Below are positions 1 to 64,000 of a stretch of 64,000 nt of DNA, piece after piece; the stretch's first letter is position 1, and every line of letters begins with the position of its first letter. The stretch is taken from assembly GCF_002831685.1 (NCBI RefSeq), contig NZ_CP025119.1, positions 1,151,001 to 1,215,000 on the forward strand, given 5' to 3'. The DNA comes from Polaribacter sp. ALD11 (GTDB lineage Bacteria > Bacteroidota > Bacteroidia > Flavobacteriales > Flavobacteriaceae). Below the pieces are notes generated by a model that saw nothing but the letters and a program-made list of their open reading frames with translations, had not been told where the DNA came from and ran no database searches. Position numbers and translations under genes: made by a program.

Positions 1-2
1 TT

Positions 3-1271
3 TTTCCATGGGCAGAAATAAATTACGGTAAAAAAACAGCCGTTATTTCTTTGTTGCCAACTTCTATTGTTGCATCTCAAGAAGAACAATTACAAAAAGC
101 GATTGAAAACTTAGAATATAGCTTTTCGAATGCAATACATTCCGTCTACCAAAAACGACGTAAAAAAATAGCAATACTTACTGGAAACGGAGAATTAGAA
201 GACATTTATCAATATAGTTTTTTAAGTGAAGTTGCTAAAAAATATAGATTAGCAAAATTTACGTTAGATTCTGTTACTATAGACGCTGCGCAAACCTTAG
301 ATGATTTGTCTCATTTAGATTTGGCAATTATTACAAAACCTACAGAAAAATTTACAGAGAAAGAGAAGTTTGTTTTAGATCAGTTTATAGCAAATGGTGG
401 TAAAACTTTATGGATGCTAGACAATGTACAAGCAGACCAAGATAGTTTAGGAAATACTGGTAAAATGTTGGCATATCCTAGAGATTTAAATCTTACCGAC
501 CTATTATTTACATACGGCGTTCGTATAAATACCAGCTTAATTAAAGATTTATATGCAGCTCAAATACCTGTTGCAACTGGGCAAATAGCAAACCAACCTC
601 AATTTAAAAATTTAGATTGGTTTTACCATCCTTTAGTGAACGGAAATCCGAATCATGCAATTACAAAAAACGTTTCTCCTGTAAGATTACAATTTGCGAA
701 TCAGATTGATACTTTAAAAAATAACATCAAAAAAACACCTTTATTAGTCAGTTCTTTATTAACGCAAAAAGTTGGAACGCCTAAAATTATAGCACTACAA
801 TCTATTGCAGAAGAAGTTGTTGAAAAAGATTATAATAACGGACATCAGTTATTTGCTGTTTTGCTAGAAGGCGAATTTAATTCAGCATATAAAAACCGTG
901 TACGCCCCTTTGAAACACCACTTTTTAGAGAACATTCAACAAAAAATAAAATGATTATTATTGCTGATGGTGATGTTGGAAAAAATCAACTATTAAAAGA
1001 ACAGCCCTACGATTTGGCGAAGGATAAATGGACGAATCAGCAGTTTGGAAATAAGGACTTTTTACTAAATGCTGTAGATTATTTATTAGACGATTCTGGC
1101 TTAATTAACCTAAGAAACAAGTCTTTACAAATAAAAACATTAGACAAACAAAAAGCGTTTAAAGAGCGTACCTTTTGGCAGTTTTTAAATGTAATTTTAC
1201 CGCTTATTTTATTATTTGTCTTTGGCTTTATTTTTAATTATTTAAGAAAACGAAAGTATAGCAGGCTATAA
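3..1271 (+). CDS. gldG: GldG, gliding-motility ABC transporter substrate-binding protein (5' partial)
   Basis: The frame is open to the window edge, so the N-terminal part of this protein (family about 550 residues) is missing. The visible part is the periplasmic ABC_transp_aux-type domain (EEQLQKAIENLEYSFSNAI, then an IAILTGNGELEDIYQY strand/loop), ending in one hydrophobic membrane segment (FLNVILPLILLFVFGFIFNY) and a short basic tail. GldG works with GldA and GldF in an ABC transporter linked to gliding motility and to the type IX secretion lineage of Bacteroidota. gldF would be expected just upstream, outside the window. Recognition rests on sequence memory of the family and is strong. 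Confidence 0.88.
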   Translation, partial: FPWAEINYGKKTAVISLLPTSIVASQEEQLQKAIENLEYSFSNAIHSVYQKRRKKIAILTGNGELEDIYQYSFLSEVAKKYRLAKFTLDSVTIDAAQTLDDLSHLDLAIITKPTEKFTEKEKFVLDQFIANGGKTLWMLDNVQADQDSLGNTGKMLAYPRDLNLTDLLFTYGVRINTSLIKDLYAAQIPVATGQIANQPQFKNLDWFYHPLVNGNPNHAITKNVSPVRLQFANQIDTLKNNIKKTPLLVSSLLTQKVGTPKIIALQSIAEEVVEKDYNNGHQLFAVLLEGEFNSAYKNRVRPFETPLFREHSTKNKMIIIADGDVGKNQLLKEQPYDLAKDKWTNQQFGNKDFLLNAVDYLLDDSGLINLRNKSLQIKTLDKQKAFKERTFWQFLNVILPLILLFVFGFIFNYLRKRKYSRL

Positions 1272-1308
1272 CACAAATATTTGTGGGGTTATAAAAATAT
1301 CTGTAACT

Positions 1309-2094
1309 CTAAAACTCTAGCAAATTATCATAAATAAAAGTATAGTCTAAAACATTCTGAAGTTTATCCGAAGAAATTATTTTCCATTCATAAACCTCAT
1401 CTTCCTCAAACTCTGGCGCCTTAAAATCGCTACTTAATTTTGCAAGTGTATAAAATTCTCTTCTAGTTGGGTGATGATTAGAACAAGCATTAAAAGTTGT
1501 ATTCCAACAATTCTGAGCAATTACTTCATGTATAATTTCGATACAATCTTCTCGGTGAATCATATTTACAAAACCGTTTGGTTGTGGTATTTTTCGTCCG
1601 TTTTGAAACCAATTCGCAGGATGTCTATCGCCACCAAACAAACCAGAAAAACGAATAATAGTCGTTTCGAAAAAAGTGTTTTCTCTAAATAAATTTTCAA
1701 TTTCTGTAAGTGGATTTTTTAAAACGGCATCTTCTTCCGTCATTACTTTATTAATTCTAGGGTATACAGAAGTAGAACTAATAAAAATTACTTTTTGCAC
1801 AGAAGATTCTTGAATCTGAGCAATTAGACTTTCAAAACCATCTACATCTTTAGAAGTAATAGCAATTATTAAAATATCTGTATCTAAAAAAACATCAAAC
1901 TCTTCAAATTCAGAAATATCTACCAAATGCGTTTCAATACCCAAAGCTTGTAAAATATTTACTTTTTCTTCCGAAGTTGTAGATCCTTTTACCCAAAAAC
2001 CATCTTCTAACAATGATGTTGCTAATGGTTTCCCTAACCAACCACAACCTAAAACACTAACATTTTTCAATTTAAAATATTTAAAAATTAACAA
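1309..2094 (-). CDS. NAD(P)-binding Rossmann (SDR/epimerase-like) protein
   Basis: This 261-residue protein begins with a dinucleotide-binding motif GCGWLGKPLATSLL near residue 17, followed by GSTTS, which is typical of YeeZ-like atypical short-chain dehydrogenases. An IIAITSKDV strand and an SSTSVYP segment (the S...Y region of extended SDRs) follow. The substrate is unknown. The ten residues before the Rossmann strand look dispensable, so translation may start slightly later at a TTG (LKNVSVLG). It converges on gldG and is probably monocistronic. Confidence 0.75.
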   Translation of the reverse strand: MLIFKYFKLKNVSVLGCGWLGKPLATSLLEDGFWVKGSTTSEEKVNILQALGIETHLVDISEFEEFDVFLDTDILIIAITSKDVDGFESLIAQIQESSVQKVIFISSTSVYPRINKVMTEEDAVLKNPLTEIENLFRENTFFETTIIRFSGLFGGDRHPANWFQNGRKIPQPNGFVNMIHREDCIEIIHEVIAQNCWNTTFNACSNHHPTRREFYTLAKLSSDFKAPEFEEDEVYEWKIISSDKLQNVLDYTFIYDNLLEF

Positions 2095-2363
2095 TTTGCC
2101 TTACTCAAGCATCTTTTTCTTTTATTAAGTTTCACTAAAACATAAATAATTATTGGAACAATTAAAAAACAACTTTGCTATCCGTACTATTAATGCTTGT
2201 TATTGTTACCGGTTCACAGAAAATTAAAGAAAAGCTTTCTATAAATTCTGAATTATTTTATGAAGTAATACACAAAGATACATCTCTTTATTTTAAGATA
2301 TTGTTAACATTTACCGTTTTATGAAATTGTAATTTTGAATAATTAAAACTAAATCAATTTACC

Positions 2364-3212
2364 ATGAAAAAAATAATATTAAGTTTATTTGTACTTGCTA
2401 CGACGCTTGCAACAAGCGCACAAATTGAAACACCAGCACCAAGTCCGTCTCAAAAAACAACACAAAAAGTTGGTTTAACAGACGTAACTTTAGAATATTC
2501 TAGACCAAGTCTAAAAGGGCGAAAAATATTTGGTGGTTTAGAAGATTTTGGAAAAGTTTGGAGAACTGGAGCAAACGAAAACACTAAATTAACTTTCTCT
2601 ACCGACTTTATGGTTAACGGAAGTAAATTAAAAAAAGGATCTTATGCTTTGTATACAATTCCTGGTGAAAAAACATGGGATATCATTTTATACTCAGATG
2701 CTACAAATTGGGGAAATCCAGCGAAGTGGGACGAATCTAAAGTTGCTGCTAAAGTAAATGTGGAAGCACAAGATATGCCTATGAGTATTGAAACTTTTAC
2801 AATTACTTTTGACGATCTAACGAACAATTCTGCTGTTTTAGGAATCATGTGGGAAAACACGTATGTTGGTTTAAAGTTTGAAACACCAACGGAAGAAATG
2901 GTTTCTAGTAATATCGAAAAAATAATGAATGGACCAACTGCAAATGATATGTACGGTGCAGCTGTTTATTATTTACAAGCAAATAAAGATATTAATAAAG
3001 CACAAACTTGGATTGATAAAGCAGTAGCAATGACTGCTGATGCTCCTAAATTTTGGTTTTTAAGACAGCAATCTTTAATTCATGCAAAAGCAGGAAAAAC
3101 AAGAAGTGCAATTGCTGCTGCAAAAGCTTCTTTAAAATATGCTGAAATTGCAAAGAATGATGGTTATATAAAAATGAATAAAGCTTCTTTAAAAGAATGG
3201 GGAGCAATGTAA
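2364..3212 (+). CDS. DUF2911 domain protein, exported
   Basis: Residues 1-20 form a signal peptide (MKKIILSLFVLATTLATSAQ). The mature part carries the DUF2911 signature: YSRPSLKGRKIFG, VWRTGANENTKLTFS and KKGSYALYTIPGE. The C-terminal third is helical and TPR-like (INKAQTWIDKAVAMTADAPKFWFLRQQSLIHAKAG). The family is common in Bacteroidota and has no established biochemical role. A TAATTTTG element at 2330-2337 is a plausible -7 box. A hairpin follows the gene. Confidence 0.85.
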   Translation: MKKIILSLFVLATTLATSAQIETPAPSPSQKTTQKVGLTDVTLEYSRPSLKGRKIFGGLEDFGKVWRTGANENTKLTFSTDFMVNGSKLKKGSYALYTIPGEKTWDIILYSDATNWGNPAKWDESKVAAKVNVEAQDMPMSIETFTITFDDLTNNSAVLGIMWENTYVGLKFETPTEEMVSSNIEKIMNGPTANDMYGAAVYYLQANKDINKAQTWIDKAVAMTADAPKFWFLRQQSLIHAKAGKTRSAIAAAKASLKYAEIAKNDGYIKMNKASLKEWGAM

Positions 3213-3234
3213 TCTTCATTTTATTTAAAATATT

Positions 3235-3268
3235 AAAAATCTCTAGTGAAAGCTTGAGATTTTTTTGT
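3235..3268 (+). terminator. Rho-independent terminator after the DUF2911 gene
   Basis: The inverted repeat AAAAATCTC ... GAGATTTTT (3235-3243 / 3257-3265) ends in a T run and lies 22 bases after the stop codon. Confidence 0.6.
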
Positions 3269-3294
3269 TTCTATACTATTTTCATCTAATTTTG
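3264..3294 (+). promoter_or_regulatory. Bacteroidota-type promoter for the ClC gene
   Basis: TTTG at 3264-3267, a 19-base spacer and TAATTTTG at 3287-3294 match the TTTG-N19-TAnnTTTG consensus of primary sigma factors in Bacteroidota. The gene starts 33 bases downstream. Confidence 0.55.
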
Positions 3295-3326
3295 CCTTTT
3301 ACTTTATACTAAAAACCGCATAAGAA

Positions 3327-4604
3327 GTGAAACTTAAAAGGAGAAGAAAACTAGTCTCATATTCTAATATCTTAGATCAACCAATAAATTTTAATCCGTT
3401 TGTTTTTAATCGTACTTTTTTACTTTGGGTCATCGTTGGTTTAGTAGGTGGAGTAATTGCAGGTATTTATTGGATTGTCTTAGAGTTTTTAATTCATAAA
3501 ATTGCATTTTTTGATGGCTGGTTGGTAATTCCTGTAATGTCTATATGCGGTTTACTAGCAGGGTTAATAATTCATTTTATTGGAGATCCAGGAGAGATTC
3601 ATTTAATTGTTGATAATATTCGTTTTAATAAAGGAAAATTAGATCCAAAGAACAATCCTTCTATGATACTTTCTTCTTTACTATGTGTTGCATCTGGAGG
3701 AAGTCTTGGTCCTGAAGCGCCATTAGTTCAAGTAACAGGTTCTACAGGTACTTGGTTAGGAAAAATATTTAGATTAAAAGGAGAAGAGTTGCGCTCTTTA
3801 AGTATTGCTGGTATGGCTTCTGGTTTTACAGCGCTGTTTGGCGCTCCATTAGGTGGTAGTTTGTTTTCATTAGAAATACTGCATCATAAACACGCAGTAG
3901 AATATTACAAAGCTATAATTCCTGCATTAGTGGCTAGTTGTTTTAGTTATATTGTTTTTGCTTTAATAATGCATTTAGGATTAGGAGCCGTTTGGGAGCT
4001 ACCAACCTATCAATATTCTGGAACTTTTGATTTTGGTTTGGCCGTTTTATTAGCAATAGTTGCCACCATTGTTGGTTGGATATTTATTTATTGTACAAAA
4101 TTCTTAAAATCTATTTTCGCGAAAATTAAAACAGCCATTTATATTAAGACCTTAATTGGCGGAATTGTTCTTGGTGTAATCTCTTATTACTTTCCTTTAA
4201 CAAGGTATTTTGGTCACGAAGAAATTAACTCTTTATTAAATATTGATATCTCTATAAAGGGATTAGTTTTAATATTAGTTTTTAAAATTTTAGCAATTTC
4301 AGTGACAGTAACTTCAGGTTGGCGAGGTGGTTTTATAATTCCTTTATTTTTTATTGGCACAACACTTGGCTTAATTATTCATCATTTCTTCCCTTCAATA
4401 AATCTATCTTTAGCAATAATTAGCTGTATGGCAGGTATAAATGCTTGCGTAACAAGAACACCAATGAGCACAACTATTTTGTTAGCAACATTAACCGGTT
4501 TTTCATATTTTATACCCATTTTATTTGCAAGTTTAACAGGTTATTTTCTAGCTCCAAAAATGCCTTTTATTGGCTCTCAAATGGACAAAACAGAATCTCG
4601 ATAG
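3327..4604 (+). CDS. ClC-family chloride channel/transporter
   Basis: This 425-residue polytopic membrane protein starts at GTG. The ClC selectivity segments are visible: GDPGEIH near residue 87, SGGSLGPEAPLVQ at about 123-135 (a variant of GxEGP) and GWRGGFIIP in the second half (the GxFxP type). It is expected to move chloride or another small anion across the inner membrane. No CBS domains are present. An HPP protein gene follows about 180 bases downstream. Transporter versus channel mode cannot be decided here. Confidence 0.88.
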   Translation: MKLKRRRKLVSYSNILDQPINFNPFVFNRTFLLWVIVGLVGGVIAGIYWIVLEFLIHKIAFFDGWLVIPVMSICGLLAGLIIHFIGDPGEIHLIVDNIRFNKGKLDPKNNPSMILSSLLCVASGGSLGPEAPLVQVTGSTGTWLGKIFRLKGEELRSLSIAGMASGFTALFGAPLGGSLFSLEILHHKHAVEYYKAIIPALVASCFSYIVFALIMHLGLGAVWELPTYQYSGTFDFGLAVLLAIVATIVGWIFIYCTKFLKSIFAKIKTAIYIKTLIGGIVLGVISYYFPLTRYFGHEEINSLLNIDISIKGLVLILVFKILAISVTVTSGWRGGFIIPLFFIGTTLGLIIHHFFPSINLSLAIISCMAGINACVTRTPMSTTILLATLTGFSYFIPILFASLTGYFLAPKMPFIGSQMDKTESR

Positions 4605-4786
4605 AAGAAACAAAATTAAATACTCCTAATTTAAAAAAGAAACAACCCTATTTTATTAAAATTGATAATTAAGTTACGTAATATCATCATCCTTTTTTGT
4701 TATTCACAAATAATATTGAAACCTTTATTTTACATACATTTTAAGCTAACTTTGCCTGCTATTTGTTAACTGTAAAGAAAAAATAA

Positions 4787-5434
4787 ATGGTAAAAAAGAA
4801 TCTAAAAAGAAGCTACCGAATTACTAAATATGTAATTTACAAAGAAACTTTAGTTGATTTTAAAGAAAAATTTTGGTCTTTTCTTGGTGCTTTTATTGGT
4901 ATAGGAATTATTGCTTTTATTCAATCTTTATCTTTACCCAAAATAGAAAACATTTTCTTAATAGGTTCATTTGGCGCCTCTAGTGTTTTAATATATGGCG
5001 CAATACAGAGCCCATTAGCACAACCAAGAAATTTTATTGGTGGCCACGTTTTGTCTGCTTTCGTAGGTGTTACTGTTTTAAAGCTTTGTCCGGATATTAT
5101 TTGGCTATCTGCACCTCTAGCAGTTTCTATCTCTATTATTGTAATGCAATACACAAAAACACTTCATCCACCAGGAGGAGCTACTGCTTTAATCCCCATT
5201 ATTGGATCAGAAAAAATTACTTCTTTAGGTTATTATTATGTTTTTTCTCCTGTTTTAACAGGTGTTTTAATCTTACTTGTTATCGCACTTATTTTTAACA
5301 ATATGACTAAAAACAGAACCTATCCAACAAATAATACTTTTACTAGAAAATTTAAAACAAAAAAACATCTCGCTAAAATACTTGTTAAATTCGGGATGAA
5401 AGAAGCTACAGAAAAAGCTATTAAGGACAGCTAG
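4787..5434 (+). CDS. HPP family membrane protein
   Basis: This 215-residue protein has four or five hydrophobic helices and the defining motif HPPGGATALIP at about residues 126-136. HPP proteins are integral membrane proteins; a plant homologue carries nitrite, but the bacterial substrate is mostly unknown. A TAACTTTG -7 element sits at 4747-4754. The C-terminal 30 residues are basic and cytoplasmic. Confidence 0.85.
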   Translation: MVKKNLKRSYRITKYVIYKETLVDFKEKFWSFLGAFIGIGIIAFIQSLSLPKIENIFLIGSFGASSVLIYGAIQSPLAQPRNFIGGHVLSAFVGVTVLKLCPDIIWLSAPLAVSISIIVMQYTKTLHPPGGATALIPIIGSEKITSLGYYYVFSPVLTGVLILLVIALIFNNMTKNRTYPTNNTFTRKFKTKKHLAKILVKFGMKEATEKAIKDS

Positions 5435-5609
5435 ATTGTAATAAATAAACCAAGACCCATTCATACAAAATATTTTTCTAAATGACATAGAACTTCATTA
5501 TAACTTAAGAATTAATTCAATAAAAAATTCTATTTAAAAAGTTTACTTTTATTTCTTTAAAACTGTCACAAATTAAAAACAAATTTGTCTCTAGAATAGA
5601 AACGTTTTA

Positions 5610-6176
5610 TTGGAAACCAACCAACCACATATAACCAACCTTTTAGAACGCTGCAAAAAACAAGATAAAAATGCGCAGCTAGAATTGTACAAATGCTACT
5701 ATAAAGCAATGTACAATGTGGCATATCGTATTTTAAAAGATGAATTTGAAGCTGAAGACCTAATGCAAGAAGCCTTTTTAACGGTTTTTACAAAAATGCA
5801 AATGTATAAAGGTGAAGTTACTTTTGGTGCGTGGTTAAAAAGAATAGTTATTAATAAAAGTTTAACGCAATTAAAGAAAAATAATAGATATCTAGATGTT
5901 AAAATGGAAGTAGTTCCGTATGATGAAGTTGAAGATGAAGCGATTGATTATAGAGGTTTAAAAGGGAGCGCTGTTTTAAAGTGTTTACAAGGTTTAAAAG
6001 AAAATTATAGAATTGTTTTAAACTTACACTTAATTGAAGGGTATGATTATGAAGAAATTTCTCAAATTTTAGACTATACAAATGAAAATGTAAGAACAAC
6101 CGTTTCTAGAGCAAAAAAGAAATTAAAGCAAGTTTTACTTGCAGATAATATACAAACGCAAATTTATGGAAGATAA
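5610..6176 (+). CDS. RNA polymerase ECF sigma-70 factor
   Basis: At 188 residues this has the length of an ECF sigma factor. Region 2 is seen in YNVAYRILKDEFEAEDLMQEAF and region 4 in LIEGYDYEEISQILDY followed by NVRTTVSRAKKKLKQ, a helix-turn-helix for the -35 element. Translation starts at TTG, the only start that keeps all of region 2. It overlaps the following gene by 11 bases and heads a four-gene cluster with its presumed anti-sigma factor. Confidence 0.88.
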   Translation: METNQPHITNLLERCKKQDKNAQLELYKCYYKAMYNVAYRILKDEFEAEDLMQEAFLTVFTKMQMYKGEVTFGAWLKRIVINKSLTQLKKNNRYLDVKMEVVPYDEVEDEAIDYRGLKGSAVLKCLQGLKENYRIVLNLHLIEGYDYEEISQILDYTNENVRTTVSRAKKKLKQVLLADNIQTQIYGR

Positions 6177-6690
6177 ATTACAACAGTTTTTTTCTGAAAA
6201 TGAATTCGATTTTAAAGAACCTCACATAGGACATTTAGAGCGTTTCGAACGCAAATTAAACACACCAAAACAACAAAAGAAAACATCTTGGAAATGGTTA
6301 AGTGTTGCTGCCTCTGTCGTTTTAATTTTTGGCTTCTGGCTGGGTAGTAATCATCAGGAAAGACAAGTAGATTTAGCTGATATTTCTCCTAAAATGGAAG
6401 AAGTTCAGAACTATTTTATTTCTACCATTCATCAAGAAATTAAAACTTTAGAGAAAAACAGAAGTTTAGAAACAGAATCTATTATAGAGGATGCTTTAGA
6501 AGAGCTAGAAGAATTAGAAGATAATTACAAAGTTTTTGTAAAAGAGCTTACTAAAAATGGTAAACACAGAAGAATAATTAGTGCCATGATTAAAAATTAT
6601 CAAAGACGTTTAGAAATTTTAGAAAACACTTTAAAACAGATAGACAAAATTAAGAACCCTAATACAATACAAAATGAGACTTATATATAA
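6166..6690 (+). CDS. Putative anti-sigma factor, single-pass membrane protein
   Basis: The start is the ATG at 6166 (MEDKLQQFF), inside the end of the sigma gene; the overlap of 11 bases suggests translational coupling. A cytoplasmic N-terminus of about 45 residues is followed by one membrane helix (WLSVAASVVLIFGFWLGS) and a periplasmic coiled coil (LEELEELEDNYKVFVKEL). I see no zinc-binding anti-sigma motif, so the role is inferred from position and layout. It overlaps the next gene by 17 bases. Confidence 0.65.
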   Translation: MEDKLQQFFSENEFDFKEPHIGHLERFERKLNTPKQQKKTSWKWLSVAASVVLIFGFWLGSNHQERQVDLADISPKMEEVQNYFISTIHQEIKTLEKNRSLETESIIEDALEELEELEDNYKVFVKELTKNGKHRRIISAMIKNYQRRLEILENTLKQIDKIKNPNTIQNETYI

Positions 6691-7747
6691 AATTACATTT
6701 TTATTACTCTTAACTCCTTTAATTACAAAGGCAAATACTGGTGATAAAAACCATGAGAAAACAAAAACTATAAAAAAAGAATATTCCGTAAATTCTGATG
6801 CCACTGTTGCATTAAATAATAAATACGGTGATTTAAACATTACAACTTGGAACAAGAATCGTGTAGAAATTGAAGTAATAATTACTGTAAAAGGAGACGA
6901 TTTAGATGATGTTGAAGCCAAATTAAATGCTATTAGAATTGAATTTAACGCAAATAACTCTTTGGTAGCAGCAGAAACTGTTATTGGCGAAAAGAAAAGT
7001 AATTGGTCTTGGTGGGGAAAAAGTAAAAACACCAATTACAAGATAAATTACATTGTTAAAATGCCAAAGACAAATGCTGTCAATTTAAATAATGATTATG
7101 GTAGTATTTATCTGGGCAATCTGTCTGGAAAAGCAGCCATTAATTGTGATTATGGTAAGATTTCTATTGGTGAATTGTCTGCAATTAATAATGAAATAAA
7201 TTTAGATTATTGCTCTTCTTCTTCTATCGTTTCAATGAAAAGTGGGAGTATAAATGTTGATTATTCAAAATTGACAATTGATAACTCTGAAAACATAAAA
7301 TTAAACGCAGATTATTCAACCGTGAAGTTTGACAAAGCTGGTAATTTAGATTATAATTTAGATTATGGCGCTATTACTATAAACGATGCTGAAAGCATTC
7401 ATGGAAACTCAGATTATGTAACATTGCGTTTTGGAACTGTTAGAAAAAAATTAATTATAGACTCAGAATATGGTTCTATTACTATAAAAAAATTAATGAA
7501 TGGTTTTGAGAAGGTTGATATTACGGGGCAATATACTGGAATAAAAATTGGTGTGGAAAACGAAATTTCCTTCAATTTTGAAATCGACTTACAATACAGT
7601 AGTTTTAAAAGAGATGATGATAAAGTTGAACTTTTTAAAAGTATTACAAAATCTACAAAAAAATATTATAAAGGAATCTACGGACAAGGAAAAACAAATT
7701 CAATACTGAACATAAATTCTCAATACGGAAGTGTTAGAATTGAATAA
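6674..7747 (+). CDS. Exported beta-repeat protein (DUF4097/adhesin-like)
   Basis: A signal peptide (MRLIYKITFLLLLTPLITKA) leads into a 357-residue protein with repeated short strands of the kind NNKYGDLNI, NNDYGSIYLGNL, NCDYGKISIGEL, NADYSTVKF and DSEYGSITI. The regular D/E-Y-G-x-[IL] repeat predicts a beta-helix or solenoid. Such proteins often follow ECF sigma/anti-sigma pairs in Flavobacteria and may report envelope state. Function is unknown. It is translationally coupled to the anti-sigma gene. Confidence 0.65.
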   Translation: MRLIYKITFLLLLTPLITKANTGDKNHEKTKTIKKEYSVNSDATVALNNKYGDLNITTWNKNRVEIEVIITVKGDDLDDVEAKLNAIRIEFNANNSLVAAETVIGEKKSNWSWWGKSKNTNYKINYIVKMPKTNAVNLNNDYGSIYLGNLSGKAAINCDYGKISIGELSAINNEINLDYCSSSSIVSMKSGSINVDYSKLTIDNSENIKLNADYSTVKFDKAGNLDYNLDYGAITINDAESIHGNSDYVTLRFGTVRKKLIIDSEYGSITIKKLMNGFEKVDITGQYTGIKIGVENEISFNFEIDLQYSSFKRDDDKVELFKSITKSTKKYYKGIYGQGKTNSILNINSQYGSVRIE

Positions 7748-7780
7748 AATTAAAAAAAATCAACCAAAAACTAAAAAATA

Positions 7781-8515
7781 ATGACCAAAAAAATACTTTT
7801 AGCTACTTTATTATGTACACTTCCTTTCTCTGTTAATGCACAAGATTGGTTCGGAAGCACTAAAAAAATTAAGGGAAACGGAAATGTAATTACTGTAAAT
7901 AGAACAACTGATGATTATCGTGGTATTGCTGTTGGTGGTTCTTTTGATCTAATTCTTGTAAAAGGAACGGAAGGAAAAATTACTATTGAAGGAGAAGAAA
8001 ATATTATTCCTTTTATTGAAACAGAAATTAGCGATAGAATCTTAAAGATAAAATACAAAAAAAACACAAACATTAGAACTACTAAAAAATTAACGGTTAC
8101 CGTGACTTTTGAAACTATTGAAAGTGTTGCTTTAGCTGGTTCAGGAAATATTTCTAGTAAAGAAATTATAAAAGCAGCAGATCTAAATATAAGTCTAGGT
8201 GGATCTGGAAATATTGATTTAAAAATAGATTCAGATACTGTTAGCACAAACATTGGGGGTTCTGGTACTATTGAATTAAAAGGAAACACAAATGAATTAA
8301 AATGCTCTATAGCTGGTTCTGGAAGTATTGAAGCTTATAATTTAACCACAGATGAAATAAATGCAAACATTGCTGGCTCTGGAAGTATAAAAACGACTGT
8401 TAAAAATAAAATTAAAGCAAAATTAGTAGGTTCTGGAAGCATTTACTACAAAGGAAATCCGAAACATGTAGACAGTAAATCTCTGGGCTCTGGAAATGTC
8501 GTTGAAAGAAATTAG
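7781..8515 (+). CDS. Head-GIN (DUF2807) domain protein, exported
   Basis: A signal peptide (residues 1-20, ending VNAQ) is followed by the auto-transporter 'head GIN' fold. FDLILVKGTEGKITIEGEE and then at least five G-S-G-[NST]-I repeats (AGSGNI, GGSGNI, GGSGTI, AGSGSI, VGSGSI) are visible. It lies 33 bases after the preceding beta-repeat protein and probably belongs to the same sigma-controlled operon. A hairpin terminator follows. Confidence 0.85.
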   Translation: MTKKILLATLLCTLPFSVNAQDWFGSTKKIKGNGNVITVNRTTDDYRGIAVGGSFDLILVKGTEGKITIEGEENIIPFIETEISDRILKIKYKKNTNIRTTKKLTVTVTFETIESVALAGSGNISSKEIIKAADLNISLGGSGNIDLKIDSDTVSTNIGGSGTIELKGNTNELKCSIAGSGSIEAYNLTTDEINANIAGSGSIKTTVKNKIKAKLVGSGSIYYKGNPKHVDSKSLGSGNVVERN

Positions 8516-8569
8516 AGAATTTTATTCCCTAAAAAACAGGGTTAATAAACTCAGAGTCTATTAAACTAA

Positions 8570-8600
8570 AAACCGTAAAATGAACTTCATTTTACGGTTT
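8570..8600. terminator. Bidirectional terminator
   Basis: A perfect 15-base inverted repeat (AAACCGTAAAATGAA, one-base loop, TTCATTTTACGGTTT) sits between two convergent genes. Confidence 0.7.
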
Positions 8601-8652
8601 TCTATCTTCTGCCCTCTAGTCTAAAAACCGAACAGTCTAAAATTAAAGAAAT

Positions 8653-9828
8653 TTAATAATTACGATACTGTTTCGTTTCTTCAAAGACATGATCTAGAAT
8701 TCTTTGATCTATTTCGTCAAAAGGTAAACTTTTGCGTTTCATAACTGCAGTGGCAACTTCAGATACTTTTTTCATTTGAAAGGTTGTAAAACCAGATGCT
8801 CCACCCCAACTAAAAGAAGGAATAAAATTTCTTGGAAAACCTGTTCCAAAAACATTTGTACTTACACCAATTACAGTTCCTGTATTAAACATGGTGTTTA
8901 TTCCGCATTTAGAATGATCTCCCATCATCAAACCACAGAATTGTAATCCGGTTTTTGCAAAACGCCCTGTTTCATAATCCCACAACTTCACTTCTGCATA
9001 ATTATTTTTTAAGTTCGAATTATTTGTATCAGCTCCTAAATTACACCATTCACCTAAAACAGAATTCCCTAAATACCCATCATGCCCTTTACTTGTGTTT
9101 CCAAATAAAACCGAATTATTAATTTCACCTCCAACTTTACAATAAGGTCCTAAAGTGGTGTCTCCATAAATTTTAGTACCCATTTTTACAACAGCATGAT
9201 CTCCCATAGAAAATGGACCTCTAATTGAAGAATTTTCCATAATTAAAGCATCTTTGCCAATATAAATTGGTCCATTAGAAGCATTTAAAGTAGCAAATAC
9301 AATTTCTGCGCCTTCTTCAATAAAAATATTTTCTTTATTTAAAACCCTAACTCCTTCTGGTATTGGTTCAGAAGTTCTTCCTTCCGTAATCAAATCAAAA
9401 TCTTGTTGAATTGCTTTTCCGTTGTGCGTAAAAATATCCCAAGTATTTTTTAGTTGAATCAGTTCTTCTTCAAATTCAATTTGAGAATAATCATCAAAAT
9501 TCACTTCTTCTTGGCTATCGGTTGTGTAAAATGCAATTACATCTTCGCCTTTAAAAATAGCTTCATTTTTAGAAATATTTTTTACTTTTTCAACCAAAGA
9601 TTCTGTAGGACAAAAAGAAGCATTTATTAAAATATTTTCTTCCATTTCTACCATCGGGTATTTCTCCTCTAAATATTCCTCGGTAACCGTTGTTGTAGTT
9701 AAACCCAAATATTTTTCCCATTTCTCTCTAATGGTTAAAATTCCTATTCGAATATCTGCAACCGGTCTTGTATAAGTAAATGGTAATAATGACTGTCTAA
9801 CATCACTATCAAATAAAATATAATTCAT
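8653..9828 (-). CDS. GlmU-like bifunctional sugar nucleotidyltransferase/acetyltransferase
   Basis: This 391-residue protein belongs to the Bacteroidota GlmU-like group. It has an N-terminal nucleotidyltransferase-like part (MNYILFDSDVRQSLLPFTYTRPVADIRIG) and a C-terminal left-handed beta-helix of hexapeptide repeats (GPIYIGKDALIMENSSIRGPFSMGDHAVV, GPYCKVGGEINNSVLFG). It is expected to supply UDP-N-acetylglucosamine for peptidoglycan and LPS. The N-terminal domain lacks an obvious LxxGxGTRM loop, as is usual in this subgroup. Confidence 0.8.
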   Translation of the reverse strand: MNYILFDSDVRQSLLPFTYTRPVADIRIGILTIREKWEKYLGLTTTTVTEEYLEEKYPMVEMEENILINASFCPTESLVEKVKNISKNEAIFKGEDVIAFYTTDSQEEVNFDDYSQIEFEEELIQLKNTWDIFTHNGKAIQQDFDLITEGRTSEPIPEGVRVLNKENIFIEEGAEIVFATLNASNGPIYIGKDALIMENSSIRGPFSMGDHAVVKMGTKIYGDTTLGPYCKVGGEINNSVLFGNTSKGHDGYLGNSVLGEWCNLGADTNNSNLKNNYAEVKLWDYETGRFAKTGLQFCGLMMGDHSKCGINTMFNTGTVIGVSTNVFGTGFPRNFIPSFSWGGASGFTTFQMKKVSEVATAVMKRKSLPFDEIDQRILDHVFEETKQYRNY

Positions 9829-10033
9829 TGTGTGCTTTTTTAAAAGTGCACAAATTTACTTTAAAATGCTCGTAAAAAAATTATTTCCTTTAATTATTTA
9901 TAAAATACTGACTTCAAATATCGTTTTAAAGTATCCTTTTTTAAAGTATAAATAGCTTTATTAAAATAATTGAAAATATAAAAATGCTAAATAATTCCAC
10001 ATTTACTTGAAATTAGATTTGTATTTTTGAAAA

Positions 10034-10417
10034 ATGAAAAAAATTATAGGAGTTTTAATTGGCACAACAATTATACTAACCGTTTTGTATTATCTTTTTA
10101 TTTACTTTGTAACCTATAGTACAGGTGTTAGATCTGGCGAGTTGATAAAAATTAGTAGAAAAGGTGTTCTTGTTAAAACTTGGGAAGGAGAAATTAGTCA
10201 AGGAATTTCCGGGGCACAAATTTTCACATTCTCAGTCGAAGAAAAAAATAAAAAAGTAATTGAAAACTTACAAAAGTACCAAGGCAGCTATGTAAAACTC
10301 TCTTACAAAGAACGGTATGCAACTTTCTTTTGGTTAGGAGATACCAAATATTTTATTACTGAAGTAGCACAAGAAGATTCGCCACATTTTAGAAGTAAAA
10401 ACCTTACAAATGATTAA
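10034..10417 (+). CDS. Conserved hypothetical membrane-anchored protein
   Basis: This 127-residue protein has an N-terminal membrane segment (IIGVLIGTTIILTVLYYLFIYFV) and a small globular part with TGVRSGELIKISRKGVLVKTWEGEI. The pattern is familiar from hypothetical proteins of Flavobacteria (sometimes misnamed 6-phosphogluconate dehydrogenase); the real function is not known. TATTTTTG at 10022-10029 is a candidate -7 box. It overlaps the thioesterase gene by 8 bases. Confidence 0.65.
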   Translation: MKKIIGVLIGTTIILTVLYYLFIYFVTYSTGVRSGELIKISRKGVLVKTWEGEISQGISGAQIFTFSVEEKNKKVIENLQKYQGSYVKLSYKERYATFFWLGDTKYFITEVAQEDSPHFRSKNLTND

Positions 10418-10961
10418 AAAATTTAAAAGTATTAAAGAGTCTCAATTAACAATTACAGAGTTAATGCTGCCTTCACATTCTAATTTTAGTGGAAAAATTC
10501 ATGGTGGACATATTTTAAACCTGATGGATCAAATAGCATTTGCTTGCGCTTCTAAGCATTCTAGCAACTATTGTGTTACCGCTTCTGTAAACAAAGTAGA
10601 TTTTTTGAATCCGATTGAGGTTGGCGAACTCTTAACCTTAAAAGCTTCGATAAATTACACCGGTAGAACCTCTATGGTTGTTGGTTTACGTGTAGATTCT
10701 GAAAACATTAGAACAGGAGAAACAAAACATTGTAATTCTTCTTATTTTACAATGGTGTCTAAAGATGATAACGGAAAAAGCACGCCTATTCCTGGAATTA
10801 TTTTAACTTCTAAAGATGAAATAAGACGATATGCAAGGTCTATTACGAGACAGAATGAAGGTAGACACAGAACCTCAAGATTTAGTAGCAAAGTATTTAA
10901 AGTAGAAGATTACATGCACCTTTTAGAAGATAGTAATTCTAAGATTGAAATGAAGAAATAA
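10410..10961 (+). CDS. Acyl-CoA thioesterase (hotdog fold)
   Basis: This 183-residue protein shows the hotdog thioesterase signature: SHSNFSGKIHGGHILNLMDQIAFACASKHS followed by VDFLNPIEVGELLTLKASI. The GGHILNLMD segment starts the long central helix and carries the conserved acidic residue. It should hydrolyse acyl-CoA in the cytoplasm. It is translationally coupled to the preceding small membrane protein gene. Confidence 0.85.
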   Translation: MIKKFKSIKESQLTITELMLPSHSNFSGKIHGGHILNLMDQIAFACASKHSSNYCVTASVNKVDFLNPIEVGELLTLKASINYTGRTSMVVGLRVDSENIRTGETKHCNSSYFTMVSKDDNGKSTPIPGIILTSKDEIRRYARSITRQNEGRHRTSRFSSKVFKVEDYMHLLEDSNSKIEMKK

Positions 10962-11011
10962 TTTTTCCTCAGACGTTATATCAGTATGCTGCTAATAAAC
11001 AACACTAAACA

Positions 11012-11638
11012 ATGAAGAGAAAAATTGAAATATTTGGACTTGCCATTACCTGGTTTGCTGTTATAGCACAGTTTTTCTTAATGATTCAAAACAGACAAGC
11101 AGGTATTATAGAAACTATTACACGCTTTTTTAGTTTTTTTACCATTCTAACAAACATTCTAGTAGCTTTACTTTTAACATCATCTGCATTCAAACTTAAA
11201 AAATTCCCTTTCAATTTATTTTTGACAAAAGGAGCGATAACCGCTGTTACAACTTTCATCTTTATTGTAGGTCTTGTGTATCAAATAGTATTAAGAAGAA
11301 TATGGGAACCAACAGGACTTCAATACATTGTTGATGAATTATTGCATACAATTATCCCTTTATTTATGCTTGTATATTGGTTTTTTAATGTTGAAAAAGA
11401 AAATTTACAATTAAAACCTGTCTTTAACTGGTTAATATATCCCTTAATATACATCTGTTTTATAATAGTCAGAGGTAATATTTCTGGGTATTATCCATAT
11501 CCTTTTTTAAATATTGAAGAAGTTGGATACGAAAAAGTAACAGTAAACGTTGTTATTATTTTCACTATTACTATTGTAATACTAGTCATTTTATCCTTTG
11601 TAGGAAAACACAAAATCAAAAATAAACCATTATTATGA
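11012..11638 (+). CDS. Pr6Pr family membrane protein
   Basis: This 208-residue protein has six hydrophobic helices. Features of the Pr6Pr (FAR-17a/AIG1-like) family include TRFFSFFTILTNILVALLL, the DELLHTIIPLFMLVYWFF helix with its conserved histidine, and NISGYYPYPFLN. The family is thought to include integral membrane hydrolases, but a bacterial role is not established. Its stop overlaps the next start by 4 bases. Confidence 0.75.
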   Translation: MKRKIEIFGLAITWFAVIAQFFLMIQNRQAGIIETITRFFSFFTILTNILVALLLTSSAFKLKKFPFNLFLTKGAITAVTTFIFIVGLVYQIVLRRIWEPTGLQYIVDELLHTIIPLFMLVYWFFNVEKENLQLKPVFNWLIYPLIYICFIIVRGNISGYYPYPFLNIEEVGYEKVTVNVVIIFTITIVILVILSFVGKHKIKNKPLL

Positions 11639-12084
11639 AAAAAGTTTTTTTTTTAGTACTCGTATTAATTACCACAATAGCCTGTAAGAACAACAAAAAA
11701 ATAGAAACTAAAGTAAAACAAGAATCTGAAAAAGTAATTTTGGAAACGGGTTGCTTTGAATTTAGTAACAATGGTAATATCATACATATGAAAATCACCA
11801 AAATCACTGAAAATGTTTCAGCTAATTTGAATATTCATTATTCTGAAAAAGATGCCAGTCAAGGAACCTTTGAAGGTAAATTATATGGAGACAAACTTAT
11901 TGGAGTTTATATATTTAATTCCGAAGGAACAGAAAGTTCAAGGGAATTAGCTTTTTGGGTTAAGAACAATCAACTTATTGAAGGTTATGGTGAATTAAAT
12001 GAAAATGGAACAAGTTTCATAGATAGAGATGCTATTAAATATACTTCTACTATGCCATTAACAAAGGTGAAATGTGCTAAATAA
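11635..12084 (+). CDS. Small lipoprotein of unknown function
   Basis: A lipoprotein signal peptide (MKKVFFLVLVLITTIAC, lipidated Cys17) precedes a 130-residue domain predicted to be mostly beta (CFEFSNNGNIIHMKITKITENVSANLNIHY). It overlaps the preceding gene by ATGA. I recognise no family. Confidence 0.65.
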   Translation: MKKVFFLVLVLITTIACKNNKKIETKVKQESEKVILETGCFEFSNNGNIIHMKITKITENVSANLNIHYSEKDASQGTFEGKLYGDKLIGVYIFNSEGTESSRELAFWVKNNQLIEGYGELNENGTSFIDRDAIKYTSTMPLTKVKCAK

Positions 12085-12190
12085 AGTACATAAGTAACCT
12101 TATTATTGTCTCAATAATCTCTTTTACCCCTTTAAAACACTTATTTTTAGAGACTATAATTTACCACACAACATCCGTTAGTACAAAAAA

Positions 12191-12229
12191 AAAGCATCCA
12201 ATTCTTAATTAAGAATTGGATGCTTTTAT
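12191..12229. terminator. Bidirectional terminator
   Basis: AAAGCATCCAATTCTTAA and its exact reverse complement form an 18-bp stem at 12191-12226 between convergent genes. Confidence 0.75.
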
Positions 12230-12247
12230 ATCTCTGTATAATCTTTT

Positions 12248-15103
12248 CTATTTACTTAAATACATTTTACGTCTAGCGTATAAATCATAGAATTGATCAT
12301 CTTTTAAGCTGTCAATAAACAAAATACTTTCTCCAGTAGATTTCATTTCAGGTCCTAGTTTCTTATCTACATTAGGAAACTTATTAAAAGAGAAAACAGG
12401 TTGTTTAATTGCATACCCTTCTAACTGCGGATTGAAATTAAAATCTGTAACTTTATTATGACCTAACATTACCTTTGTTGCATAATTAACATACGGTTCT
12501 TTGTAAGCTTTTGCTATAAAAGGAACGGTTCTAGAGGCTCTTGGGTTTGCTTCAATAATATAAACTACATCATCTTTTACAGCAAACTGAACGTTTATTA
12601 ATCCGATCGTTTTTAATTCTCTTGCAATTGTATGCGTATGATCTTTAATTTGTTGCATTACTAAATCGCCTAAATTAAATACGGGTAACATCGCATTAGA
12701 ATCTCCAGAATGAATTCCACAAGGTTCTATGTGTTCCATAATTCCAATGATATACACATTTCCATCTGCATCACAAATTGCATCAGCTTCTGCTTCAATT
12801 GCTCCATCTAAATAATGATCTAGCAATAGTTTATTACCAGGCATTCTTCCTAATAAGTCTACAACATGCTTTACCAATTCTTCTTTGTTGATTACAATTT
12901 TCATTCCTTGTCCTCCTAAAACATAAGAAGGTCTTACCAAAATAGGGAAATCTAATTCGTCTGCTAAAGCCAATGCTTCATCTGCAGTTTCTGCAATTCC
13001 GAATTCTGGATATGGAATGTTGTTGTTCTTTAACAAGGTAGAAAAACTCCCTCTATCTTCTGCTAAATCTAACGCTTCAAAAGAAGTTCCAATAATTTTA
13101 ATTCCGTATTTTGTTAACTTTTCTGCTAACTTTAAAGCTGTTTGTCCACCTAATTGTACAATAACACCTTCCGGTTTTTCATGACGAATAATGTCATAAA
13201 TATGTTCCCAAAAAACAGGCTCGAAGTATAATTTATCTGCCGTATCAAAATCTGTAGAAACCGTTTCTGGGTTACAGTTAATCATAATCGTTTCATAACC
13301 ACACTCTGCAGCTGCTAAAACACCATGCACACAACAGTAATCAAACTCAATTCCTTGTCCGATTCTATTTGGTCCAGAGCCTAAAACTATAATTTTCTTT
13401 TTATCGGTTACAATACTTTCGTTTGCAATGATAATTTCGCCATCTGCAGTTTCAATCTCGTTTTCAAAAGTTGAATAATAATAAGGCGTTTTCGCTTTAA
13501 ATTCTGCAGCACAAGTATCTACTAACTTAAAAACACGTTGCACTTTTAACTCTTCTCTTTTTGTATACACTTCACTTTCTAAACAATCTAGCATGTGTGC
13601 TATTTGTCTGTCTCCGTATCCTTTTTGCTTTGCTTCAAGCAATAAGTCTCTCTGAATTGTATCAATTTTATACTTAGAAATTTCTTTCTCAATTTGAAAC
13701 AACTCTTCATATTGCTTCAAGTACCACATGTCTATTTTTGTGATATCATGAATTTGAGATAACGGAATTCCAATTGCAATTGCATCATAAATAGCAAAAA
13801 CACGATCCCAACTTGCATTGGTTAATTTCTCTATAATTTGGTTGTAATCTGTGTAGCCTTTTCCGTCTGCACCTAAACCATTTCTTTTAATCTCTAAAGA
13901 TTGTGTTGCTTTGTGTAATGCTTCTTGAAACGAACGTCCAATTCCCATTACTTCACCAACAGATTTCATTTGTAACCCTAAAGTTCTATCTGAACCTTCG
14001 AATTTATCGAAATTCCAACGCGGTATTTTTACAATTACATAATCTAAGGTTGGCTCAAATAAAGCAGATGTAGATTTTGTAATTCCGTTTTCTAATTCAT
14101 CTAATGTATACCCAATTGCTAATTTTGTAGCAACTTTTGCAATAGGATACCCAGTTGCTTTAGACGCTAAAGCGGATGAACGAGAAACACGCGGATTAAT
14201 TTCAATCGCAATAATATCTTCTTTTTCGTCTGGTGAAACTGCAAACTGTACGTTACATCCTCCTTCAAAATCTCCAATAGAGCGCATCATATGAATTGCC
14301 ATGTCTCGCATTTTCTGATATGTTCTGTCAGAAAGTGTCATTGCAGGCGCAACTGTAATAGAATCTCCTGTATGGATTCCCATAGGATCCATATTCTCTA
14401 TAGAACAGATAATAACAACATTATCGTTTTTATCTCGCAATAATTCTAACTCATACTCTTTCCAACCCATCATCGCTTTGTCAATCATCACCTCATGAAT
14501 TGGAGATGCTTCTAAACCGTAGCTTAATAAATTATCAAAATCTTCTGCTTTGTACACAATAGAAGCTCCTGCCCCACCCAAAGTATAAGAAGATCTAATT
14601 ACTAAAGGAAAGCCAAATTCTTGTGCAATTTCTTTTCCTTTTAAAAATGAAGTTGCTGTTGCTTGAGGTGCCATCGGCACACCAATCTTAATCATTAATT
14701 CTCTAAACTGCTCTCTATCTTCTGTAACATTAATAGCATCTATATCTACACCAATTAATTTTACATCAAAATCTTTCCAAATTCCTTTAGTATCCGCTTC
14801 AATACAAAGATTTAATGCAGTTTGCCCACCCATTGTTGGTAAAACAGCATCAATTTGCGGATGTTCTTTTAAAATTTGAATAATAGATTTAGTCGTCAAA
14901 GGCAACAAATAAATATGATCTGCCATTGAAGGGTCTGTCATAATTGTTGCAGGATTAGAGTTGATTAGAATTGTTTCTATACCATCTTCTCTTAAAGATC
15001 TTAAAGATTGTGAACCAGAATAATCGAATTCACATGCCTGCCCAATAACAATTGGTCCAGATCCGATAATTAAAACAGAATTGAGGTCTTTTCTTTTTGG
15101 CAT
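12248..15103 (-). CDS. carB: Carbamoyl-phosphate synthase large subunit
   Basis: This 951-residue protein shows the duplicated CarB architecture. The first half starts VLIIGSGPIVIGQACEFDYSG and has an ATP-grasp loop SSYTLGGAGAS. The second half repeats this with VLGSGPNRIGQGIEFDYCC and PSYVLGGQGMKI. It makes carbamoyl phosphate from glutamine-derived ammonia, bicarbonate and 2 ATP for arginine and pyrimidine synthesis. It ends at YARRKMYLSK, about 120 residues before the usual end, so the C-terminal MGS-like allosteric domain is absent; this short form is common in Flavobacteria. carA is not adjacent. Confidence 0.96.
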   Translation of the reverse strand: MPKRKDLNSVLIIGSGPIVIGQACEFDYSGSQSLRSLREDGIETILINSNPATIMTDPSMADHIYLLPLTTKSIIQILKEHPQIDAVLPTMGGQTALNLCIEADTKGIWKDFDVKLIGVDIDAINVTEDREQFRELMIKIGVPMAPQATATSFLKGKEIAQEFGFPLVIRSSYTLGGAGASIVYKAEDFDNLLSYGLEASPIHEVMIDKAMMGWKEYELELLRDKNDNVVIICSIENMDPMGIHTGDSITVAPAMTLSDRTYQKMRDMAIHMMRSIGDFEGGCNVQFAVSPDEKEDIIAIEINPRVSRSSALASKATGYPIAKVATKLAIGYTLDELENGITKSTSALFEPTLDYVIVKIPRWNFDKFEGSDRTLGLQMKSVGEVMGIGRSFQEALHKATQSLEIKRNGLGADGKGYTDYNQIIEKLTNASWDRVFAIYDAIAIGIPLSQIHDITKIDMWYLKQYEELFQIEKEISKYKIDTIQRDLLLEAKQKGYGDRQIAHMLDCLESEVYTKREELKVQRVFKLVDTCAAEFKAKTPYYYSTFENEIETADGEIIIANESIVTDKKKIIVLGSGPNRIGQGIEFDYCCVHGVLAAAECGYETIMINCNPETVSTDFDTADKLYFEPVFWEHIYDIIRHEKPEGVIVQLGGQTALKLAEKLTKYGIKIIGTSFEALDLAEDRGSFSTLLKNNNIPYPEFGIAETADEALALADELDFPILVRPSYVLGGQGMKIVINKEELVKHVVDLLGRMPGNKLLLDHYLDGAIEAEADAICDADGNVYIIGIMEHIEPCGIHSGDSNAMLPVFNLGDLVMQQIKDHTHTIARELKTIGLINVQFAVKDDVVYIIEANPRASRTVPFIAKAYKEPYVNYATKVMLGHNKVTDFNFNPQLEGYAIKQPVFSFNKFPNVDKKLGPEMKSTGESILFIDSLKDDQFYDLYARRKMYLSK

Positions 15104-15210
15104 TGTAAGTTGTTGTGTTGTTTAGTTTTACAAAAATAGTTGGTGCTTGGGTATAAAAAAAGGTGTTACTTAAAAAAGTAACACCCTATATATTAACAAT
15201 TGTTAATCAT

Positions 15211-15372
15211 TTATTTTTTTGGTCTAAATTCTGAAGATACAGAAACTTTCTTTCTTCCTTTAGCTCTTCTTCTAGCTAAAACTTTTCTTCCATTAGGTGA
15301 AGCCATTCTTTCTCTGAAACCGTGTTTGTTTCTTCTCTTTCTTTTCGATGGCTGGTAAGTTCTTTTCGGCAT
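15211..15372 (-). CDS. rpmH: 50S ribosomal protein L34
   Basis: A 53-codon gene reading [19 protein letters not shown], then [17 protein letters not shown] and ending SSEFRPKK. This is unmistakable L34, highly basic, with the conserved TYQPSKRKR start and GFRxRM motif. It lies between carB and pyrG and is read with carB's strand. In many bacteria rpmH precedes rnpA near dnaA; here rnpA is not adjacent. Confidence 0.95.
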
Positions 15373-15553
15373 TATATGTATTTTTAAATATCTTCTTGAT
15401 TACTTTGTGATTGCTTCTAGAGTTTTACTTCTTTTTAAGCGTGGGCAAATATACAACTGTTTTTATTTTAGACAAACACAATTTGAAAAAAAAACAAAAA
15501 TATTTTTTGCTTGGACAAATTTACAAATTTTATAAATCTTTTCACCTTTTTTA

Positions 15554-15584
15554 TTTGAAGTAAATTTTAGAGTTAGTACTTTTG
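15554..15584 (+). promoter_or_regulatory. Bacteroidota-type promoter of pyrG
   Basis: TTTG at 15554-15557, a 19-base spacer and TACTTTTG at 15577-15584 match the TTTG-N19-TAnnTTTG consensus. The pyrG ATG is 19 bases downstream. Confidence 0.6.
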
Positions 15585-15602
15585 CGCAAACCTAAGAACA
15601 CC

Positions 15603-17216
15603 ATGAGTAATACTAAATACGTTTTTGTCACAGGAGGCGTAACTTCATCCCTTGGAAAAGGAATAATAGCTGCATCTCTTGCAAAGCTATTGCAAGAAAG
15701 AGGCTTTTCTGTAACCATACAAAAATTAGACCCGTACATTAATATAGATCCAGGAACTCTAAACCCTTATGAACATGGCGAATGTTATGTTACAGATGAT
15801 GGTGCAGAAACCGATTTAGATTTAGGGCATTACGAACGTTATTTAAATATCCCAACTTCTCAAGCAAATAATGTTACTACAGGTAGAATTTATCAATCTG
15901 TAATAAACAAAGAGCGTAAAGGAGAATTTTTAGGAAAAACGGTGCAAGTAATACCTCATATTACAGACGAAATAAAACGTAGAATTCAGCTTTTAGGTGA
16001 AACTGGCGATTATGACATTGTAATTACAGAAATAGGTGGAACTGTTGGTGATATCGAATCTTTACCTTATGTAGAGTCTGTTAGACAATTATTATGGGAA
16101 AAAGGTTCTGAAAATGCAATTGTTATTCATTTAACTTTAGTGCCTTATTTAGCAGCTGCTGGTGAATTAAAGACAAAGCCAACACAACATTCAGTAAAAA
16201 TGTTGATGCAAAGTGGTGTAAGTCCAGATATTTTAGTATGTAGAACAGAACATGAAATTTCTGACGATATTAAGCGTAAGCTAGCCTTATTCTGTAATGT
16301 AAAACAAGAAGACGTAATACAATCTATAGATGCAGAAACCATTTATGATGTACCAAATTTAATGTTAGCACAAGGTTTAGACACCGTTGTTTTAAATAAA
16401 TTGAAACTTTCTTCTAAAGGGGAACCAGAATTAAAAGTTTGGAATCAATTCTTGCAGAAACATAAAAACCCAAAACACGTAGTAGAAATTGCCTTAATTG
16501 GTAAATATGTAGAGTTACACGATTCTTACAAATCGATTACCGAAGCATTTATTCACGCGGGTTCTTCTAATGAAACCAAAGTAAAAGTGCGTTGGGTACA
16601 TTCAGAAAGTTTAACACCTAAAAATGCTGCAAAAAAATTAGAGGGCGTTAATGGTATTTTAGTTGCTCCTGGTTTTGGAGATAGAGGTATTGAAGGAAAA
16701 ATTAGAGCTGTTAGATATGCAAGAGAAAATAATATTCCTTTCTTCGGAATTTGTTTGGGAATGCAAATGGCAGTTATTGAATTTGCTAGAAACGTATTGG
16801 ATTTAGAAAATGCGAGTTCTACAGAAATGAATAAAAGCACAAAATACCCTGTTATTAACTTAATGGAAAGCCAAAAAGATGTTACAGAAAAAGGTGGAAC
16901 CATGCGTTTAGGTGCTTGGGATTGTGAATTGAAAAAAGGTTCGAAAATATTTGATGCTTATAAATCTGAGTTAATTAGCGAGCGTCACAGACATAGATAT
17001 GAGTTTAACAACGACTATTTAGAACAAATTGAAGCTGCAGGAATGAAAGCTACAGGAATAAACCCAAAGACTGGCTTGGTAGAAGTGGTAGAAATTTCTT
17101 CTCATCCTTGGTTTGTTGGTGTACAATACCATCCAGAATATAAAAGTACGGTGTTAAAACCGCATCCTTTATTTGTAGATTTTATTAAAGCTGCTTTAAA
17201 ACAATCTAAAAAATAA
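15603..17216 (+). CDS. pyrG: CTP synthase
   Basis: The start is the ATG at 15603 ([20 protein letters not shown]), giving the usual 537 residues; an upstream in-frame codon overlaps the promoter and is rejected. The N-terminal synthetase domain carries [10 protein letters not shown] and [16 protein letters not shown]; the C-terminal class I glutamine amidotransferase has the nucleophile motif FFGICLGMQ and the HPEY histidine/glutamate. It converts UTP to CTP using glutamine and ATP. yidC follows on the same strand. Confidence 0.96.
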
Positions 17217-17448
17217 GGTATAATAATGTTTGTTCGAGTGCAATCGAAAACGATTACACCTATCAATAAAAATTGTCAACTGCTATCAAGTTGGCAATTT
17301 TAAATTAGGAACACTATTTGAACTAGTAAAGACAGTAAGAATAACAGTAGCAAAATCAACTAAAATACATACAGTTTTGCTACATTTGTCGCTTTTTACT
17401 TTTAACAGTAAGTATAAAAATGACAAATTGACATTTTAAAAAAATACA

Positions 17449-19338
17449 ATGGAACAAAAAAAATTCGACTTAAATTCTTTTATTGGATTGATCTTATTAG
17501 GAGGTATTATTTTCTGGTGGATGAGCACACAAGAACCAGAAATAGATAAAACTAATGCTACTTCTAAAACAGAAATAGTAGATTCTACAAAAACAAGTAA
17601 CAATACAGATGCTTCTTTTGTTAATGAAACTACTTTTGAAAACGATTCTATAAAACAAATTGCCCTTAAAAATGAATTAGGCGCTTTTGCTCAAAGTGCA
17701 ATTAGTGCTTCTGAAGGGGTTTCAATTTTAGAAAATGAGGTTGTAAAACTAACAATTGATAATAAAGGTGGACAAATTAAGGAAGCTTTAATAAAAAATT
17801 TTAAAACCTACGACTCTCTTCCTCTTTATATGATAAAAGATAATAATGCATCTTTTAACATTAATTTTGGTACAACAGATAATCGAATTTTAAATACTAA
17901 AAACCTTTTCTTTCAACCAACTATTACTAAAAACGGAGATAATCAAGTTGTTTCTATGAAGTTGAAAGTTTCTGAAAATCAGTATTTAGAATACAGATAT
18001 GAAATGAAACCTAAAGAATATATGGTAAATTTCTCTATCCGTTCTCAAGGTCTTAGTAACGTATTAAACTCTTCTAACCCTATTAACTTAAACTGGTCTT
18101 TAAATGGATATAGACATGAAAAGAGTTTAAAGACAGAAAATACAATGTATACGCACTTCTACTACAAAGCAGAAGAGGACGTAGACTATATTAATGGTGG
18201 TAGTTCAGAGGTTTTAAATGACGTAGACTGGGTTGCTTACAAACAACATTTTTTTACAAGTAACTTATTATCTGATACTCCTTTTAATAATGCTACTATT
18301 ACCTCTACAGATTTAGTTTTAAATGAAGAGATAGATACTGTTTATACAAAAAAATTCGAATTAAAAACACCTTTAGAATTATCTAATGGAGAATTAAATT
18401 ATAACATGAAATGGTTTTACGGACCAAGTGATTATAATTTATTAAGTAGCGAACAATTTGCAGGAACAGATTTAGATCAAACGGCAGATTTAGGTTGGGG
18501 TATTTTTGGTTTCTTAAATAGAACCGTTTTTTACCCAGTATTTAATTTCTTAGAAGGATTTTTATCAAACTACGGATTAATAATTATATTAATGACAATT
18601 GTTGTAAGATTAATTATGTCTCCTTTGGTATATAAATCTTATTTATCGAGTGCAAAAATGAAGGTAATTAGACCTGAATTAACTGCCTTGAATGAGAAAT
18701 ATCCTGGTAAAGAAAATGCAATGAAACGTCAGCAAGAAACCATGGCAATTCAGCGAAAAGCAGGAGTTAGCATGATGTCTGGTTGTATACCAGCCTTATT
18801 ACAAATGCCAGTATTCTTTGCTTTGTTTAAGTTTTTTCCTACAAACTTAGCTTTAAGACAAGAAAGCTTTTTATGGGCGCCAGATTTATCTTCTTATGAT
18901 ACTATCTTTACATTGCCTTTCACGATTCCTTTTTATGGTAACCACGTAAGTTTATTTCCAATTTTAGCATCTGTAGCTATTTTCTTTTATATGAAAATGA
19001 ATCAAAGTCAGCAAGCAAATATGCAAGCGCCAACGCAAGAAGGCATGCCAGATATGAGTAAAATGATGAAGTATATGATTTACTTCTCTCCTATTATGAT
19101 GTTGTTTTTCTTTAACAATTATGCAAGTAGTTTAAGTTTGTATTACTTTATTTCTAACTTGTTAACTATTGTAATTATGTTGGTAATTAAAAACTATGTA
19201 ATTGATGAAGATAAGATTCATGCAAAAATAGAAGAAAACAAAAAACGTCCTGAAAAGAAAAAGAGCAAGTTTAGAGAAAAAATTGATTCTGCGATGAAGC
19301 AAGCACAAGAGCAACAAGCTCAACAAAAAAAGAAGTAA
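17449..19338 (+). CDS. yidC: Membrane protein insertase YidC
   Basis: This 629-residue protein starts with a membrane anchor (FIGLILLGGIIFWWM), continues with a large periplasmic beta domain and ends with the conserved five-helix insertase core (GLIIILMTIVVRLIMSPLVYKSYLSS, LLQMPVFFALFKFFP). A basic tail rich in K and Q may contact ribosomes. It inserts membrane proteins alone or with Sec. A strong hairpin terminator follows. Confidence 0.95.
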   Translation: MEQKKFDLNSFIGLILLGGIIFWWMSTQEPEIDKTNATSKTEIVDSTKTSNNTDASFVNETTFENDSIKQIALKNELGAFAQSAISASEGVSILENEVVKLTIDNKGGQIKEALIKNFKTYDSLPLYMIKDNNASFNINFGTTDNRILNTKNLFFQPTITKNGDNQVVSMKLKVSENQYLEYRYEMKPKEYMVNFSIRSQGLSNVLNSSNPINLNWSLNGYRHEKSLKTENTMYTHFYYKAEEDVDYINGGSSEVLNDVDWVAYKQHFFTSNLLSDTPFNNATITSTDLVLNEEIDTVYTKKFELKTPLELSNGELNYNMKWFYGPSDYNLLSSEQFAGTDLDQTADLGWGIFGFLNRTVFYPVFNFLEGFLSNYGLIIILMTIVVRLIMSPLVYKSYLSSAKMKVIRPELTALNEKYPGKENAMKRQQETMAIQRKAGVSMMSGCIPALLQMPVFFALFKFFPTNLALRQESFLWAPDLSSYDTIFTLPFTIPFYGNHVSLFPILASVAIFFYMKMNQSQQANMQAPTQEGMPDMSKMMKYMIYFSPIMMLFFFNNYASSLSLYYFISNLLTIVIMLVIKNYVIDEDKIHAKIEENKKRPEKKKSKFREKIDSAMKQAQEQQAQQKKK

Positions 19339-19360
19339 TTTTCTTTAATAATTAAAAAAA

Positions 19361-19389
19361 AACCGAAACTTAAAAGTTTCGGTTTTTTT
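19361..19389 (+). terminator. Terminator after yidC
   Basis: The inverted repeat AACCGAAACTT / AAGTTTCGGTT with a T run begins 23 bases after the yidC stop. Confidence 0.75.
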
Positions 19390-19432
19390 GTTTTGAAATA
19401 CACGGCTTATCATAAGTTGAAGGTTTATTTTT

Positions 19433-20566
19433 TTACAACAGCTCTTTTAATTTTAAAACAGTAAAATCTAAATCTTCCTTTTTAGTGAATTTAGAGAAAG
19501 AAAAACGAATAGAAGTCTTATCTTCTTCTCCATTAAATAATAGCTCAGATAATACATGAGAACCTTTGTTACTTCCACTTTGGCATGCACTTCCACCAGA
19601 AACAGCAATTCCTGCCAAATCTAGACTAAACAATAGCATTTCATTTTTTACAGGAAAACGAACACTTAAAATAGTGTAACCACTTCTCTCTAAATCTTCT
19701 GAAAGACCATTAAATTGAATGTCTTCTGATATTTTTTTCAATTCAGAAATAAAATAAACCTTTAAACTTTCTATATAATCTTTATCTTTTTGAAGTACAT
19801 CATACGCGATACTTAAAGCTTTATCCATTCCTAAAATAGCATGTACATTTTCTGTACTAGACCTTGCTCCTTTTTCCTGATCGCCACCATGAAGCATTGG
19901 TAAAATACCAAATCCTTTTCTAAAGAAAGCAAAACCAACTCCTTTTGGCCCATGGAATTTATGTGCACTCGCAACCATAAAATCTAGCATTGTTTTTTGT
20001 AAATCGATAGTGTAATGACCTATTGCTTGCACAGTATCTGAATGAAACAAAGCATCATTTCGCTTACATAAATTAGCTATATCATTCATAGGAAGCATAT
20101 TCCCTATTTCATTATTAAGCATCATTAAACTTACCAATGTTTTTTCTTCAGATGCTTTTAACAAAGATTCTAAGTGGAGAATATCGATAGTACCAAATGC
20201 ATCTACCTTTACATATTCTACTGTAATACTTCTACTTTTCTGTAAGAACTCACAAGTGTGTAAAACAGCATGATGTTCAATTTTTGAAGTAATAATTTTA
20301 GTTACCCCTAAATTTAAAACAGCATTGTGCAAAATTAAATTGTCTGCTTCTGTTCCGCTAGAAGTAAAAATAATTTCTGCTGCAGAAACATTAAAATGCT
20401 TTGCAATATTTTTTCGTGCAGTTTCTACAGAAGACTTTGCTTTTCGACCAAATTGATGTATCGAAGAAGGGTTTCCTAAATTCTCTGTCATAGAAATTTG
20501 CATTACCTCTATAACTTCTTTGTAAATATTTGTAGTGGCTGCGTTGTCTAAATAAATGGCATTCAT
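19433..20566 (-). CDS. Cysteine desulfurase (NifS/IscS class V aminotransferase)
   Basis: This 377-residue PLP enzyme starts YLDNAATTNIYKEV. Also visible are FTSSGTEADNLIL, the PLP-binding lysine in ASAHKFHGPKGVGF and the catalytic-loop cysteine in AVSGGSACQSGS. It should take sulfur from cysteine for Fe-S clusters or tRNA thiolation. It lies next to the Smr-domain gene on the same strand. Whether it is the housekeeping IscS or a paralogue is undecidable here. Confidence 0.88.
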   Translation of the reverse strand: MNAIYLDNAATTNIYKEVIEVMQISMTENLGNPSSIHQFGRKAKSSVETARKNIAKHFNVSAAEIIFTSSGTEADNLILHNAVLNLGVTKIITSKIEHHAVLHTCEFLQKSRSITVEYVKVDAFGTIDILHLESLLKASEEKTLVSLMMLNNEIGNMLPMNDIANLCKRNDALFHSDTVQAIGHYTIDLQKTMLDFMVASAHKFHGPKGVGFAFFRKGFGILPMLHGGDQEKGARSSTENVHAILGMDKALSIAYDVLQKDKDYIESLKVYFISELKKISEDIQFNGLSEDLERSGYTILSVRFPVKNEMLLFSLDLAGIAVSGGSACQSGSNKGSHVLSELLFNGEEDKTSIRFSFSKFTKKEDLDFTVLKLKELL

Positions 20567-20586
20567 AAGGTGAAAATAAGTTTATT

Positions 20587-21144
20587 TTACGAGACTATAT
20601 TTTGAAAAACATATACCTCTGTGGCTCCTAAGCCATATTGTTTATAAGAAGCGTCATAATGCTTTACAGGGTATTTATTTAAAAGAGATTGCAGTTCAGA
20701 TTTTAAAACCCCTTCTCCTACTCCATGAATAAAGACAATTTTAGAAATTCTTTTCTGAATAGCAAATTCAACTTTTCTTTTTGCTGTGTCTAATTGAAGG
20801 TTTAACATATCATAATTATCTAAACCTTTTACAGATTTTGTAAGTTTACTAATATGCAAATCTACCTCCATTATCACTTCTTTATTTTGCTTCTTAAAAA
20901 GGTTCTTTTTAGCTTTAGACTGTCCAATTTTATCTTTTAAGAAACTATTGTTAATATCAGAAAACTTCGTTAACTCGTGTTGTTCTGTTTCAATTTTAAC
21001 CAATTCTTTTTCGTTAAAGTTAAAAATCATTCCGTCTGTAGTTTTAATCGAAATTAAATCTTTTACAATCGCTGTAACTTCTCCTTTTAAAACATCATCT
21101 AAAACAGCTACCTTATTACCAATTTCAAAACCCTTTCTTAACAT
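20587..21144 (-). CDS. Smr-domain protein (MutS2 C-terminal-like)
   Basis: This 185-residue protein has an N-terminal SH3-like barrel (IGNKVAVLDDVLKGEVTAIV) and a C-terminal Smr domain with EVDLHISKL and VFIHGVGEGVLKSEL, the DLH and HGxGxG motifs. Smr domains are DNA/RNA nicking nucleases linked to recombination or ribosome rescue. It is shorter than the related DUF2027 proteins of about 330 residues. Confidence 0.75.
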   Translation of the reverse strand: MLRKGFEIGNKVAVLDDVLKGEVTAIVKDLISIKTTDGMIFNFNEKELVKIETEQHELTKFSDINNSFLKDKIGQSKAKKNLFKKQNKEVIMEVDLHISKLTKSVKGLDNYDMLNLQLDTAKRKVEFAIQKRISKIVFIHGVGEGVLKSELQSLLNKYPVKHYDASYKQYGLGATEVYVFQNIVS

Positions 21145-21198
21145 TATTTTAATTCAATTTTAAATATAAGCTCTTAACTTTACTACAAAAATAAGCAT

Positions 21199-21831
21199 AT
21201 GCCTAAAACTTCTACCATTTCTACAGAAAACTTCTTTAAACTAGCTTCAAAAAAAATAAAATTAAATGAAGATAGAAAAAGAATACTTTTTAAAATTTCT
21301 GAAACGGTAGCGAATGAATATGCAAAAAGTAACCTTGTAAACTTAAACTTTATTTGCACGCATAATTCGAGAAGAAGTCAACTAGGACAAGTCTGGGCAT
21401 TTTACGCTGCAAATTATTTCGACTTAAATATACATGCTTTTTCTGGCGGAACAGAAGTAACTGCTTTTTATAGAAATACCGTTAAAACATTACAATCTGT
21501 TGGTTTCGATTTTAAAGTTGAAGATTTTTCTCATCAAAATCCTAAGTATTTAATTTCCTTTATTGGTAGTAAAAAAACAATTTTGGGCTTTTCTAAAAGG
21601 TTTGATAATGAAATTAATGTAGAACCTTATATAGCTATTACAACGTGTAATAATGCTGATAAAAACTGCCCTTTTATACCAACAGCTATAGAAAGGTTTC
21701 ATTTACCTTTTACAGATCCTAAAGATTCTGATGGCACCCCAGAACAAACAGCAGCTTATCTAAAAACCAATGAACAAATTGCGGCTGAAGTGTATTATAT
21801 TTTTGCTGAAATTAGAAATCTAATCAATTAA
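21199..21831 (+). CDS. Low-molecular-weight phosphatase / ArsC-like protein
   Basis: The P-loop FICTHNSRRSQLGQVWA matches the C-x4-5-[RS]S loop of the thioredoxin-type arsenate reductase/LMW tyrosine phosphatase fold. The acid-loop region is PFTDPKDSDGTPEQ. At 210 residues it is longer than classic ArsC (about 130) owing to an N-terminal helical extension. Arsenate reduction or protein dephosphorylation are both possible; no ars genes are nearby. Its stop overlaps the convergent ppk2 end by four bases. Confidence 0.7.
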   Translation: MPKTSTISTENFFKLASKKIKLNEDRKRILFKISETVANEYAKSNLVNLNFICTHNSRRSQLGQVWAFYAANYFDLNIHAFSGGTEVTAFYRNTVKTLQSVGFDFKVEDFSHQNPKYLISFIGSKKTILGFSKRFDNEINVEPYIAITTCNNADKNCPFIPTAIERFHLPFTDPKDSDGTPEQTAAYLKTNEQIAAEVYYIFAEIRNLIN

Positions 21832-22613
21832 ATTTCTAAATCTTTATCATAAGGAATGCTATTTAAAACGTGATTAATTACGTTTACTCTGGCTTCCGTT
21901 TTTCTATTCGCTCTAATTACTTTCCAAGGAGATATTTTTGTATTTGTTTTTTTAAACATCGCATTTTTATACTCTGTGTATTGATCCCACAAAACTTGCG
22001 CTTTTTCATCTAACTTGGTCATTTTCCATTGTTTTAATGGATTGCTCTTTATGTCTGCAAAGCGTTTGGCTTGTTCTTTCTTAGAAATAGACATATAAAT
22101 CTTAACCAAATGAATTCCAGATTCTAAAATCATTTTTTCAAATCCGTTAACTTGATTCATAAAAATATCATATTCTTCTGGCGTACAAAAACCGTTTACA
22201 GGCTCTACAACTGCTCTATTATACCAACTTCTATCAAAGAAAACAATTTCGCCTGCTTTTGGAAATTGCTCTACATATCTTTGAAAGTACCATTGCGTCT
22301 GCTCATCTTCACTTGGTTTTGGTAAAGCAACAATTCTCATGTGACGAGGATTAATACGTTCTGTTAATCTTCTAATAGCACCACCTTTTCCAGCAGCATC
22401 TCTTCCTTGAAAAACAATAATTATACGTTCATTATTATTAATTGCCCAAGTTTGTAAACGAATAAGTTCTACTTGTAATTTTTTTAATTTTTTTTGATAA
22501 TCTACATATCTTAAGCTCCTTTCAATACTTAAAGGGCTTTTAGATAAAAGTGCTAAAAGCCCTTTTTTTGTAGTTAACTTATTTAATTCTTTTGTTGTTA
22601 ATTTTGTTTCCAT
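21828..22613 (-). CDS. Polyphosphate kinase 2 family protein
   Basis: This 261-residue PPK2 has Walker A FQGRDAAGKGGAIRR, the lid-region TERINPRHMRIVALPKPSE and FFDRSWYNRAVVEPV. PPK2 enzymes phosphorylate nucleotides with polyphosphate or the reverse. It follows a second PPK2 gene by four bases, so the two are co-transcribed. Confidence 0.88.
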   Translation of the reverse strand: METKLTTKELNKLTTKKGLLALLSKSPLSIERSLRYVDYQKKLKKLQVELIRLQTWAINNNERIIIVFQGRDAAGKGGAIRRLTERINPRHMRIVALPKPSEDEQTQWYFQRYVEQFPKAGEIVFFDRSWYNRAVVEPVNGFCTPEEYDIFMNQVNGFEKMILESGIHLVKIYMSISKKEQAKRFADIKSNPLKQWKMTKLDEKAQVLWDQYTEYKNAMFKKTNTKISPWKVIRANRKTEARVNVINHVLNSIPYDKDLEI

Positions 22614-22617
22614 AAAA

Positions 22618-23475
22618 TTAATCTATATTCCTATTAGACCTATAGTAACGCATTACAACGTTTGGGTCTGGTGTTAATGTTGTTTTTGCTTCCTCTTTGC
22701 CATCATAATCAAATTGAGAAATCACATGCTTTATTGCCTCTAGTCTTGCTACTTGTTTGTCATTGGTTTTTATCATCATCCAAGGGCTGTAAGAAGTATG
22801 TGTTTTAGAAAACATTTCTGCTTTATAATGGGTGTACTTGTCCCAAAGTGTTTGTCCTTTTTTATCTACAGGACTAAATTTCCAGCGTTTTAAAGGGTTT
22901 TCTTTACGCTCTTCAAACCTTTTTAATTGTTCTTCTTTTGAAATTGATAGCCAAAATTTAATAATAATTACGCCATCTTCATACATCATATGTTCAAATT
23001 CTGGCACCTGAACTAAAAATTCTTTGTATTGTTTTTGTGTACAGAAATCCATTACAGGCTCTACAACAGCTCTATTATACCAACTTCTATCAAAAAAAAC
23101 GATTTCCCCAGGATTGGGTAATTCTTTTATATAACGTTGAAAGTACCATTGCCCTTTTTCTACTTCGGTTGGTTTATTTAAAGCAACCAATCTACTAGAA
23201 CGAGGATTTAAATGTTCCATAAACCTTCGAATATTCCCTCCTTTTCCTGCTGCATCTCTACCTTCAAAAATAATAGCAACACGCTTGTTCTCTTTAGAGA
23301 TCCAACGTTGTAATTTTACCAATTCTATCTGTAATAATCGCAACTCTTCTGTATACAAAAGTGTTTTCTGAACTTTTTTATATAAATCGCTTTTATCTTT
23401 AATTAACTCAAGTAAATCCTTATTATTTTCTAAGTTTTCAAAATCTTCTATAGTAAATTTTTTGCTTGTACTCAT
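22618..23475 (-). CDS. Polyphosphate kinase 2 family protein (second copy)
   Basis: This 285-residue PPK2 has Walker A FEGRDAAGKGGNIRR, FMEHLNPRSSRLVALNKPTE and FFDRSWYNRAVVEPV. It is clearly paralogous to the adjacent gene but carries a longer N-terminus and a C-terminal extension ending VVMRYYRSN. One may favour nucleoside diphosphates and the other monophosphates, which cannot be told from the motifs alone. It is the first gene of the pair. Confidence 0.88.
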   Translation of the reverse strand: MSTSKKFTIEDFENLENNKDLLELIKDKSDLYKKVQKTLLYTEELRLLQIELVKLQRWISKENKRVAIIFEGRDAAGKGGNIRRFMEHLNPRSSRLVALNKPTEVEKGQWYFQRYIKELPNPGEIVFFDRSWYNRAVVEPVMDFCTQKQYKEFLVQVPEFEHMMYEDGVIIIKFWLSISKEEQLKRFEERKENPLKRWKFSPVDKKGQTLWDKYTHYKAEMFSKTHTSYSPWMMIKTNDKQVARLEAIKHVISQFDYDGKEEAKTTLTPDPNVVMRYYRSNRNID

Positions 23476-23569
23476 GTATCTTTTTTCGAAAATTAAAAAT
23501 ATTACTTTTTTTTCTAAATAAAGTTAAAAAATCATCAATTTAAGTAACTTATTTTATATTTGTTTTTCT

Positions 23570-24520
23570 ATGAAAAAAATTACTATAATTCTATTTTTAG
23601 GCTTCACATTTGGTGTTTTTTCGCAAAAAAAATTCTCTAAGGAAATAAGTTTTATTACTGAAAATGATTTATACACTTCTACTTATGATGATAGGTACTA
23701 TACAAACGGAATGTTTTTTTCTTTTAAATATCTATCTGAAGAAAAAAATAAGAACTTAGAAAAGAAGATTTTTGAATGGGGTATTAATCATGAAATGTAC
23801 ACACCTAATAGAGCTGTTAATCTTGACATTGAGGACCATGACAGACCATTTGCTGGTTATTTATATGGTAGTTTTAGTATTAATAAGATATATAAAAGCA
23901 ACCAATCTTTTAAGACAACCTTACAGTTAGGGGTTATTGGTTCGCATTCCTTTTCTAAAGAATTGCAGGGTTTTATTCATAATTTATATGGTTTTGAAGA
24001 TGCTGTTGGTTGGAAATATCAAGTTAAAAATGCGCTTGCTTTAAATATTAATGCAGAGTATCATAAGTTCTTAGGAAAAGATAAAATGAATCATTTTGAT
24101 CTTTCTTGGATAAATTTTGGAAAACTAGGAACAGTTTACACCAATATTTCTTCTGGTTTTTTAGCTAGAATTGGTTTTAAACCACTACAATCTTTAGCGA
24201 ATTCTATTGCGTATAACACAAACATCAATAATAAAAACACCTCTTATTACAGAGAAGTAGAATCTTTTATTTTCATAGAACCAACTTTAAGATATGTGTT
24301 GTATGATGCGACACTACAAGGAAGTTTTTTAAATACAGGCAGTGAAGTAACTAGTGAATTAGTTCCGTTAGTTTTTAATCTAGCAATTGGTTTAAAGTTT
24401 ACGGTAAATAGATTTAATTTTGGGTACACTTTTAACTATAACTCAAATAAATCTAAAGATTTAAGGTTTGATAATGGCCATAAATATGGATCAATTAATT
24501 TTAATTATTTATTAAAATAG
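23570..24520 (+). CDS. LpxR-like lipid A deacylase (DUF2219) outer-membrane protein
   Basis: A signal peptide (MKKITIILFLGFTFGVFSQ) precedes a predicted beta-barrel. DUF2219/LpxR hallmarks are ITENDLYTSTYDDRYYTNGMFFSF and DIEDHDRPFAGYLYGSF. LpxR removes the 3'-acyloxyacyl group from lipid A. The protein ends in an aromatic-rich strand, as outer-membrane barrels do. A TATATTTG element lies only 8 bases before the ATG, implying a very short leader or a distal promoter. Confidence 0.75.
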   Translation: MKKITIILFLGFTFGVFSQKKFSKEISFITENDLYTSTYDDRYYTNGMFFSFKYLSEEKNKNLEKKIFEWGINHEMYTPNRAVNLDIEDHDRPFAGYLYGSFSINKIYKSNQSFKTTLQLGVIGSHSFSKELQGFIHNLYGFEDAVGWKYQVKNALALNINAEYHKFLGKDKMNHFDLSWINFGKLGTVYTNISSGFLARIGFKPLQSLANSIAYNTNINNKNTSYYREVESFIFIEPTLRYVLYDATLQGSFLNTGSEVTSELVPLVFNLAIGLKFTVNRFNFGYTFNYNSNKSKDLRFDNGHKYGSINFNYLLK

Positions 24521-24652
24521 AGATTAATACTTCAAAATTAAAAAAAATATCATTTTCGTTATAAATGAAGAAAAACATCAATAATTAAGACTGCTTCTTA
24601 AATACATAGAAAACATCACTTTTTTAATATTAAATCATTAGTTTTTAAAAAC

Positions 24653-26077
24653 TTACTCCATAAAAAAATCGTCTTTAAAGCCAATTAAATACAGCTTTTC
24701 CTGTGCTCTTGTAATTGCAGTATACAACCATCTAAAATATTCTTTAGAAACACCATCTGGCAAATAAGGTTGTTCTATAAAAACGGTTTTCCATTGTCCT
24801 CCTTGAGATTTATGACACGTCATAGCATAAGAAAACTTCACTTGTAACGAATTGAAATATTTATTTTTTTTAATCGCCATAAATTGCTTGTATTTCGATT
24901 TTTCGTGGACATAATCTTCCTTAACTGCCTGGTATAGTTTATTAGATTCTTCGTAAGTTAAAGATGGGCTCTCACTAGTTAATGTATCTAATAGCAAAAC
25001 GGTTTCAAAAGGATGCATTTGAGGATAATCTATCATTCTAATTTCTACTTCAGCAAATTTAAAACCATACAATTCTTTGATAGAAAATATTTTTAAAACT
25101 TCACAAATATCTCCGTTTGCAATAAAACCAGCGGTAGAAGATTCTGGTAACCAGAAATAATTATTTTTAACAATCATTATATAATCTCCTGCAGAAATTT
25201 CATTTTCTTGTCCTCTTATATTATATCTTATTTGTTGATTGTATTGGTTCGCACGTTTGTTAGAACGTACAATAAATGCAGTATCCTCTACACCGTCACT
25301 TTCATACGCTGTTACAATAGCATCCTCAATATCATAACCATCTTCTAATCTTTTAATATCTGCAAAATCAACATCAAACTGAAACTTATCGCCTTCATTT
25401 CTTAATAACAATCTTAAAGCAGTTGCATTGGCTAAAATACCAGAATCTTCATGTTGTCGCATTACCTCATCTAATTCTATCTCTGTTACTTGTTTATGAT
25501 AATCATACGTTAAAGTGTCTTGTTCTAAAGCAGGTGAAACATCTAGCTTTACTGGCGGAAGCTGCGCTGTATCACCAATAAAAATCAATTTACAATTCAC
25601 ACCAGAATAGACATAAGAAATTAAATCATCTAATAGAGAACTAGCATCAAACAATTGCTGATTCTGTTTTCCATCAGGTATCATAGAAGCTTCATCAACT
25701 ATAAAAATAGTATTTGTATGTTTATTAGGTTGTAAAACAAAAGCTACAGAACCATTAGACTGCTTTTTAGGGAAATATATTTTTTTATGAATGGTAAATG
25801 CAGGTTTTTTAGAGTACAATGCAATTACTTTTGCAGCTCTACCTGTAGGTGCCAATAAGACCGCTTTTCTACCAGCAGTCCATAAAGAATTAACAAATGT
25901 ACCAATAGTAGTTGTTTTTCCCGTTCCTGCATATCCTTTTAGAAGAAACAAGGCATCTTTGTCTTCATTAAAAATAAAATGACTTAGTAAATCTAATAAC
26001 TTGCGTTGTTTTATAGTAGGTTGATGAGGGAATTTATTTAACAATTCTTTATTAAAATCCGCGGGTTTTTCTATCAT
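24653..26077 (-). CDS. RecD-like ATP-dependent DNA helicase / AAA ATPase
   Basis: This 474-residue superfamily 1 helicase has Walker A LLKGYAGTGKTTTIGTF, motif Ia LAPTGRAAKVIALYS, Walker B IFIVDEASMI, GDTAQLPPV, and the UvrD_C_2 end VKFSYAMTCHKSQGGQW plus YTAITRAQEKLYL. This is the short RecD2-like form without the N-terminal HhH domain. It probably acts in repair or replication as a 5'-3' helicase. Confidence 0.85.
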   Translation of the reverse strand: MIEKPADFNKELLNKFPHQPTIKQRKLLDLLSHFIFNEDKDALFLLKGYAGTGKTTTIGTFVNSLWTAGRKAVLLAPTGRAAKVIALYSKKPAFTIHKKIYFPKKQSNGSVAFVLQPNKHTNTIFIVDEASMIPDGKQNQQLFDASSLLDDLISYVYSGVNCKLIFIGDTAQLPPVKLDVSPALEQDTLTYDYHKQVTEIELDEVMRQHEDSGILANATALRLLLRNEGDKFQFDVDFADIKRLEDGYDIEDAIVTAYESDGVEDTAFIVRSNKRANQYNQQIRYNIRGQENEISAGDYIMIVKNNYFWLPESSTAGFIANGDICEVLKIFSIKELYGFKFAEVEIRMIDYPQMHPFETVLLLDTLTSESPSLTYEESNKLYQAVKEDYVHEKSKYKQFMAIKKNKYFNSLQVKFSYAMTCHKSQGGQWKTVFIEQPYLPDGVSKEYFRWLYTAITRAQEKLYLIGFKDDFFME

Positions 26078-26182
26078 ATATTAATTAAAGCACCAAAGAT
26101 ACGTCGATTTGTAAATAAAAGTTTTTATCATTAAAAAAAAATTGTAGATTTGCGATAGGACTATTAAAAAAAAACATTAAAA

Positions 26183-26914
26183 ATGGGATTATTAGGAATG
26201 ATTTTAGCTGCAGTTTTAGTTGCAGTGCTTATAGCTATTGTTATAGTTAAATATTTACCTTTAAAGTTAAGATGGATCGCATCTATTTTGTTATTATTCT
26301 TAGCAGTCTTTTTAGGCTTTAAGATTTATAATGGTATTATGGAGCCTATTAACTTTAACAAAAACAAAGTTAAAAGATATTCTAAAGTTGTAGATAATCT
26401 TAAAATGATTAGAGATGCTGAAGTAAAGTATTATGAAGCAACCGGTAATTATACAAAAGATAAAAATTTACTAATTAAATTTGTAGACTCTGCTCAGTTA
26501 GCATTAACAGTAACCAAAACGATTGTAGAAACAGTTAATAAAGGTGGTGGTATTACAGATGAAGTGGAAAGAAGAGTAACAGACACTATTGGTTATGAAT
26601 CTGTATTAAAGTATTTTAAGGGTAGAGATTACAAAAACATGTTTAAAGTACCTGGTTTAGTAGGTAAAGAATATGAGCTTGAAATTGGTACTGTAGAAAA
26701 AATAATAGGTTTAGTTGTACCGACTTTTATGGCTAAAACTTCTAAAAAACCTCTTTTAAAGGGAATGAACGAATCTTTAGTAAAACTAGAGCTAGAGGTA
26801 ATGGCTTCAGATCAAATTAAAGGAGAATACATCTCTGTAGGTTCTTTGGATGAAGTTACAACAGCAGGAAACTGGCCACCTTCTTATGACAAGAAAGGTG
26901 ATAAAAAAGAATAG
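26183..26914 (+). CDS. Conserved hypothetical membrane protein
   Basis: This 243-residue protein has two membrane helices in the first 50 residues (ILAAVLVAVLIAIVIV and ASILLLFLAVFLGFKIY), then a hydrophilic domain containing MIRDAEVKYYEATGNYTKDKNLLIKFVDSA, which resembles a pseudopilin-like segment. TAGATTTG at 26145-26152 is a candidate -7 box. It overlaps the DUF3822 gene by 29 bases and the set continues to rsmD. Function unknown. Confidence 0.7.
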   Translation: MGLLGMILAAVLVAVLIAIVIVKYLPLKLRWIASILLLFLAVFLGFKIYNGIMEPINFNKNKVKRYSKVVDNLKMIRDAEVKYYEATGNYTKDKNLLIKFVDSAQLALTVTKTIVETVNKGGGITDEVERRVTDTIGYESVLKYFKGRDYKNMFKVPGLVGKEYELEIGTVEKIIGLVVPTFMAKTSKKPLLKGMNESLVKLELEVMASDQIKGEYISVGSLDEVTTAGNWPPSYDKKGDKKE

Positions 26915-27716
26915 TATTTCTTTGAAAACTATAAAAGATAATAGATTATCCATTCAATTTAATTTGGATGGATTTTCTTTTTCTATTTACAACACTGCTT
27001 CTAAAAAAGAGGTGTATTTCCGTGAATACAATTTTGAGAGTTCACAGACAACACCAGAAAATCTGTTATTAAAAATTGAGGCCATTTTTAAAACAGACAC
27101 ACATTTACAAAGCGATTTTAACTCTGTTACAGTTATTCATCAAAACAATCTGGCTACGTTAGTACCAAATTCCTTTTTTGATGAAAGAAAATTAGCATCT
27201 TATCTAAACTTTAACATCAAAACATTAGCAACAGATTTTATCACTTTTGATAATTTAGAAACTTTAGATTCTAAAAATATTTACGTTCCTTATGTAAACA
27301 TAAACAACTACTTATTTCAGAATTTTGGCGAATTTGAATACAAACATCACAGTACTGTTTTAATTGAAAAACTGTTAAAACTGAACAGAATTAAAGAAAA
27401 AACAATGTTTGTAAATGTTTCTAAAGCCACATTAGATATTGTAGTGCTAGAAAATGACAAACTTGTGCTTTCAAATACGTTCTCCTACAATTCTAAAGAA
27501 GATTTTATCTATTATATTCTATTTGTAGCGGAACAATTAAATATCGATACCAAAGAGTTTCCTTTATATTTTATGGGAGAAATCACTTTAAATTCTGCCA
27601 TTTATAAGACAACATATAAATACATTAAAAATGTTTATTTTTTTGAAAGTTCAAATTCCATTTTTAGTGAATTAAGCATTCCTTCACATTCTAACTTCAT
27701 ACTATTAGGCTCATGA
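26886..27716 (+). CDS. DUF3822 family protein
   Basis: The ATG at 26886 (MTRKVIKKN) is preferred; an earlier in-frame ATG would overlap the previous gene by 65 bases. The 276-residue protein has an actin-like/DUF3822 pattern (LSIQFNLDGFSFSIYN, KTMFVNVSKATLDIVVLENDKLVLSNTF). DUF3822 genes precede rsmD in many Bacteroidota. The last four bases overlap the rsmD start. Function unknown. Confidence 0.72.
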   Translation: MTRKVIKKNSISLKTIKDNRLSIQFNLDGFSFSIYNTASKKEVYFREYNFESSQTTPENLLLKIEAIFKTDTHLQSDFNSVTVIHQNNLATLVPNSFFDERKLASYLNFNIKTLATDFITFDNLETLDSKNIYVPYVNINNYLFQNFGEFEYKHHSTVLIEKLLKLNRIKEKTMFVNVSKATLDIVVLENDKLVLSNTFSYNSKEDFIYYILFVAEQLNIDTKEFPLYFMGEITLNSAIYKTTYKYIKNVYFFESSNSIFSELSIPSHSNFILLGS

Positions 27717-28276
27717 GAATTATTTCTGGAAAATTAAAATCAAGACGTTTATCAGCGCCTAAAAACCTACCTGTTAGACCAACAACAGACATGGCAAAAG
27801 AATCTTTGTTTAACATCTTAAACAACACTTATTTTTTTGATACAATCTCTGTAATAGATTTATTTTCTGGTACAGGAAACATTAGCTATGAATTTGCCTC
27901 TAGAGGAACAAAAACAATTCACGCTGTTGATGCCCATGTTGGTTGTATTAAATACATAAATAGCACTGCAAAAGAATTAGACCTAGACATTAATACATTT
28001 AAAAGTGACGTCTACAAGTTTCTAGAAAAAACACCCTTAAAAACGGATATTATTTTTGCAGATCCTCCTTATGATTTTGAAGAAGAACAATTTTTAAAAA
28101 TAGTAGATTTAGTTTTTGATAGAGAAATATTAAATGAAGATGGTGTTTTAATTGTAGAACATTCTAAACACACCGATTTAACGAAGCACGCAAAACATAC
28201 GTATGACAAACGTTATGGTGGCAATGTTTTTAGTTTCTTCGAAAACGCTTCTGAAGAGACTGAAGAAGAAAATTAA
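27713..28276 (+). CDS. rsmD: 16S rRNA (guanine966-N2)-methyltransferase RsmD
   Basis: This 187-residue class I methyltransferase starts MRIISGKLKSRRL and has the SAM motif VIDLFSGTGNISYEFASRG and catalytic motif DIIFADPPYDF. It methylates G966 of 16S rRNA during 30S assembly. It is coupled to the DUF3822 gene by an ATGA overlap and followed by a long hairpin. Confidence 0.9.
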   Translation: MRIISGKLKSRRLSAPKNLPVRPTTDMAKESLFNILNNTYFFDTISVIDLFSGTGNISYEFASRGTKTIHAVDAHVGCIKYINSTAKELDLDINTFKSDVYKFLEKTPLKTDIIFADPPYDFEEEQFLKIVDLVFDREILNEDGVLIVEHSKHTDLTKHAKHTYDKRYGGNVFSFFENASEETEEEN

Positions 28277-28290
28277 TTATTGCAAAAAAC

Positions 28291-28342
28291 ATTAATTCTC
28301 GATATAGCATGTAAAAAAAGCATACTGTATCGAGAATTAATT
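28291..28342. terminator. Long bidirectional hairpin terminator
   Basis: ATTAATTCTCGATA with a near-complete complement at 28328-28342 encloses an A-rich loop; it separates the convergent rsmD and MoxR genes. Confidence 0.7.
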
Positions 28343-28394
28343 ATAATTTTAAATAAGATTTTACGCTATAATTGATTGTTGAAAAGAGTACTAC

Positions 28395-29348
28395 CTATAA
28401 CAGCGAATTAATAATATCTGCAACAGAAATACCTTCTGCCTCTGCTTTGTAGTTTTTTACAATTCTATGAGATAAAATAGGAATTGCTATTGCTTTTACA
28501 TCTTCTATATCTGGCGAATATTTACCATTTACAGCTGCATGTGCTTTTGCTCCTAAAATTAAATTTTGTGAAGCTCTTGGTCCTGCTCCCCAATCTAAAT
28601 AACTTTTCACCATTTCTGTTGCTTGTTCAGATTTTGGTCTTGTTTTGCCAACCAAACCTACAGCATATTCAATAACATTATCTGCAACCGGTATTTTTCT
28701 AATTAATTGTTGAATTTCAACAATTTCTTGACCAGAAAAAACAGCATTCACGTTTTGATTTATAATAGAAGTTGTACTTTTTACAACTTGAACTTCTTCT
28801 TCAAAAGTTGGGTACTCTAAATTAATAGAAAACATAAACCTATCTAATTGAGCTTCTGGCAAAGGATAGGTTCCTTCTTGCTCAATTGGGTTTTGGGTTG
28901 CTAATACGAAAAAAGGTAAAGCTAGCTTATAATGGTTTCCAGAAACAGTAACAGAACGCTCTTGCATTGCCTCTAATAAAGCAGCTTGCGTTTTTGGAGG
29001 TGTTCTATTTATTTCATCTGCTAAGATAATATTAGAAAAAATAGGCCCTTTTATAAACTTAAACTGTCTATTTTCGTCTAAAATCTCGCTTCCTAAAATA
29101 TCTGATGGCATTAAGTCTGGTGTAAACTGAATTCTTTTAAAATTCAATCCTAAAGCATCAGAAACTGTGTTTACTAATAGTGTTTTTGCTAAACCAGGAA
29201 CTCCTATTAGTAATGAATGTCCTCCACAAAAAACAGAAAGTAATGTAAAGTTTACCGCCTCTTTTTGGCCAATAATTACTTTCCCTATTTCAGATTTTAG
29301 AATTTCAAATTTGCTTACTAAATTATTTACCGCTTTAACGTCTGACAT
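28395..29348 (-). CDS. MoxR family AAA+ ATPase
   Basis: This 317-residue protein has the MoxR Walker A GVPGLAKTLL (about 49-58), Walker B IILADEINRTPPKTQAALLEAMQE and the sensor FVLATQNPIEQEGTYPLPEAQLDRF. MoxR ATPases act as chaperones for metal or cofactor insertion and are often followed by DUF58/VWA genes; here those are absent. It lies immediately downstream of and touches the PPIase gene. Confidence 0.9.
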   Translation of the reverse strand: MSDVKAVNNLVSKFEILKSEIGKVIIGQKEAVNFTLLSVFCGGHSLLIGVPGLAKTLLVNTVSDALGLNFKRIQFTPDLMPSDILGSEILDENRQFKFIKGPIFSNIILADEINRTPPKTQAALLEAMQERSVTVSGNHYKLALPFFVLATQNPIEQEGTYPLPEAQLDRFMFSINLEYPTFEEEVQVVKSTTSIINQNVNAVFSGQEIVEIQQLIRKIPVADNVIEYAVGLVGKTRPKSEQATEMVKSYLDWGAGPRASQNLILGAKAHAAVNGKYSPDIEDVKAIAIPILSHRIVKNYKAEAEGISVADIINSLL

Positions 29349-30730
29349 TATTTACTTGTTGCTTTTTTCCAGTTTTTATCAAAAGAACACTTTTTATAAT
29401 CTTCTCCTAATTTAATATAGGTATCTTTAATTTTATCGTTAGACCACTTTTCTATAATTTCTTCTTTTTTCTTGTTTAAAGCAAGTGCTTGAACTTTTAC
29501 ATAATCTTCTACTAAGTCTGCAGTATGCGTATCTGTTCTTTCCTTCATTAAAATGAATTTATACATTTTCTCTCCACCTCTAGCTTCATCATAAAAAACA
29601 TCTGTATAAGTACCTTGTTTTAAATCATTAACTCTGGCATACATTGCAGGGTCCATTCTTGTTAAATCGAATTTAGTTTCTCCAGAATATGGGTTAATAA
29701 TAACTCCGCCGTTATTTTTAGAACCTTTATCTGCAGAATATTTTTTTACAGCTTCTTCAAAAGTAAGTTTTCCTTCTTCTATATCTCTTTTAATTTCTTC
29801 TACTTTTAATTGTGTCTCTTTTAATCTAGCTTCAGGAATTTCTGGTTGCAATAAAATATGAGAAACGGTTCTAGTATTTCCTTTAATTTCATGTAATTGA
29901 ATAATATGATACCCAAAAAGAGTTTTAAAAGGTTTAGATATTTCATTTTTCTCTAAAGAAAAAGAAACTTCTTTAAACTCCTTAATAAGACCAGATTCTT
30001 TAGTTACTTCCATTTTCCCTCCGTTTTGAGTAACACCCGGATCTTTAGAATTTATAATGGCTTTCATTCTAAAACTTGCGCCATCTATAATTTCTTTTCT
30101 AATTTCAGTTAATTCTGCAATAACCTTATTATTTTCTTCTAACGTTGGTTCTGCATTCATAACAATTTGAGCCAACTCTATTTCTGCAGTAAATTCTGGT
30201 AATTCACCTTTATCTTTTAAGCCGTTAAAATACAAACGAACCTCTTCTGGTGTAACATCTACCTTTTCAGTTATTTTTAACTGTTCTTTTTCTACTAAGA
30301 TATTTTCTTTTTGTACGTTATATAATTCGCCTTTTAAATCGTCTAAGTCATTAAAGCCATAAGCAGCAATTACTTTTTCTATAGAACCATATTCTTGTGT
30401 GAAAAATTGAATACTTTTATCAACTCTACTATTAACCTCTTTATCTGTAACGGTTACACTATCAATAACTGCATGATGAGAAAGTAATTTTTGCTTCATT
30501 AATTCTTCTAACATTTCACAATCTGAAATGGTAATTTTCCCCTCACTTCTTTGCTCTACTTCTTGCTTAAACTTAGCAATATCAGAATCTAAAACGATAT
30601 TTTTCCCTATGACTACTGCTACTCCATCAATTTTAACTTTCTGAGCATTTAGTTGTAATGTTGTTGCTGAGAAAATTACAGCAATTAAAAGGAATTTAGT
30701 ATATTTTGAAATTATTGTTTTTTGTGGCAT
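29348..30730 (-). CDS. Periplasmic SurA-like peptidyl-prolyl isomerase
   Basis: A signal peptide (ending LNAQ, about residue 29) leads to a SurA_N-type helical region with the AVVIGKNIVLDSDIAKFKQEVEQRS start, then two parvulin domains: LAQIVMNAEPT ... FKTLFGYHIIQLHEIKG and VSHILLQPEIP ... GGVIINPYSGE. It probably chaperones outer-membrane proteins. It is the last of three consecutive parvulin-type genes and overlaps its predecessor by 35 bases. Confidence 0.85.
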   Translation of the reverse strand: MPQKTIISKYTKFLLIAVIFSATTLQLNAQKVKIDGVAVVIGKNIVLDSDIAKFKQEVEQRSEGKITISDCEMLEELMKQKLLSHHAVIDSVTVTDKEVNSRVDKSIQFFTQEYGSIEKVIAAYGFNDLDDLKGELYNVQKENILVEKEQLKITEKVDVTPEEVRLYFNGLKDKGELPEFTAEIELAQIVMNAEPTLEENNKVIAELTEIRKEIIDGASFRMKAIINSKDPGVTQNGGKMEVTKESGLIKEFKEVSFSLEKNEISKPFKTLFGYHIIQLHEIKGNTRTVSHILLQPEIPEARLKETQLKVEEIKRDIEEGKLTFEEAVKKYSADKGSKNNGGVIINPYSGETKFDLTRMDPAMYARVNDLKQGTYTDVFYDEARGGEKMYKFILMKERTDTHTADLVEDYVKVQALALNKKKEEIIEKWSNDKIKDTYIKLGEDYKKCSFDKNWKKATSK

Positions 30731-31541
30731 CTTTTACTATTATTTTTTCAATCTCTCTTATTAATTCGATTTTACGCTTGTGCAAAATCATTTCTTTTAT
30801 GGTTGGTTTAATGTAGCTTAACGGTGCTATTTCGTTTCTATTCAAAACGTCTTTTATAGCCACCAAATATAAACCTAATGAATCTTGTTTTTGAATGAAT
30901 TTTGATTTTTTTAACAGATTTTCTTTAGAAAAAGGCAGTTTTAACAAAATCTTGTCTAATTCTATCCAAACAGAGTCATTTAACTGATATATTTTGAAAC
31001 TCAACTGCTGCCTTTCCAATTCTTCGGCATCACCAATTGCATCAGATTTAAACAGCTTTATAATTTCTTTTTCATCGTTTATAGTATGATTAAAGTATAG
31101 ATATTTAGATTTTACTAAAACTTCATTCAATTTAAAGTTTTCATTATTTGCTACATAATATTGTTCAATTTCATCATCTGAAATTAAAGTATCTAATTGC
31201 TGCTTTATCAATTCTTCTTTGTAATTATTTATAAGAAGGCTTTCTCTATAATCTTGTACAAGCTTATTAATATTTTCTAAAGATTCTGCTGTATTATTAT
31301 TTGCTGCAGCTTTCAATAATAATTTTTTCACTGCCCAATCTTGTATAAAACTTTTTACTAAAATTAAACTATCTTCTTTAGCTATATTTCTAGGCAGAAT
31401 ATCTTTTAAATCTTTTTTAAATAGTTTATCTGTATTAACAATTGCTACAATTTCTGATGTATGTTCTTCTTTCTCTTGTACCAAAAGATAGTCGCAAGAA
31501 GTAAAGAGAAAAACACAAAAAAAGACAGTTATAAACCTCAT
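30696..31541 (-). CDS. Lipoprotein related to parvulin chaperones (no clear catalytic domain)
   Basis: A lipoprotein signal (MRFITVFFCVFLFTSC) precedes a 265-residue helical protein with VDTDKL-type SurA N-terminal features (IVAIVNTDKLFKKDLKDILPR) and no GGxx/GxHI parvulin motif. Position between two parvulins suggests a partner in the same envelope-chaperone pathway. The first base of its start region abuts the preceding gene. Confidence 0.65.
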   Translation of the reverse strand: MRFITVFFCVFLFTSCDYLLVQEKEEHTSEIVAIVNTDKLFKKDLKDILPRNIAKEDSLILVKSFIQDWAVKKLLLKAAANNNTAESLENINKLVQDYRESLLINNYKEELIKQQLDTLISDDEIEQYYVANNENFKLNEVLVKSKYLYFNHTINDEKEIIKLFKSDAIGDAEELERQQLSFKIYQLNDSVWIELDKILLKLPFSKENLLKKSKFIQKQDSLGLYLVAIKDVLNRNEIAPLSYIKPTIKEMILHKRKIELIREIEKIIVKDATKNNNFKIY

Positions 31542-33175
31542 TATTTTTTATCGTAAAATTTAATTAAATTCTTTAATTGTCTTTTGTTTACTTTAATTTT
31601 ATTTTTATTTCTTAAATCTGCAATCCAATTTTTTTCTAAAAAATTTTGATAATCATTTATCACCTTACCTTTTATATTTTTCAATTCATTAGAATTATAT
31701 GCTCCTTTGTTATTTAAAAAATATGTTTTCAACCCCAAGGTGTCTTTAGAAGATTTATTCCATATTTTTTGTTGCATCAATTCAAACAACAGTAAACCAT
31801 CTTCATATTCATTTAAAGTATAAGCATATTCTGGCTCTGTGTATATTAAGTTTTCTTTATAATAACTTAGAATTTCTTGGCTTTTAAACATATCAAACAA
31901 AACGTAAACAGGTATATGTCTTCTATTTCTTATATATTTAACAAACGTTTCTTGCGTTATATTCTTGTTATTAATACTTATAATTATATTTTGAAGAGAA
32001 TCTTTAGCTATTGCTCTAATATTTTTTCTATTTAAAATCTCTTTAGCTTCTTCATTTTCTACAATTGAATATTTAGCTGTTAATTTATTTACAACCGCAG
32101 TTTCAGACATTTGCATTCTAGAACTACTTTTAATTTTAGCAGTAAGCTCTTTTTTCATTTCTGCAAAAGGCTTTATAGCATGTGTTTTTAAAAGTTTTAC
32201 AATATGCCAACCAAAACGTGTTCTAAATGGTTTAGAAAAATCCCCTTCATTTTTCAAAGAAAAAGCAGCATCTTCAAATGGTTTTACCATTCTTCCTGTG
32301 CCAAACTTATTTAATTTTCCTCCGTTAGCTTTAGAACCTTTATCATCTGAATATTCATTTGCTAATTTTTCAAAAGCTTCTTTTTGCTGAAGCTTTGCAT
32401 ATACTTCATCAATTCTAGTCTTACCAACTTTAGTGGTATCTGTAATTAATATATGCGCCGTCTCTAACTCTCCTTTAGAGACTCTAAAATCATCAACTTT
32501 AAGAATATGATACCCAAACTGACTTCTAAATGGCATAGAAACTGCACCTACTTTGGTTGTATATGCTGCATCTTCAAAAGAAGGAACCATTTTAAAAGCA
32601 TTAAAATACCCTAGATTACCATTGTTTCCTTTTCTCCCCGTTTTAGAATCATCTTGTGCAGATTTATCTTCTGACGTTTCTGCTGCTACCTTTTCAAAAT
32701 CTTCTCCTTTTATAATTCTATTTCTAATCTCTAAAATTTTATTAAAAGAAGCTAAAGTATCTTTTGGCGTGGCATCTTTAGTTGTTCTAATTAAAATATG
32801 TTTTGCTTTAACTTCATTTTTTGTTCTAAAATAAACATCTTTTACTAATGCTGTTATAAAAGTAGTGTCTTGCAAGTAAGGTGCAGAAAGTTGATTTTTA
32901 TAAGATGCTATTTCTCTTATATAAGATGGCAGTGTATCTAGTTTTAATTGATAAGCTTCTTTAACTTTTAATTTATAGTTGATATAAAGCTCTAGATTCT
33001 TGGCAACGTCTTTTGCTTCTTCACTATCTATTACGTCTAAATTTTTTTCGTAAACACGCTTAAAATCTGCTACTGTTGTTTTTTCTTTATTTATTGTAAC
33101 TAAAGTTTTTCCTTCTTGAGAAAAACCATTTAAACTAAAGAATAAAGTACAAATGAATAAAACTCTTTTTTTCAT
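31541..33175 (-). CDS. Periplasmic parvulin-type peptidyl-prolyl isomerase with two PPIase domains
   Basis: A signal peptide (MKKRVLFICTLFFSLNGFSQ) precedes a 544-residue protein with two parvulin domains: AKHILIRTTKDATPKD ... GNLGYFNAFKMVPSFEDAAY ... FGYHILKVDDF and TAHILITDTTKVGKT ... GKLNKFGTGRMVKPFEDAAF ... FGWHIVKLLKTH. A helical C-terminal arm of about 180 residues follows. It begins the three-gene chaperone cluster. Confidence 0.88.
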   Translation of the reverse strand: MKKRVLFICTLFFSLNGFSQEGKTLVTINKEKTTVADFKRVYEKNLDVIDSEEAKDVAKNLELYINYKLKVKEAYQLKLDTLPSYIREIASYKNQLSAPYLQDTTFITALVKDVYFRTKNEVKAKHILIRTTKDATPKDTLASFNKILEIRNRIIKGEDFEKVAAETSEDKSAQDDSKTGRKGNNGNLGYFNAFKMVPSFEDAAYTTKVGAVSMPFRSQFGYHILKVDDFRVSKGELETAHILITDTTKVGKTRIDEVYAKLQQKEAFEKLANEYSDDKGSKANGGKLNKFGTGRMVKPFEDAAFSLKNEGDFSKPFRTRFGWHIVKLLKTHAIKPFAEMKKELTAKIKSSSRMQMSETAVVNKLTAKYSIVENEEAKEILNRKNIRAIAKDSLQNIIISINNKNITQETFVKYIRNRRHIPVYVLFDMFKSQEILSYYKENLIYTEPEYAYTLNEYEDGLLLFELMQQKIWNKSSKDTLGLKTYFLNNKGAYNSNELKNIKGKVINDYQNFLEKNWIADLRNKNKIKVNKRQLKNLIKFYDKK

Positions 33176-33183
33176 AAACTAAA

Positions 33184-33465
33184 CTATAATGAGATGATTC
33201 CTTTTATTTTTTCTGCTTTTTTATAATATGCTATTACTTCATCTGAAGTTTTTAGTTTCAAAATTATTGAAACACTTACAAATTTACCTGTTTTAGATTT
33301 CTTTGTATTAATGACTGCACCTGTGTTATCAAAAATATTTTCTACCTCTGTAACTTGGTTTTCTGTAGTTGGTACAATAAATTTATACAAGTATTCTGCA
33401 GGAAACTCTGTGGTAGCATCTAACTGAACTTTTAATTTGCCGTAAAAATCGTCTTTATTACTCAT
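33184..33465 (-). CDS. DUF493 (YbeD-like) protein
   Basis: This 93-residue protein with FPAEYLYKFIVPTTENQVTEVENIF and KFVSVSIILKLKTSDEVIAYYKK matches the small ACT-like DUF493/YbeD fold, possibly regulatory. It is upstream of and 8 bases from the parvulin operon on the same strand. Confidence 0.8.
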   Translation of the reverse strand: MSNKDDFYGKLKVQLDATTEFPAEYLYKFIVPTTENQVTEVENIFDNTGAVINTKKSKTGKFVSVSIILKLKTSDEVIAYYKKAEKIKGIISL

Positions 33466-33562
33466 AACAATTGTTAAAATTTTTCTAAACTATTTGCAAA
33501 TAGTAAGACACAAAACTACATTAAAAATTAGTTTTATAAAGGGAATGATTTATTTTTGTAAA

Positions 33563-34102
33563 ATGCAGCAAAAAATTGTTCTTATTGGAGGACCCGGAAC
33601 TGGGAAAACAACAATCATAAACGAACTTGTAAAAAGAAACTTTTATTGTATGCCAGAAGTTTCTAGAGAGGTTATTTTAAAAGCGAAAAAACAAGGAATT
33701 GAGCAACTTTTCTTAACTGAACCTTTATTATTCAGCAAAATGCTTTTAGAAGGTAGAGAAGAACAGTACAACAACGCCTTAAGCTTAAAAGAAAAAATTG
33801 TTTTTTTTGATAGGGGAATACCAGATGTGCATGCCTACATGAATTATTTTAAAACAGAATACCCGACTTATTTTGTAGAAAAAAGTAATGCTTACAAATA
33901 CACCAAAATTTTTCATTTCTCTCCTTGGGAAGAAATTCATACTACAGACAATGAACGTTATGAATCTTTTGAAGAGTCTATAAAAATTGATGCTTTTCTT
34001 ATTGAAGCATATTCCGAGTTAGGTTATAAATTAATTTCGGTTCCTTTTGGTTCTATTGAAGAACGCACTAATTTTATTCTTAATTCGCTTTCTAGCGAAT
34101 GA
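33563..34102 (+). CDS. AAA_28/NadR-like ATP-binding protein
   Basis: The ATG at 33563 (MQQKIVLIGGPGTGKTTIIN) starts right at the P-loop strand; upstream in-frame codons extend into the divergent gene's promoter and are rejected. At 179 residues it has Walker A GGPGTGKTT and a DRGIPDVHAYMNYF segment typical of the family. Substrate unknown. It overlaps recQ by 4 bases (ATGA). Confidence 0.78.
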   Translation: MQQKIVLIGGPGTGKTTIINELVKRNFYCMPEVSREVILKAKKQGIEQLFLTEPLLFSKMLLEGREEQYNNALSLKEKIVFFDRGIPDVHAYMNYFKTEYPTYFVEKSNAYKYTKIFHFSPWEEIHTTDNERYESFEESIKIDAFLIEAYSELGYKLISVPFGSIEERTNFILNSLSSE

Positions 34103-35994
34103 TTAGTTCGCCAGAAAAAATAATAGAACAATATTGGGGCTTTACTTCTTTTAGAGCGCCTCAAAAGGAAATTATTACTTGCGTTTTAGAAAATAGAGAT
34201 ACAATTGCTTTATTGCCAACTGGAGGTGGAAAATCTATTTGTTTTCAAGTTCCTGCATTAGTAAAAGAAGGTGTTTGCATTGTAATTTCGCCATTAATTG
34301 CTTTGATGCAAGATCAAGTAGAAAACCTTAAAAAAAGAGATATTAAGGCAGTTACAATTCCGTCTGGCAGCAGTCAAGATGAAATTGTAACCCTTTTTGA
34401 TAAAATTAAATTCGGACGCGTTAAGTTCTTATATCTCTCTCCAGAAAGGTTACAATCTACTTTAATTCAACAAAAACTAAAGGAATTAAATGTAAATTTA
34501 GTTGCAATTGATGAAGCCCATTGTATCTCTGAATGGGGACATGATTTTAGACCTTCCTACAGAAATATTAACGTTTTAAAAGAAATCTTACCCCAAGTAA
34601 ATTTTATAGCTTTAACGGCTACAGCAAACAAAAAAGTGCTGGCAGATATTTCTAACAACTTACAGCTTACCAATCATAAAACATTTAAAAAGTCTTTTTA
34701 CAGAGAAAACTTAGCATACCAAGTTTTTAAAATTGAAGACAAGTTAGATCGATTGCTTCAAATTTTCACAAAAACCAAAGTACCAGCAATTATTTATGTA
34801 AATTCAAGAAAGAAAACAGAAGAAATTGCCAACTTTTTAAAAGCGAATCAGTTTAAAAGCACTTTTTATCATGCGGGTTTAACAATCATAGAAAAACAAA
34901 CTGCTTTTAACGATTGGATGACTGAAAAGACCCCAATTATTGTTGCTACCAATGCCTTTGGTATGGGAATTGACAAACCCAACGTTGGTTTGGTAATTCA
35001 TTATAACTTACCAACAAGCATCGAAAATTATGTGCAAGAAACTGGAAGAGCCGGCAGAAATGAAAAAAAATCGTTCGGAGTTTTACTTTACAATGAGCAC
35101 GATATTTATTTACACAAACAACAAACAGAGAATTCGATACCATCAATTTTAGAGGTTAAAGAAGTTCATAAAAAACTATACCAACATTTTAGAATTGCAA
35201 ACGGAGAACTTCTTGAAGAAACCTTCTCTTTTAATTTCTTTGAATTTTGTAAAAAATATAGTTTTCAAGTTTTAAAAACGGACGTAATTCTTAAATTATT
35301 AGTTAATTACGGTATTATAGAATTAAATAATAGCTTCAACAAAAAATCGACTTTAAAAATAATAGGAACGCATTATTCTATTTTAAATTTCTCTAGAAAT
35401 GACGCTTATTTCAAGAATTTTATAAATGTACTTTTAAGAACATACGGTGGTCTTTTTGAAGATGAAATAAAAATAAATGAATTTTTTCTAGCTAAAAAAG
35501 CAAGTATCACTTCCACACAAGTTATTAAAAATTTAGAAATATTAGAAGCTCAAAATTTAGTGGAATACAACCAATCTAACAGCAATATCTCACTAAACTT
35601 CTTATTGCCTAGAGAAGACGATAAAACAATTAACCGATTTTCTAAAGAAATAAAACAATTCTTATTTTTAAAGAAAGAGAAAGCCGCTAATTTTATAAAC
35701 TTTATAACTAATAATAAAGTTTGTAGAAGTGCACAGTTACTTGCTTATTTTGATGAAAAAGCAAAAACAACCTGTGGTATTTGCGATGTTTGTATTGGTA
35801 ACAAAAAAAGGAATACTAAAAACCTTTCTTTAGAAATAGTTGTACTTTTAAGAGAAAAAGAACAACTATCTTCTAAAGAAATTAGCCGTCTTTTAAATAC
35901 GTTTGAAAAAGACATTTTAATACATTTGCAGGCTTTGTTGTCGGAAGATAAAGTAACAATTAATAATCAGAATAAATTTCAACTAAAAATATAA
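34099..35994 (+). CDS. recQ: ATP-dependent DNA helicase RecQ
   Basis: This 631-residue superfamily 2 helicase has motif I LPTGGGKSICFQVPAL, motif II with aromatic loop AIDEAHCISEWGHDFRPSY, motif VI QETGRAGRNE and a zinc-binding RQC region (C-x16-C-GICDVC). The C-terminal part is a winged helix-like region; a canonical HRDC is not obvious. It acts in recombinational repair. It is translationally coupled to the AAA_28 gene and followed two bases later by fmt. Confidence 0.93.
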   Translation: MISSPEKIIEQYWGFTSFRAPQKEIITCVLENRDTIALLPTGGGKSICFQVPALVKEGVCIVISPLIALMQDQVENLKKRDIKAVTIPSGSSQDEIVTLFDKIKFGRVKFLYLSPERLQSTLIQQKLKELNVNLVAIDEAHCISEWGHDFRPSYRNINVLKEILPQVNFIALTATANKKVLADISNNLQLTNHKTFKKSFYRENLAYQVFKIEDKLDRLLQIFTKTKVPAIIYVNSRKKTEEIANFLKANQFKSTFYHAGLTIIEKQTAFNDWMTEKTPIIVATNAFGMGIDKPNVGLVIHYNLPTSIENYVQETGRAGRNEKKSFGVLLYNEHDIYLHKQQTENSIPSILEVKEVHKKLYQHFRIANGELLEETFSFNFFEFCKKYSFQVLKTDVILKLLVNYGIIELNNSFNKKSTLKIIGTHYSILNFSRNDAYFKNFINVLLRTYGGLFEDEIKINEFFLAKKASITSTQVIKNLEILEAQNLVEYNQSNSNISLNFLLPREDDKTINRFSKEIKQFLFLKKEKAANFINFITNNKVCRSAQLLAYFDEKAKTTCGICDVCIGNKKRNTKNLSLEIVVLLREKEQLSSKEISRLLNTFEKDILIHLQALLSEDKVTINNQNKFQLKI

Positions 35995-35996
35995 TT

Positions 35997-36941
35997 ATGA
36001 GAGATTTGCGCATCGTTTTTATGGGAACTCCAGATTTTGCAGTAGCCATTTTAAAACGTTTAGTAGAAAATAACTATACAATTGCTGGTGTAATTACTGC
36101 ACCAGACAAACCTGCAGGAAGAGGAAGAAAACTAAACGAGTCTGCAGTAAAAAAATATGCAAAATCTCAAGACCTTACCGTTCTTCAACCAACCAATTTA
36201 AAGAATGACGGTTTTTTACAAGAATTAAAAGCATTAAATGCCAATTTACAAATTGTAGTCGCCTTTAGAATGTTGCCAAAAGTAGTTTGGCAAATGCCCC
36301 AATTTGGTACGTTTAACTTACACGCATCTTTATTACCCGAATACAGAGGAGCCGCCCCCATACATTGGGCTATAATTAATGGAGAAACAAAAACAGGTGT
36401 TACTAGTTTCTTTATTGATGATAAAATTGATACTGGTGAAATTATTCTACAAGAAGAAATTGCTGTTCTTTCTGACGAAACCGTAGGTACTTTACATGAC
36501 AAATTAATGCACTTAGGTGCTGAATTGGTTTCTAAAACGATAGACTATATAAGTGAAGGTGAAATTAAAACTACAAAACAGCCAGATTTAGAAGAAAAAT
36601 CTGCGCCCAAACTGAATTCTGAAAATACGAGAATTGATTGGGCTGATTCTTTAGAAAACATCTATAATAAGATTCGTGGATTAAATCCTTTTCCTGCAGC
36701 TTGGACAATGATTAATAATAATGACGAAGAAGTTTCTGCTAAGATATATGCCATTAAAAAAGAAAGAGAAGACCATAATTTTTCTTTTGGAAAAATAATT
36801 GCGACCAAAAAAGAGTTGAAAGTCGCTGTCTCTAAAGGATACATTATAATAGACGAAATTAAACTTTCTGGTAAGAAGAAAATGGATGCAAAAAGTTTGC
36901 TAAATGGCTATTCTTTTTCGTCAGATGCAAAAATGATCTAA
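35997..36941 (+). CDS. fmt: Methionyl-tRNA formyltransferase
   Basis: This 314-residue enzyme starts RIVFMGTPDFAVAILKRL, has TAPDKPAGRGRKL and the catalytic formyltransferase motif NLHASLLPEYRGAAPIHWAI, and a C-terminal OB-like tRNA-binding domain. It formylates initiator Met-tRNA. It begins two bases after recQ; def is not adjacent. Confidence 0.95.
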   Translation: MRDLRIVFMGTPDFAVAILKRLVENNYTIAGVITAPDKPAGRGRKLNESAVKKYAKSQDLTVLQPTNLKNDGFLQELKALNANLQIVVAFRMLPKVVWQMPQFGTFNLHASLLPEYRGAAPIHWAIINGETKTGVTSFFIDDKIDTGEIILQEEIAVLSDETVGTLHDKLMHLGAELVSKTIDYISEGEIKTTKQPDLEEKSAPKLNSENTRIDWADSLENIYNKIRGLNPFPAAWTMINNNDEEVSAKIYAIKKEREDHNFSFGKIIATKKELKVAVSKGYIIIDEIKLSGKKKMDAKSLLNGYSFSSDAKMI

Positions 36942-36973
36942 ACCCTTTATTAATGCGGTTTGTAGGGTTTTTT
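36940..36973 (+). terminator. Terminator after fmt
   Basis: AAACCCT and AGGGTTT arms with a T run directly at the fmt stop. Confidence 0.55.
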
Positions 36974-37045
36974 GATTTTCAATGCTTGGTTTATTAACAA
37001 TTAGCACACTTTTATTAACAAAAAGGTGCTTTTTTGCTTCTCAAA

Positions 37046-37076
37046 TTTGCGTAAACCCACAATCCGTCTATATTTG
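37046..37076 (+). promoter_or_regulatory. Bacteroidota-type promoter of the HU gene
   Basis: TTTG at 37046-37049, a 19-base spacer and TATATTTG at 37069-37076 fit the consensus exactly; the ATG is 56 bases downstream. Confidence 0.7.
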
Positions 37077-37131
37077 TTAAGCTATTAAGCAAAAAGTACA
37101 ATTATTAAATAATTTTTAAAATCAATTTATT

Positions 37132-37404
37132 ATGAACAAATCAGATTTAATCGATGCAATGGCTGCTGACGCAGGAATTTCTAAAGTAGCGGCTAAAGCG
37201 GCTTTAGAGTCTTTTACAGATAACGTAACTTCTTCTTTAAAAAAAGGTGATAAGGTTGCATTAGTTGGTTTCGGAACTTTCTCTGTATCTAACAGAGCTG
37301 CAAGAACTGGTAGAAATCCTCAAACAGGAAAAGCTATTGAAATTGCTGCTAAAAATGTAGCTAAATTTAAAGCTGGAGCTGGATTAAGCGATGCTGTAAA
37401 CTAA
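37132..37404 (+). CDS. HU family DNA-binding protein
   Basis: This 90-residue HU-type protein starts [28 protein letters not shown] and carries [21 protein letters not shown], the beta-arm that inserts in the minor groove (R-x-G-R-N-P-x-T-G). It compacts and bends DNA. It has its own promoter and terminator. Confidence 0.95.
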
Positions 37405-37428
37405 AAATTACAGTTTCAAATAAAATAA

Positions 37429-37458
37429 AAACTCTCTTTTTAGGGAGTTTTTTTTTTA
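37429..37458 (+). terminator. Terminator of the HU gene
   Basis: AACTCTC / GGGAGTT stem followed by a run of T bases. Confidence 0.65.
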
Positions 37459-37493
37459 TTTGAAAATTTTCTTATATTTAATTCAAAAAATGA

Positions 37494-38051
37494 ATGTTTA
37501 AACTCCCCCCTAAGAAAGGTAGATTATTAGTTGCAGAACCGTCTATTTTAAATGATAACTCATTTAATAGAGCAATCGTTTTGTTAACAGAACACACAGA
37601 TAATAATTCGGTAGGCTTTATTTTAAATAAACCTTTAGAATATAGTATTAACGACCTATTGCCAGATATAGATTGTTCTTTTAATATTTATCAAGGTGGT
37701 CCAGTAGAACAAGATAATTTATACTTTGTTCATAGAATACCCCAACTCTTAGACGACAGTGTGGAAGTTGCAAATGGCGTTTTTTGGGGAGGAAACTTTA
37801 AACAACTTAAAAACCTATTAAATGAAGGACTCTTAGCAGCCTCTGATATTCGATTTTTCTTAGGATATTCTGGCTGGGACAAAAATCAACTCACACAAGA
37901 ACTAAAAGAGAACTCCTGGTTTGTTGCAGAAAATGATTTTGATAATATTTTTTCTAATGATGAAGAAAGCTTATGGAAAAACAAATTACTTCAAAAAGGA
38001 GGAAATTATAAAATTTGGTCAAATGCACCAAATGATTTTAATCTAAATTAA
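37494..38051 (+). CDS. YqgE/AlgH family protein
   Basis: This 185-residue protein begins PPKKGRLLVAEPSILNDNSFNRAIVLLTEH and has GFILNKPL and FFLGYSGWDKNQLTQEL, the family's G-Y-x-G-W motif. The molecular role is unclear. It converges on the aminotransferase gene with a four-base overlap. Confidence 0.88.
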   Translation: MFKLPPKKGRLLVAEPSILNDNSFNRAIVLLTEHTDNNSVGFILNKPLEYSINDLLPDIDCSFNIYQGGPVEQDNLYFVHRIPQLLDDSVEVANGVFWGGNFKQLKNLLNEGLLAASDIRFFLGYSGWDKNQLTQELKENSWFVAENDFDNIFSNDEESLWKNKLLQKGGNYKIWSNAPNDFNLN

Positions 38052-38881
38052 ATACCTGCTATCTGTAAAACTTTTAAGTTAGCGTGTAACTTATTTGCTA
38101 GTTCTGTGGTAAAAGACTTCTTTTTATATTTAGTAACTGCCTGAATACCAACAATTGCATTTGTAATAAAAACTTCATCTGCTTTCTGTATTTCAAAAGG
38201 AGAAATAGTTGTTTCCTCAATTGTAAAGTCTTTATTTTTAGTTAGAATTTCGATCACCTTACTTCTAACAATTCCTTTAATACAGCCTTCTGTTAAGGCT
38301 GGTGTTTTAACTACATTATCTTTAACAATAAATATATTTCCATTGGTAACCTCTACCACACCTTTACGCTCATTTACTAAAACACAATTATTTAAGTCAT
38401 TCTCATTCGCATAAATACTTGCCAATGTATTAATCATTCTATTGTTTGTTTTTATAGTTGATAACAAGCCAGAATAATTATAAAAATCTTTAAAAACATC
38501 TATCTCATAGGTTGTTTTCGTTTGATAGTTTAATGCTGTAGCTTCAATAAAATAATCAATTTCATTTGTTTTTGGTGTGTATAAACCTCCATCTTTTCTA
38601 AAAACATTTAAACGAACTCTAAAAGTAGAAACATCCTCTAAAACAGCAACAGTTTTTAAAACTTCCTTTTCTAAAAATTCTAATGTAAACTCCATAGGAA
38701 TTTTCATACGTAACATTCTCATAGAAGCCATTAATCTAAAATAATGATCTTCCCAAAAAATTACTTTTTTATTTACTACTTTAATCGTTTCGAAGATTCC
38801 GTCACCGTATTTAAACCCTCTATTATCTGTAGTTAATTGTACGTTTTCTTTAAATAATAATTCACCGTTAAAATTAATCAT
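38048..38881 (-). CDS. Aminotransferase class IV (aminodeoxychorismate lyase-like)
   Basis: The start is placed at MINFNGEL (38881); the upstream in-frame ATG adds 13 poorly conserved residues. The 277-residue PLP fold type IV enzyme shows NRGFKYGDGIFETIKVVNKK, the presumed PLP lysine in STIKTNNRMINTLAS, and EVTNGNIFIVKDNVVKTPAL. Family members are branched-chain aminotransferases, D-amino acid aminotransferases or 4-amino-4-deoxychorismate lyases; the last is the likeliest at this size. Confidence 0.8.
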   Translation of the reverse strand: MINFNGELLFKENVQLTTDNRGFKYGDGIFETIKVVNKKVIFWEDHYFRLMASMRMLRMKIPMEFTLEFLEKEVLKTVAVLEDVSTFRVRLNVFRKDGGLYTPKTNEIDYFIEATALNYQTKTTYEIDVFKDFYNYSGLLSTIKTNNRMINTLASIYANENDLNNCVLVNERKGVVEVTNGNIFIVKDNVVKTPALTEGCIKGIVRSKVIEILTKNKDFTIEETTISPFEIQKADEVFITNAIVGIQAVTKYKKKSFTTELANKLHANLKVLQIAGI

Positions 38882-38936
38882 TGCTTTATTTTTAAGAATT
38901 GTAAAAATAATATAATTCAATAGATTTTAAACATAA

Positions 38937-38961
38937 AAAAACCAGCAATTCTGCTGGTTTT
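38937..38961 (-). terminator. Terminator of the START-like gene
   Basis: AAAACCAGCA and TGCTGGTTTT flank a four-base loop between two minus-strand genes. Confidence 0.7.
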
Positions 38962-38983
38962 AAATATTTTTAATAAATTGGTA

Positions 38984-39367
38984 TTAAGCACCAATTGTAT
39001 GTTTTAGTTCTACTATTTGATTCTCCCAAAGTTGTTTAGACTCTTCTACTTCATCTTCATCATCTGCAAAATCGGTAACAATTAAAGAAACATCTTTGGT
39101 TAATGCATCTACTTGAATCTTAATTTCGAAATAACTCTCATCATCTTCGCTCTCTAACCACTTCCAACGCATTCTTTCACCGGCCTTTTTAGTAATTAAT
39201 TCAGCCAATTCTTCTGTATCTTCCCAAACAAAACTAAATATTTTACCTCTAGAATTTACTTTGTCTGCAAACCATTCTTGCAAGTTTGATGGTGAAGATA
39301 TATACTGATACAGCATGTTTGGAGATGCGTGAATAGATATTTCTAGTTCGAATTTTACTTTTTCCAT
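38984..39367 (-). CDS. START-like (SRPBCC) domain protein
   Basis: This 127-residue protein contains FELEISIHASPNMLYQYISSPSNLQEWFADKV and MRWKWLESEDDESYFEIKI, typical of the small AHSA1/START-like family of Bacteroidota with a hydrophobic ligand cavity. An acidic loop (DFADDEDEVEESK) is notable. Function unknown. Confidence 0.8.
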   Translation of the reverse strand: MEKVKFELEISIHASPNMLYQYISSPSNLQEWFADKVNSRGKIFSFVWEDTEELAELITKKAGERMRWKWLESEDDESYFEIKIQVDALTKDVSLIVTDFADDEDEVEESKQLWENQIVELKHTIGA

Positions 39368-39430
39368 TGATTCTTTTGTTAAGGGAACAATATAGGTATT
39401 AATTCTATTTAAAAAAAATTTAAAACACTT

Positions 39431-39461
39431 GTTGCTAATCTATAAAAAGTGATTATATTTG
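39431..39461 (+). promoter_or_regulatory. Promoter of tRNA-Met
   Basis: GTTG at 39431-39434, a 19-base spacer and TATATTTG at 39454-39461, 15 bases before the tRNA. Confidence 0.6.
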
Positions 39462-39476
39462 CAGCCGCTAACAGAT

Positions 39477-39550
39477 GGCGAGGTAGCTCAGTTGGTTAGA
39501 GCGCAGGATTCATAACCCTGAGGTCACGGGTTCAAATCCCGTTCTCGCTA
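39477..39550 (+). tRNA. tRNA-Met (CAT)
   Basis: The 74-base cloverleaf can be drawn: acceptor GGCGAGG with TCTCGCT, D stem GCTC/GAGC, anticodon loop with CAT, T arm ACGGG-TTCAAAT-CCCGT and discriminator A; CCA is not encoded. The D stem and acceptor fit an elongator-type tRNA; the CAT anticodon could also be an isoleucine tRNA modified by TilS. It marks the last core gene before the integron region. Confidence 0.92.
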
Positions 39551-39571
39551 CAAATTAACATTTTACAAATC

Positions 39572-39604
39572 AACGGTTTAGAATTACTTCTAAACCGTTT
39601 TTTT
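39572..39604 (+). terminator. Terminator after tRNA-Met
   Basis: AACGGTTTAGAA and TTCTAAACCGTT flank a short loop and are followed by a T run. Confidence 0.7.
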
Positions 39605-39970
39605 ATGCAAAAAAAGTATAAACACTTTAAAAATCGTACTTTTTTAAGTATCTTTTAATAAATAAAAAATCGTCAATAAGATACTATACTAGCGGTATCG
39701 AGACTAAAAATGTTTTTTTTTAACAGAAAAAAAGCAAACACACTTTCTGTAAAACATAAAAAAATGACTAAAATATTTAAGCTCCTAGGAGAGAATATTT
39801 TTTTTGATCAAAAAAAATCCCTATTTTAAAATAATATTGACTGATATAGATTCAGTTTTCAAATGTTTTTAAACAACAAACTTTAAAAAATTATAAAAAG
39901 TTTACGATGAGATGATGCTATTAAGGTTTATGATTGCCTCTCTTTAATTACATATACAATTATTTCTTCT
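39605..39970. other. AT-rich gap between tRNA-Met and the recombinase
   Basis: No convincing gene, tRNA copy or direct repeat of the tRNA 3' end is visible here. The next 170 bases hold a possible gene remnant (separate entry). Confidence 0.5.
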
Positions 39971-39975
39971 TTTAC

Positions 39976-40150
39976 TTAATACTTACGGATATCATCTACG
40001 TGCACTCCTAGTAAACTTGATACCATATAATTAGAACTCATTTTGATTTCATCTTACAGAGTTACTACGTTTATGGCGAATAAGTGTTGCTGCCCCCTAT
40101 ATTCTAATGCATTAGAAAATAATCTTTCACTTAATATTATATAAAATCTA
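39976..40150 (-). pseudogene. Possible decayed HTH-protein remnant
   Basis: On the minus strand one frame reads LSERLFSNALEYRGQQHL, FAINVVTL, stop, DEIKMSSNYMVSSLLGVHV, DDIRKY, stop. The second segment resembles the AraC-type helix-turn-helix (A-D-x-L-x-[ML]-S-x-N-Y-[LM]-S-x-L-L). A single internal stop and lack of a start indicate decay. The similarity is weak and by eye only. Confidence 0.3.
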
Positions 40151-40206
40151 CAAAATTATCAATTACTAATTTTATTTTAACTAAATTTAAATGCTATTTA
40201 GAAAGA

Positions 40207-41364
40207 ATGAAAAAATTACCAACTATATTTTTAGAACAAAAAAATCACAAAAAGGCTCCTCAACTTCTTGTCAAGTTTAATTATAATAATTCTTTGATAA
40301 ATTTGTTGAGAAAAATCCCTGGGACTAATTGGAGTAGCTCTTTAAAATCCTGGTACATAGCTAACTCTAAAGAAAATTTAGATTTAGTTTTAAATACTTT
40401 TAAAAGCATCACAATTATTGATTCGAGTAAGTTGCCTAAAAAAGAGCCATTCAAACGAAATTTAACTGAGAGTCAAAAAAAACTTTTGAATAATTTCTAC
40501 TTGTACTTAAAAGGGAAAAGATATAGTCAGAGCACCATACAGACTTACACTTTCTTTGTTGCAGATTTCGTTAATTTTCATACAAAAACTTCTTTAGAAG
40601 AGTTAAAAAACAGAGATGTTGAACTTTTTATTGAAAGAGTCTTTATAGAACGAGATTATTCTATTAGTTCTCAAAGACAATTTATAAGTGCTTTAAAGAT
40701 ATTTATAATTTTTTATCCTCACACAAAAATTAATGACTTGGTATTAGAAAGACCAAAAAAATCTAGAAAACTTCCTAATGTTTTATCTCAAGAAGAGGTG
40801 TTAGAAATCATTAGATGTACACAAAACTTAAAACACAGAGCTATTTTAGCGTTAATTTATTCTTGTGGATTAAGAATAAGTGAGTTAATAAATTTAGAGT
40901 TGATAGATTTTCATATTGAAAGAAAACAGTTAATTGTAAAAAACGGAAAGGGAAGAAAAGACAGGTACGTGAGTTTAGCAGATAGTTTTTTACCTTTATT
41001 ATCAAACTATTACCATTCTTACAAACCAAAAAAATACTTTGTTGAAGGTAGAAATGGCGGAAAATATAGTACAGAAAGTGTAAGACAATTTTTAAGAAAA
41101 AGTTGTGCCAATGCTCAAATAAAAAAAACAGTTACACCACACACGTTAAGACATAGCTACGCTACTCATTTATTAGAAAACGGAGTAGATATAAGATATA
41201 TACAATCACTTTTAGGACATGCAAAGCCAGAAACTACAATGATTTATACACATGTAAAGCGTAAAGATTTAATGCAAATTCAAAACCCCTTGGACGTTGC
41301 GCTACAGAAGCTAAATAAAATAGATAAAGACAATGAAAATGTTTTATTATCCCGAAATATTTAA
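40207..41364 (+). CDS. Tyrosine recombinase associated with the cassette array (candidate integron integrase)
   Basis: At 385 residues it has an N-terminal extra module of about 85 residues (KAPQLLVKFNYNNSLINLL ... WYIANSKENLD), a SAM-like core-binding domain (LYLKGKRYSQSTIQTYTFF, about 98-117) and a catalytic domain with all six catalytic residues: R223 (GLRISEL), K248 (GKGRKDR), H312 and R315 (HTLRHSYATHLL), H338 (LLGHAKPETT) and Y347 (MIYTHV). The end IYTHV-x9-NPLD recalls IntI (IYTHV...SPLD), but the stretch between K248 and H312 is only 63 residues and has no sign of the extra IntI-specific helix-containing insertion. It is co-directional with the cassettes, whose first crossover core lies 34 bases after its stop. 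A XerC/D-like housekeeping role is less likely given the array. Confidence 0.85.
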   Translation: MKKLPTIFLEQKNHKKAPQLLVKFNYNNSLINLLRKIPGTNWSSSLKSWYIANSKENLDLVLNTFKSITIIDSSKLPKKEPFKRNLTESQKKLLNNFYLYLKGKRYSQSTIQTYTFFVADFVNFHTKTSLEELKNRDVELFIERVFIERDYSISSQRQFISALKIFIIFYPHTKINDLVLERPKKSRKLPNVLSQEEVLEIIRCTQNLKHRAILALIYSCGLRISELINLELIDFHIERKQLIVKNGKGRKDRYVSLADSFLPLLSNYYHSYKPKKYFVEGRNGGKYSTESVRQFLRKSCANAQIKKTVTPHTLRHSYATHLLENGVDIRYIQSLLGHAKPETTMIYTHVKRKDLMQIQNPLDVALQKLNKIDKDNENVLLSRNI

Positions 41365-41404
41365 CCAAAAATCAATATATTTGATTTTATATAACCCGTT
41401 GGGC
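41365..41404 (+). other. Candidate attI-like integration site
   Basis: The 33 bases between the recombinase stop and the first core, plus the core GTTGGGC (41398-41404), occupy the position of attI in integrons with a co-directional integrase. No long dyad like the downstream sites is present upstream of the core, as expected for attI. Assignment is by position only. Confidence 0.5.
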
Positions 41405-41433
41405 AACATTACCAATCACACTCAAAAAAAGGA

Positions 41434-41928
41434 ATGAAAGAAAATGAAATAATTAAATACCTTGATATAGTTTTTAAAGACATTACTAATTTTGAATCGG
41501 TTTCTGTAAATAACCCTATTATGAAGGTTCTGAAACACGAAACAGAAGAAGAGCGAGATAAATTCTTCTTAGTCGTAGAGAGTGTTGAATTATTTGCAAA
41601 AAACAAAGATTTGATAAAAAAGGACGGAGATGGGGATTTTTTTAAATTAACAGATAGAGGGAGGAAACTTAAAGAGTCAAACTCATCATATAAATCATTT
41701 TGTTTTAAGGAGAAAATAAGGTCTGCCGATTTTAAAAAATTAGCAATATTAATAGCTATCATTGGAATTATTTTAAGAATTGTTTGGAGGTGTGAGGACA
41801 GTCAGAAAGTTCAGCTTCCAAATAATAAACACGGGATTTTAAACGACTCTTTGTCTGAAAAGCCATATAATAAAAATCAAAATACAAGTAAGTCATTATT
41901 AGATACATTAGAAACCAAAAAGGAATAA
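41434..41928 (+). CDS. Cassette 1: wHTH-like single-pass membrane protein
   Basis: This 164-residue protein has an N-terminal part resembling a winged helix (IIKYLDIVFKDI ... GDGDFFKLTDRGRKLKES), one membrane helix (FKKLAILIAIIGIILRIVW) and a hydrophilic tail. Family not recognised. Its leader (GGGCAACATTACCAATCACA) is the same as in cassette 21, which carries an unrelated ORF. Confidence 0.65.
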   Translation: MKENEIIKYLDIVFKDITNFESVSVNNPIMKVLKHETEEERDKFFLVVESVELFAKNKDLIKKDGDGDFFKLTDRGRKLKESNSSYKSFCFKEKIRSADFKKLAILIAIIGIILRIVWRCEDSQKVQLPNNKHGILNDSLSEKPYNKNQNTSKSLLDTLETKKE

Positions 41929-41960
41929 TTTTAAATATATTTATGGTGGATTTAAACGTT

Positions 41961-42093
41961 GCCCAACACCGTGTATAAAAAATTACTGCTTTTTGCCTCA
42001 CTCCTTGTTCCATTTTTTTCTGTTTTTTTTATTAATTAATCGGAAATTATACGCTTATTTATTCGTAAATTTCCATACACAAATACGTTAGGC
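41961..42093 (+). repeat. attC-like site 1
   Basis: 5' box GCCCAAC, 3' core GTTAGGC; outer stem GTGTAT/ATACAC. The centre is irregular and fits neither major class. Confidence 0.75.
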
Positions 42094-42108
42094 ACAATAG
42101 ACCTAAAA

Positions 42109-42513
42109 ATGAAAACAAAATTAAACTTTTTACTTTTAAGCGTATTCTTCGTTCTGAATTCTTGTTGCCTTGGCGCAGATGAGGAATATTTAGGAAATAA
42201 CATTTATTTGTCTTCATATGATAATTACGATAAACGAATATTATATCAAGAATATAGTTGTGCAACAACAGGAACTGAAATAGTTCCTATGACAGTTTTG
42301 AAAATGTCTTATAACTCTGAATGGATTATTGCTAAATCTGGAAACAAAAGGGAGAAAACGGATTTTAAATATTGGGTAATTAAAAACGATTATGAAAGTT
42401 TGCCTAATTCTGAAACTATACTAAAAAACCGAATTGAATTCAGTGACTTGAAAAAGTTTGAACTCTATTTAGCAGAAAATAAAATTAGTTTGGAATTGAA
42501 AAAAAATGACTGA
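42109..42513 (+). CDS. Cassette 2: lipoprotein, DUF3997-like
   Basis: A lipoprotein signal (MKTKLNFLLLSVFFVLNSC) precedes a 115-residue domain: NNIYLSSYDNYDKRILYQEYS and VLKMSYNSEWIIAKSGNKRE recall DUF3997 lipoproteins. The whole cassette, including attC, is duplicated exactly by eye as cassette 16 (51799-52365). Confidence 0.7.
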   Translation: MKTKLNFLLLSVFFVLNSCCLGADEEYLGNNIYLSSYDNYDKRILYQEYSCATTGTEIVPMTVLKMSYNSEWIIAKSGNKREKTDFKYWVIKNDYESLPNSETILKNRIEFSDLKKFELYLAENKISLELKKND

Positions 42514-42527
42514 AAATAAAAAACTGT

Positions 42528-42660
42528 GCCTAACACCGTATATAATTTATTGCTAATTCTAGCCTACTTACGAAAGTCCTCGCGGACTTTCTTAGTCGGT
42601 AATTATTTACTAAATTAGGTGCTAGAAACACGCAACAAACCATATACAAACACGTTGGCA
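42528..42660 (+). repeat. attC-like site 2 (class A)
   Basis: 5' box GCCTAAC, 3' core GTTGGCA; stems GTATAT/ATATAC and TTGC/GCAA, apical hairpin GAAAGTCC-TCGC-GGACTTTC. Confidence 0.85.
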
Positions 42661-43103
42661 AAAACTGGTTGAAAGTCGCCAGAAAAACATAAGTTATTTA
42701 AATAAAGGTTTTGCTTAAAATTTGTGATTCAAAATTCTTTAATCTTATTACGTCGAAAAAATAAAAACTTAGAATATTGAAAACTCTCTCGCTCGTTAAA
42801 ATTTGTAAAAGGGGAAAGTATTAGAATTTTAATAACAAGAATTTACTCAAACGCTGAAAAACCAAAATTGCGGAATTTAGTAAAATACTGGAATTCTTAC
42901 TCAAGTTCTGAATTTAGCAAGTTTGCGGAATTGAACAAATTGTGGAATTTTTACTCTTGTGAAAAATTGGAGTAAAATCCCAAAGTAAAAAATTAAACAC
43001 TTTTAAAAGAAAAGTTTAGAACTGTATCTTATAAAAAAGGAAAATAATTTAAGAAGAAATAGAAAATTATAGAAAAAATTAAGCGGAAATTAAAACACGC
43101 ATT
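42655..43103 (+). other. Cassette 3: ORF-less cassette, family A
   Basis: Starts GTTGGCAAAAACTGGTTGAA. No ORF above 60 codons. Contains repeated GCGGAATT-type motifs. It is the same length as and looks identical to cassette 15 (578 bases with its attC). Confidence 0.8.
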
Positions 43104-43238
43104 TGCCAACACCGTTTATAAAAAATTGCTAAATTAGTGCTTAACTAAAAGTTCGTTGCGTTTTTGTGTACTTCTGATTTTCCGTTGGAAAATCCTCGCA
43201 CACAAAACCGCAACTTTCCATAAACAAACTCGTTGGCA
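43104..43238 (+). repeat. attC-like site 3 (class B)
   Basis: 5' box TGCCAAC, 3' core GTTGGCA; stem GTTTAT/ATAAAC, long inner stem TTGCG..TTTGTGT with ACACAAAACCGCAA, apical hairpin GATTTTCC/GGAAAATC. Confidence 0.85.
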
Positions 43239-43258
43239 GTAATTAAAGAACATAAACT

Positions 43259-43687
43259 ATGATAAAACAAATTTCGAGATTTTTTCAATCTATTTTAATA
43301 TTAATCGGACTTCAATCTTGCGGAGAAATAACTACAACGAAGAACTTTCAAAACGGACAAAAAAATTTAGTTGTATTCTCTGATTATGGAAGTAAAACCG
43401 ATACAATAATTGAGAATGTTAATGAACATCAGATTAAAACTGCTATGAATAAAATTGACTGGAAAAATTACCATATGGTTTACATCGAAAAAAACATTGG
43501 AGAAATGATTGGTGTATTAGGCTTGACAGAAGATGACGGAATAACACCTGCTGGATTGACTTCGACTTGGGACGAAAATGGAAAAATGTTAGTGATGAAA
43601 AATGAACCGAAAACTATTGAGGAATTGACAAATATTTTGATTTCTTATCTGAATGACGATACGGAATTGAAAAGCAAATATGAATAA
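43259..43687 (+). CDS. Cassette 4: small lipoprotein
   Basis: A lipoprotein signal peptide (FFQSILILIGLQSC, lipidated Cys about 21) precedes a 120-residue soluble domain with DYGSKTDTIIENVNEHQIKTAM and a tryptophan-containing DWKNYHMVYIEKN. Family not recognised. Last residues YE* are followed at once by the attC box. Confidence 0.65.
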   Translation: MIKQISRFFQSILILIGLQSCGEITTTKNFQNGQKNLVVFSDYGSKTDTIIENVNEHQIKTAMNKIDWKNYHMVYIEKNIGEMIGVLGLTEDDGITPAGLTSTWDENGKMLVMKNEPKTIEELTNILISYLNDDTELKSKYE

Positions 43688-43694
43688 AAACTAC

Positions 43695-43826
43695 TGCCAA
43701 CACAGTATAAAAATAATTGCTATTTTAGGCTTAAACAAAGGTAGTTGCACTTTTGTTACGTCTGATTTTCCTGCGGAAAATCCTCGCACACAAAACCGCA
43801 ACTATTCTTATACATAAACGTTGGCA
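43695..43826 (+). repeat. attC-like site 4 (class B-like)
   Basis: 5' box TGCCAAC, 3' core GTTGGCA; CAGTATAA outer arm and apical GATTTTCC-TGC-GGAAAATC. Confidence 0.8.
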
Positions 43827-43857
43827 CAAATAAACCAATCACTCTGAAAATGAAAAT

Positions 43858-44277
43858 ATGATTGACTTTGAGAAAATACCTAAAAAATTAAAATACCATT
43901 TAATAAATTTAGTATTAATCCCTTTTTGGATTATTTCTATATATTTATTTGGGAATGAATTATACATAGCGAATGATTTTTTAATTATTAGTTGCTTATG
44001 TTTTTGTTTAACACTCTGTTCTTATATTGTTTCAAGTTTTTTAATTAGTCTATGGAATTTTAATCCTGAAGTTAAAAAAAAGGAATTAATAATATTTTCT
44101 ATATTTTTTCAAACAATGTTTTTATCAGCTTTGATTTTTTTAGGCTACGTATTTAACTTAATTTGTAAATTAAAGTTTGAATTTTACTCTTTTATTATTA
44201 CTTATTTTGTATCAATATCCTTACTACTTTTTATTGGTAAGTTTGGAAAAATAAATTGGGAAAGAAAAAAGTCATAA
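43858..44277 (+). CDS. Cassette 5: four-helix membrane protein
   Basis: This 139-residue protein has four hydrophobic segments (LIPFWIISIYLFG, FLIISCLCFCLTLCSYIVSSFLI, IIFSIFFQTMFLSALIFLGYVF, YSFIITYFVSISLLLFIG). No family recognised. A second ATG eight bases upstream opens onto an immediate stop. Leader resembles those of cassettes 1 and 21. Confidence 0.6.
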   Translation: MIDFEKIPKKLKYHLINLVLIPFWIISIYLFGNELYIANDFLIISCLCFCLTLCSYIVSSFLISLWNFNPEVKKKELIIFSIFFQTMFLSALIFLGYVFNLICKLKFEFYSFIITYFVSISLLLFIGKFGKINWERKKS

Positions 44278-44356
44278 ATGAAATAATACAGATACACATA
44301 ATCAAGTAAAGTATTAAAATATAGAACAAATTATTAAACACGAATGAAATTACTTG

Positions 44357-44489
44357 TGCCAACACCGTGCATAATTTAATGCTTACTTTTTTCCACTTTG
44401 GAAAAGTCTCGTTTACTTCTACTTTTGTTTTTTTTTCTATCCATTTTTTTCTTAATTTTCGCATCAAACCATGCACAAATACGTTACCC
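44357..44489 (+). repeat. attC-like site 5 (divergent)
   Basis: 5' box TGCCAAC, 3' core GTTACCC; outer stem GTGCAT/ATGCAC shows compensatory change from GTATAT/ATATAC. The apex is T-rich and imperfect. Confidence 0.75.
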
Positions 44490-44501
44490 ACAATTTGAAA
44501 A

Positions 44502-45059
44502 ATGACGTACAGAATAACAAAATTTGACCCTAAAAAAAGAAATGAAGAAGGTCATTTTCTAGATAATTCCGAATGGACATCGATTAGCGATATAGGAAAA
44601 CCTGAATATAGAAATGTGAGTTATGAAGAATATGATAAAATAGAAACGGCATATGTCGAATCTATTATACTTATTCTTGACGAAAAAAAAATAAAAAGTA
44701 TACAAATTGACTCATTAGAATTACACGATACATTAGCTGATTTTGAAGAATATAAAAAAGAAAGTCGTCTAAAGAATATTGATGTTGATTTTAATACTGA
44801 AATTTCCACTTTGGAAAACGGAAATATTCTGAATTTAACACAGGTTCAAAAAATGACTCGTTTGGTTTTAAGAGAAACTATTTGGATGAACTTACTCGAA
44901 TCTGAATTTAAAATAATTTTCGGATATGACTATTATATGTATGTTGAGTGTTCAGAATTAAAAAATTCGACTATAAATCGAATTGAGAAAATGGGACTTT
45001 TTGTCGAGCCAAATATGGGACAAAAGATAATTATAATAAGTGATGAAAAAGGAAAATAA
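44502..45059 (+). CDS. Cassette 6: conserved hypothetical protein
   Basis: This 185-residue soluble protein starts MTYRITKFDPKKRNEEGHF and contains SEWTSISDIGKPEYRNVSYEEYD, a pattern I associate with unnamed Bacteroidota proteins. No signal or membrane segment. Possibly an immunity-type protein, but I cannot show it. Confidence 0.65.
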   Translation: MTYRITKFDPKKRNEEGHFLDNSEWTSISDIGKPEYRNVSYEEYDKIETAYVESIILILDEKKIKSIQIDSLELHDTLADFEEYKKESRLKNIDVDFNTEISTLENGNILNLTQVQKMTRLVLRETIWMNLLESEFKIIFGYDYYMYVECSELKNSTINRIEKMGLFVEPNMGQKIIIISDEKGK

Positions 45060-45066
45060 AAACTGT

Positions 45067-45199
45067 GGGTAACACCGTATATAATTTATTGCTAGTGCTA
45101 GCCTATTTACGAAAATCCTTAGGGGATTTTCTATTCGGTTTTTATTTACTAAATTAGTTGCTCGAAATACGCAACAAATAATATACAAAAACGTTGGCA
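45067..45199 (+). repeat. attC-like site 6 (class A)
   Basis: 5' box GGGTAAC, 3' core GTTGGCA; stem GTATAT/ATATAC; apical hairpin GAAAATCC/GGATTTTC. Confidence 0.85.
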
Positions 45200-45247
45200 T
45201 TAATATAAGCGACGACCTCGAGTTACACCACCTTTAATAAATGATTT

Positions 45248-45742
45248 ATGATAATTGGGGAAAAGTTTCACAAGCTTTGCGAAAAACTTGAAATTGGAAA
45301 ATGGGAATTTAATTTCCTTAAAAGAGAATTTATTTTGTCGTTTGAAGAAGTTCATAAACTTGATGATTTAAAAATTGTTTTTAATGGTGAAAACGGAGCT
45401 TTTGTTTTAGGAAATTCTCACGATTATGGTGGAATACATTTAATACAATTAGATGTAGAAAGAAAAATTGTAAAATATGCTGGAGAAATGGAAGGTTTTG
45501 AATATTTATCTTCACCTATAAAATCTGAATTACAGAAAAAAGAATTTTTAGAAATAAACAAACTAACTCCTGAAATAGACGATTTAAAGGAATTAATTAT
45601 CCCGAAAAATTGCAATCTAATTGACACACGAAATATTGAAGTTCCTGTTATTTTAGTTTCTATATATGAACAATTCATATTTAATAAAAAATCATCGATT
45701 AAAAACATTGAGAAAATTATTGAAATTGAAAAAAAATACTAA
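45248..45742 (+). CDS. Cassette 7: hypothetical protein
   Basis: This 164-residue soluble protein contains EFILSFEEVHKLDDLKIVF and HDYGGIHLIQLDVERKIVKYAGE. No membrane segments. The stop codon overlaps the start of the attC by none but touches it. Family unknown; an immunity-like fold would be a guess. Confidence 0.6.
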   Translation: MIIGEKFHKLCEKLEIGKWEFNFLKREFILSFEEVHKLDDLKIVFNGENGAFVLGNSHDYGGIHLIQLDVERKIVKYAGEMEGFEYLSSPIKSELQKKEFLEINKLTPEIDDLKELIIPKNCNLIDTRNIEVPVILVSIYEQFIFNKKSSIKNIEKIIEIEKKY

Positions 45743-45877
45743 TGCCAACACCGTACAAAATTAATTGCTTTATTTCTGGCTCACTTACGAAAGTACTCAC
45801 GTACTTTCTTTGTCTGTTATTATTTAGTAAATTAACTGCTTAACCGCCGCAAAAAATCTTGTACAAACACGTTAGCA
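45743..45877 (+). repeat. attC-like site 7 (class A)
   Basis: 5' box TGCCAAC, 3' core GTTAGCA; outer stem GTAC/GTAC; apical hairpin GAAAGTAC/GTACTTTC, which is compensatory to the GTCC/GGAC of other sites. Confidence 0.8.
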
Positions 45878-45900
45878 GTTATTTAAAAACCGAACACGAA

Positions 45901-46455
45901 ATGAACTTTCAACTAAATGGAAAAACAGGAATTTGGTTAAATAAACTTAACGAAAAAACTGTTGAAAAAATATATCAAGTAGATTTTAACAACGATAGAC
46001 ATAATGACGAATATTTACCTTGGATATTTTTAATAACTTTCTGTGAATTTGACCTATATCTGGAAATTGAAGGCAACTTTGATGGAAGTCATTTAAAAAT
46101 AAACTTACGAGAAACTTCATTACTTGAAAATAAACTGAAAGAACACAATTTACCTAATGAACCCGATTTGTGGCAAGTTTACACAACTAAAAAAGAAGAG
46201 AAACTTGGGAGCATTTTAGGACAAAGAATTGATTTTATTGAATTCGGAGTTGATAAGGATGAATATGAAATTAACGGAATTAAAAGCAAAGGAGAAAAAG
46301 AATATTTTAATTTTATTCGCTTTAATTGTGAAAAACTGAATTTAACAATTTTCGAAGGCTCATCAACTGGACTTGGAGTTTCTACCGACAAAAATGTGAA
46401 ATTAAATTTTGAGGAAACATTTGAAATATATAATACGAAAAAAAACAACTGCTAA
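45901..46455 (+). CDS. Cassette 8: hypothetical protein, paralogue of cassette 29
   Basis: Start at ATG 45901; an earlier TTG lies in the preceding attC and outside the cassette. The 184-residue protein shares KIYQVDFN, DYLPW-type (EYLPWIFLITF), EIEGNFDGSHLKINL, DLWQVYTTKK and LTIFEG with the product of cassette 29. Soluble, acidic, family unknown. The stop overlaps the attC box. Confidence 0.7.
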   Translation: MNFQLNGKTGIWLNKLNEKTVEKIYQVDFNNDRHNDEYLPWIFLITFCEFDLYLEIEGNFDGSHLKINLRETSLLENKLKEHNLPNEPDLWQVYTTKKEEKLGSILGQRIDFIEFGVDKDEYEINGIKSKGEKEYFNFIRFNCEKLNLTIFEGSSTGLGVSTDKNVKLNFEETFEIYNTKKNNC

Positions 46456-46583
46456 CACCGTATATAATTTATTGCTGGCTTATTGCCTACTTACGAAAGT
46501 CCTCGCGGACTTTCTTGGTTGGTAATTATTTACTAAATTAGTTGCTTGAAACATGCAACAAACCATATACAACAACGTTACAA
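46450..46583 (+). repeat. attC-like site 8 (class A)
   Basis: 5' box TGCTAAC, 3' core GTTACAA; stem GTATAT/ATATAC; apical GAAAGTCC/GGACTTTC. Confidence 0.85.
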
Positions 46584-46617
46584 AACATTAAAAACCAATA
46601 TTATGAAAACCAATACT

Positions 46618-47238
46618 ATGAAGAAAAACTTAATTATTCTATTTTTAACTTTTACATCAATTTTGACTTATGCGCAAAATAATCAATCCGATTTTTTAAT
46701 TAAGAAAGGAAATGATACTGTTTTTTGTAAAATAATTGAGTTAAAAGGAAAAAAAGTTAAGTTTATTGAAAGTGGTGAAAACAAAAGTAAAAAGAAAAAT
46801 ATTTTCAAATTCTCTAATGTTAATATTTCTGACTTATCAGTTGTTAAAAATCCATTGAATTTGAAAGTTGAAAAACCTGAAAAAGGATTCGCACATATTT
46901 ACCTTTATAGACCATATGTATATACTGGATCAGCATTAGCCTGTAAAGTTGAATATAATGGAGAAAAATTCATTAATATTAAAACCTATAGTTATTACTT
47001 ACATAAGGTTAAAGCAGGAGAAGTTCATAAGTATAATTGGAAAAACAGCAAAAAGGATATTTTAGAAATTGATGCTAAAGATGGGGAGACCTACTTCATA
47101 AGAGGTTCATTTGGAGCAAGTTTTGAGCCTTGGAATACTATCTCAAGTGTTAGTAACGGAATGAATATTTTTCTTGACAATCCAAATACAGCAAAGTATG
47201 CAATTTTAACAATGAAAAAAGAAAGCCCAAAATATTAA
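46618..47238 (+). CDS. Cassette 9a: exported DUF2846-like protein
   Basis: The ATG at 46618 begins a clean signal peptide (MKKNLIILFLTFTSILTYAQ); an ATG 15 bases earlier is possible. The mature domain has KGFAHIYLYRPYVYTGSALACKVEYNGEKF and DGETYFIRGSFGASFEPW, resembling DUF2846. It is followed four bases later by a tiny lipoprotein gene in the same cassette. Confidence 0.68.
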   Translation: MKKNLIILFLTFTSILTYAQNNQSDFLIKKGNDTVFCKIIELKGKKVKFIESGENKSKKKNIFKFSNVNISDLSVVKNPLNLKVEKPEKGFAHIYLYRPYVYTGSALACKVEYNGEKFINIKTYSYYLHKVKAGEVHKYNWKNSKKDILEIDAKDGETYFIRGSFGASFEPWNTISSVSNGMNIFLDNPNTAKYAILTMKKESPKY

Positions 47239-47241
47239 ATT

Positions 47242-47382
47242 ATGAATTTAAAAAAGATAATTACCTGTATAATATTACTGACAACATTTGCATTTACTTC
47301 CTGCACTGAAGAAGATGAAGGTTGTACTGAAACTGTTTGCCCAGACGGATTTAATAACTGCTTTGAAAAACCTTGTGATTAA
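47242..47382 (+). CDS. Cassette 9b: tiny cysteine-rich lipoprotein
   Basis: A 46-codon gene: lipoprotein signal NLKKIITCIILLTTFAFTSC, then a mature peptide CTEEDEGCTETVCPDGFNNC plus FEKPCD with six cysteines. It starts 3 bases after the stop of 9a. The mature peptide may form two or three disulfides in the periplasm. Too short for most gene callers. Confidence 0.65.
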   Translation: MNLKKIITCIILLTTFAFTSCTEEDEGCTETVCPDGFNNCFEKPCD

Positions 47383-47395
47383 GGAATAAAACGTT

Positions 47396-47527
47396 TTGTA
47401 ACACCGTATAAAATTAATTGCTAGTTTTAGCCAATTTACGAAAGTCCTCTCGGACTTTCTATCTGTGATTTATTTGCTAACTTTAGTGCTTAAAACACGC
47501 AACTAATCTTATACAACAACGTTGCAA
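47396..47527 (+). repeat. attC-like site 9 (class A)
   Basis: 5' box TTGTAAC, 3' core GTTGCAA; outer arm GTATAA/TTATAC; apical GAAAGTCC/GGACTTTC. Confidence 0.85.
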
Positions 47528-47966
47528 GTAATGGCGGAATTTCAGCCAGAAATTCCTAATTAGTGATTTATCTTTTCTAGAAATTAATATTGAATAATAT
47601 TGCGCTGGAAAAATTAAAAATGACTGATACTCTATTTTTAGAAAATGAATCCAAAAAAAGAGAAAAGCAGAGTTGAACGCTGAAAAATGAAGCGTGAATA
47701 AATAAGCGGAAATTAATTAAGGCGGAATTTTAAGCTCAAACGGGAAAAAAGACAGAATTGAACGCTGAAAATGAATCGTGAATAAATAGACGGAAATTAA
47801 TTAAGGCGGAAATTTAAGCTCAAACACGAAAAAGAATGAAAAATAAAATTGAACTCTAAAAATGAATCATGAATAAATTAGTGCGGAATTTTAAGCTGAA
47901 ATATGAAAAGAGAGAGAAATGAAATAGAAAGTTAAGAAATGGAAAATATAGTTAGAAAATCACTAC
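47522..47966 (+). other. Cassette 10: ORF-less cassette with tandem repeat
   Basis: No credible ORF. About three diverged copies of an 85-91 base unit run from 47673 to about 47915; each starts TTGAACKCTRAAAATGAA-like and contains GCGGAATTTTAAGCTCAAA. It shares the GCGGAATT word with other ORF-less cassettes. Confidence 0.75.
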
Positions 47967-48099
47967 TTGCAACACCGTATATAATTTATTGCTGGTGATT
48001 ACAAACTTACGAAAATCCTTGGCGGATTTCCTATTCCGTTTTTATTTACTAAATTAGGTGCTCGAAATACGCAACAAATCATATACAAAATCGTTGGGC
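47967..48099 (+). repeat. attC-like site 10 (class A)
   Basis: 5' box TTGCAAC, 3' core GTTGGGC; stem GTATAT/ATATAC; apical GAAAATCC/GGATTTCC. Confidence 0.85.
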
Positions 48100-48133
48100 G
48101 TAAGCTAAAAATCAGAACGTTAAAACTTGACAA

Positions 48134-48685
48134 ATGAGTAAAACAAGAATATTTACAACTCGAAAGTTAGAAAAAATAACGAAAGAATTTATATCTGAAA
48201 ATGAGGAATTTAATAATGAATATTTAGGAGATTGGACTTCTACTCTATTTTATGTAAGTCATAAAAAATGTTGGTTATTAATCAATAAAATGACAAAATA
48301 CCTTTTAATCTTACCGAATATAAAGAAAACTGACTTAAAAAATATATCTTCTATTTTTAAAGAGAATTTATTTGCTCAACTAACTTTTGACGGAATTGAA
48401 ACAAGATATGAATTGGTGGAGAAAATAATCGGAGAAATTAAATTGCAGGAAACAAATAATGACAGAAGTACTAATGGTTCTTTAAATAACTGTTTGCTTT
48501 TTCTTGAGGATTGGAAATATGAATTTGGAGATTATGAAAATATGAACTTTAGAGATTTGAATGGCAGACTAAATAGTTCACCGAACAAAATGTTGAATTG
48601 GAAATATCCAAAAGAAAAAATGAATGAAATGATAAATAATTACGAAAAAAAATCATTTTTAGAAAAAAACAGAATTGTACTTTAA
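48134..48685 (+). CDS. Cassette 11: DUF6933-like protein
   Basis: This 183-residue protein has NEYLGDWTSTLFYVSHKKCWLLINKMTKYLLILP and KTDLKNISSIFKENLFAQL, the arrangement of DUF6933 proteins. No membrane segments. Function unknown; related proteins are frequent in accessory regions. Confidence 0.7.
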   Translation: MSKTRIFTTRKLEKITKEFISENEEFNNEYLGDWTSTLFYVSHKKCWLLINKMTKYLLILPNIKKTDLKNISSIFKENLFAQLTFDGIETRYELVEKIIGEIKLQETNNDRSTNGSLNNCLLFLEDWKYEFGDYENMNFRDLNGRLNSSPNKMLNWKYPKEKMNEMINNYEKKSFLEKNRIVL

Positions 48686-48755
48686 AACAGGAAAGAATTG
48701 AAAGATTTAGAACAACAAAATAGAATTTGAAAAAAAGTTGAACAAAAAAGCCTAC

Positions 48756-48887
48756 GCCCAACACCATATATAATTTATTGCTGGCTTTTTGCTTACTTAC
48801 GAAAATCCTCGCGGATTTTCTATTCAGTTTTTATTTACTAAATTAGTTGCTTGAAACACGCAACAAACCATATACAAAACGTTGGCA
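48756..48887 (+). repeat. attC-like site 11 (class A)
   Basis: 5' box GCCCAAC followed by ACCATATAT (G to A in the usual ACCGTATAT), 3' core GTTGGCA; apical GAAAATCC/GGATTTTC. Confidence 0.85.
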
Positions 48888-48898
48888 ATAATATAAAA

Positions 48899-49090
48899 AT
48901 GACGCTCGAAACTATATACGAAAAAGCAAGTGGAATAATCGGAATTAATGGAATGACTGTCAACGAAAGACTTTATGTTTCGGGATTAATGGACATTTTT
49001 GACCAAGCAAAAAAAAATGATAAAGATTTAGCAAAAACAATTCTCAAAGCACTGAAAGTTGACATAAAATCAATCGAAAAAATAGTTTGA
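48899..49090 (+). CDS. Cassette 12a: small hypothetical protein
   Basis: This 63-residue protein (MTLETIYEKASGIIGINGM ... NDKDLAKTILKALKVDIKS) starts at the ATG inside the cassette; an upstream in-frame ATG lies within the preceding attC. Mostly helical, acidic then basic. The next frame starts two bases after its stop. Family unknown. Confidence 0.6.
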   Translation: MTLETIYEKASGIIGINGMTVNERLYVSGLMDIFDQAKKNDKDLAKTILKALKVDIKSIEKIV

Positions 49091-49092
49091 TA

Positions 49093-49467
49093 ATGGAGTA
49101 TAGTATTCAAGATAAAAGAGAATTAAATCATACTGAAATTAAATTTTTGACTTACCTATTTGAAAAATAAAAAACGGAATGGACTGAATTAATCAAAAAT
49201 ATGAAAGTAATTGCAAGATGTGGTTGCGGAAATTGTCCGACCATAATGTTTGGAGAAAATTTTGAATCTAAAGTTCAAGAAAACAAAAATTTACAAATTG
49301 ACTATACTGGAAAAGGTAAAAACGGAGAATTAATTGGAATATCTGTATTCGGAAATGACCAAATGCCGACTGAATTGGAATTTTACTCAATATATGGTGA
49401 ATCTGAAATTATAGAAATTCCGAAAATTGAAACTCTGAAATCTATAACGGAAAATCTAACTGAATAA
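49093..49467 (+). pseudogene. Cassette 12b: hypothetical gene with an in-frame stop
   Basis: One frame runs from ATG 49093 to 49467 with a single TAA at 49168-49170: MEYSIQDKRELNHTEIKFLT, YLFEK, stop, KTEWTELIKNMKVIARCGCG, NCPTIMFGENFE and so on. The two parts read as one protein of 124 residues; restart at ATG 49201 would give 88 residues. A CGCGNCPT motif suggests a metal or redox site. A single base change (AAA to TAA) explains the break. Confidence 0.6.
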
Positions 49468-49477
49468 AAAATACTAT

Positions 49478-49611
49478 TGCCAACACCTTGTATAATTTAT
49501 TGCTTGCAAAAAGCCTACTTACGAAAATCCTCGCGGATTTTCTTGGTTTGTGTTTTATTTACTAACTTTATTGCTTAAAACCGCAACAAACCATACAAAA
49601 AAACGTTACCC
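49478..49611 (+). repeat. attC-like site 12 (class A)
   Basis: 5' box TGCCAAC, 3' core GTTACCC; outer arm TTGTAT; apical GAAAATCC/GGATTTTC. Confidence 0.85.
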
Positions 49612-49646
49612 AACATTTGAGAGCCACACTAAAAACTAAACAACTT

Positions 49647-50513
49647 ATGAGTTGGGAAAAAGATAAAGACGAAATTACTCAAAGATATTTTCAAGCAATA
49701 AACGAAAATAACCTTCAGCTTTTTGGAATAATTAAAGAGAATTTATCGGAAATGAAACCGATTTTGCCTCTAATTGAATTTGTCCTTTCTCGATTAGAAA
49801 CTGTAACTACTTTAGTCTTAGATAATCGGATTTGGGATGCTGAAATTATTTTAAGATCAGCACTTGAAACTTTTACGAAATTTTTATTTATAACGACTGC
49901 TGATAAAGAAGAACAAAATGTTCGGATAAATGAATATTGGAATTCTTTAGCTGAAATAAGTTCTATAAAACAATCTTCACAAGCAAAAAGGAATTTAGAA
50001 CATTTTGGAGATAGCGAAATTCATAGACTTGCCTATTTACCTATGGTTTTGCCTGAAGAAGAAGAAGCTGAATTACGTAAAAAATGGACAAAAGCCGAAA
50101 GACGAAAAGTTGAGCAAAAATGGTCATTTACTGAAATGATCCTTTCAATTTCGAAAAACTATAGAGGAAAACCATTTGAAATGATTGTTGCTCTAACTCA
50201 TAGTTATAGAATGAGTAGTCACGTTATGCACGGAGACGAAACTGGAATTTCTATTATCAATGAAAGAGAAAGTCGTTCACAAGCAGACTATGAAATAGCA
50301 ACGAATGGACACTATTTAAGATTGTTAAGCGATAGTTTTATTTATTGCGCTTTTATAGCAATCGAAACTATGGATTTTCTAAATCTGGAAGAAAATAAAA
50401 AGTTCTTTTTTGATAACGAAAAAAGTTTAGAGGATATAAACGAATTAGTACAGAAATATCACGGAAAGGTTTTCGAAGATCCTGATTATGATAAATACAA
50501 AACAAAGGAATAA
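49647..50513 (+). CDS. Cassette 13: DUF5677-like protein
   Basis: The ATG at 49647 (MSWEKDKDEITQRYF) is preferred to a TTG ten codons earlier. The 288-residue all-helical protein has LVLDNRIWDAEIILRSALETFTKFLF, ALTHSYRMSSHVMHGD and a C-terminal FIAIETMDFLNLEENK, the pattern of DUF5677 proteins, which are frequent in defence islands and carry a helical bundle. Function unproven. Confidence 0.68.
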   Translation: MSWEKDKDEITQRYFQAINENNLQLFGIIKENLSEMKPILPLIEFVLSRLETVTTLVLDNRIWDAEIILRSALETFTKFLFITTADKEEQNVRINEYWNSLAEISSIKQSSQAKRNLEHFGDSEIHRLAYLPMVLPEEEEAELRKKWTKAERRKVEQKWSFTEMILSISKNYRGKPFEMIVALTHSYRMSSHVMHGDETGISIINERESRSQADYEIATNGHYLRLLSDSFIYCAFIAIETMDFLNLEENKKFFFDNEKSLEDINELVQKYHGKVFEDPDYDKYKTKE

Positions 50514-50520
50514 AAACGTT

Positions 50521-50654
50521 GGGTAACACCGTATATAATTTATTGCTGGCTTCTAGCCTACTTACGAAAGTCCTCGCGGACTTTCTTGGTCGGTTAGTAT
50601 TTACTAAATTAGTTGCTTGAAACACGCAACAAACCATATACAAATACGTTGGCA
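50521..50654 (+). repeat. attC-like site 13 (class A)
   Basis: 5' box GGGTAAC, 3' core GTTGGCA; stem GTATAT/ATATAC; apical GAAAGTCC/GGACTTTC. Confidence 0.87.
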
Positions 50655-51091
50655 AAAACTGGTTGAAAGTCGCCAAAAAAACATAAGTTATTTAAACATA
50701 GCTTTTGCTTAAAATTTCTGATTCAAAATTCTTTAATCTTATTACGTCGAAAAAATAAAAATTTAGAATATTGAAAACTCTCTCGCTCGTAAAATTTGTA
50801 AAAAGGGGAAAGTATTAGAATAACAAGAATTTACTCAAACGCTGAAAAACCAAAATTGCGGAATTTAGTAAAATACTGGAATTCTTACTCAAGTTCTGAA
50901 TTTAGCAAGTTTGCGGAATTGAACAAATTGTGGAATTTTTACTCTTGTGAAAAATTGGAGTAAAATCCCAAAGTAAAAAATTAAACACTTTTAAAAGAAA
51001 AGTTTAGAACTGTATCTTATAAAAAAGGAAAATAATTTAAGAAGAAATAGAAAATTATAGAAAAAATTAAGCGGAAATTAAAACACGCATT
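50649..51091 (+). other. Cassette 14: ORF-less cassette, family A
   Basis: Second copy of the GTTGGCAAAAACTGG family, with a short deletion relative to cassette 3. It sits directly before another copy. Confidence 0.8.
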
Positions 51092-51226
51092 TGCCAACAC
51101 CGTTTATAAAAAATTGCTAAATTAGTGCTTAACTAAAAGTTCGTTGCGTTTTTGTGTACTTCTGATTTTCCGTTGGAAAATCCTCGCACACAAAACCGCA
51201 ACTTTCCATAAACAAACACGTTGGCA
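51092..51226 (+). repeat. attC-like site 14 (class B)
   Basis: 5' box TGCCAAC, 3' core GTTGGCA; same fold as site 3. Confidence 0.85.
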
Positions 51227-51669
51227 AAAACTGGTTGAAAGTCGCCAGAAAAACATAAGTTATTTAAATAAAGGTTTTGCTTAAAATTTGTGATTCAAAA
51301 TTCTTTAATCTTATTACGTCGAAAAAATAAAAACTTAGAATATTGAAAACTCTCTCGCTCGTTAAAATTTGTAAAAGGGGAAAGTATTAGAATTTTAATA
51401 ACAAGAATTTACTCAAACGCTGAAAAACCAAAATTGCGGAATTTAGTAAAATACTGGAATTCTTACTCAAGTTCTGAATTTAGCAAGTTTGCGGAATTGA
51501 ACAAATTGTGGAATTTTTACTCTTGTGAAAAATTGGAGTAAAATCCCAAAGTAAAAAATTAAACACTTTTAAAAGAAAAGTTTAGAACTGTATCTTATAA
51601 AAAAGGAAAATAATTTAAGAAGAAATAGAAAATTATAGAAAAAATTAAGCGGAAATTAAAACACGCATT
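51221..51669 (+). other. Cassette 15: ORF-less cassette, family A
   Basis: Third copy of family A; same length as cassette 3 and apparently identical to it. It precedes the duplicate of cassette 2, so the pair is in the opposite order to cassettes 2-3. Confidence 0.8.
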
Positions 51670-51804
51670 TGCCAACACCGTTTATAAAAAATTGCTAAAT
51701 TAGTGCTTAACTAAAAGTTCGTTGCGTTTTTGTGTACTTCTGATTTTCCGTTGGAAAATCCTCGCACACAAAACCGCAACTTTCCATAAACAAACTCGTT
51801 AGGC
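51670..51804 (+). repeat. attC-like site 15 (class B)
   Basis: 5' box TGCCAAC, 3' core GTTAGGC; same fold as site 3. Confidence 0.85.
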
Positions 51805-51819
51805 ACAATAGACCTAAAA

Positions 51820-52224
51820 ATGAAAACAAAATTAAACTTTTTACTTTTAAGCGTATTCTTCGTTCTGAATTCTTGTTGCCTTGGCGCAGATGAGGAATAT
51901 TTAGGAAATAACATTTATTTGTCTTCATATGATAATTACGATAAACGAATATTATATCAAGAATATAGTTGTGCAACAACAGGAACTGAAATAGTTCCTA
52001 TGACAGTTTTGAAAATGTCTTATAACTCTGAATGGATTATTGCTAAATCTGGAAACAAAAGGGAGAAAACGGATTTTAAATATTGGGTAATTAAAAACGA
52101 TTATGAAAGTTTGCCTAATTCTGAAACTATACTAAAAAACCGAATTGAATTCAGTGACTTGAAAAAGTTTGAACTCTATTTAGCAGAAAATAAAATTAGT
52201 TTGGAATTGAAAAAAAATGACTGA
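51820..52224 (+). CDS. Cassette 16: lipoprotein, exact copy of cassette 2
   Basis: The 134-residue product is identical to that of cassette 2 (lipoprotein signal ending LNSC, DUF3997-like domain). The cassette is also 567 bases long, so it is a recent duplicate about 9.7 kb away. Confidence 0.72.
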   Translation: MKTKLNFLLLSVFFVLNSCCLGADEEYLGNNIYLSSYDNYDKRILYQEYSCATTGTEIVPMTVLKMSYNSEWIIAKSGNKREKTDFKYWVIKNDYESLPNSETILKNRIEFSDLKKFELYLAENKISLELKKND

Positions 52225-52238
52225 AAATAAAAAACTGT

Positions 52239-52371
52239 GCCTAACACCGTATATAATTTATTGCTAATTCTAGCCTACTTACGAAAGTCCTCGCGGACTT
52301 TCTTAGTCGGTAATTATTTACTAAATTAGGTGCTAGAAACACGCAACAAACCATATACAAACACGTTGTGT
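52239..52371 (+). repeat. attC-like site 16 (class A)
   Basis: 5' box GCCTAAC, 3' core GTTGTGT; body identical by eye to site 2. Confidence 0.87.
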
Positions 52372-52403
52372 ACAATTAAAAATAAAATCCGTAAAAAAAC
52401 AAA

Positions 52404-53177
52404 ATGTCAGAAAAATATTCTACAAATAAATTTGGAGTAAAGGTATTAAGTGAAGGAACTCAATCTTTCAAAATATTTTCGGCTGAAGGTATTAATTTGG
52501 AGTTTTTATTAATCTATATTTTGTTCGCAGAAACAAGTAAAGAAGACCTAAACGAAAAGAAAAAATTTTTAAAAGTTCTTTACGAAAAAAACGGAGAAAA
52601 TAGTCTTACAGAATTTCTTGAATCTGAAAGAAGTGATATGATTTTTTCAGCAAAGTCTTATGAAAAATATTTTGGACAAATGGCCTACACAAGAATTACA
52701 GATAATGTTTTAAGCTATTTTAAAGATATACTCGTGGAAGTAATAAAAGCAAAACCACAAATATTGAAATCAAAGGAAAAGGAGTCTTTAGACTATATAT
52801 TCTCATTTAATAATATGGAAGATTTAATTGAGGACATTACAGAAAAAAATATTGAAAAATTATTTTATGGTAGTATAACTGATATTAAAAAATTCTTTTC
52901 CGATAAATTAGGGATTCAATTGTTTGAAAGCCCAATTCTTGAGAAAAATTTTGAACAATTTATTAAACAAAGGAATTTAATCGTTCATAATAGAGGAATT
53001 ATTTCAAAAGAGTTTTCAACGGAATTTAGCAATGAACACATAACATATAAACCAGGAAATATTCTTAATTTTAGTTATGAAAATTTATCCAATATTAATG
53101 GCGGAATGACAAATATAATTGTTGATTTAGATTTAAAAATAAGTGAGAAATTTAAATTGGAACAAGTCGAAATATAA
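52404..53177 (+). CDS. Cassette 17: HEPN-motif protein
   Basis: This 257-residue helical protein has FIKQRNLIVHNRGIISKEF near residue 190, a strong R-N-x3-H HEPN ribonuclease-type motif, and an EFSTEFSNEHITYKPGN tail. The N-terminal part (FLLIYILFAETSKEDLNEK) is helical. HEPN proteins act as RNases in toxin-antitoxin and abortive phage defence or as non-catalytic partners. Its role here is inference. Confidence 0.65.
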   Translation: MSEKYSTNKFGVKVLSEGTQSFKIFSAEGINLEFLLIYILFAETSKEDLNEKKKFLKVLYEKNGENSLTEFLESERSDMIFSAKSYEKYFGQMAYTRITDNVLSYFKDILVEVIKAKPQILKSKEKESLDYIFSFNNMEDLIEDITEKNIEKLFYGSITDIKKFFSDKLGIQLFESPILEKNFEQFIKQRNLIVHNRGIISKEFSTEFSNEHITYKPGNILNFSYENLSNINGGMTNIIVDLDLKISEKFKLEQVEI

Positions 53178-53182
53178 CTGTA

Positions 53183-53315
53183 CACAACACCGTATATAAT
53201 TTATTGCTGGCTTCTTGCCTACTTGCGAAAGTCCTCGCGGACTTTCTTGGTTGGTAATTATTTACTAAATTAGTTGCTTGAAACACGCAACAAACCATAT
53301 ACAACAACGTTGGTG
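53183..53315 (+). repeat. attC-like site 17 (class A)
   Basis: 5' box ACACAAC, 3' core GTTGGTG; stem GTATAT/ATATAC; apical GAAAGTCC/GGACTTTC. Confidence 0.87.
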
Positions 53316-53336
53316 GTAATAAAAAAAAAGAAAACT

Positions 53337-54230
53337 ATGAAAATAACAAAAAAACGAATTAGAACTCTAGGGAATTACCTAGTTGGATTAAATAATAATG
53401 ATGACTTTTATATTACACTGACGAATTTAAATAATACGAATAGAATTCAACAGATTGGATTTACAAATAATATAAATTTAGGAGAACAAATCTTACCAAC
53501 AATTGTAGGAACAAAAAGTAGATTTAATGCAAATGGTGGGTTTATCATTCATCGTAATCAACCAAAACAGACTGTCTATCGTCAAGCAGAAATAAAAGAT
53601 TGGAGAGGGAATTATCATACTGTTGACATTCCTTACAAAAGATACCCAAGAACACCAATTCCTGCACCAAGTATTGAACTAACTGTAGTTAATGGAGCAA
53701 ATAATTTAAAAATAATTAGGTCACCTTTATTGACAAAAGGAGTTTCAGCAGATAATGAAATAATTCACATCATAAATTTATTTTTAGAACTTTTTGGAGA
53801 ATGTGATACTTTTCAAGCAAATTTAGTTCCTGTTTTCAATGTACCAGTTACTCGACTTAATTGGAATATGCTACCTCAAGGAAATTATCCTTGGAACATC
53901 TTACGAAATAACGTTCAAAGAGTAATAGGAAATGTTGGAGTAAATAGAAGGCGAATAATTGAAAGAAGACTTGAAACTATTTCAAACCATAATCCGAATT
54001 TCGTTGCTGTAGGTAGTGCTGGATTTAGTGGTTATATTGTATTTGGGTTTCCAAATAAAAACTTTTTCATTTTAGAAAGTATTCATCAAGGAAATGCTAC
54101 TTATGTTTTTGGACAAAATTGGCAACAATTATCACATTTAACAAAAGAACAAATTTTGAATCAAAATCTACATCAACAAAGAATTATTCACATTCAAGGA
54201 TGGAATAATAACATAGATAATTTATTCTAA
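53337..54230 (+). CDS. Cassette 18: hypothetical protein
   Basis: The ATG at 53337 is chosen; an earlier TTG lies in attC 17. The 297-residue protein is rich in asparagine and basic residues (YLVGLNNNDDFYITLTNLNNTNR, RRRIIERRLETI) and has a proline-rich linker (YPRTPIPAPS). The C-terminal half (FVAVGSAGFSGYIVFGFPNKNFFILES) looks globular. No family recognised. Confidence 0.62.
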   Translation: MKITKKRIRTLGNYLVGLNNNDDFYITLTNLNNTNRIQQIGFTNNINLGEQILPTIVGTKSRFNANGGFIIHRNQPKQTVYRQAEIKDWRGNYHTVDIPYKRYPRTPIPAPSIELTVVNGANNLKIIRSPLLTKGVSADNEIIHIINLFLELFGECDTFQANLVPVFNVPVTRLNWNMLPQGNYPWNILRNNVQRVIGNVGVNRRRIIERRLETISNHNPNFVAVGSAGFSGYIVFGFPNKNFFILESIHQGNATYVFGQNWQQLSHLTKEQILNQNLHQQRIIHIQGWNNNIDNLF

Positions 54231-54239
54231 AATTACTAC

Positions 54240-54373
54240 CACCAACACCGTATATAATTTATTGCTGGCTTCTCGCCTACTTACGAAAGTCCTCGCGGAC
54301 TTTCTTGGTCGGTAATTATTTACTAAATTAGTTGCTTGAAACACGCAACAAACCATATACAACAACGTTAGCA
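54240..54373 (+). repeat. attC-like site 18 (class A)
   Basis: 5' box CACCAAC, 3' core GTTAGCA; stem GTATAT/ATATAC; apical GAAAGTCC/GGACTTTC. Confidence 0.87.
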
Positions 54374-54411
54374 GCAATACACAAGACGCTCAAAAAAACA
54401 CGAACATAACA

Positions 54412-55140
54412 ATGATACCAAATACATTTATAGAAAATACTGGAGAAATTTTAGGAAAAACAGCTGGAGGACTTTCAGGTTCACAAATAGCTAACTTATT
54501 AGCCAGTTATGGCTTTGACTTTAATGTAGATGTTCCTTTCCCAAAATCACCATTTCCTGCAGATGGAAGTGTACCTAATAAAAGATTTGCCTTAAAAAGA
54601 AATCTCGAAGCTTTTAATGCAGAGCAACAATTTAAAATAATAAAGGAATTATGTGAACTTGAGAAGTTTAACGGAAACTCAACCGTTAAAGATTTAAAGA
54701 TGAAACTCATAACAAGATTTGGTCATTTAAATACAGAATCAGACAAAGTGAATGAAATGTTAATCGATGAAACCCGACATTGGTTACATGGTTTTGACGA
54801 TTCATTAAAAGAATATAATTCTGCACTTGAAAAATTTAAAAATTCAATATTTGAAAGAAATCTATTAGATGATTTACGCTTATCTCTTGAATTATTAGTA
54901 AAACAAATATTAGGGAATGATAAGTCATTAGAAAATCAATTAGGAGCACTTGGAACATTTATAAAAGATAATAATGGTTCTAAAGAATTAGGTAATATGT
55001 TTCAAAAGCTTGTCGAATATTTTACAAAATATCAGAATTCATATGTAAAACATGACAACAAAGTTATTGAAGAAGAAATTGAATTCATACTTGAAATAAC
55101 GTCTTCATTTATGAAACATTTTATAAGAATGAATAAGTAA
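54412..55140 (+). CDS. Cassette 19: AbiJ-like (HEPN) abortive-infection candidate
   Basis: This 242-residue protein has an N-terminal LSGSQIANLLASYGFD segment followed by KRFALKRNLEAFNAEQQF, recalling the AbiJ N-terminal domain 3, and a C-terminal helical domain with LLDDLRLSLELLVKQILGN and YQNSYVKHDNKVIEEEIEFIL, as in AbiJ-type HEPN domains (the arginine of the canonical motif is replaced). Such proteins abort phage infection. Assignment is by pattern memory. Confidence 0.6.
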   Translation: MIPNTFIENTGEILGKTAGGLSGSQIANLLASYGFDFNVDVPFPKSPFPADGSVPNKRFALKRNLEAFNAEQQFKIIKELCELEKFNGNSTVKDLKMKLITRFGHLNTESDKVNEMLIDETRHWLHGFDDSLKEYNSALEKFKNSIFERNLLDDLRLSLELLVKQILGNDKSLENQLGALGTFIKDNNGSKELGNMFQKLVEYFTKYQNSYVKHDNKVIEEEIEFILEITSSFMKHFIRMNK

Positions 55141-55143
55141 AGC

Positions 55144-55276
55144 TGCTAACACCGTGTATAATTAATTGCTTGGTTTCAGCTAATTTACGAAAGTCCTCGC
55201 GGACATTCTATCTGTGTTTTATTTACTAACTTTAGTGCTTAAAACACGCAACTAATCATACACAACAACGTTGGCA
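55144..55276 (+). repeat. attC-like site 19 (class A)
   Basis: 5' box TGCTAAC, 3' core GTTGGCA; outer stem GTGTAT/ATACAC; apical GAAAGTCC with GGACATTC (one mismatch). Confidence 0.85.
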
Positions 55277-55718
55277 AAAACTGGTTGAATGTCGCCAGAA
55301 AAACATAAGTTACTTAAATAAAGGTTTTGCTTAAAATTTCTGATTTAAAATTCTTTAATCTTATGACGGCGAAAAAACAAAAATTTAAAATATTGAAAAC
55401 TCTCTCGCTCGTGAAAATTTGTAAAAAAAGGAAAGTATTAGAATTTTAATAACAAGAATTAACTCAAGCGCTGAAAAAAAATTGCGGAATTTAGTAAAAT
55501 ACTGGAATTCTTACTCATGTTCTGAATTTAGCAAGTTTGCGGAATTGAACAAATTGTGGAATTTTTACTCTTGTGAAAAATTGAAGCAAAATTCGAAAGT
55601 AAAAAATTAAATACTTTTAAAAGAAAAATTTAGAACTGTATCTTATAAAAAAAGGAAAATATTTTAAGAAGAAGTAGAAAATTATAGAAAAAATTAAGCG
55701 GAAATTAAAATACGCATT
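55271..55718 (+). other. Cassette 20: ORF-less cassette, family A
   Basis: Fourth copy of family A, with scattered substitutions relative to cassettes 3 and 15 (for example TTATGACGGCG). Confidence 0.8.
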
Positions 55719-55853
55719 TGCCAACACCGTTTATAAAAAATTGCTAAATTAGTGCTTAACTAAAAGTTCGTTGCGTTTTTATGTACTTCTGATTTTCCGT
55801 TGGAAAATCCTCGCACACAAAATCGCAACTTTCCATAAACAAACTCGTTGGGC
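55719..55853 (+). repeat. attC-like site 20 (class B)
   Basis: 5' box TGCCAAC, 3' core GTTGGGC; same fold as site 3 with a few substitutions. Confidence 0.85.
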
Positions 55854-55885
55854 AACATTACCAATCACACTCTGAAAAATGAAAT

Positions 55886-56395
55886 ATGGCAGTAAAAGGA
55901 GATAATTCAGCATTTTTTGGAAAAGACAAATTAGATATTAAAGATCTACAACAATTTGATGTGCCAAAAATAAAAGTACCTAATAATGACTTTTCGAATT
56001 TAACAGATAAAATACTTTCCCCTGAAAATTTAGCTAAAGAACAAATTGAAAAACAAAATGAAATTCTTAAATTTTTAAAAGCTGTTACTATTAAACAATC
56101 TAAAACTGCCGAAACACAAGAAAGAACATCTAAAAAACAGTTTTATGCTAATTTATTTTTAGCTATTGCAACTCTCATAATTGGAATATTTGCTCTAAAA
56201 CCAGTATTTTCTGACCAAAGTAATATTGAATATAAAGTTCTCTACGAACAAACATTAAAATTAGAAAAAGAGAAATTAATACAAGAAAGAACAATATCTG
56301 AATTGTCAAACGATTTACTTGACCTTCAGAATCAAGTGCGAATTTTGGAGAAACAAAACGAATTACTTTCAACCAGAAAACCTTTGAAAAAATAA
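55886..56395 (+). CDS. Cassette 21: coiled-coil single-pass membrane protein
   Basis: This 169-residue protein has a cytoplasmic N-terminal part (FDVPKIKVPNNDFSNLTDKI), one membrane helix (YANLFLAIATLIIGIFALKPVF) and a C-terminal coiled coil (LKLEKEKLIQERTISELSND, LLDLQNQVRILEKQ). Family unknown. Its leader is the same as cassette 1's, though the proteins are unrelated. Confidence 0.62.
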   Translation: MAVKGDNSAFFGKDKLDIKDLQQFDVPKIKVPNNDFSNLTDKILSPENLAKEQIEKQNEILKFLKAVTIKQSKTAETQERTSKKQFYANLFLAIATLIIGIFALKPVFSDQSNIEYKVLYEQTLKLEKEKLIQERTISELSNDLLDLQNQVRILEKQNELLSTRKPLKK

Positions 56396-56472
56396 TCATA
56401 ATATTTTAATTTTAACTCATTCTCTTTAAAATTGGCGGAATGAAAAACCATAATCTGAATAAAAAAAACGTT

Positions 56473-56605
56473 GCCCAACACCTTGTATAAAAAATTGCTA
56501 TATTTGGCTTAATCAAAGGTTATTGCGTTTTTATAAACTCTATTTTTCCTGCGGAAAAATGCCGTTCATTTAAAACGCAAATTTCCATACAAAAACACGT
56601 TGGCA
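56473..56605 (+). repeat. attC-like site 21 (class B-like)
   Basis: 5' box GCCCAAC, 3' core GTTGGCA; outer arm TTGTAT/ATACAA; apical TTTTTCC-TGC-GGAAAAA. Confidence 0.8.
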
Positions 56606-57051
56606 AAAACTGGTTGAAAGTCGCCAGAATAACATCAGTCATTTAAATAAAGGTTTTGCTTAAAATTTCTGATTCAAAATTCTTTAATCTTATTACGTCG
56701 AAAAAACAAAAATTTAGAATATTGAAAACTCTCTCGCTCGTTGAAATTTGTAAAAATGGGAAAGTATTAGAATTTTTATAATAAAAATTTACTCAAACGC
56801 TGAAAAACCAAAATTGCGGAATTTAATAAAATACTGGAATTCTTACTCAAGTTCTGAATTTAGCAAGTTTGCGGAATTGAACAAATTGTGGAATTTTTAC
56901 TGTTCTGAAAAATTGGAGCAAAATCCCAAAGTAAAAAATTAAACACTTTTAAAAGAAAAATTTAGAACTGTATATTATAAAAAAAAGGAAAATAATTTAA
57001 GAAGAAGTAGAAAATTTTAGAAAAAATTAAGCGGAAATTAAAACACGCATT
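56600..57051 (+). other. Cassette 22: ORF-less cassette, family A
   Basis: Fifth copy of family A, with small changes (CATCAGTCATTTAAATAAAG). Confidence 0.8.
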
Positions 57052-57185
57052 TGCCAACACCGTTTATAAAAAATTGCTAAATTAGTGCTTAACTAAAAGT
57101 TCGTTGCATTTTATGTACTTCTGATTTTCCGTTGGAAAATCCTCGCACACAAAACCGCAACTTTCCATAAACAAACTCGTTGGCA
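57052..57185 (+). repeat. attC-like site 22 (class B)
   Basis: 5' box TGCCAAC, 3' core GTTGGCA; same fold as site 3. Confidence 0.85.
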
Positions 57186-57206
57186 ATAATTAAAAAAAAT
57201 TGAAAA

Positions 57207-57494
57207 ATGAACGAAATTTTTAGAAAGAAATATTTAATGTGGTGGTTTGTTAATTCTTTAGTTATAGGATTAAAAATCATTATTTTTGGACTTAAACCTG
57301 GAGGAATTGGAGAAATGCCAGGTTACGAAGAATATGGATTAATATTCTGGATTATTGGAGTTCAATTCTCAAGTATTATTTTTTCACTACCTATTTATGG
57401 AATATATTATTTATTTAAAAGAAAAAGCAACAACAAATTATTAATGATATTAATTTCTACAATAAGTTTATTAACAATTGTTTTTTTATTATAA
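57207..57494 (+). CDS. Cassette 23a: small membrane protein
   Basis: This 95-residue protein has three hydrophobic helices (WWFVNSLVIGLKIIIFGL, GLIFWIIGVQFSSIIFSLPI, LLMILISTISLLTIVFLL). It begins a tricistronic membrane-protein cassette with gaps of three bases between genes. Family unknown. Confidence 0.6.
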   Translation: MNEIFRKKYLMWWFVNSLVIGLKIIIFGLKPGGIGEMPGYEEYGLIFWIIGVQFSSIIFSLPIYGIYYLFKRKSNNKLLMILISTISLLTIVFLL

Positions 57495-57497
57495 TTT

Positions 57498-57737
57498 ATG
57501 ATTTTTAAATATTCTGAAATTAATAAAAACAAAATAGGATATATACTTGGACTTATTTATACAGTATATTTTAACATAAACGGAAGAGGTGATTTAGCAG
57601 TAATGAATTCAATAGCATACTCAATTCCTTTTATTTTGTTTAATTTAATCATAAGCTACATTATCTCAAAATTAATTAAGGACCAAAATCACGGAATTTA
57701 TTTTTGTCTTATAAGTCTAATCTACTTAAACTTTTAA
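57498..57737 (+). CDS. Cassette 23b: small membrane protein
   Basis: This 79-residue protein has two or three hydrophobic helices (IGYILGLIYTVYFNI, NSIAYSIPFILFNLIISYII, GIYFCLISLIYLNF). It starts three bases after 23a. Confidence 0.55.
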   Translation: MIFKYSEINKNKIGYILGLIYTVYFNINGRGDLAVMNSIAYSIPFILFNLIISYIISKLIKDQNHGIYFCLISLIYLNF

Positions 57738-57740
57738 ATA

Positions 57741-58223
57741 ATGAGAAATTCATACAGATTAATATTGACGAATATCTTTTTTTTAGCAATTGGTTTAACT
57801 TTATACTATTTTACTAAAAATATAGAAATATTAGGGGCAATTATTGCAACTGGAATTTCTCTTTCAATTGGCTTAAGGAATTCACAAGCTGAAAATGACC
57901 GAATTTTCAAAGAATTATTTCAAGAATTTAATTCAAAATATCAATCAAAATTCAATAAAGAACTTCAAAAAATTGTAAATACTGAAATATCTACTGAACA
58001 AGAAGAACTGATAATTGACTATTTAAATTTTTGTGCTGAAGAATACCTTTGGTACACAAAGGGAAGAATCCCAATAAAAGTTTGGGAATCTTGGAAAAAC
58101 GGAATGATATATTATTTAAATTCGGCTTCAATAAATAGAATTATACAAAATGAATTTAAAAAGAAAAATTCTTATTATGGATTATTTGAAATACTTGAAA
58201 AAGAACTGAAAATAACAAAATAA
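57741..58223 (+). CDS. Cassette 23c: membrane protein with a cytoplasmic domain
   Basis: This 160-residue protein has two hydrophobic segments (LILTNIFFLAIGLTLYYF, LGAIIATGISLSIGL), then a soluble domain with IDYLNFCAEEYLWYTKGRIPIK and VWESWKNGMIYYL. This W/Y-rich motif recurs in unnamed bacterial proteins. It completes the cassette's three-gene membrane set. Confidence 0.6.
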   Translation: MRNSYRLILTNIFFLAIGLTLYYFTKNIEILGAIIATGISLSIGLRNSQAENDRIFKELFQEFNSKYQSKFNKELQKIVNTEISTEQEELIIDYLNFCAEEYLWYTKGRIPIKVWESWKNGMIYYLNSASINRIIQNEFKKKNSYYGLFEILEKELKITK

Positions 58224-58227
58224 CTAT

Positions 58228-58358
58228 TGCCAACACCGTATAAAATTAATGGCTAGTCCTAGCCTACTTACGAAAATCCTTGCGGATTTTCTATCTCGTG
58301 TTTATTTGCTAAATTAGGTGCTTAAACACGCCACTAATCTTATACAAACACGTTGGCA
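58228..58358 (+). repeat. attC-like site 23 (class A)
   Basis: 5' box TGCCAAC, 3' core GTTGGCA; outer arm GTATAA/TTATAC; apical GAAAATCC-TTGC-GGATTTTC. Confidence 0.85.
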
Positions 58359-58433
58359 ACTATTACTCACTCAAAGTCTGAAAATTGAACTTGAAATTTG
58401 AAAAACTCACAAAGAAAATTTTTACATCAACAA

Positions 58434-58949
58434 ATGAAAGGTTGGAATAATATTAGGAAAGTAATTTTGCTTCTATTGGCAATATCTTGCTCTTTGAACA
58501 ATAAGACTATAATTAACGCTGACTTTGAAAAATTATTAGAAAATTATATCGAAAATAATCCTATACCAAAATATTTGGAATCAAATGAGGAAGGAAAATT
58601 TGCAATTCCATCTTACCATCTTTATTTTGGAAAAAAAGAATCTGACTCGATTATTCAAATTAAACTTCTTCCTTTTTTAGTTGGTTTTAATCCACTAAAT
58701 TCTAAAATTGACAATGAAGGTGAAGAAATTATTACGGAGGAAAACCCTGATGGTTATTTTGTATTTAGAGAAAAGTTAATAGTAGTTTTTGACAAAAATA
58801 ATTACGGAATAAATATTATAGATGGAAACAAATTAATTAAGAAAATACCAGATAGTCTGAAATGGGATTTTAACAAACATAATAATCACATAAGAAGTAA
58901 ATCGAATTATTATAATATATCTAAACAGAAAATTGAAATTATTGAATAA
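58434..58949 (+). CDS. Cassette 24: lipoprotein of unknown function
   Basis: The ATG at 58434 (MKGWNNIRKVILLLLAISC) gives a lipoprotein signal; a TTG 12 codons earlier is less likely. The 150-residue mature part is mostly hydrophilic with a YHLYFGKKESDSIIQIKLLP segment. Family not recognised. Confidence 0.62.
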   Translation: MKGWNNIRKVILLLLAISCSLNNKTIINADFEKLLENYIENNPIPKYLESNEEGKFAIPSYHLYFGKKESDSIIQIKLLPFLVGFNPLNSKIDNEGEEIITEENPDGYFVFREKLIVVFDKNNYGINIIDGNKLIKKIPDSLKWDFNKHNNHIRSKSNYYNISKQKIEIIE

Positions 58950-58968
58950 AAAAACAGTTGCCAACACC

Positions 58969-59091
58969 GTATAAACTTTATTGCTGGTTTTAGCTCACTT
59001 GGGAAATTCCTTCGGAATTTCGCCGTTCGTGTTTTATTTAGTAAATTCATTGCCTAAACAACGCAACAAAGCTTATACAACAACGTTGGCA
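58969..59091 (+). repeat. attC-like site 24 (class A variant)
   Basis: 5' box TGCCAAC, 3' core GTTGGCA; shorter site; apical hairpin GAAATTCC-TTC-GGAATTTC. Confidence 0.82.
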
Positions 59092-59549
59092 AAAACTGGT
59101 TGAAAGTCGCAAAAAAAACATAAGTTATTTAAATAAAGGTTTTGCCTAAAATTTCTGATTCAAAATTCTGATTCAAAATTCTTTAATCTTATTACGTCGA
59201 AAAAACAAAAATTTAGAATATTGAAAACTCTCTCGCTCGTGAAAATTTGTAAAAAAGGGAAAGTATTAGAATTTTAATAACAAGAATTTACTCAAACGCT
59301 GAAAAACCAAAATTGCGGAATTTAATAAAATACTGGATTTCTTACTCAAGTTCTGAATTTAGCAAGTTTGCGGAATTGAACAAATTGTGGAGTTTTTACT
59401 CTTGTGAAAAATTAGAGCAAAATCCCAAAGTAAAAAATTAAACACTTTTAAAAGAAAAATTTAGAACTGTACCTTCTAAAAAAAGGAAAATATTTTAAGA
59501 AGAAGTAGAAAATTATAGAAAAAATTAAGCGGAAATTAAAATACGCATT
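59086..59549 (+). other. Cassette 25: ORF-less cassette, family A
   Basis: Sixth copy of family A; it carries a short internal duplication TGATTCAAAATTC. Confidence 0.8.
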
Positions 59550-59684
59550 TGCCAACACCGTTTATAAAAAATTGCTAAATTAGTGCTTAACTAAAAGTTC
59601 GTTGCGTTTTTATGTACTTCTGATTTTCCGTTGGAAAATCCTCGCACACAAAACCGCAACTTTCCATAAACAAACTCGTTGCCA
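59550..59684 (+). repeat. attC-like site 25 (class B)
   Basis: 5' box TGCCAAC, 3' core GTTGCCA; same fold as site 3. Confidence 0.85.
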
Positions 59685-60059
59685 AAAATTGTCCAGATCA
59701 CTCAAATTCCTGAAAAAATTAGCGAATAAAACTCTTGAATTTTAAATGTTAGAGACTCTCTCAATGTTGGAAAGTTGAGAAAAATGAAAAAAGCATTACG
59801 GAATTGAGCAAAATGCGGAATAAAAACTTTGCGGAATTATCTCAAAAGTGTAAAATTTTGAAAGACTGAGAGTTTTCTGAGAATCAAACAATATTTAAAA
59901 TTGTTTGCGGAATTAAACACGTGAGAAAACACTCAAACTCTGAAAAACAAAAATAGCGGAATTTAACAATTGTAGAATTAAAAATAGTGGCGGAATTTTC
60001 ACTCGAACGCTAAATCTCGAAAATAATAAGCAAATTCGGAAAAATAAAAAAACAACTTT
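59679..60059 (+). other. Cassette 26: ORF-less cassette, family B
   Basis: Begins GTTGCCAAAAATTGTCC. No credible ORF. Contains at least six GCGGAATT-type words and phrases such as AAAACACTCAAACTCTGAAA shared with cassette 31, of which it is a relative. Confidence 0.75.
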
Positions 60060-60194
60060 AGGCAACAACGTGTATAAAAAATTGCTTATTTTTAGCTTGT
60101 AAAAAGTTAGTTCCATTTTTATGCACTTCAATTTTCCTACGGAAAATAGCCGTGCATAAAAATCGCAACTTTCCATAACACAAATCCGTTGGCA
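60060..60194 (+). repeat. attC-like site 26 (class B-like)
   Basis: 5' box AGGCAAC (box context AACAACG instead of AACACCG), 3' core GTTGGCA; outer arm GTGTAT; apical ATTTTCC-TAC-GGAAAAT. Confidence 0.78.
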
Positions 60195-60640
60195 AAAACT
60201 GGTTGAAAGTCACCACAAAAACATAAGTCATTTAAATAAAGGTTTTGCTTAAAATTTCTGATTCAAAATTCTTTAATCTTATTACGGCGAAAAAATAAAA
60301 ATTCAGAATATTGAAAACTCTCTCGCTCGTTAAAATTTGTAAAAAGGGGAAATTATTAGAATTTTAATAGCAAGAGTTAACTCAAACGCTGAAAAACCAA
60401 AATTGCGGAATTTAATAAAATACTGGAATTCTTACTAAAGTTCTGAATTTAGCAAGTTTGCGGAATTGAACAAATTGTGGATTTTTTACTCTTGTGAAAA
60501 ATTGGAGCAAAATCCCAAAGTAAAAAACTCAAGCACTTTTAAAAGAAAAATTTAGAACTGTGTCTTATAAAAAAAGGAAAATAATTTAAGAAGAAGTAGA
60601 AAATTATAGAAAAAATTAAGCGGAAATTAAAACACGCATT
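60189..60640 (+). other. Cassette 27: ORF-less cassette, family A
   Basis: Seventh copy of family A, with scattered substitutions. Confidence 0.8.
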
Positions 60641-60775
60641 TGCCAACACCGTTTATAAAAAATTGCTAAATTAGTGCTTAACTAAAAGTTCGTTGCGTTT
60701 TTATGTACTTCTGATTTTCCGTTGGAAAATCCTCGCACACAAAACCGCAACTTTCCATAAACAAACTCGTTGTGC
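60641..60775 (+). repeat. attC-like site 27 (class B)
   Basis: 5' box TGCCAAC, 3' core GTTGTGC; same fold as site 3. Confidence 0.85.
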
Positions 60776-60806
60776 CACATTACGCACTCGAAAATCTGAA
60801 AAATAC

Positions 60807-61262
60807 ATGAAAGAAAACATCAAATTCAGTAAAGAAGACACATTATACCTAAACAATCTCATAAAAAAAATAGAAGACCTTGAAAAATATAATGATACTG
60901 AAAAAAATAATATAACAAGGAATATTATCACAATATTAGTTGGTTTAATTTCTGTATTAGTAGCTTTTAAAGGAGTAAATAGTCCTTACACTCACGTTCA
61001 CTTATTGTTTTCGGCAACCCTGATAAGTATATCTCTCGCAATCCTTTCGGGTATCGTTTCTTTATTTCGTCAAGTTGAAGAATCACATCGGATTTTAATG
61101 TTCCAACGGGAAAATTTATCACGTAGATTGAACGGGAATCTACACGAAAAATTCGAAAAAGATTTTCCTCCGAAAAAAATGTTTTTAATTTTTGAATATT
61201 TGTTTTATATTTTTTCTTCATTGTCAATTGTTTTACTAGCTATGTATGGAATTTTGAAATAA
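60807..61262 (+). CDS. Cassette 28: membrane protein with coiled coil
   Basis: The ATG at 60807 is inside the cassette; an upstream in-frame start would lie in attC 27. The 151-residue protein has an N-terminal coiled-coil (YLNNLIKKIEDLEKYNDTEK), two membrane helices in the middle (IITILVGLISVLVAFKGV, LLFSATLISISLAILSGIVSLF) and a third at the C-terminus. Family unknown. Its trailer resembles that of cassette 21. Confidence 0.62.
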   Translation: MKENIKFSKEDTLYLNNLIKKIEDLEKYNDTEKNNITRNIITILVGLISVLVAFKGVNSPYTHVHLLFSATLISISLAILSGIVSLFRQVEESHRILMFQRENLSRRLNGNLHEKFEKDFPPKKMFLIFEYLFYIFSSLSIVLLAMYGILK

Positions 61263-61342
61263 ATCATCATAACAACACATTTTAAAAAACTCATTCATTT
61301 TAATATTGGCAGAATGAAAAACCATTTACTGAATAAAACGTG

Positions 61343-61473
61343 GCACAACACCGTATAAAATTTATTGCTAATTATCAACTATTTACGAAAATTATTACTG
61401 ATTTTTTGCCACTTTTTTTTAACCTAAATCAGTAATGATTTTCGCAACAAATCTTATACAAAAAACGTTGGCA
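61343..61473 (+). repeat. attC-like site 28 (class A variant)
   Basis: 5' box GCACAAC, 3' core GTTGGCA; outer arm GTATAA/TTATAC; long extra stem CGAAAATTATTACTGATTT with AAATCAGTAATGATTTTCG. Confidence 0.82.
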
Positions 61474-61497
61474 TTAATTAAAAAAACGAACACCAAA

Positions 61498-62019
61498 TTG
61501 AAATCTAACAACTTTATTAATCAAATCGTAGGAAAAACAGTTGATAAAATTTATCAAGTGGATTTCAATGAAAATAAAGATAATGACGATTACCTTCCTT
61601 GGACTTTTTTCATAACGTTTTCCGAATTTGATATGTTTATGGAAATTGAAGGAGATTTCGATGGAGACCATATAAAAATAAATCTGAACCAACTTTCGGA
61701 ACTTAAACAAAGACTGGAAAAGAATGAATTACGAAACGAATCTGATTTATGGCAAGTTTATGAAGTTAAAGAAAATGAAAATCTCGGAGAATTAATTAAT
61801 AAACCAATCTTAAAATGTGAATACGGAATTGAAAAGGATGAGTTTACTATAAATGAGAATAAAATAAAAGGACAAAAGGAAGTCTTTACATTTATCCGAT
61901 TTTATTATGAAAAATCGTTTTTGACAATCTTTGAAGGTGGTTGCGGACTTTCAGTTTCGGAGGCCCAAAATATCAAGCTGAATTTTGAAGAAACATTTGA
62001 CAAATATTTAGCGGAATAA
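61498..62019 (+). CDS. Cassette 29: hypothetical protein, paralogue of cassette 8
   Basis: Start at TTG 61498: the leader CGAACACCAAATTG aligns with CGAACACGAAATG of cassette 8, so TTG stands exactly where cassette 8 has ATG. An ATG at 61435 lies in the previous attC. The 173-residue product shares KIYQVDFN, DYLPWTFFITF, EIEGDFDGDHIKINL, DLWQVY and LTIFEGG with cassette 8. Family unknown. Confidence 0.65.
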   Translation: MKSNNFINQIVGKTVDKIYQVDFNENKDNDDYLPWTFFITFSEFDMFMEIEGDFDGDHIKINLNQLSELKQRLEKNELRNESDLWQVYEVKENENLGELINKPILKCEYGIEKDEFTINENKIKGQKEVFTFIRFYYEKSFLTIFEGGCGLSVSEAQNIKLNFEETFDKYLAE

Positions 62020-62037
62020 AAAACTAATGCCAACACC

Positions 62038-62161
62038 GTATATAATTTATTGCTGGCTTTTCGACTACTTACGAAAGTCCTCGCGAACTTTCTTGGTCGG
62101 TAATTATTTACTAAATTAGTTACTTAAAACACGCAACAAACCATATACAACAACGTTAGCA
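62038..62161 (+). repeat. attC-like site 29 (class A)
   Basis: 5' box TGCCAAC, 3' core GTTAGCA; stem GTATAT/ATATAC; apical GAAAGTCC with GAACTTTC (one mismatch). Confidence 0.85.
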
Positions 62162-62166
62162 ATTAT

Positions 62167-62874
62167 ATGACCAAACCAACAGAAATACCGATTATTGATT
62201 ATGCAGAATTTCTATTATTCGGAATTGAATTTTCTTTGGTTGATTTTAAAAAATATCAAACTACAATTGAGAATTTTTTAGACAAAGAGAAAAAGTCATT
62301 GGACGAATCGTATAATAAAAGTCTGGCAGAATTAGACCAAGATGACTATAAAAAATATAATCAAATAGCAAAAGACTATTATTATAGAAGTGGAGATATT
62401 GCAACCTTATTTCCTCATAATTTTAGAGCATCGTTTTTAGTACAAATAATAACTTTTATTGAACACGAATTGAAATTAATTTGTGAACATTACGAATTTG
62501 AAAAACAAACGAAATATTCTATTAACGACTTGAAAGGAACTAATGATATTGAGAAAGCAAAACAGTTTCTAGAGAAATCTTGCAACGTAAATTTCCGAAA
62601 TTTGGACAAAGAGTGGCAATTTATTTTGAAAATAAAACGAATTAGGAATAAATTAATCCATTCTCAAGGATTTGTAAAGAAAACAGAAAAGGATTGGAAA
62701 GTATTTAATGATTTTAATAATAAATTAAAATATTTTGACTTCAGTCCAAAAGGAGAATTAGTAGAAGAGCCAAAATTGATAATTAAGAACAGATTACTGA
62801 TTGACGATTTATTAAAAGTAACAGAAGATTTTTTTAATAAACTATTAGGAAAAGAATTAAAATACAATTGCTAA
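62167..62874 (+). CDS. Cassette 30: HEPN-like protein
   Basis: This 235-residue helical protein starts MTKPTEIPIIDYAEFLLFGI and has FRASFLVQIITFIEHELKLI and KIKRIRNKLIHSQGFVKK, an R-N-x3-H motif typical of HEPN domains. No antitoxin partner is in the cassette. Possible RNase or defence protein. The stop codon overlaps the attC box. Confidence 0.65.
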   Translation: MTKPTEIPIIDYAEFLLFGIEFSLVDFKKYQTTIENFLDKEKKSLDESYNKSLAELDQDDYKKYNQIAKDYYYRSGDIATLFPHNFRASFLVQIITFIEHELKLICEHYEFEKQTKYSINDLKGTNDIEKAKQFLEKSCNVNFRNLDKEWQFILKIKRIRNKLIHSQGFVKKTEKDWKVFNDFNNKLKYFDFSPKGELVEEPKLIIKNRLLIDDLLKVTEDFFNKLLGKELKYNC

Positions 62875-62999
62875 CACCGTATATAATTTATTGCTAGTAC
62901 TCGCCTACTTACGAAAATCCTTAGGGATTTTCTATTCCGTTTTATTTACTAAATTTAGTGCTTCAAAAACGCAACAAACCATATACAAAAACGTTACCA
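62869..62999 (+). repeat. attC-like site 30 (class A)
   Basis: 5' box TGCTAAC, 3' core GTTACCA; stem GTATAT/ATATAC; apical GAAAATCC/GGGATTTTC. Confidence 0.85.
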
Positions 63000-63401
63000 A
63001 AAATAGCTCAATCATTCAAATCCTGAATTTAAAATAGCATTTAAAATTGCGGAACACTCTCTGAAGATTGGAAAATTCTGAAAGAATTTTGTTTACATTT
63101 TTGAGAATTTAGAAAAATAAAAAGTAAAAACTGAGCAGTGTGGAATTGAGCAAAATGCGGAGTAAAATCTGTGTAAAATTATCTTTAAAACGAAAACTCA
63201 GAAAGGCTGAGAATTTCTTTAAAATCAAAAAAAAAAGTAAAAATTATTGGCGGAATTAAGCATGTAAGAAAACACTCAAACGCTGAAAAACCAAAATTGC
63301 GGAATTGAGCAAGATGTGGAATTAAAATATTGGCGGAATTTTCACTCTAACGCTGAATTTAGAAAATAATAAGAAAAATTGGAAAATAAAAAAACTACTT
63401 T
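62994..63401 (+). other. Cassette 31: ORF-less last cassette, family B
   Basis: Begins GTTACCAAAAATAGC. No ORF. Shares phrases with cassette 26 (GCGGAATT-AAGC, AACACTCAAACGCTGAAAAA, AATATTGGCGGAATTTTCAC). Its own end box TGGTAAC is truncated. Confidence 0.75.
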
Positions 63402-63430
63402 TGGTAACACCGTGTTGTGTAAGCAACACC
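63402..63430 (+). repeat. Truncated attC-like remnant, array end
   Basis: TGGTAACACCG at 63402 is cut after CGTG and followed at 63423 by a second box-like GCAACACC-CTGTAT. No complete site follows. Confidence 0.6.
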
Positions 63431-63546
63431 CTGTATGTATTGATTTTATTAGATTAAATAACAATAATTAAAAAAAGGTACAACATAGGTACAACTTTTA
63501 AAATTATAGAATTGTGAAGAAAATATAGTGATCTATAGTCACAAAA

Positions 63547-63575
63547 AAACCGTTACAAATATATTGTAACGGTTT
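63547..63575. terminator. Bidirectional terminator
   Basis: AAACCGTTACAA and TTGTAACGGTTT flank a five-base loop; it probably serves the minus-strand DUF6266 gene. Confidence 0.7.
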
Positions 63576-63604
63576 CTCTTTGCTTGTATTTACGCTTAAA
63601 GTTA

Positions 63605-64000
63605 TTAAGCTGCCGTACCAGAGCCTAAATACAAACTGTTTGATACTTGTGTACCATCGGCAGAAACAAACGCCATAAATAGCTCTACTGTATCTCCTGC
63701 ATAGGTATTTGGTATTGTAACCACTTGCGAACCTACAGTTCTATCAGCACCATCCAAAATAGAAATTGATTCTTTTTTGCTCGGATTATAAACCAATACC
63801 ATTGCTTTGTCAGTCGTATTTGCATTGCCTTCTGCTGAGTTATCATCCCAATCAAAACTTACTTGTCCTGCTGTTGTTAAATCGGTTATACCATTCAATA
63901 CACTAGATAAAGAACCCCTACTCAATAAAGCTAAAGAATAATCAATCGTGAAGTTAGGTGCAATTCCTCCTACCGCATTATTTAACACATAAGACATTGC
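63605..64000 (-). CDS. DUF6266 family protein (5' end beyond the window)
   Basis: The frame stays open to the window edge, so only the C-terminal 132 residues are seen. NFTIDYSLALLSRGSLSSVL, VSFDWDDNSAEGNANTTDKA, MVLVYNPSKKESISI and VELFMAFVSADGTQVSNSLYLG are the DUF6266 hallmarks. These proteins of Bacteroidota are of unknown function and often occur in multicopy. It marks the return to chromosomal genes. Confidence 0.75.
   Translation of the reverse strand, partial: AMSYVLNNAVGGIAPNFTIDYSLALLSRGSLSSVLNGITDLTTAGQVSFDWDDNSAEGNANTTDKAMVLVYNPSKKESISILDGADRTVGSQVVTIPNTYAGDTVELFMAFVSADGTQVSNSLYLGSGTAA

Follow-up and report, generated by a model that had tools for sequence, protein, structure and literature searches.

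Organisation of the cassette array

The window (the whole 64,000-nt stretch of DNA analysed) carries on its + strand the gene of a 385-aa tyrosine recombinase (40207..41364), the likely cassette integrase, from which the IntI-specific segment is absent. It is followed by an attI-like left arm, CAATATATTTGATTTTATATAACCC-G^TT (41365..41400, +), whose GTT follows the recombinase stop codon at a distance of 33 nt, and by 31 cassette units 3' of the recombinase. Thirty units end in a complete dyad site (134–138 nt core to core); only the left end of the 31st site is present, from 63406 on, because an insert of ~14 kb splits it. The original prediction of a 31-cassette array with a dyad site closing every unit was therefore right about the 31 units behind a tyrosine recombinase and about 30 of the sites, but not about the last site or the end at 63430. 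The array continues past the window, with ~104 sites over 110 kb in a single orientation, making it about three times larger. A covariance model gave 104 matches (103 once the two matches to a site cut by a stretch border are counted as one), all on one strand at chromosome positions 1192955–1303042, and nhmmer on the joined stretch found 104 sites, 103 of them near full length. The array occupies ~110 kb of the 3.57-Mb genome. Nine of 13 named loci are Polaribacter, in agreement with the proposed Flavobacteriaceae host.

Each cassette opens with GTT and 7 further nt, and its end is the reverse complement of that opening. In the window this complementarity spans 9–10 nt in 30/31 cassettes and 6 nt in one, and the pairing sum (288, with cassette 1 scored zero) exceeds the maximum of 178 seen in 10,000 permutations. 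Across the whole array, own start and end pair over at least 9 nt in 91/104 cassettes and over 6–8 nt in three, giving a sum of 926 against a permutation mean of 451 and maximum of 510: the pairing of the ends is not due to chance. There are 58 distinct 10-mers at the cassette ends of the whole array. Cores of adjacent cassettes pair by a mean of 4.4 nt in the window and only 4.25 nt overall, so sites in their array form fold less well. We rejected a one-way ratchet arising from such mismatched sites, as IntI arrays have the same cassette-specific ends. Two candidate hallmarks of the array were rejected as well. The core consensus GTTRRRY fits 8/104 cores, but the Bacteroidota IntI arrays examined deviate from it too; long own-end pairing is also present in Bacteroidota IntI arrays, and is thus an integron trait rather than one special to the I2-less family.

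All cassettes of the window lie on the + strand, as do the ORFs assigned to them, bearing out the prediction that all coding units share one strand. Single ORFs without further annotation are found in cassettes 1 (41398..42086; ORF 41434-41928, attC 41958-42093), 4 (43232..43819; ORF 43259-43687, attC 43692-43826), 5 (43820..44482; ORF 43858-44277, attC 44354-44489), 6 (44483..45192; ORF 44502-45059, attC 45064-45199), 7 (45193..45870; ORF 45248-45742, attC 45740-45877), 8 (45871..46576; ORF within 45859-46455, attC 46447-46583), 12 (48881..49604; ORF 49201-49467, attC 49475-49611), 16 (51798..52364; ORF 51820-52224, attC 52236-52371), 18 (53309..54366; ORF within 53274-54230, attC 54237-54373), 21 (55847..56598; ORF 55886-56395, attC 56470-56605), 24 (58352..59084; ORF 58398-58949, attC 58956-59091), 28 (60769..61466; ORF within 60693-61262, attC 61340-61473) and 29 (61467..62154; ORF within 61435-62019, attC 62025-62161), while cassette 23 has three (57179..58351; ORFs 57207-58223, attC 58225-58358). 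More can be said of cassettes 2 (42087..42653; lipoprotein-like ORF 42109-42513, attC 42525-42660), 9 (46577..47520; DUF2846 ORF 46603-47238, attC 47393-47527), 11 (48093..48880; DUF6933 ORF 48134-48685, attC 48753-48887), 13 (49605..50647; ORF 49617-50513 with a weak DUF5677 match, attC 50518-50654), 17 (52365..53308; ORF 52404-53177 with a weak HEPN match, attC 53179-53315), 19 (54367..55269; candidate anti-phage protein PDC-S32 at 54412-55140, attC 55141-55276) and 30 (62155..62992; ORF 62167-62874, HEPN-like by eye only, attC 62866-62999). No + strand ORF of at least 50 aa is listed for cassette 10 (47521..48092; attC 47964-48099), and cassette 26 (59678..60187; attC 60057-60194) is the one with 6-nt own-end pairing.

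One noncoding family, GTTGGCAAAA, accounts for 7/31 window cassettes: 3 (42654..43231; attC 43101-43238), 14 (50648..51219; attC 51089-51226), 15 (51220..51797; attC 51667-51804), 20 (55270..55846; attC 55716-55853), 22 (56599..57178; attC 57049-57185), 25 (59085..59677; attC 59547-59684) and 27 (60188..60768; attC 60638-60775). A second, GTTACCAAAA, forms cassette 31 (62993..63414), whose attC is cut by the insert after AACACCGTG. Over the whole array, noncoding cassettes occur in 22 copies at 94–100% identity, and the noncoding cassette had no Rfam match. An ORF of at least 60 aa is missing from 43/102 cassettes, and 18 of the 20 cassette proteins tested matched no Pfam family above its cut-off. 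Duplicates at 99% identity lie at distant positions (cassettes 2 and 16; 11 and 54). Cassettes 64 and 71 match the genome of another genus, the match beginning 0–3 nt from the cassette start.

A TATAAC-type arm is found 33 nt after the recombinase stop in 15/51 loci and at 27–42 nt in six more, and by its position this arm may function as attI. Conserved cassette content, which would speak against an integron, was not seen as far as this comparison goes: in 15 loci of relatives, no two of the cassettes next to the attI position agree in both core and length.

A recombinase without the I2 segment, sister to IntI

The recombinase consists of an N-terminal bbabbab domain (residues 7–75 of the model), a SAM-like domain and a catalytic domain. 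Catalytic-type residues are invariant in 33 aligned family rows, and the C-terminal stretch YTHV...PL is similar between the recombinase and IntI. It scored 202.5 bits against the integron integrase model TIGR02249, whose cut-off is 265. The best NCBIfam score was to the archaeal XerA model NF040815 (218.1, cut-off 220), a name that is not specific, since the genome's own XerD also passes it (229); the best fold matches of the recombinase model were likewise archaeal XerA (4A8E, 5HXY). Six Pfam integrases are present in the host genome, among them one over the XerD cut-off, one XerC-like protein below cut-off and three with little or no match.

I2 is a 20-residue helix. The integron-integrase-specific segment (I2/patch III), tested here as the 42-residue difference around I2 rather than as I2 alone, is absent from 49/49 family sequences and present in 25/25 Bacteroidota IntI. 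The AlphaFold model has a 16-residue link at the I2 position. In the alignment to VchIntIA (2A3V), recombinase residues 269–292 stand for chain residues 181–247, a stretch that on our reading holds most of the listed contacts to extrahelical bases (PMC3053210).

In the tree, the I2-less family was supported at 97/95 and was sister to IntI at 98/90; the IntI rows were monophyletic (100/100) with the family outside them. The topology holding the family together with VchIntIA was rejected (p-AU 0.0005), and the one placing it with XerA instead of IntI gave a p-AU of 0.027. By parsimony, this tree suggests a later gain of I2 on the IntI branch. The I2-less recombinase platform may preserve the condition before I2, which the literature describes as missing.

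Predicted folding of the attC sites

The attC arms covary, with compensatory changes in 12/22 consensus pairs. The bottom strand was predicted to be the better folder in 91/91 own circle-form sites, and in 7/7, 6/6, 4/4 and 4/6 sites of four distant loci. An extrahelical bulge was predicted in 3/77 own sites (none in 74/77) compared with 13/13 IntI-linked sites, a control of three arrays with 16 sites of which 13 were walked; in a less strictly chosen set of ten IntI loci, 22/30 sites had a bulge. For the four distant loci the counts were 0/7, 2/6, 0/4 and 2/4, and in 20 further loci 90/95 sites had no predicted bulge and 5/95 had one. Almost all tested sites are predicted to be without extrahelical bases. 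The asymmetric spacer between R and L is mostly 4,0 in IntI sites and 3,0 in own sites.

Linkage of sites to the recombinase family in Bacteroidota

Homologous sites do occur elsewhere: 65 partly overlapping loci hold 246 sites downstream of and co-oriented with the same recombinase, none in the opposite orientation and seven upstream (all in L054), placing 246/253 on its 3' side. Sites were absent from 18/65 loci. In 15 of the 18 the downstream sequence is no longer than 1.5 kb; it is longer in the other three, L057 (10 kb), L097 (2 kb) and L098 (14 kb). Among 20 distant loci, 13 had an R1 match at E 0.01 (many weak), L172 had a clear chain and six had neither; the plasmid members L178, L181 and L182 had no array. 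When one mismatch was allowed, the chain detector gave much noise, shuffle maxima reaching 10, so we relied on exact 9-mers; six of 30 loci lay at least 3 above their shuffle maximum (L091, L092, L099, L162, L172 and L175). The IntI loci sequence is mostly 5' (~12 kb, with 3 kb 3'), so that the sides on which arrays lie cannot be fairly compared for IntI.

With one genome sampled per species, R2 sites were present in 90/99 Bacteroidota genomes with a family recombinase, leaving nine without, and in 96/296 genomes without a hit (odds ratio 20.8). Among 116 congeners, with counts of 27 or more scored as 27, the 51 genomes that have a close recombinase had a median of 26 sites, the 20 that have a distant one a median of 17.5, and the 45 that have neither a median of 5. 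A conserved chromosomal home was rejected: the three upstream window genes were found in 1/19 loci (L057, on the 3' side of an array-less recombinase), a weak test because ten of the 19 hold less than 3 kb of upstream sequence. No attC match was found in phages by blastn; the model found one site (62.7 bits) in Polaribacter phage P12002L, which may differ from the one recombined by IntI1. Separately, a truncated family member lies ~190 nt upstream of tet(X3) with a GTT-type core between them, and no matching own end was found that would make tet(X3) a cassette.

Proposed mechanism and alternatives

We consider it probable, with good confidence, that the locus is an integron-like array of cassettes whose recombinase, though without I2, would capture circular cassettes at the adjacent attI-like site, likely cutting G^TT of single-stranded attC hairpins. 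The neighbouring recombinase would be the enzyme acting on the array. The attC bottom strand would fold as a hairpin and be cut at G^TT, new circular cassettes would enter at the attI-like site, and replication would resolve the junction. In a system with neither I2 nor extrahelical bases, the strand would be chosen through the one-sided bulge of 3–4 nt that separates the R stem from the L stem and makes the bottom strand fold better.

That the recombinase instead works on double-stranded attC in a Xer/Cre-like manner, with two strand exchanges and an incidental hairpin, appears unlikely. The two features published as blocking the second strand exchange are indeed missing or almost so, and the fold matches are to XerA; but cassette-specific end complementarity would serve no obvious purpose if the site were double-stranded, the two attC arms are separated by a long stretch, and the one-sided bulge favours folding of one strand in 91/91 sites. 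An IntI integron whose integrase lost I2 and whose sites then lost extrahelical bases would explain the sister relationship, the same G^TT core and the similar R–L spacer. We regard this as quite unlikely given the monophyly of IntI and the rejected grouping with VchIntIA; I2 might still have been lost before the sampled IntI split, at the cost of one additional step if the outgroup is formed by Xer recombinases, which have no I2.

It is very improbable that the neighbouring recombinase is a bystander and that the cassettes are moved by a regular IntI encoded at another place in the genome, or by one gained and then lost. Bona fide IntI occurs in 105/395 Bacteroidota genomes, and one of the attC sites predicted in a Polaribacter phage served as a substrate for IntI1 (according to excerpts of PMC9892861). 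However, no IntI was found in the host genome at 1e-70 and none of its six Pfam integrases reaches the IntI cut-off, R2 sites are not enriched with IntI (38/106 IntI genomes; 14/79 with IntI only), and in 64/65 loci with data sites are only 3' of the family recombinase or absent. Just as hard to credit is that the arrays are fossils of a system no longer active. A stop lies inside the aligned stretch in 15/77 congener recombinase matches, some probably at the gene's own end, and many cassettes are without a 60-aa ORF; yet 62/77 matches have no such stop, the catalytic-type residues are invariant in the aligned rows, duplicates at 99% identity lie at distant positions, the noncoding copies are near-identical, and first cassettes differ among relatives.

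Published statements, in the portions available of PMC7790495 and PMC4792948, treat I2 and single-strand recombination as exclusive to integron integrases, with intermediates lacking, and raise the puzzle of how I2 was selected before attC, or attC before I2. A sister family with arrays and without either feature makes this question testable. Pipelines that require an IntI domain (excerpts of PMC9668308) would miss this integrase, and the extent of cassette capture in Bacteroidota has therefore probably been underestimated. A search of openly licensed PMC papers, a scope that makes it a weak test, returned no published account of I2-less cassette arrays. The array likely represents a second, overlooked kind of gene-capturing integron, which would help show how integrons evolved. 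More tentatively, and as somewhat less likely than not, we propose a phylum-wide second integron class in Bacteroidota with single-stranded capture that needs neither I2 helix nor extrahelical bases, a living counterpart of the pre-I2 state: hairpin cassettes would have come first, and the lock of I2 and extrahelical bases later. If true, this would resolve the chicken-and-egg problem.

Comparison with known systems

The family shares with archaeal XerA the best NCBIfam score, the best fold match and the lack of I2, but it is followed by cassette arrays and falls with IntI in the tree. Xer recombinases resolve chromosome dimers at one dif site, with no cassette array, whereas arrays lie behind this family, and the host has a separate XerD over cut-off and an XerC-like protein. 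CALINs differ in having no integrase (excerpts of PMC9892861). The predicted likeness to a sedentary chromosomal integron is supported: common to both are the order of recombinase, attI position and same-strand cassettes with attC-like ends, a large one-strand array beside one recombinase, the G^TT core, own-end complementarity, and dyad attC with an asymmetric unpaired spacer and a better-folding bottom strand. The Vibrio cholerae superintegron (IntI, attI, attC) is an example of such an integron. Membership of that known family does not hold, and we do not call the array a classical integron, because its recombinase is without I2, below the IntI cut-off and sister to IntI, and its sites are nearly all predicted to be without extrahelical bases. 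In addition, the recombinase has an extra N-terminal domain, and the array lies 3' of and co-directional with it rather than 5' of a divergent intI, although IntI integrons with a reversed arrangement exist.

Extent and layout of the array

At 33 nt past the stop codon of the recombinase gene (40207-41364 (+), 385 aa) comes a GTT core and after it, within the window, 31 cassettes, 30 of them with complete attC-like ends; this bears out the predicted order of recombinase, core at the attI position and cassettes with attC-like ends. The predicted 31-cassette array is present with its layout, but the true array is about three times as long: a covariance model built from 26 of the 30 window sites gave 104 matches over 140 kb of the chromosome (one site being counted twice at a stretch border), as did nhmmer on the joined stretch. 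Matches in the main array lie on a single strand throughout, from 1192955 to 1303042, with only the first third inside the window. A second cluster of 16 sites, on one strand, was seen far from the recombinase, at 656-689 kb of the genome (L195, L196). Inside attC 31 lies an element of ~14 kb (window 63415-64000, on to genome position 1228498; L059), flanked by the repeat AACACCGTG; it encodes a tyrosine integrase and three proteins that, judged by eye, resemble a methyltransferase (900 aa), a helicase and a GIY-YIG protein.

Anatomy and content of the cassettes

Every cassette opens with GTT and seven further bases that vary, and this same stretch returns in reverse complement at its end. This own-end pairing spans 9-10 nt in 30 of the 31 window cassettes and 6 nt in one; over the whole array it is at least 9 nt in 91 of 104, 6-8 nt in 3 and below 6 nt in 10 (among these, some reflect the script's choice of a neighbouring GTT or AAC, and one is due to the insert). 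Summed over the whole array, the pairing was 926, against a mean of 451 and a maximum of 510 in 10,000 permutations; neighbouring cores there pair over a mean of 4.25 nt. Since own-end complementarity is also found in IntI arrays, we regard it as a marker of integron-type cassettes in general.

Similarity between copies of one cassette spans the entire unit: the 99.2% identity of cassettes 2 and 16 sets in 23 nt ahead of the start and runs 4 nt beyond the next GTT, and the 98.8% identity of cassettes 11 and 54 sets in 8 nt ahead of the start and runs 11 nt beyond the next GTT. Matches to a genome of another genus begin exactly at the cassette start (cassette 71) or 1-3 nt before it (cassette 64); for cassettes 48 and 80, congener matches extend into the preceding site. 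When 101 cassettes were compared with 53 loci from other genomes, which cover only parts of the arrays there, only seven were matched over 60% of their length.

No ORF of 60 aa was found in 43 of 102 cassettes. One noncoding cassette has been amplified to 22 copies that are 94-100% identical (cassettes 3, 14, 15, 20, 22, 25 and 27, plus 15 more beyond the window); its consensus holds no ORF above 26 aa, and its window copies had no Rfam match. A second noncoding family has at least 7 copies. Two of 20 cassette proteins passed the Pfam gathering cut-off (DUF2846 and DUF6933), and PADLOC gave one strong match among 10, PDC-S32 (1.2e-78), a candidate phage-defence protein encoded at 54412-55140 in cassette 19.

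Linkage of sites to the recombinase

At 65 recombinase loci, which partly overlap and whose sites are not independent, we counted 246 co-oriented sites downstream of the gene, 0 in the opposite orientation and 7 upstream. All seven upstream sites are in Tenacibaculum pelagium (L054), where recombinase copies lie near the ends of three contigs (L046, L053, L054). No site was present at 18 loci, of which 15 offered 1.5 kb or less of downstream sequence. At 15 of 51 loci the stop codon is followed by a TATAAC-type arm whose GTT lies 33 nt away, and the first cassettes there all differ in core or length (13 distinct cores). At L057, where the recombinase has no array, the tRNA-Met neighbourhood known from the window adjoins the 3' side of the recombinase.

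The proposed covariance-type search of related genomes was productive: sites of model R1 were found in 109 of 116 congeners and the recombinase (1e-60) in 71, with site counts tracking recombinase presence. Among 395 Bacteroidota genomes, the recombinase (1e-50) occurred in 99, sites of model R2 in 186 and IntI over the cut-off in 105 (106 at the E limit). R2 sites were found in 90 of 99 genomes with the recombinase versus 96 of 296 without (odds ratio 20.8; the R2 training sites lay beside the family, in part in genomes of this sample, and relatives among the genomes do not count independently). Split further, they occurred in 66 of 72 recombinase-only genomes, 24 of 27 with both, 14 of 79 IntI-only and 82 of 217 with neither; no association with IntI was seen among the 395.

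Arrays from other families and classes were resolved at L099, L162, L172 and L175, with end-to-next-start spacings of 114-121 nt and one of 79. Of 20 distant loci, 13 had an R1 match and six neither a match nor a clear chain. Near-identical attC sequences occur at L099, L162 and L172, whose genomes differ in family and class, a likeness that suggests long-range cassette exchange. One R1-type site lies in Polaribacter phage P12002L (L177 14496-14634, 62.7 bits). In an Acinetobacter and an uncultured-bacterium plasmid (L179, L180), tet(X3) is preceded at a distance of ~190 nt by a truncated family member (44% identity).

The recombinase lacks the I2 segment

The recombinase fell below every NCBIfam cut-off (integrase_gron 202.5 versus 265; XerA_Arch 218.1 versus 220). 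It is one of six Pfam integrases in its genome; of the others, one is a XerD above the cut-off, one is XerC-like below it, and three match NCBIfam models barely or not at all over the sequence supplied. R223, K248, H312, R315, H338 and Y347, which we take to be the catalytic-type residues, are invariant across 33 aligned rows.

In the alignment, residues 269-292 stand opposite VchIntIA chain 181-247. The slice around I2, the segment specific to integron integrases, has 75-76 residues in 49 of 49 family sequences and 117 in 25 of 25 Bacteroidota IntI (MAFFT). Extrahelical bases, the flipped-out bulged bases read by IntI, are contacted in VchIntIA by Q145, W157, K209, Y210, W219, P232, H240 and H241, according to PMC3053210; by our reading of the alignment, K209, Y210, W219, P232, H240 and H241 fall in the stretch missing here. 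In the AlphaFold model (mean pLDDT 83.0, pTM 0.53, leaving domain placement unsure), helices 259-272 and 289-302 are joined by a short link, and residues 7-75 (40225-40431) form an N-terminal bbabbab domain. This domain, HARP-like in motif only, is shared by the majority of the aligned rows in either branch and is shortened in L172 and L173. The best solved-structure matches of the model were XerA, then VchIntIA.

Folding of the attC-like sites

Of the 22 base pairs in the consensus fold of the sites, 12 show compensatory changes. The 91 own sites with pairing of at least 9 nt were folded as they would stand in a circle, a cassette's end being joined to its own start; in every one of them the bottom strand gave the better fold of the two. 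Their R-L stem spacer is mostly a one-sided bulge of 3-4 nt, with none on the other side; IntI-linked attCs of Bacteroidota have a similar spacer, mostly 4,0. These show in addition at least one bulged base on the other arm in 13 of 13 walked sites (from 16 sites at 3 of the 10 IntI loci fetched), and in 22 of 30 in a looser set from all ten loci, whose chains are partly chance. Of the 91 own sites, 77 were walked and 3 of these have such a bulge; the counts are 0/7, 2/6, 0/4 and 2/4 at L099, L162, L172 and L175, and 5 of 95 walked sites (from 105) at 20 further loci. All these figures are minimum-free-energy predictions, and they predict that extrahelical bases are nearly absent from the sites linked to the present recombinase family.

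A sister family to IntI

In a tree of 56 rows, including IntI1, cyanobacterial IntI, VchIntIA without its insert, two archaeal XerA and XerD, the recombinase family (97/95) and the IntI sequences (100/100) each form one clade, and these two clades group as sisters with support of 98/90, with Xer rows as outgroup by assumption and some branches long. Grouping the family with XerA (p-AU 0.027), XerC/D (p-AU 0.025) or VchIntIA (p-AU 0.0005) was rejected. Since the Xer outgroup has no I2, the shortest account would be a single gain on the IntI branch; the I2-less family may retain the ancestral state.

Comparison with integrons

At the sequence level, we consider the cassette anatomy, the recombinase linkage, the absence of the I2 segment and the sister position to IntI demonstrated. 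The adjoining I2-less recombinase would be the enzyme that moves the cassettes, probably recombining the bottom strand of attC; cassettes would pass through circle intermediates, and the recombination junction may be resolved replicatively. We call the array a variant of the integron, an integron-like platform whose recombinase has no I2. The original prediction of a sedentary integron thus stands as regards integron-like organisation and probable working but fails on two tested defining features: compared with the integron family, the array recombinase lacks the I2 segment, and nearly all of the tested sites are predicted to lack extrahelical bases.
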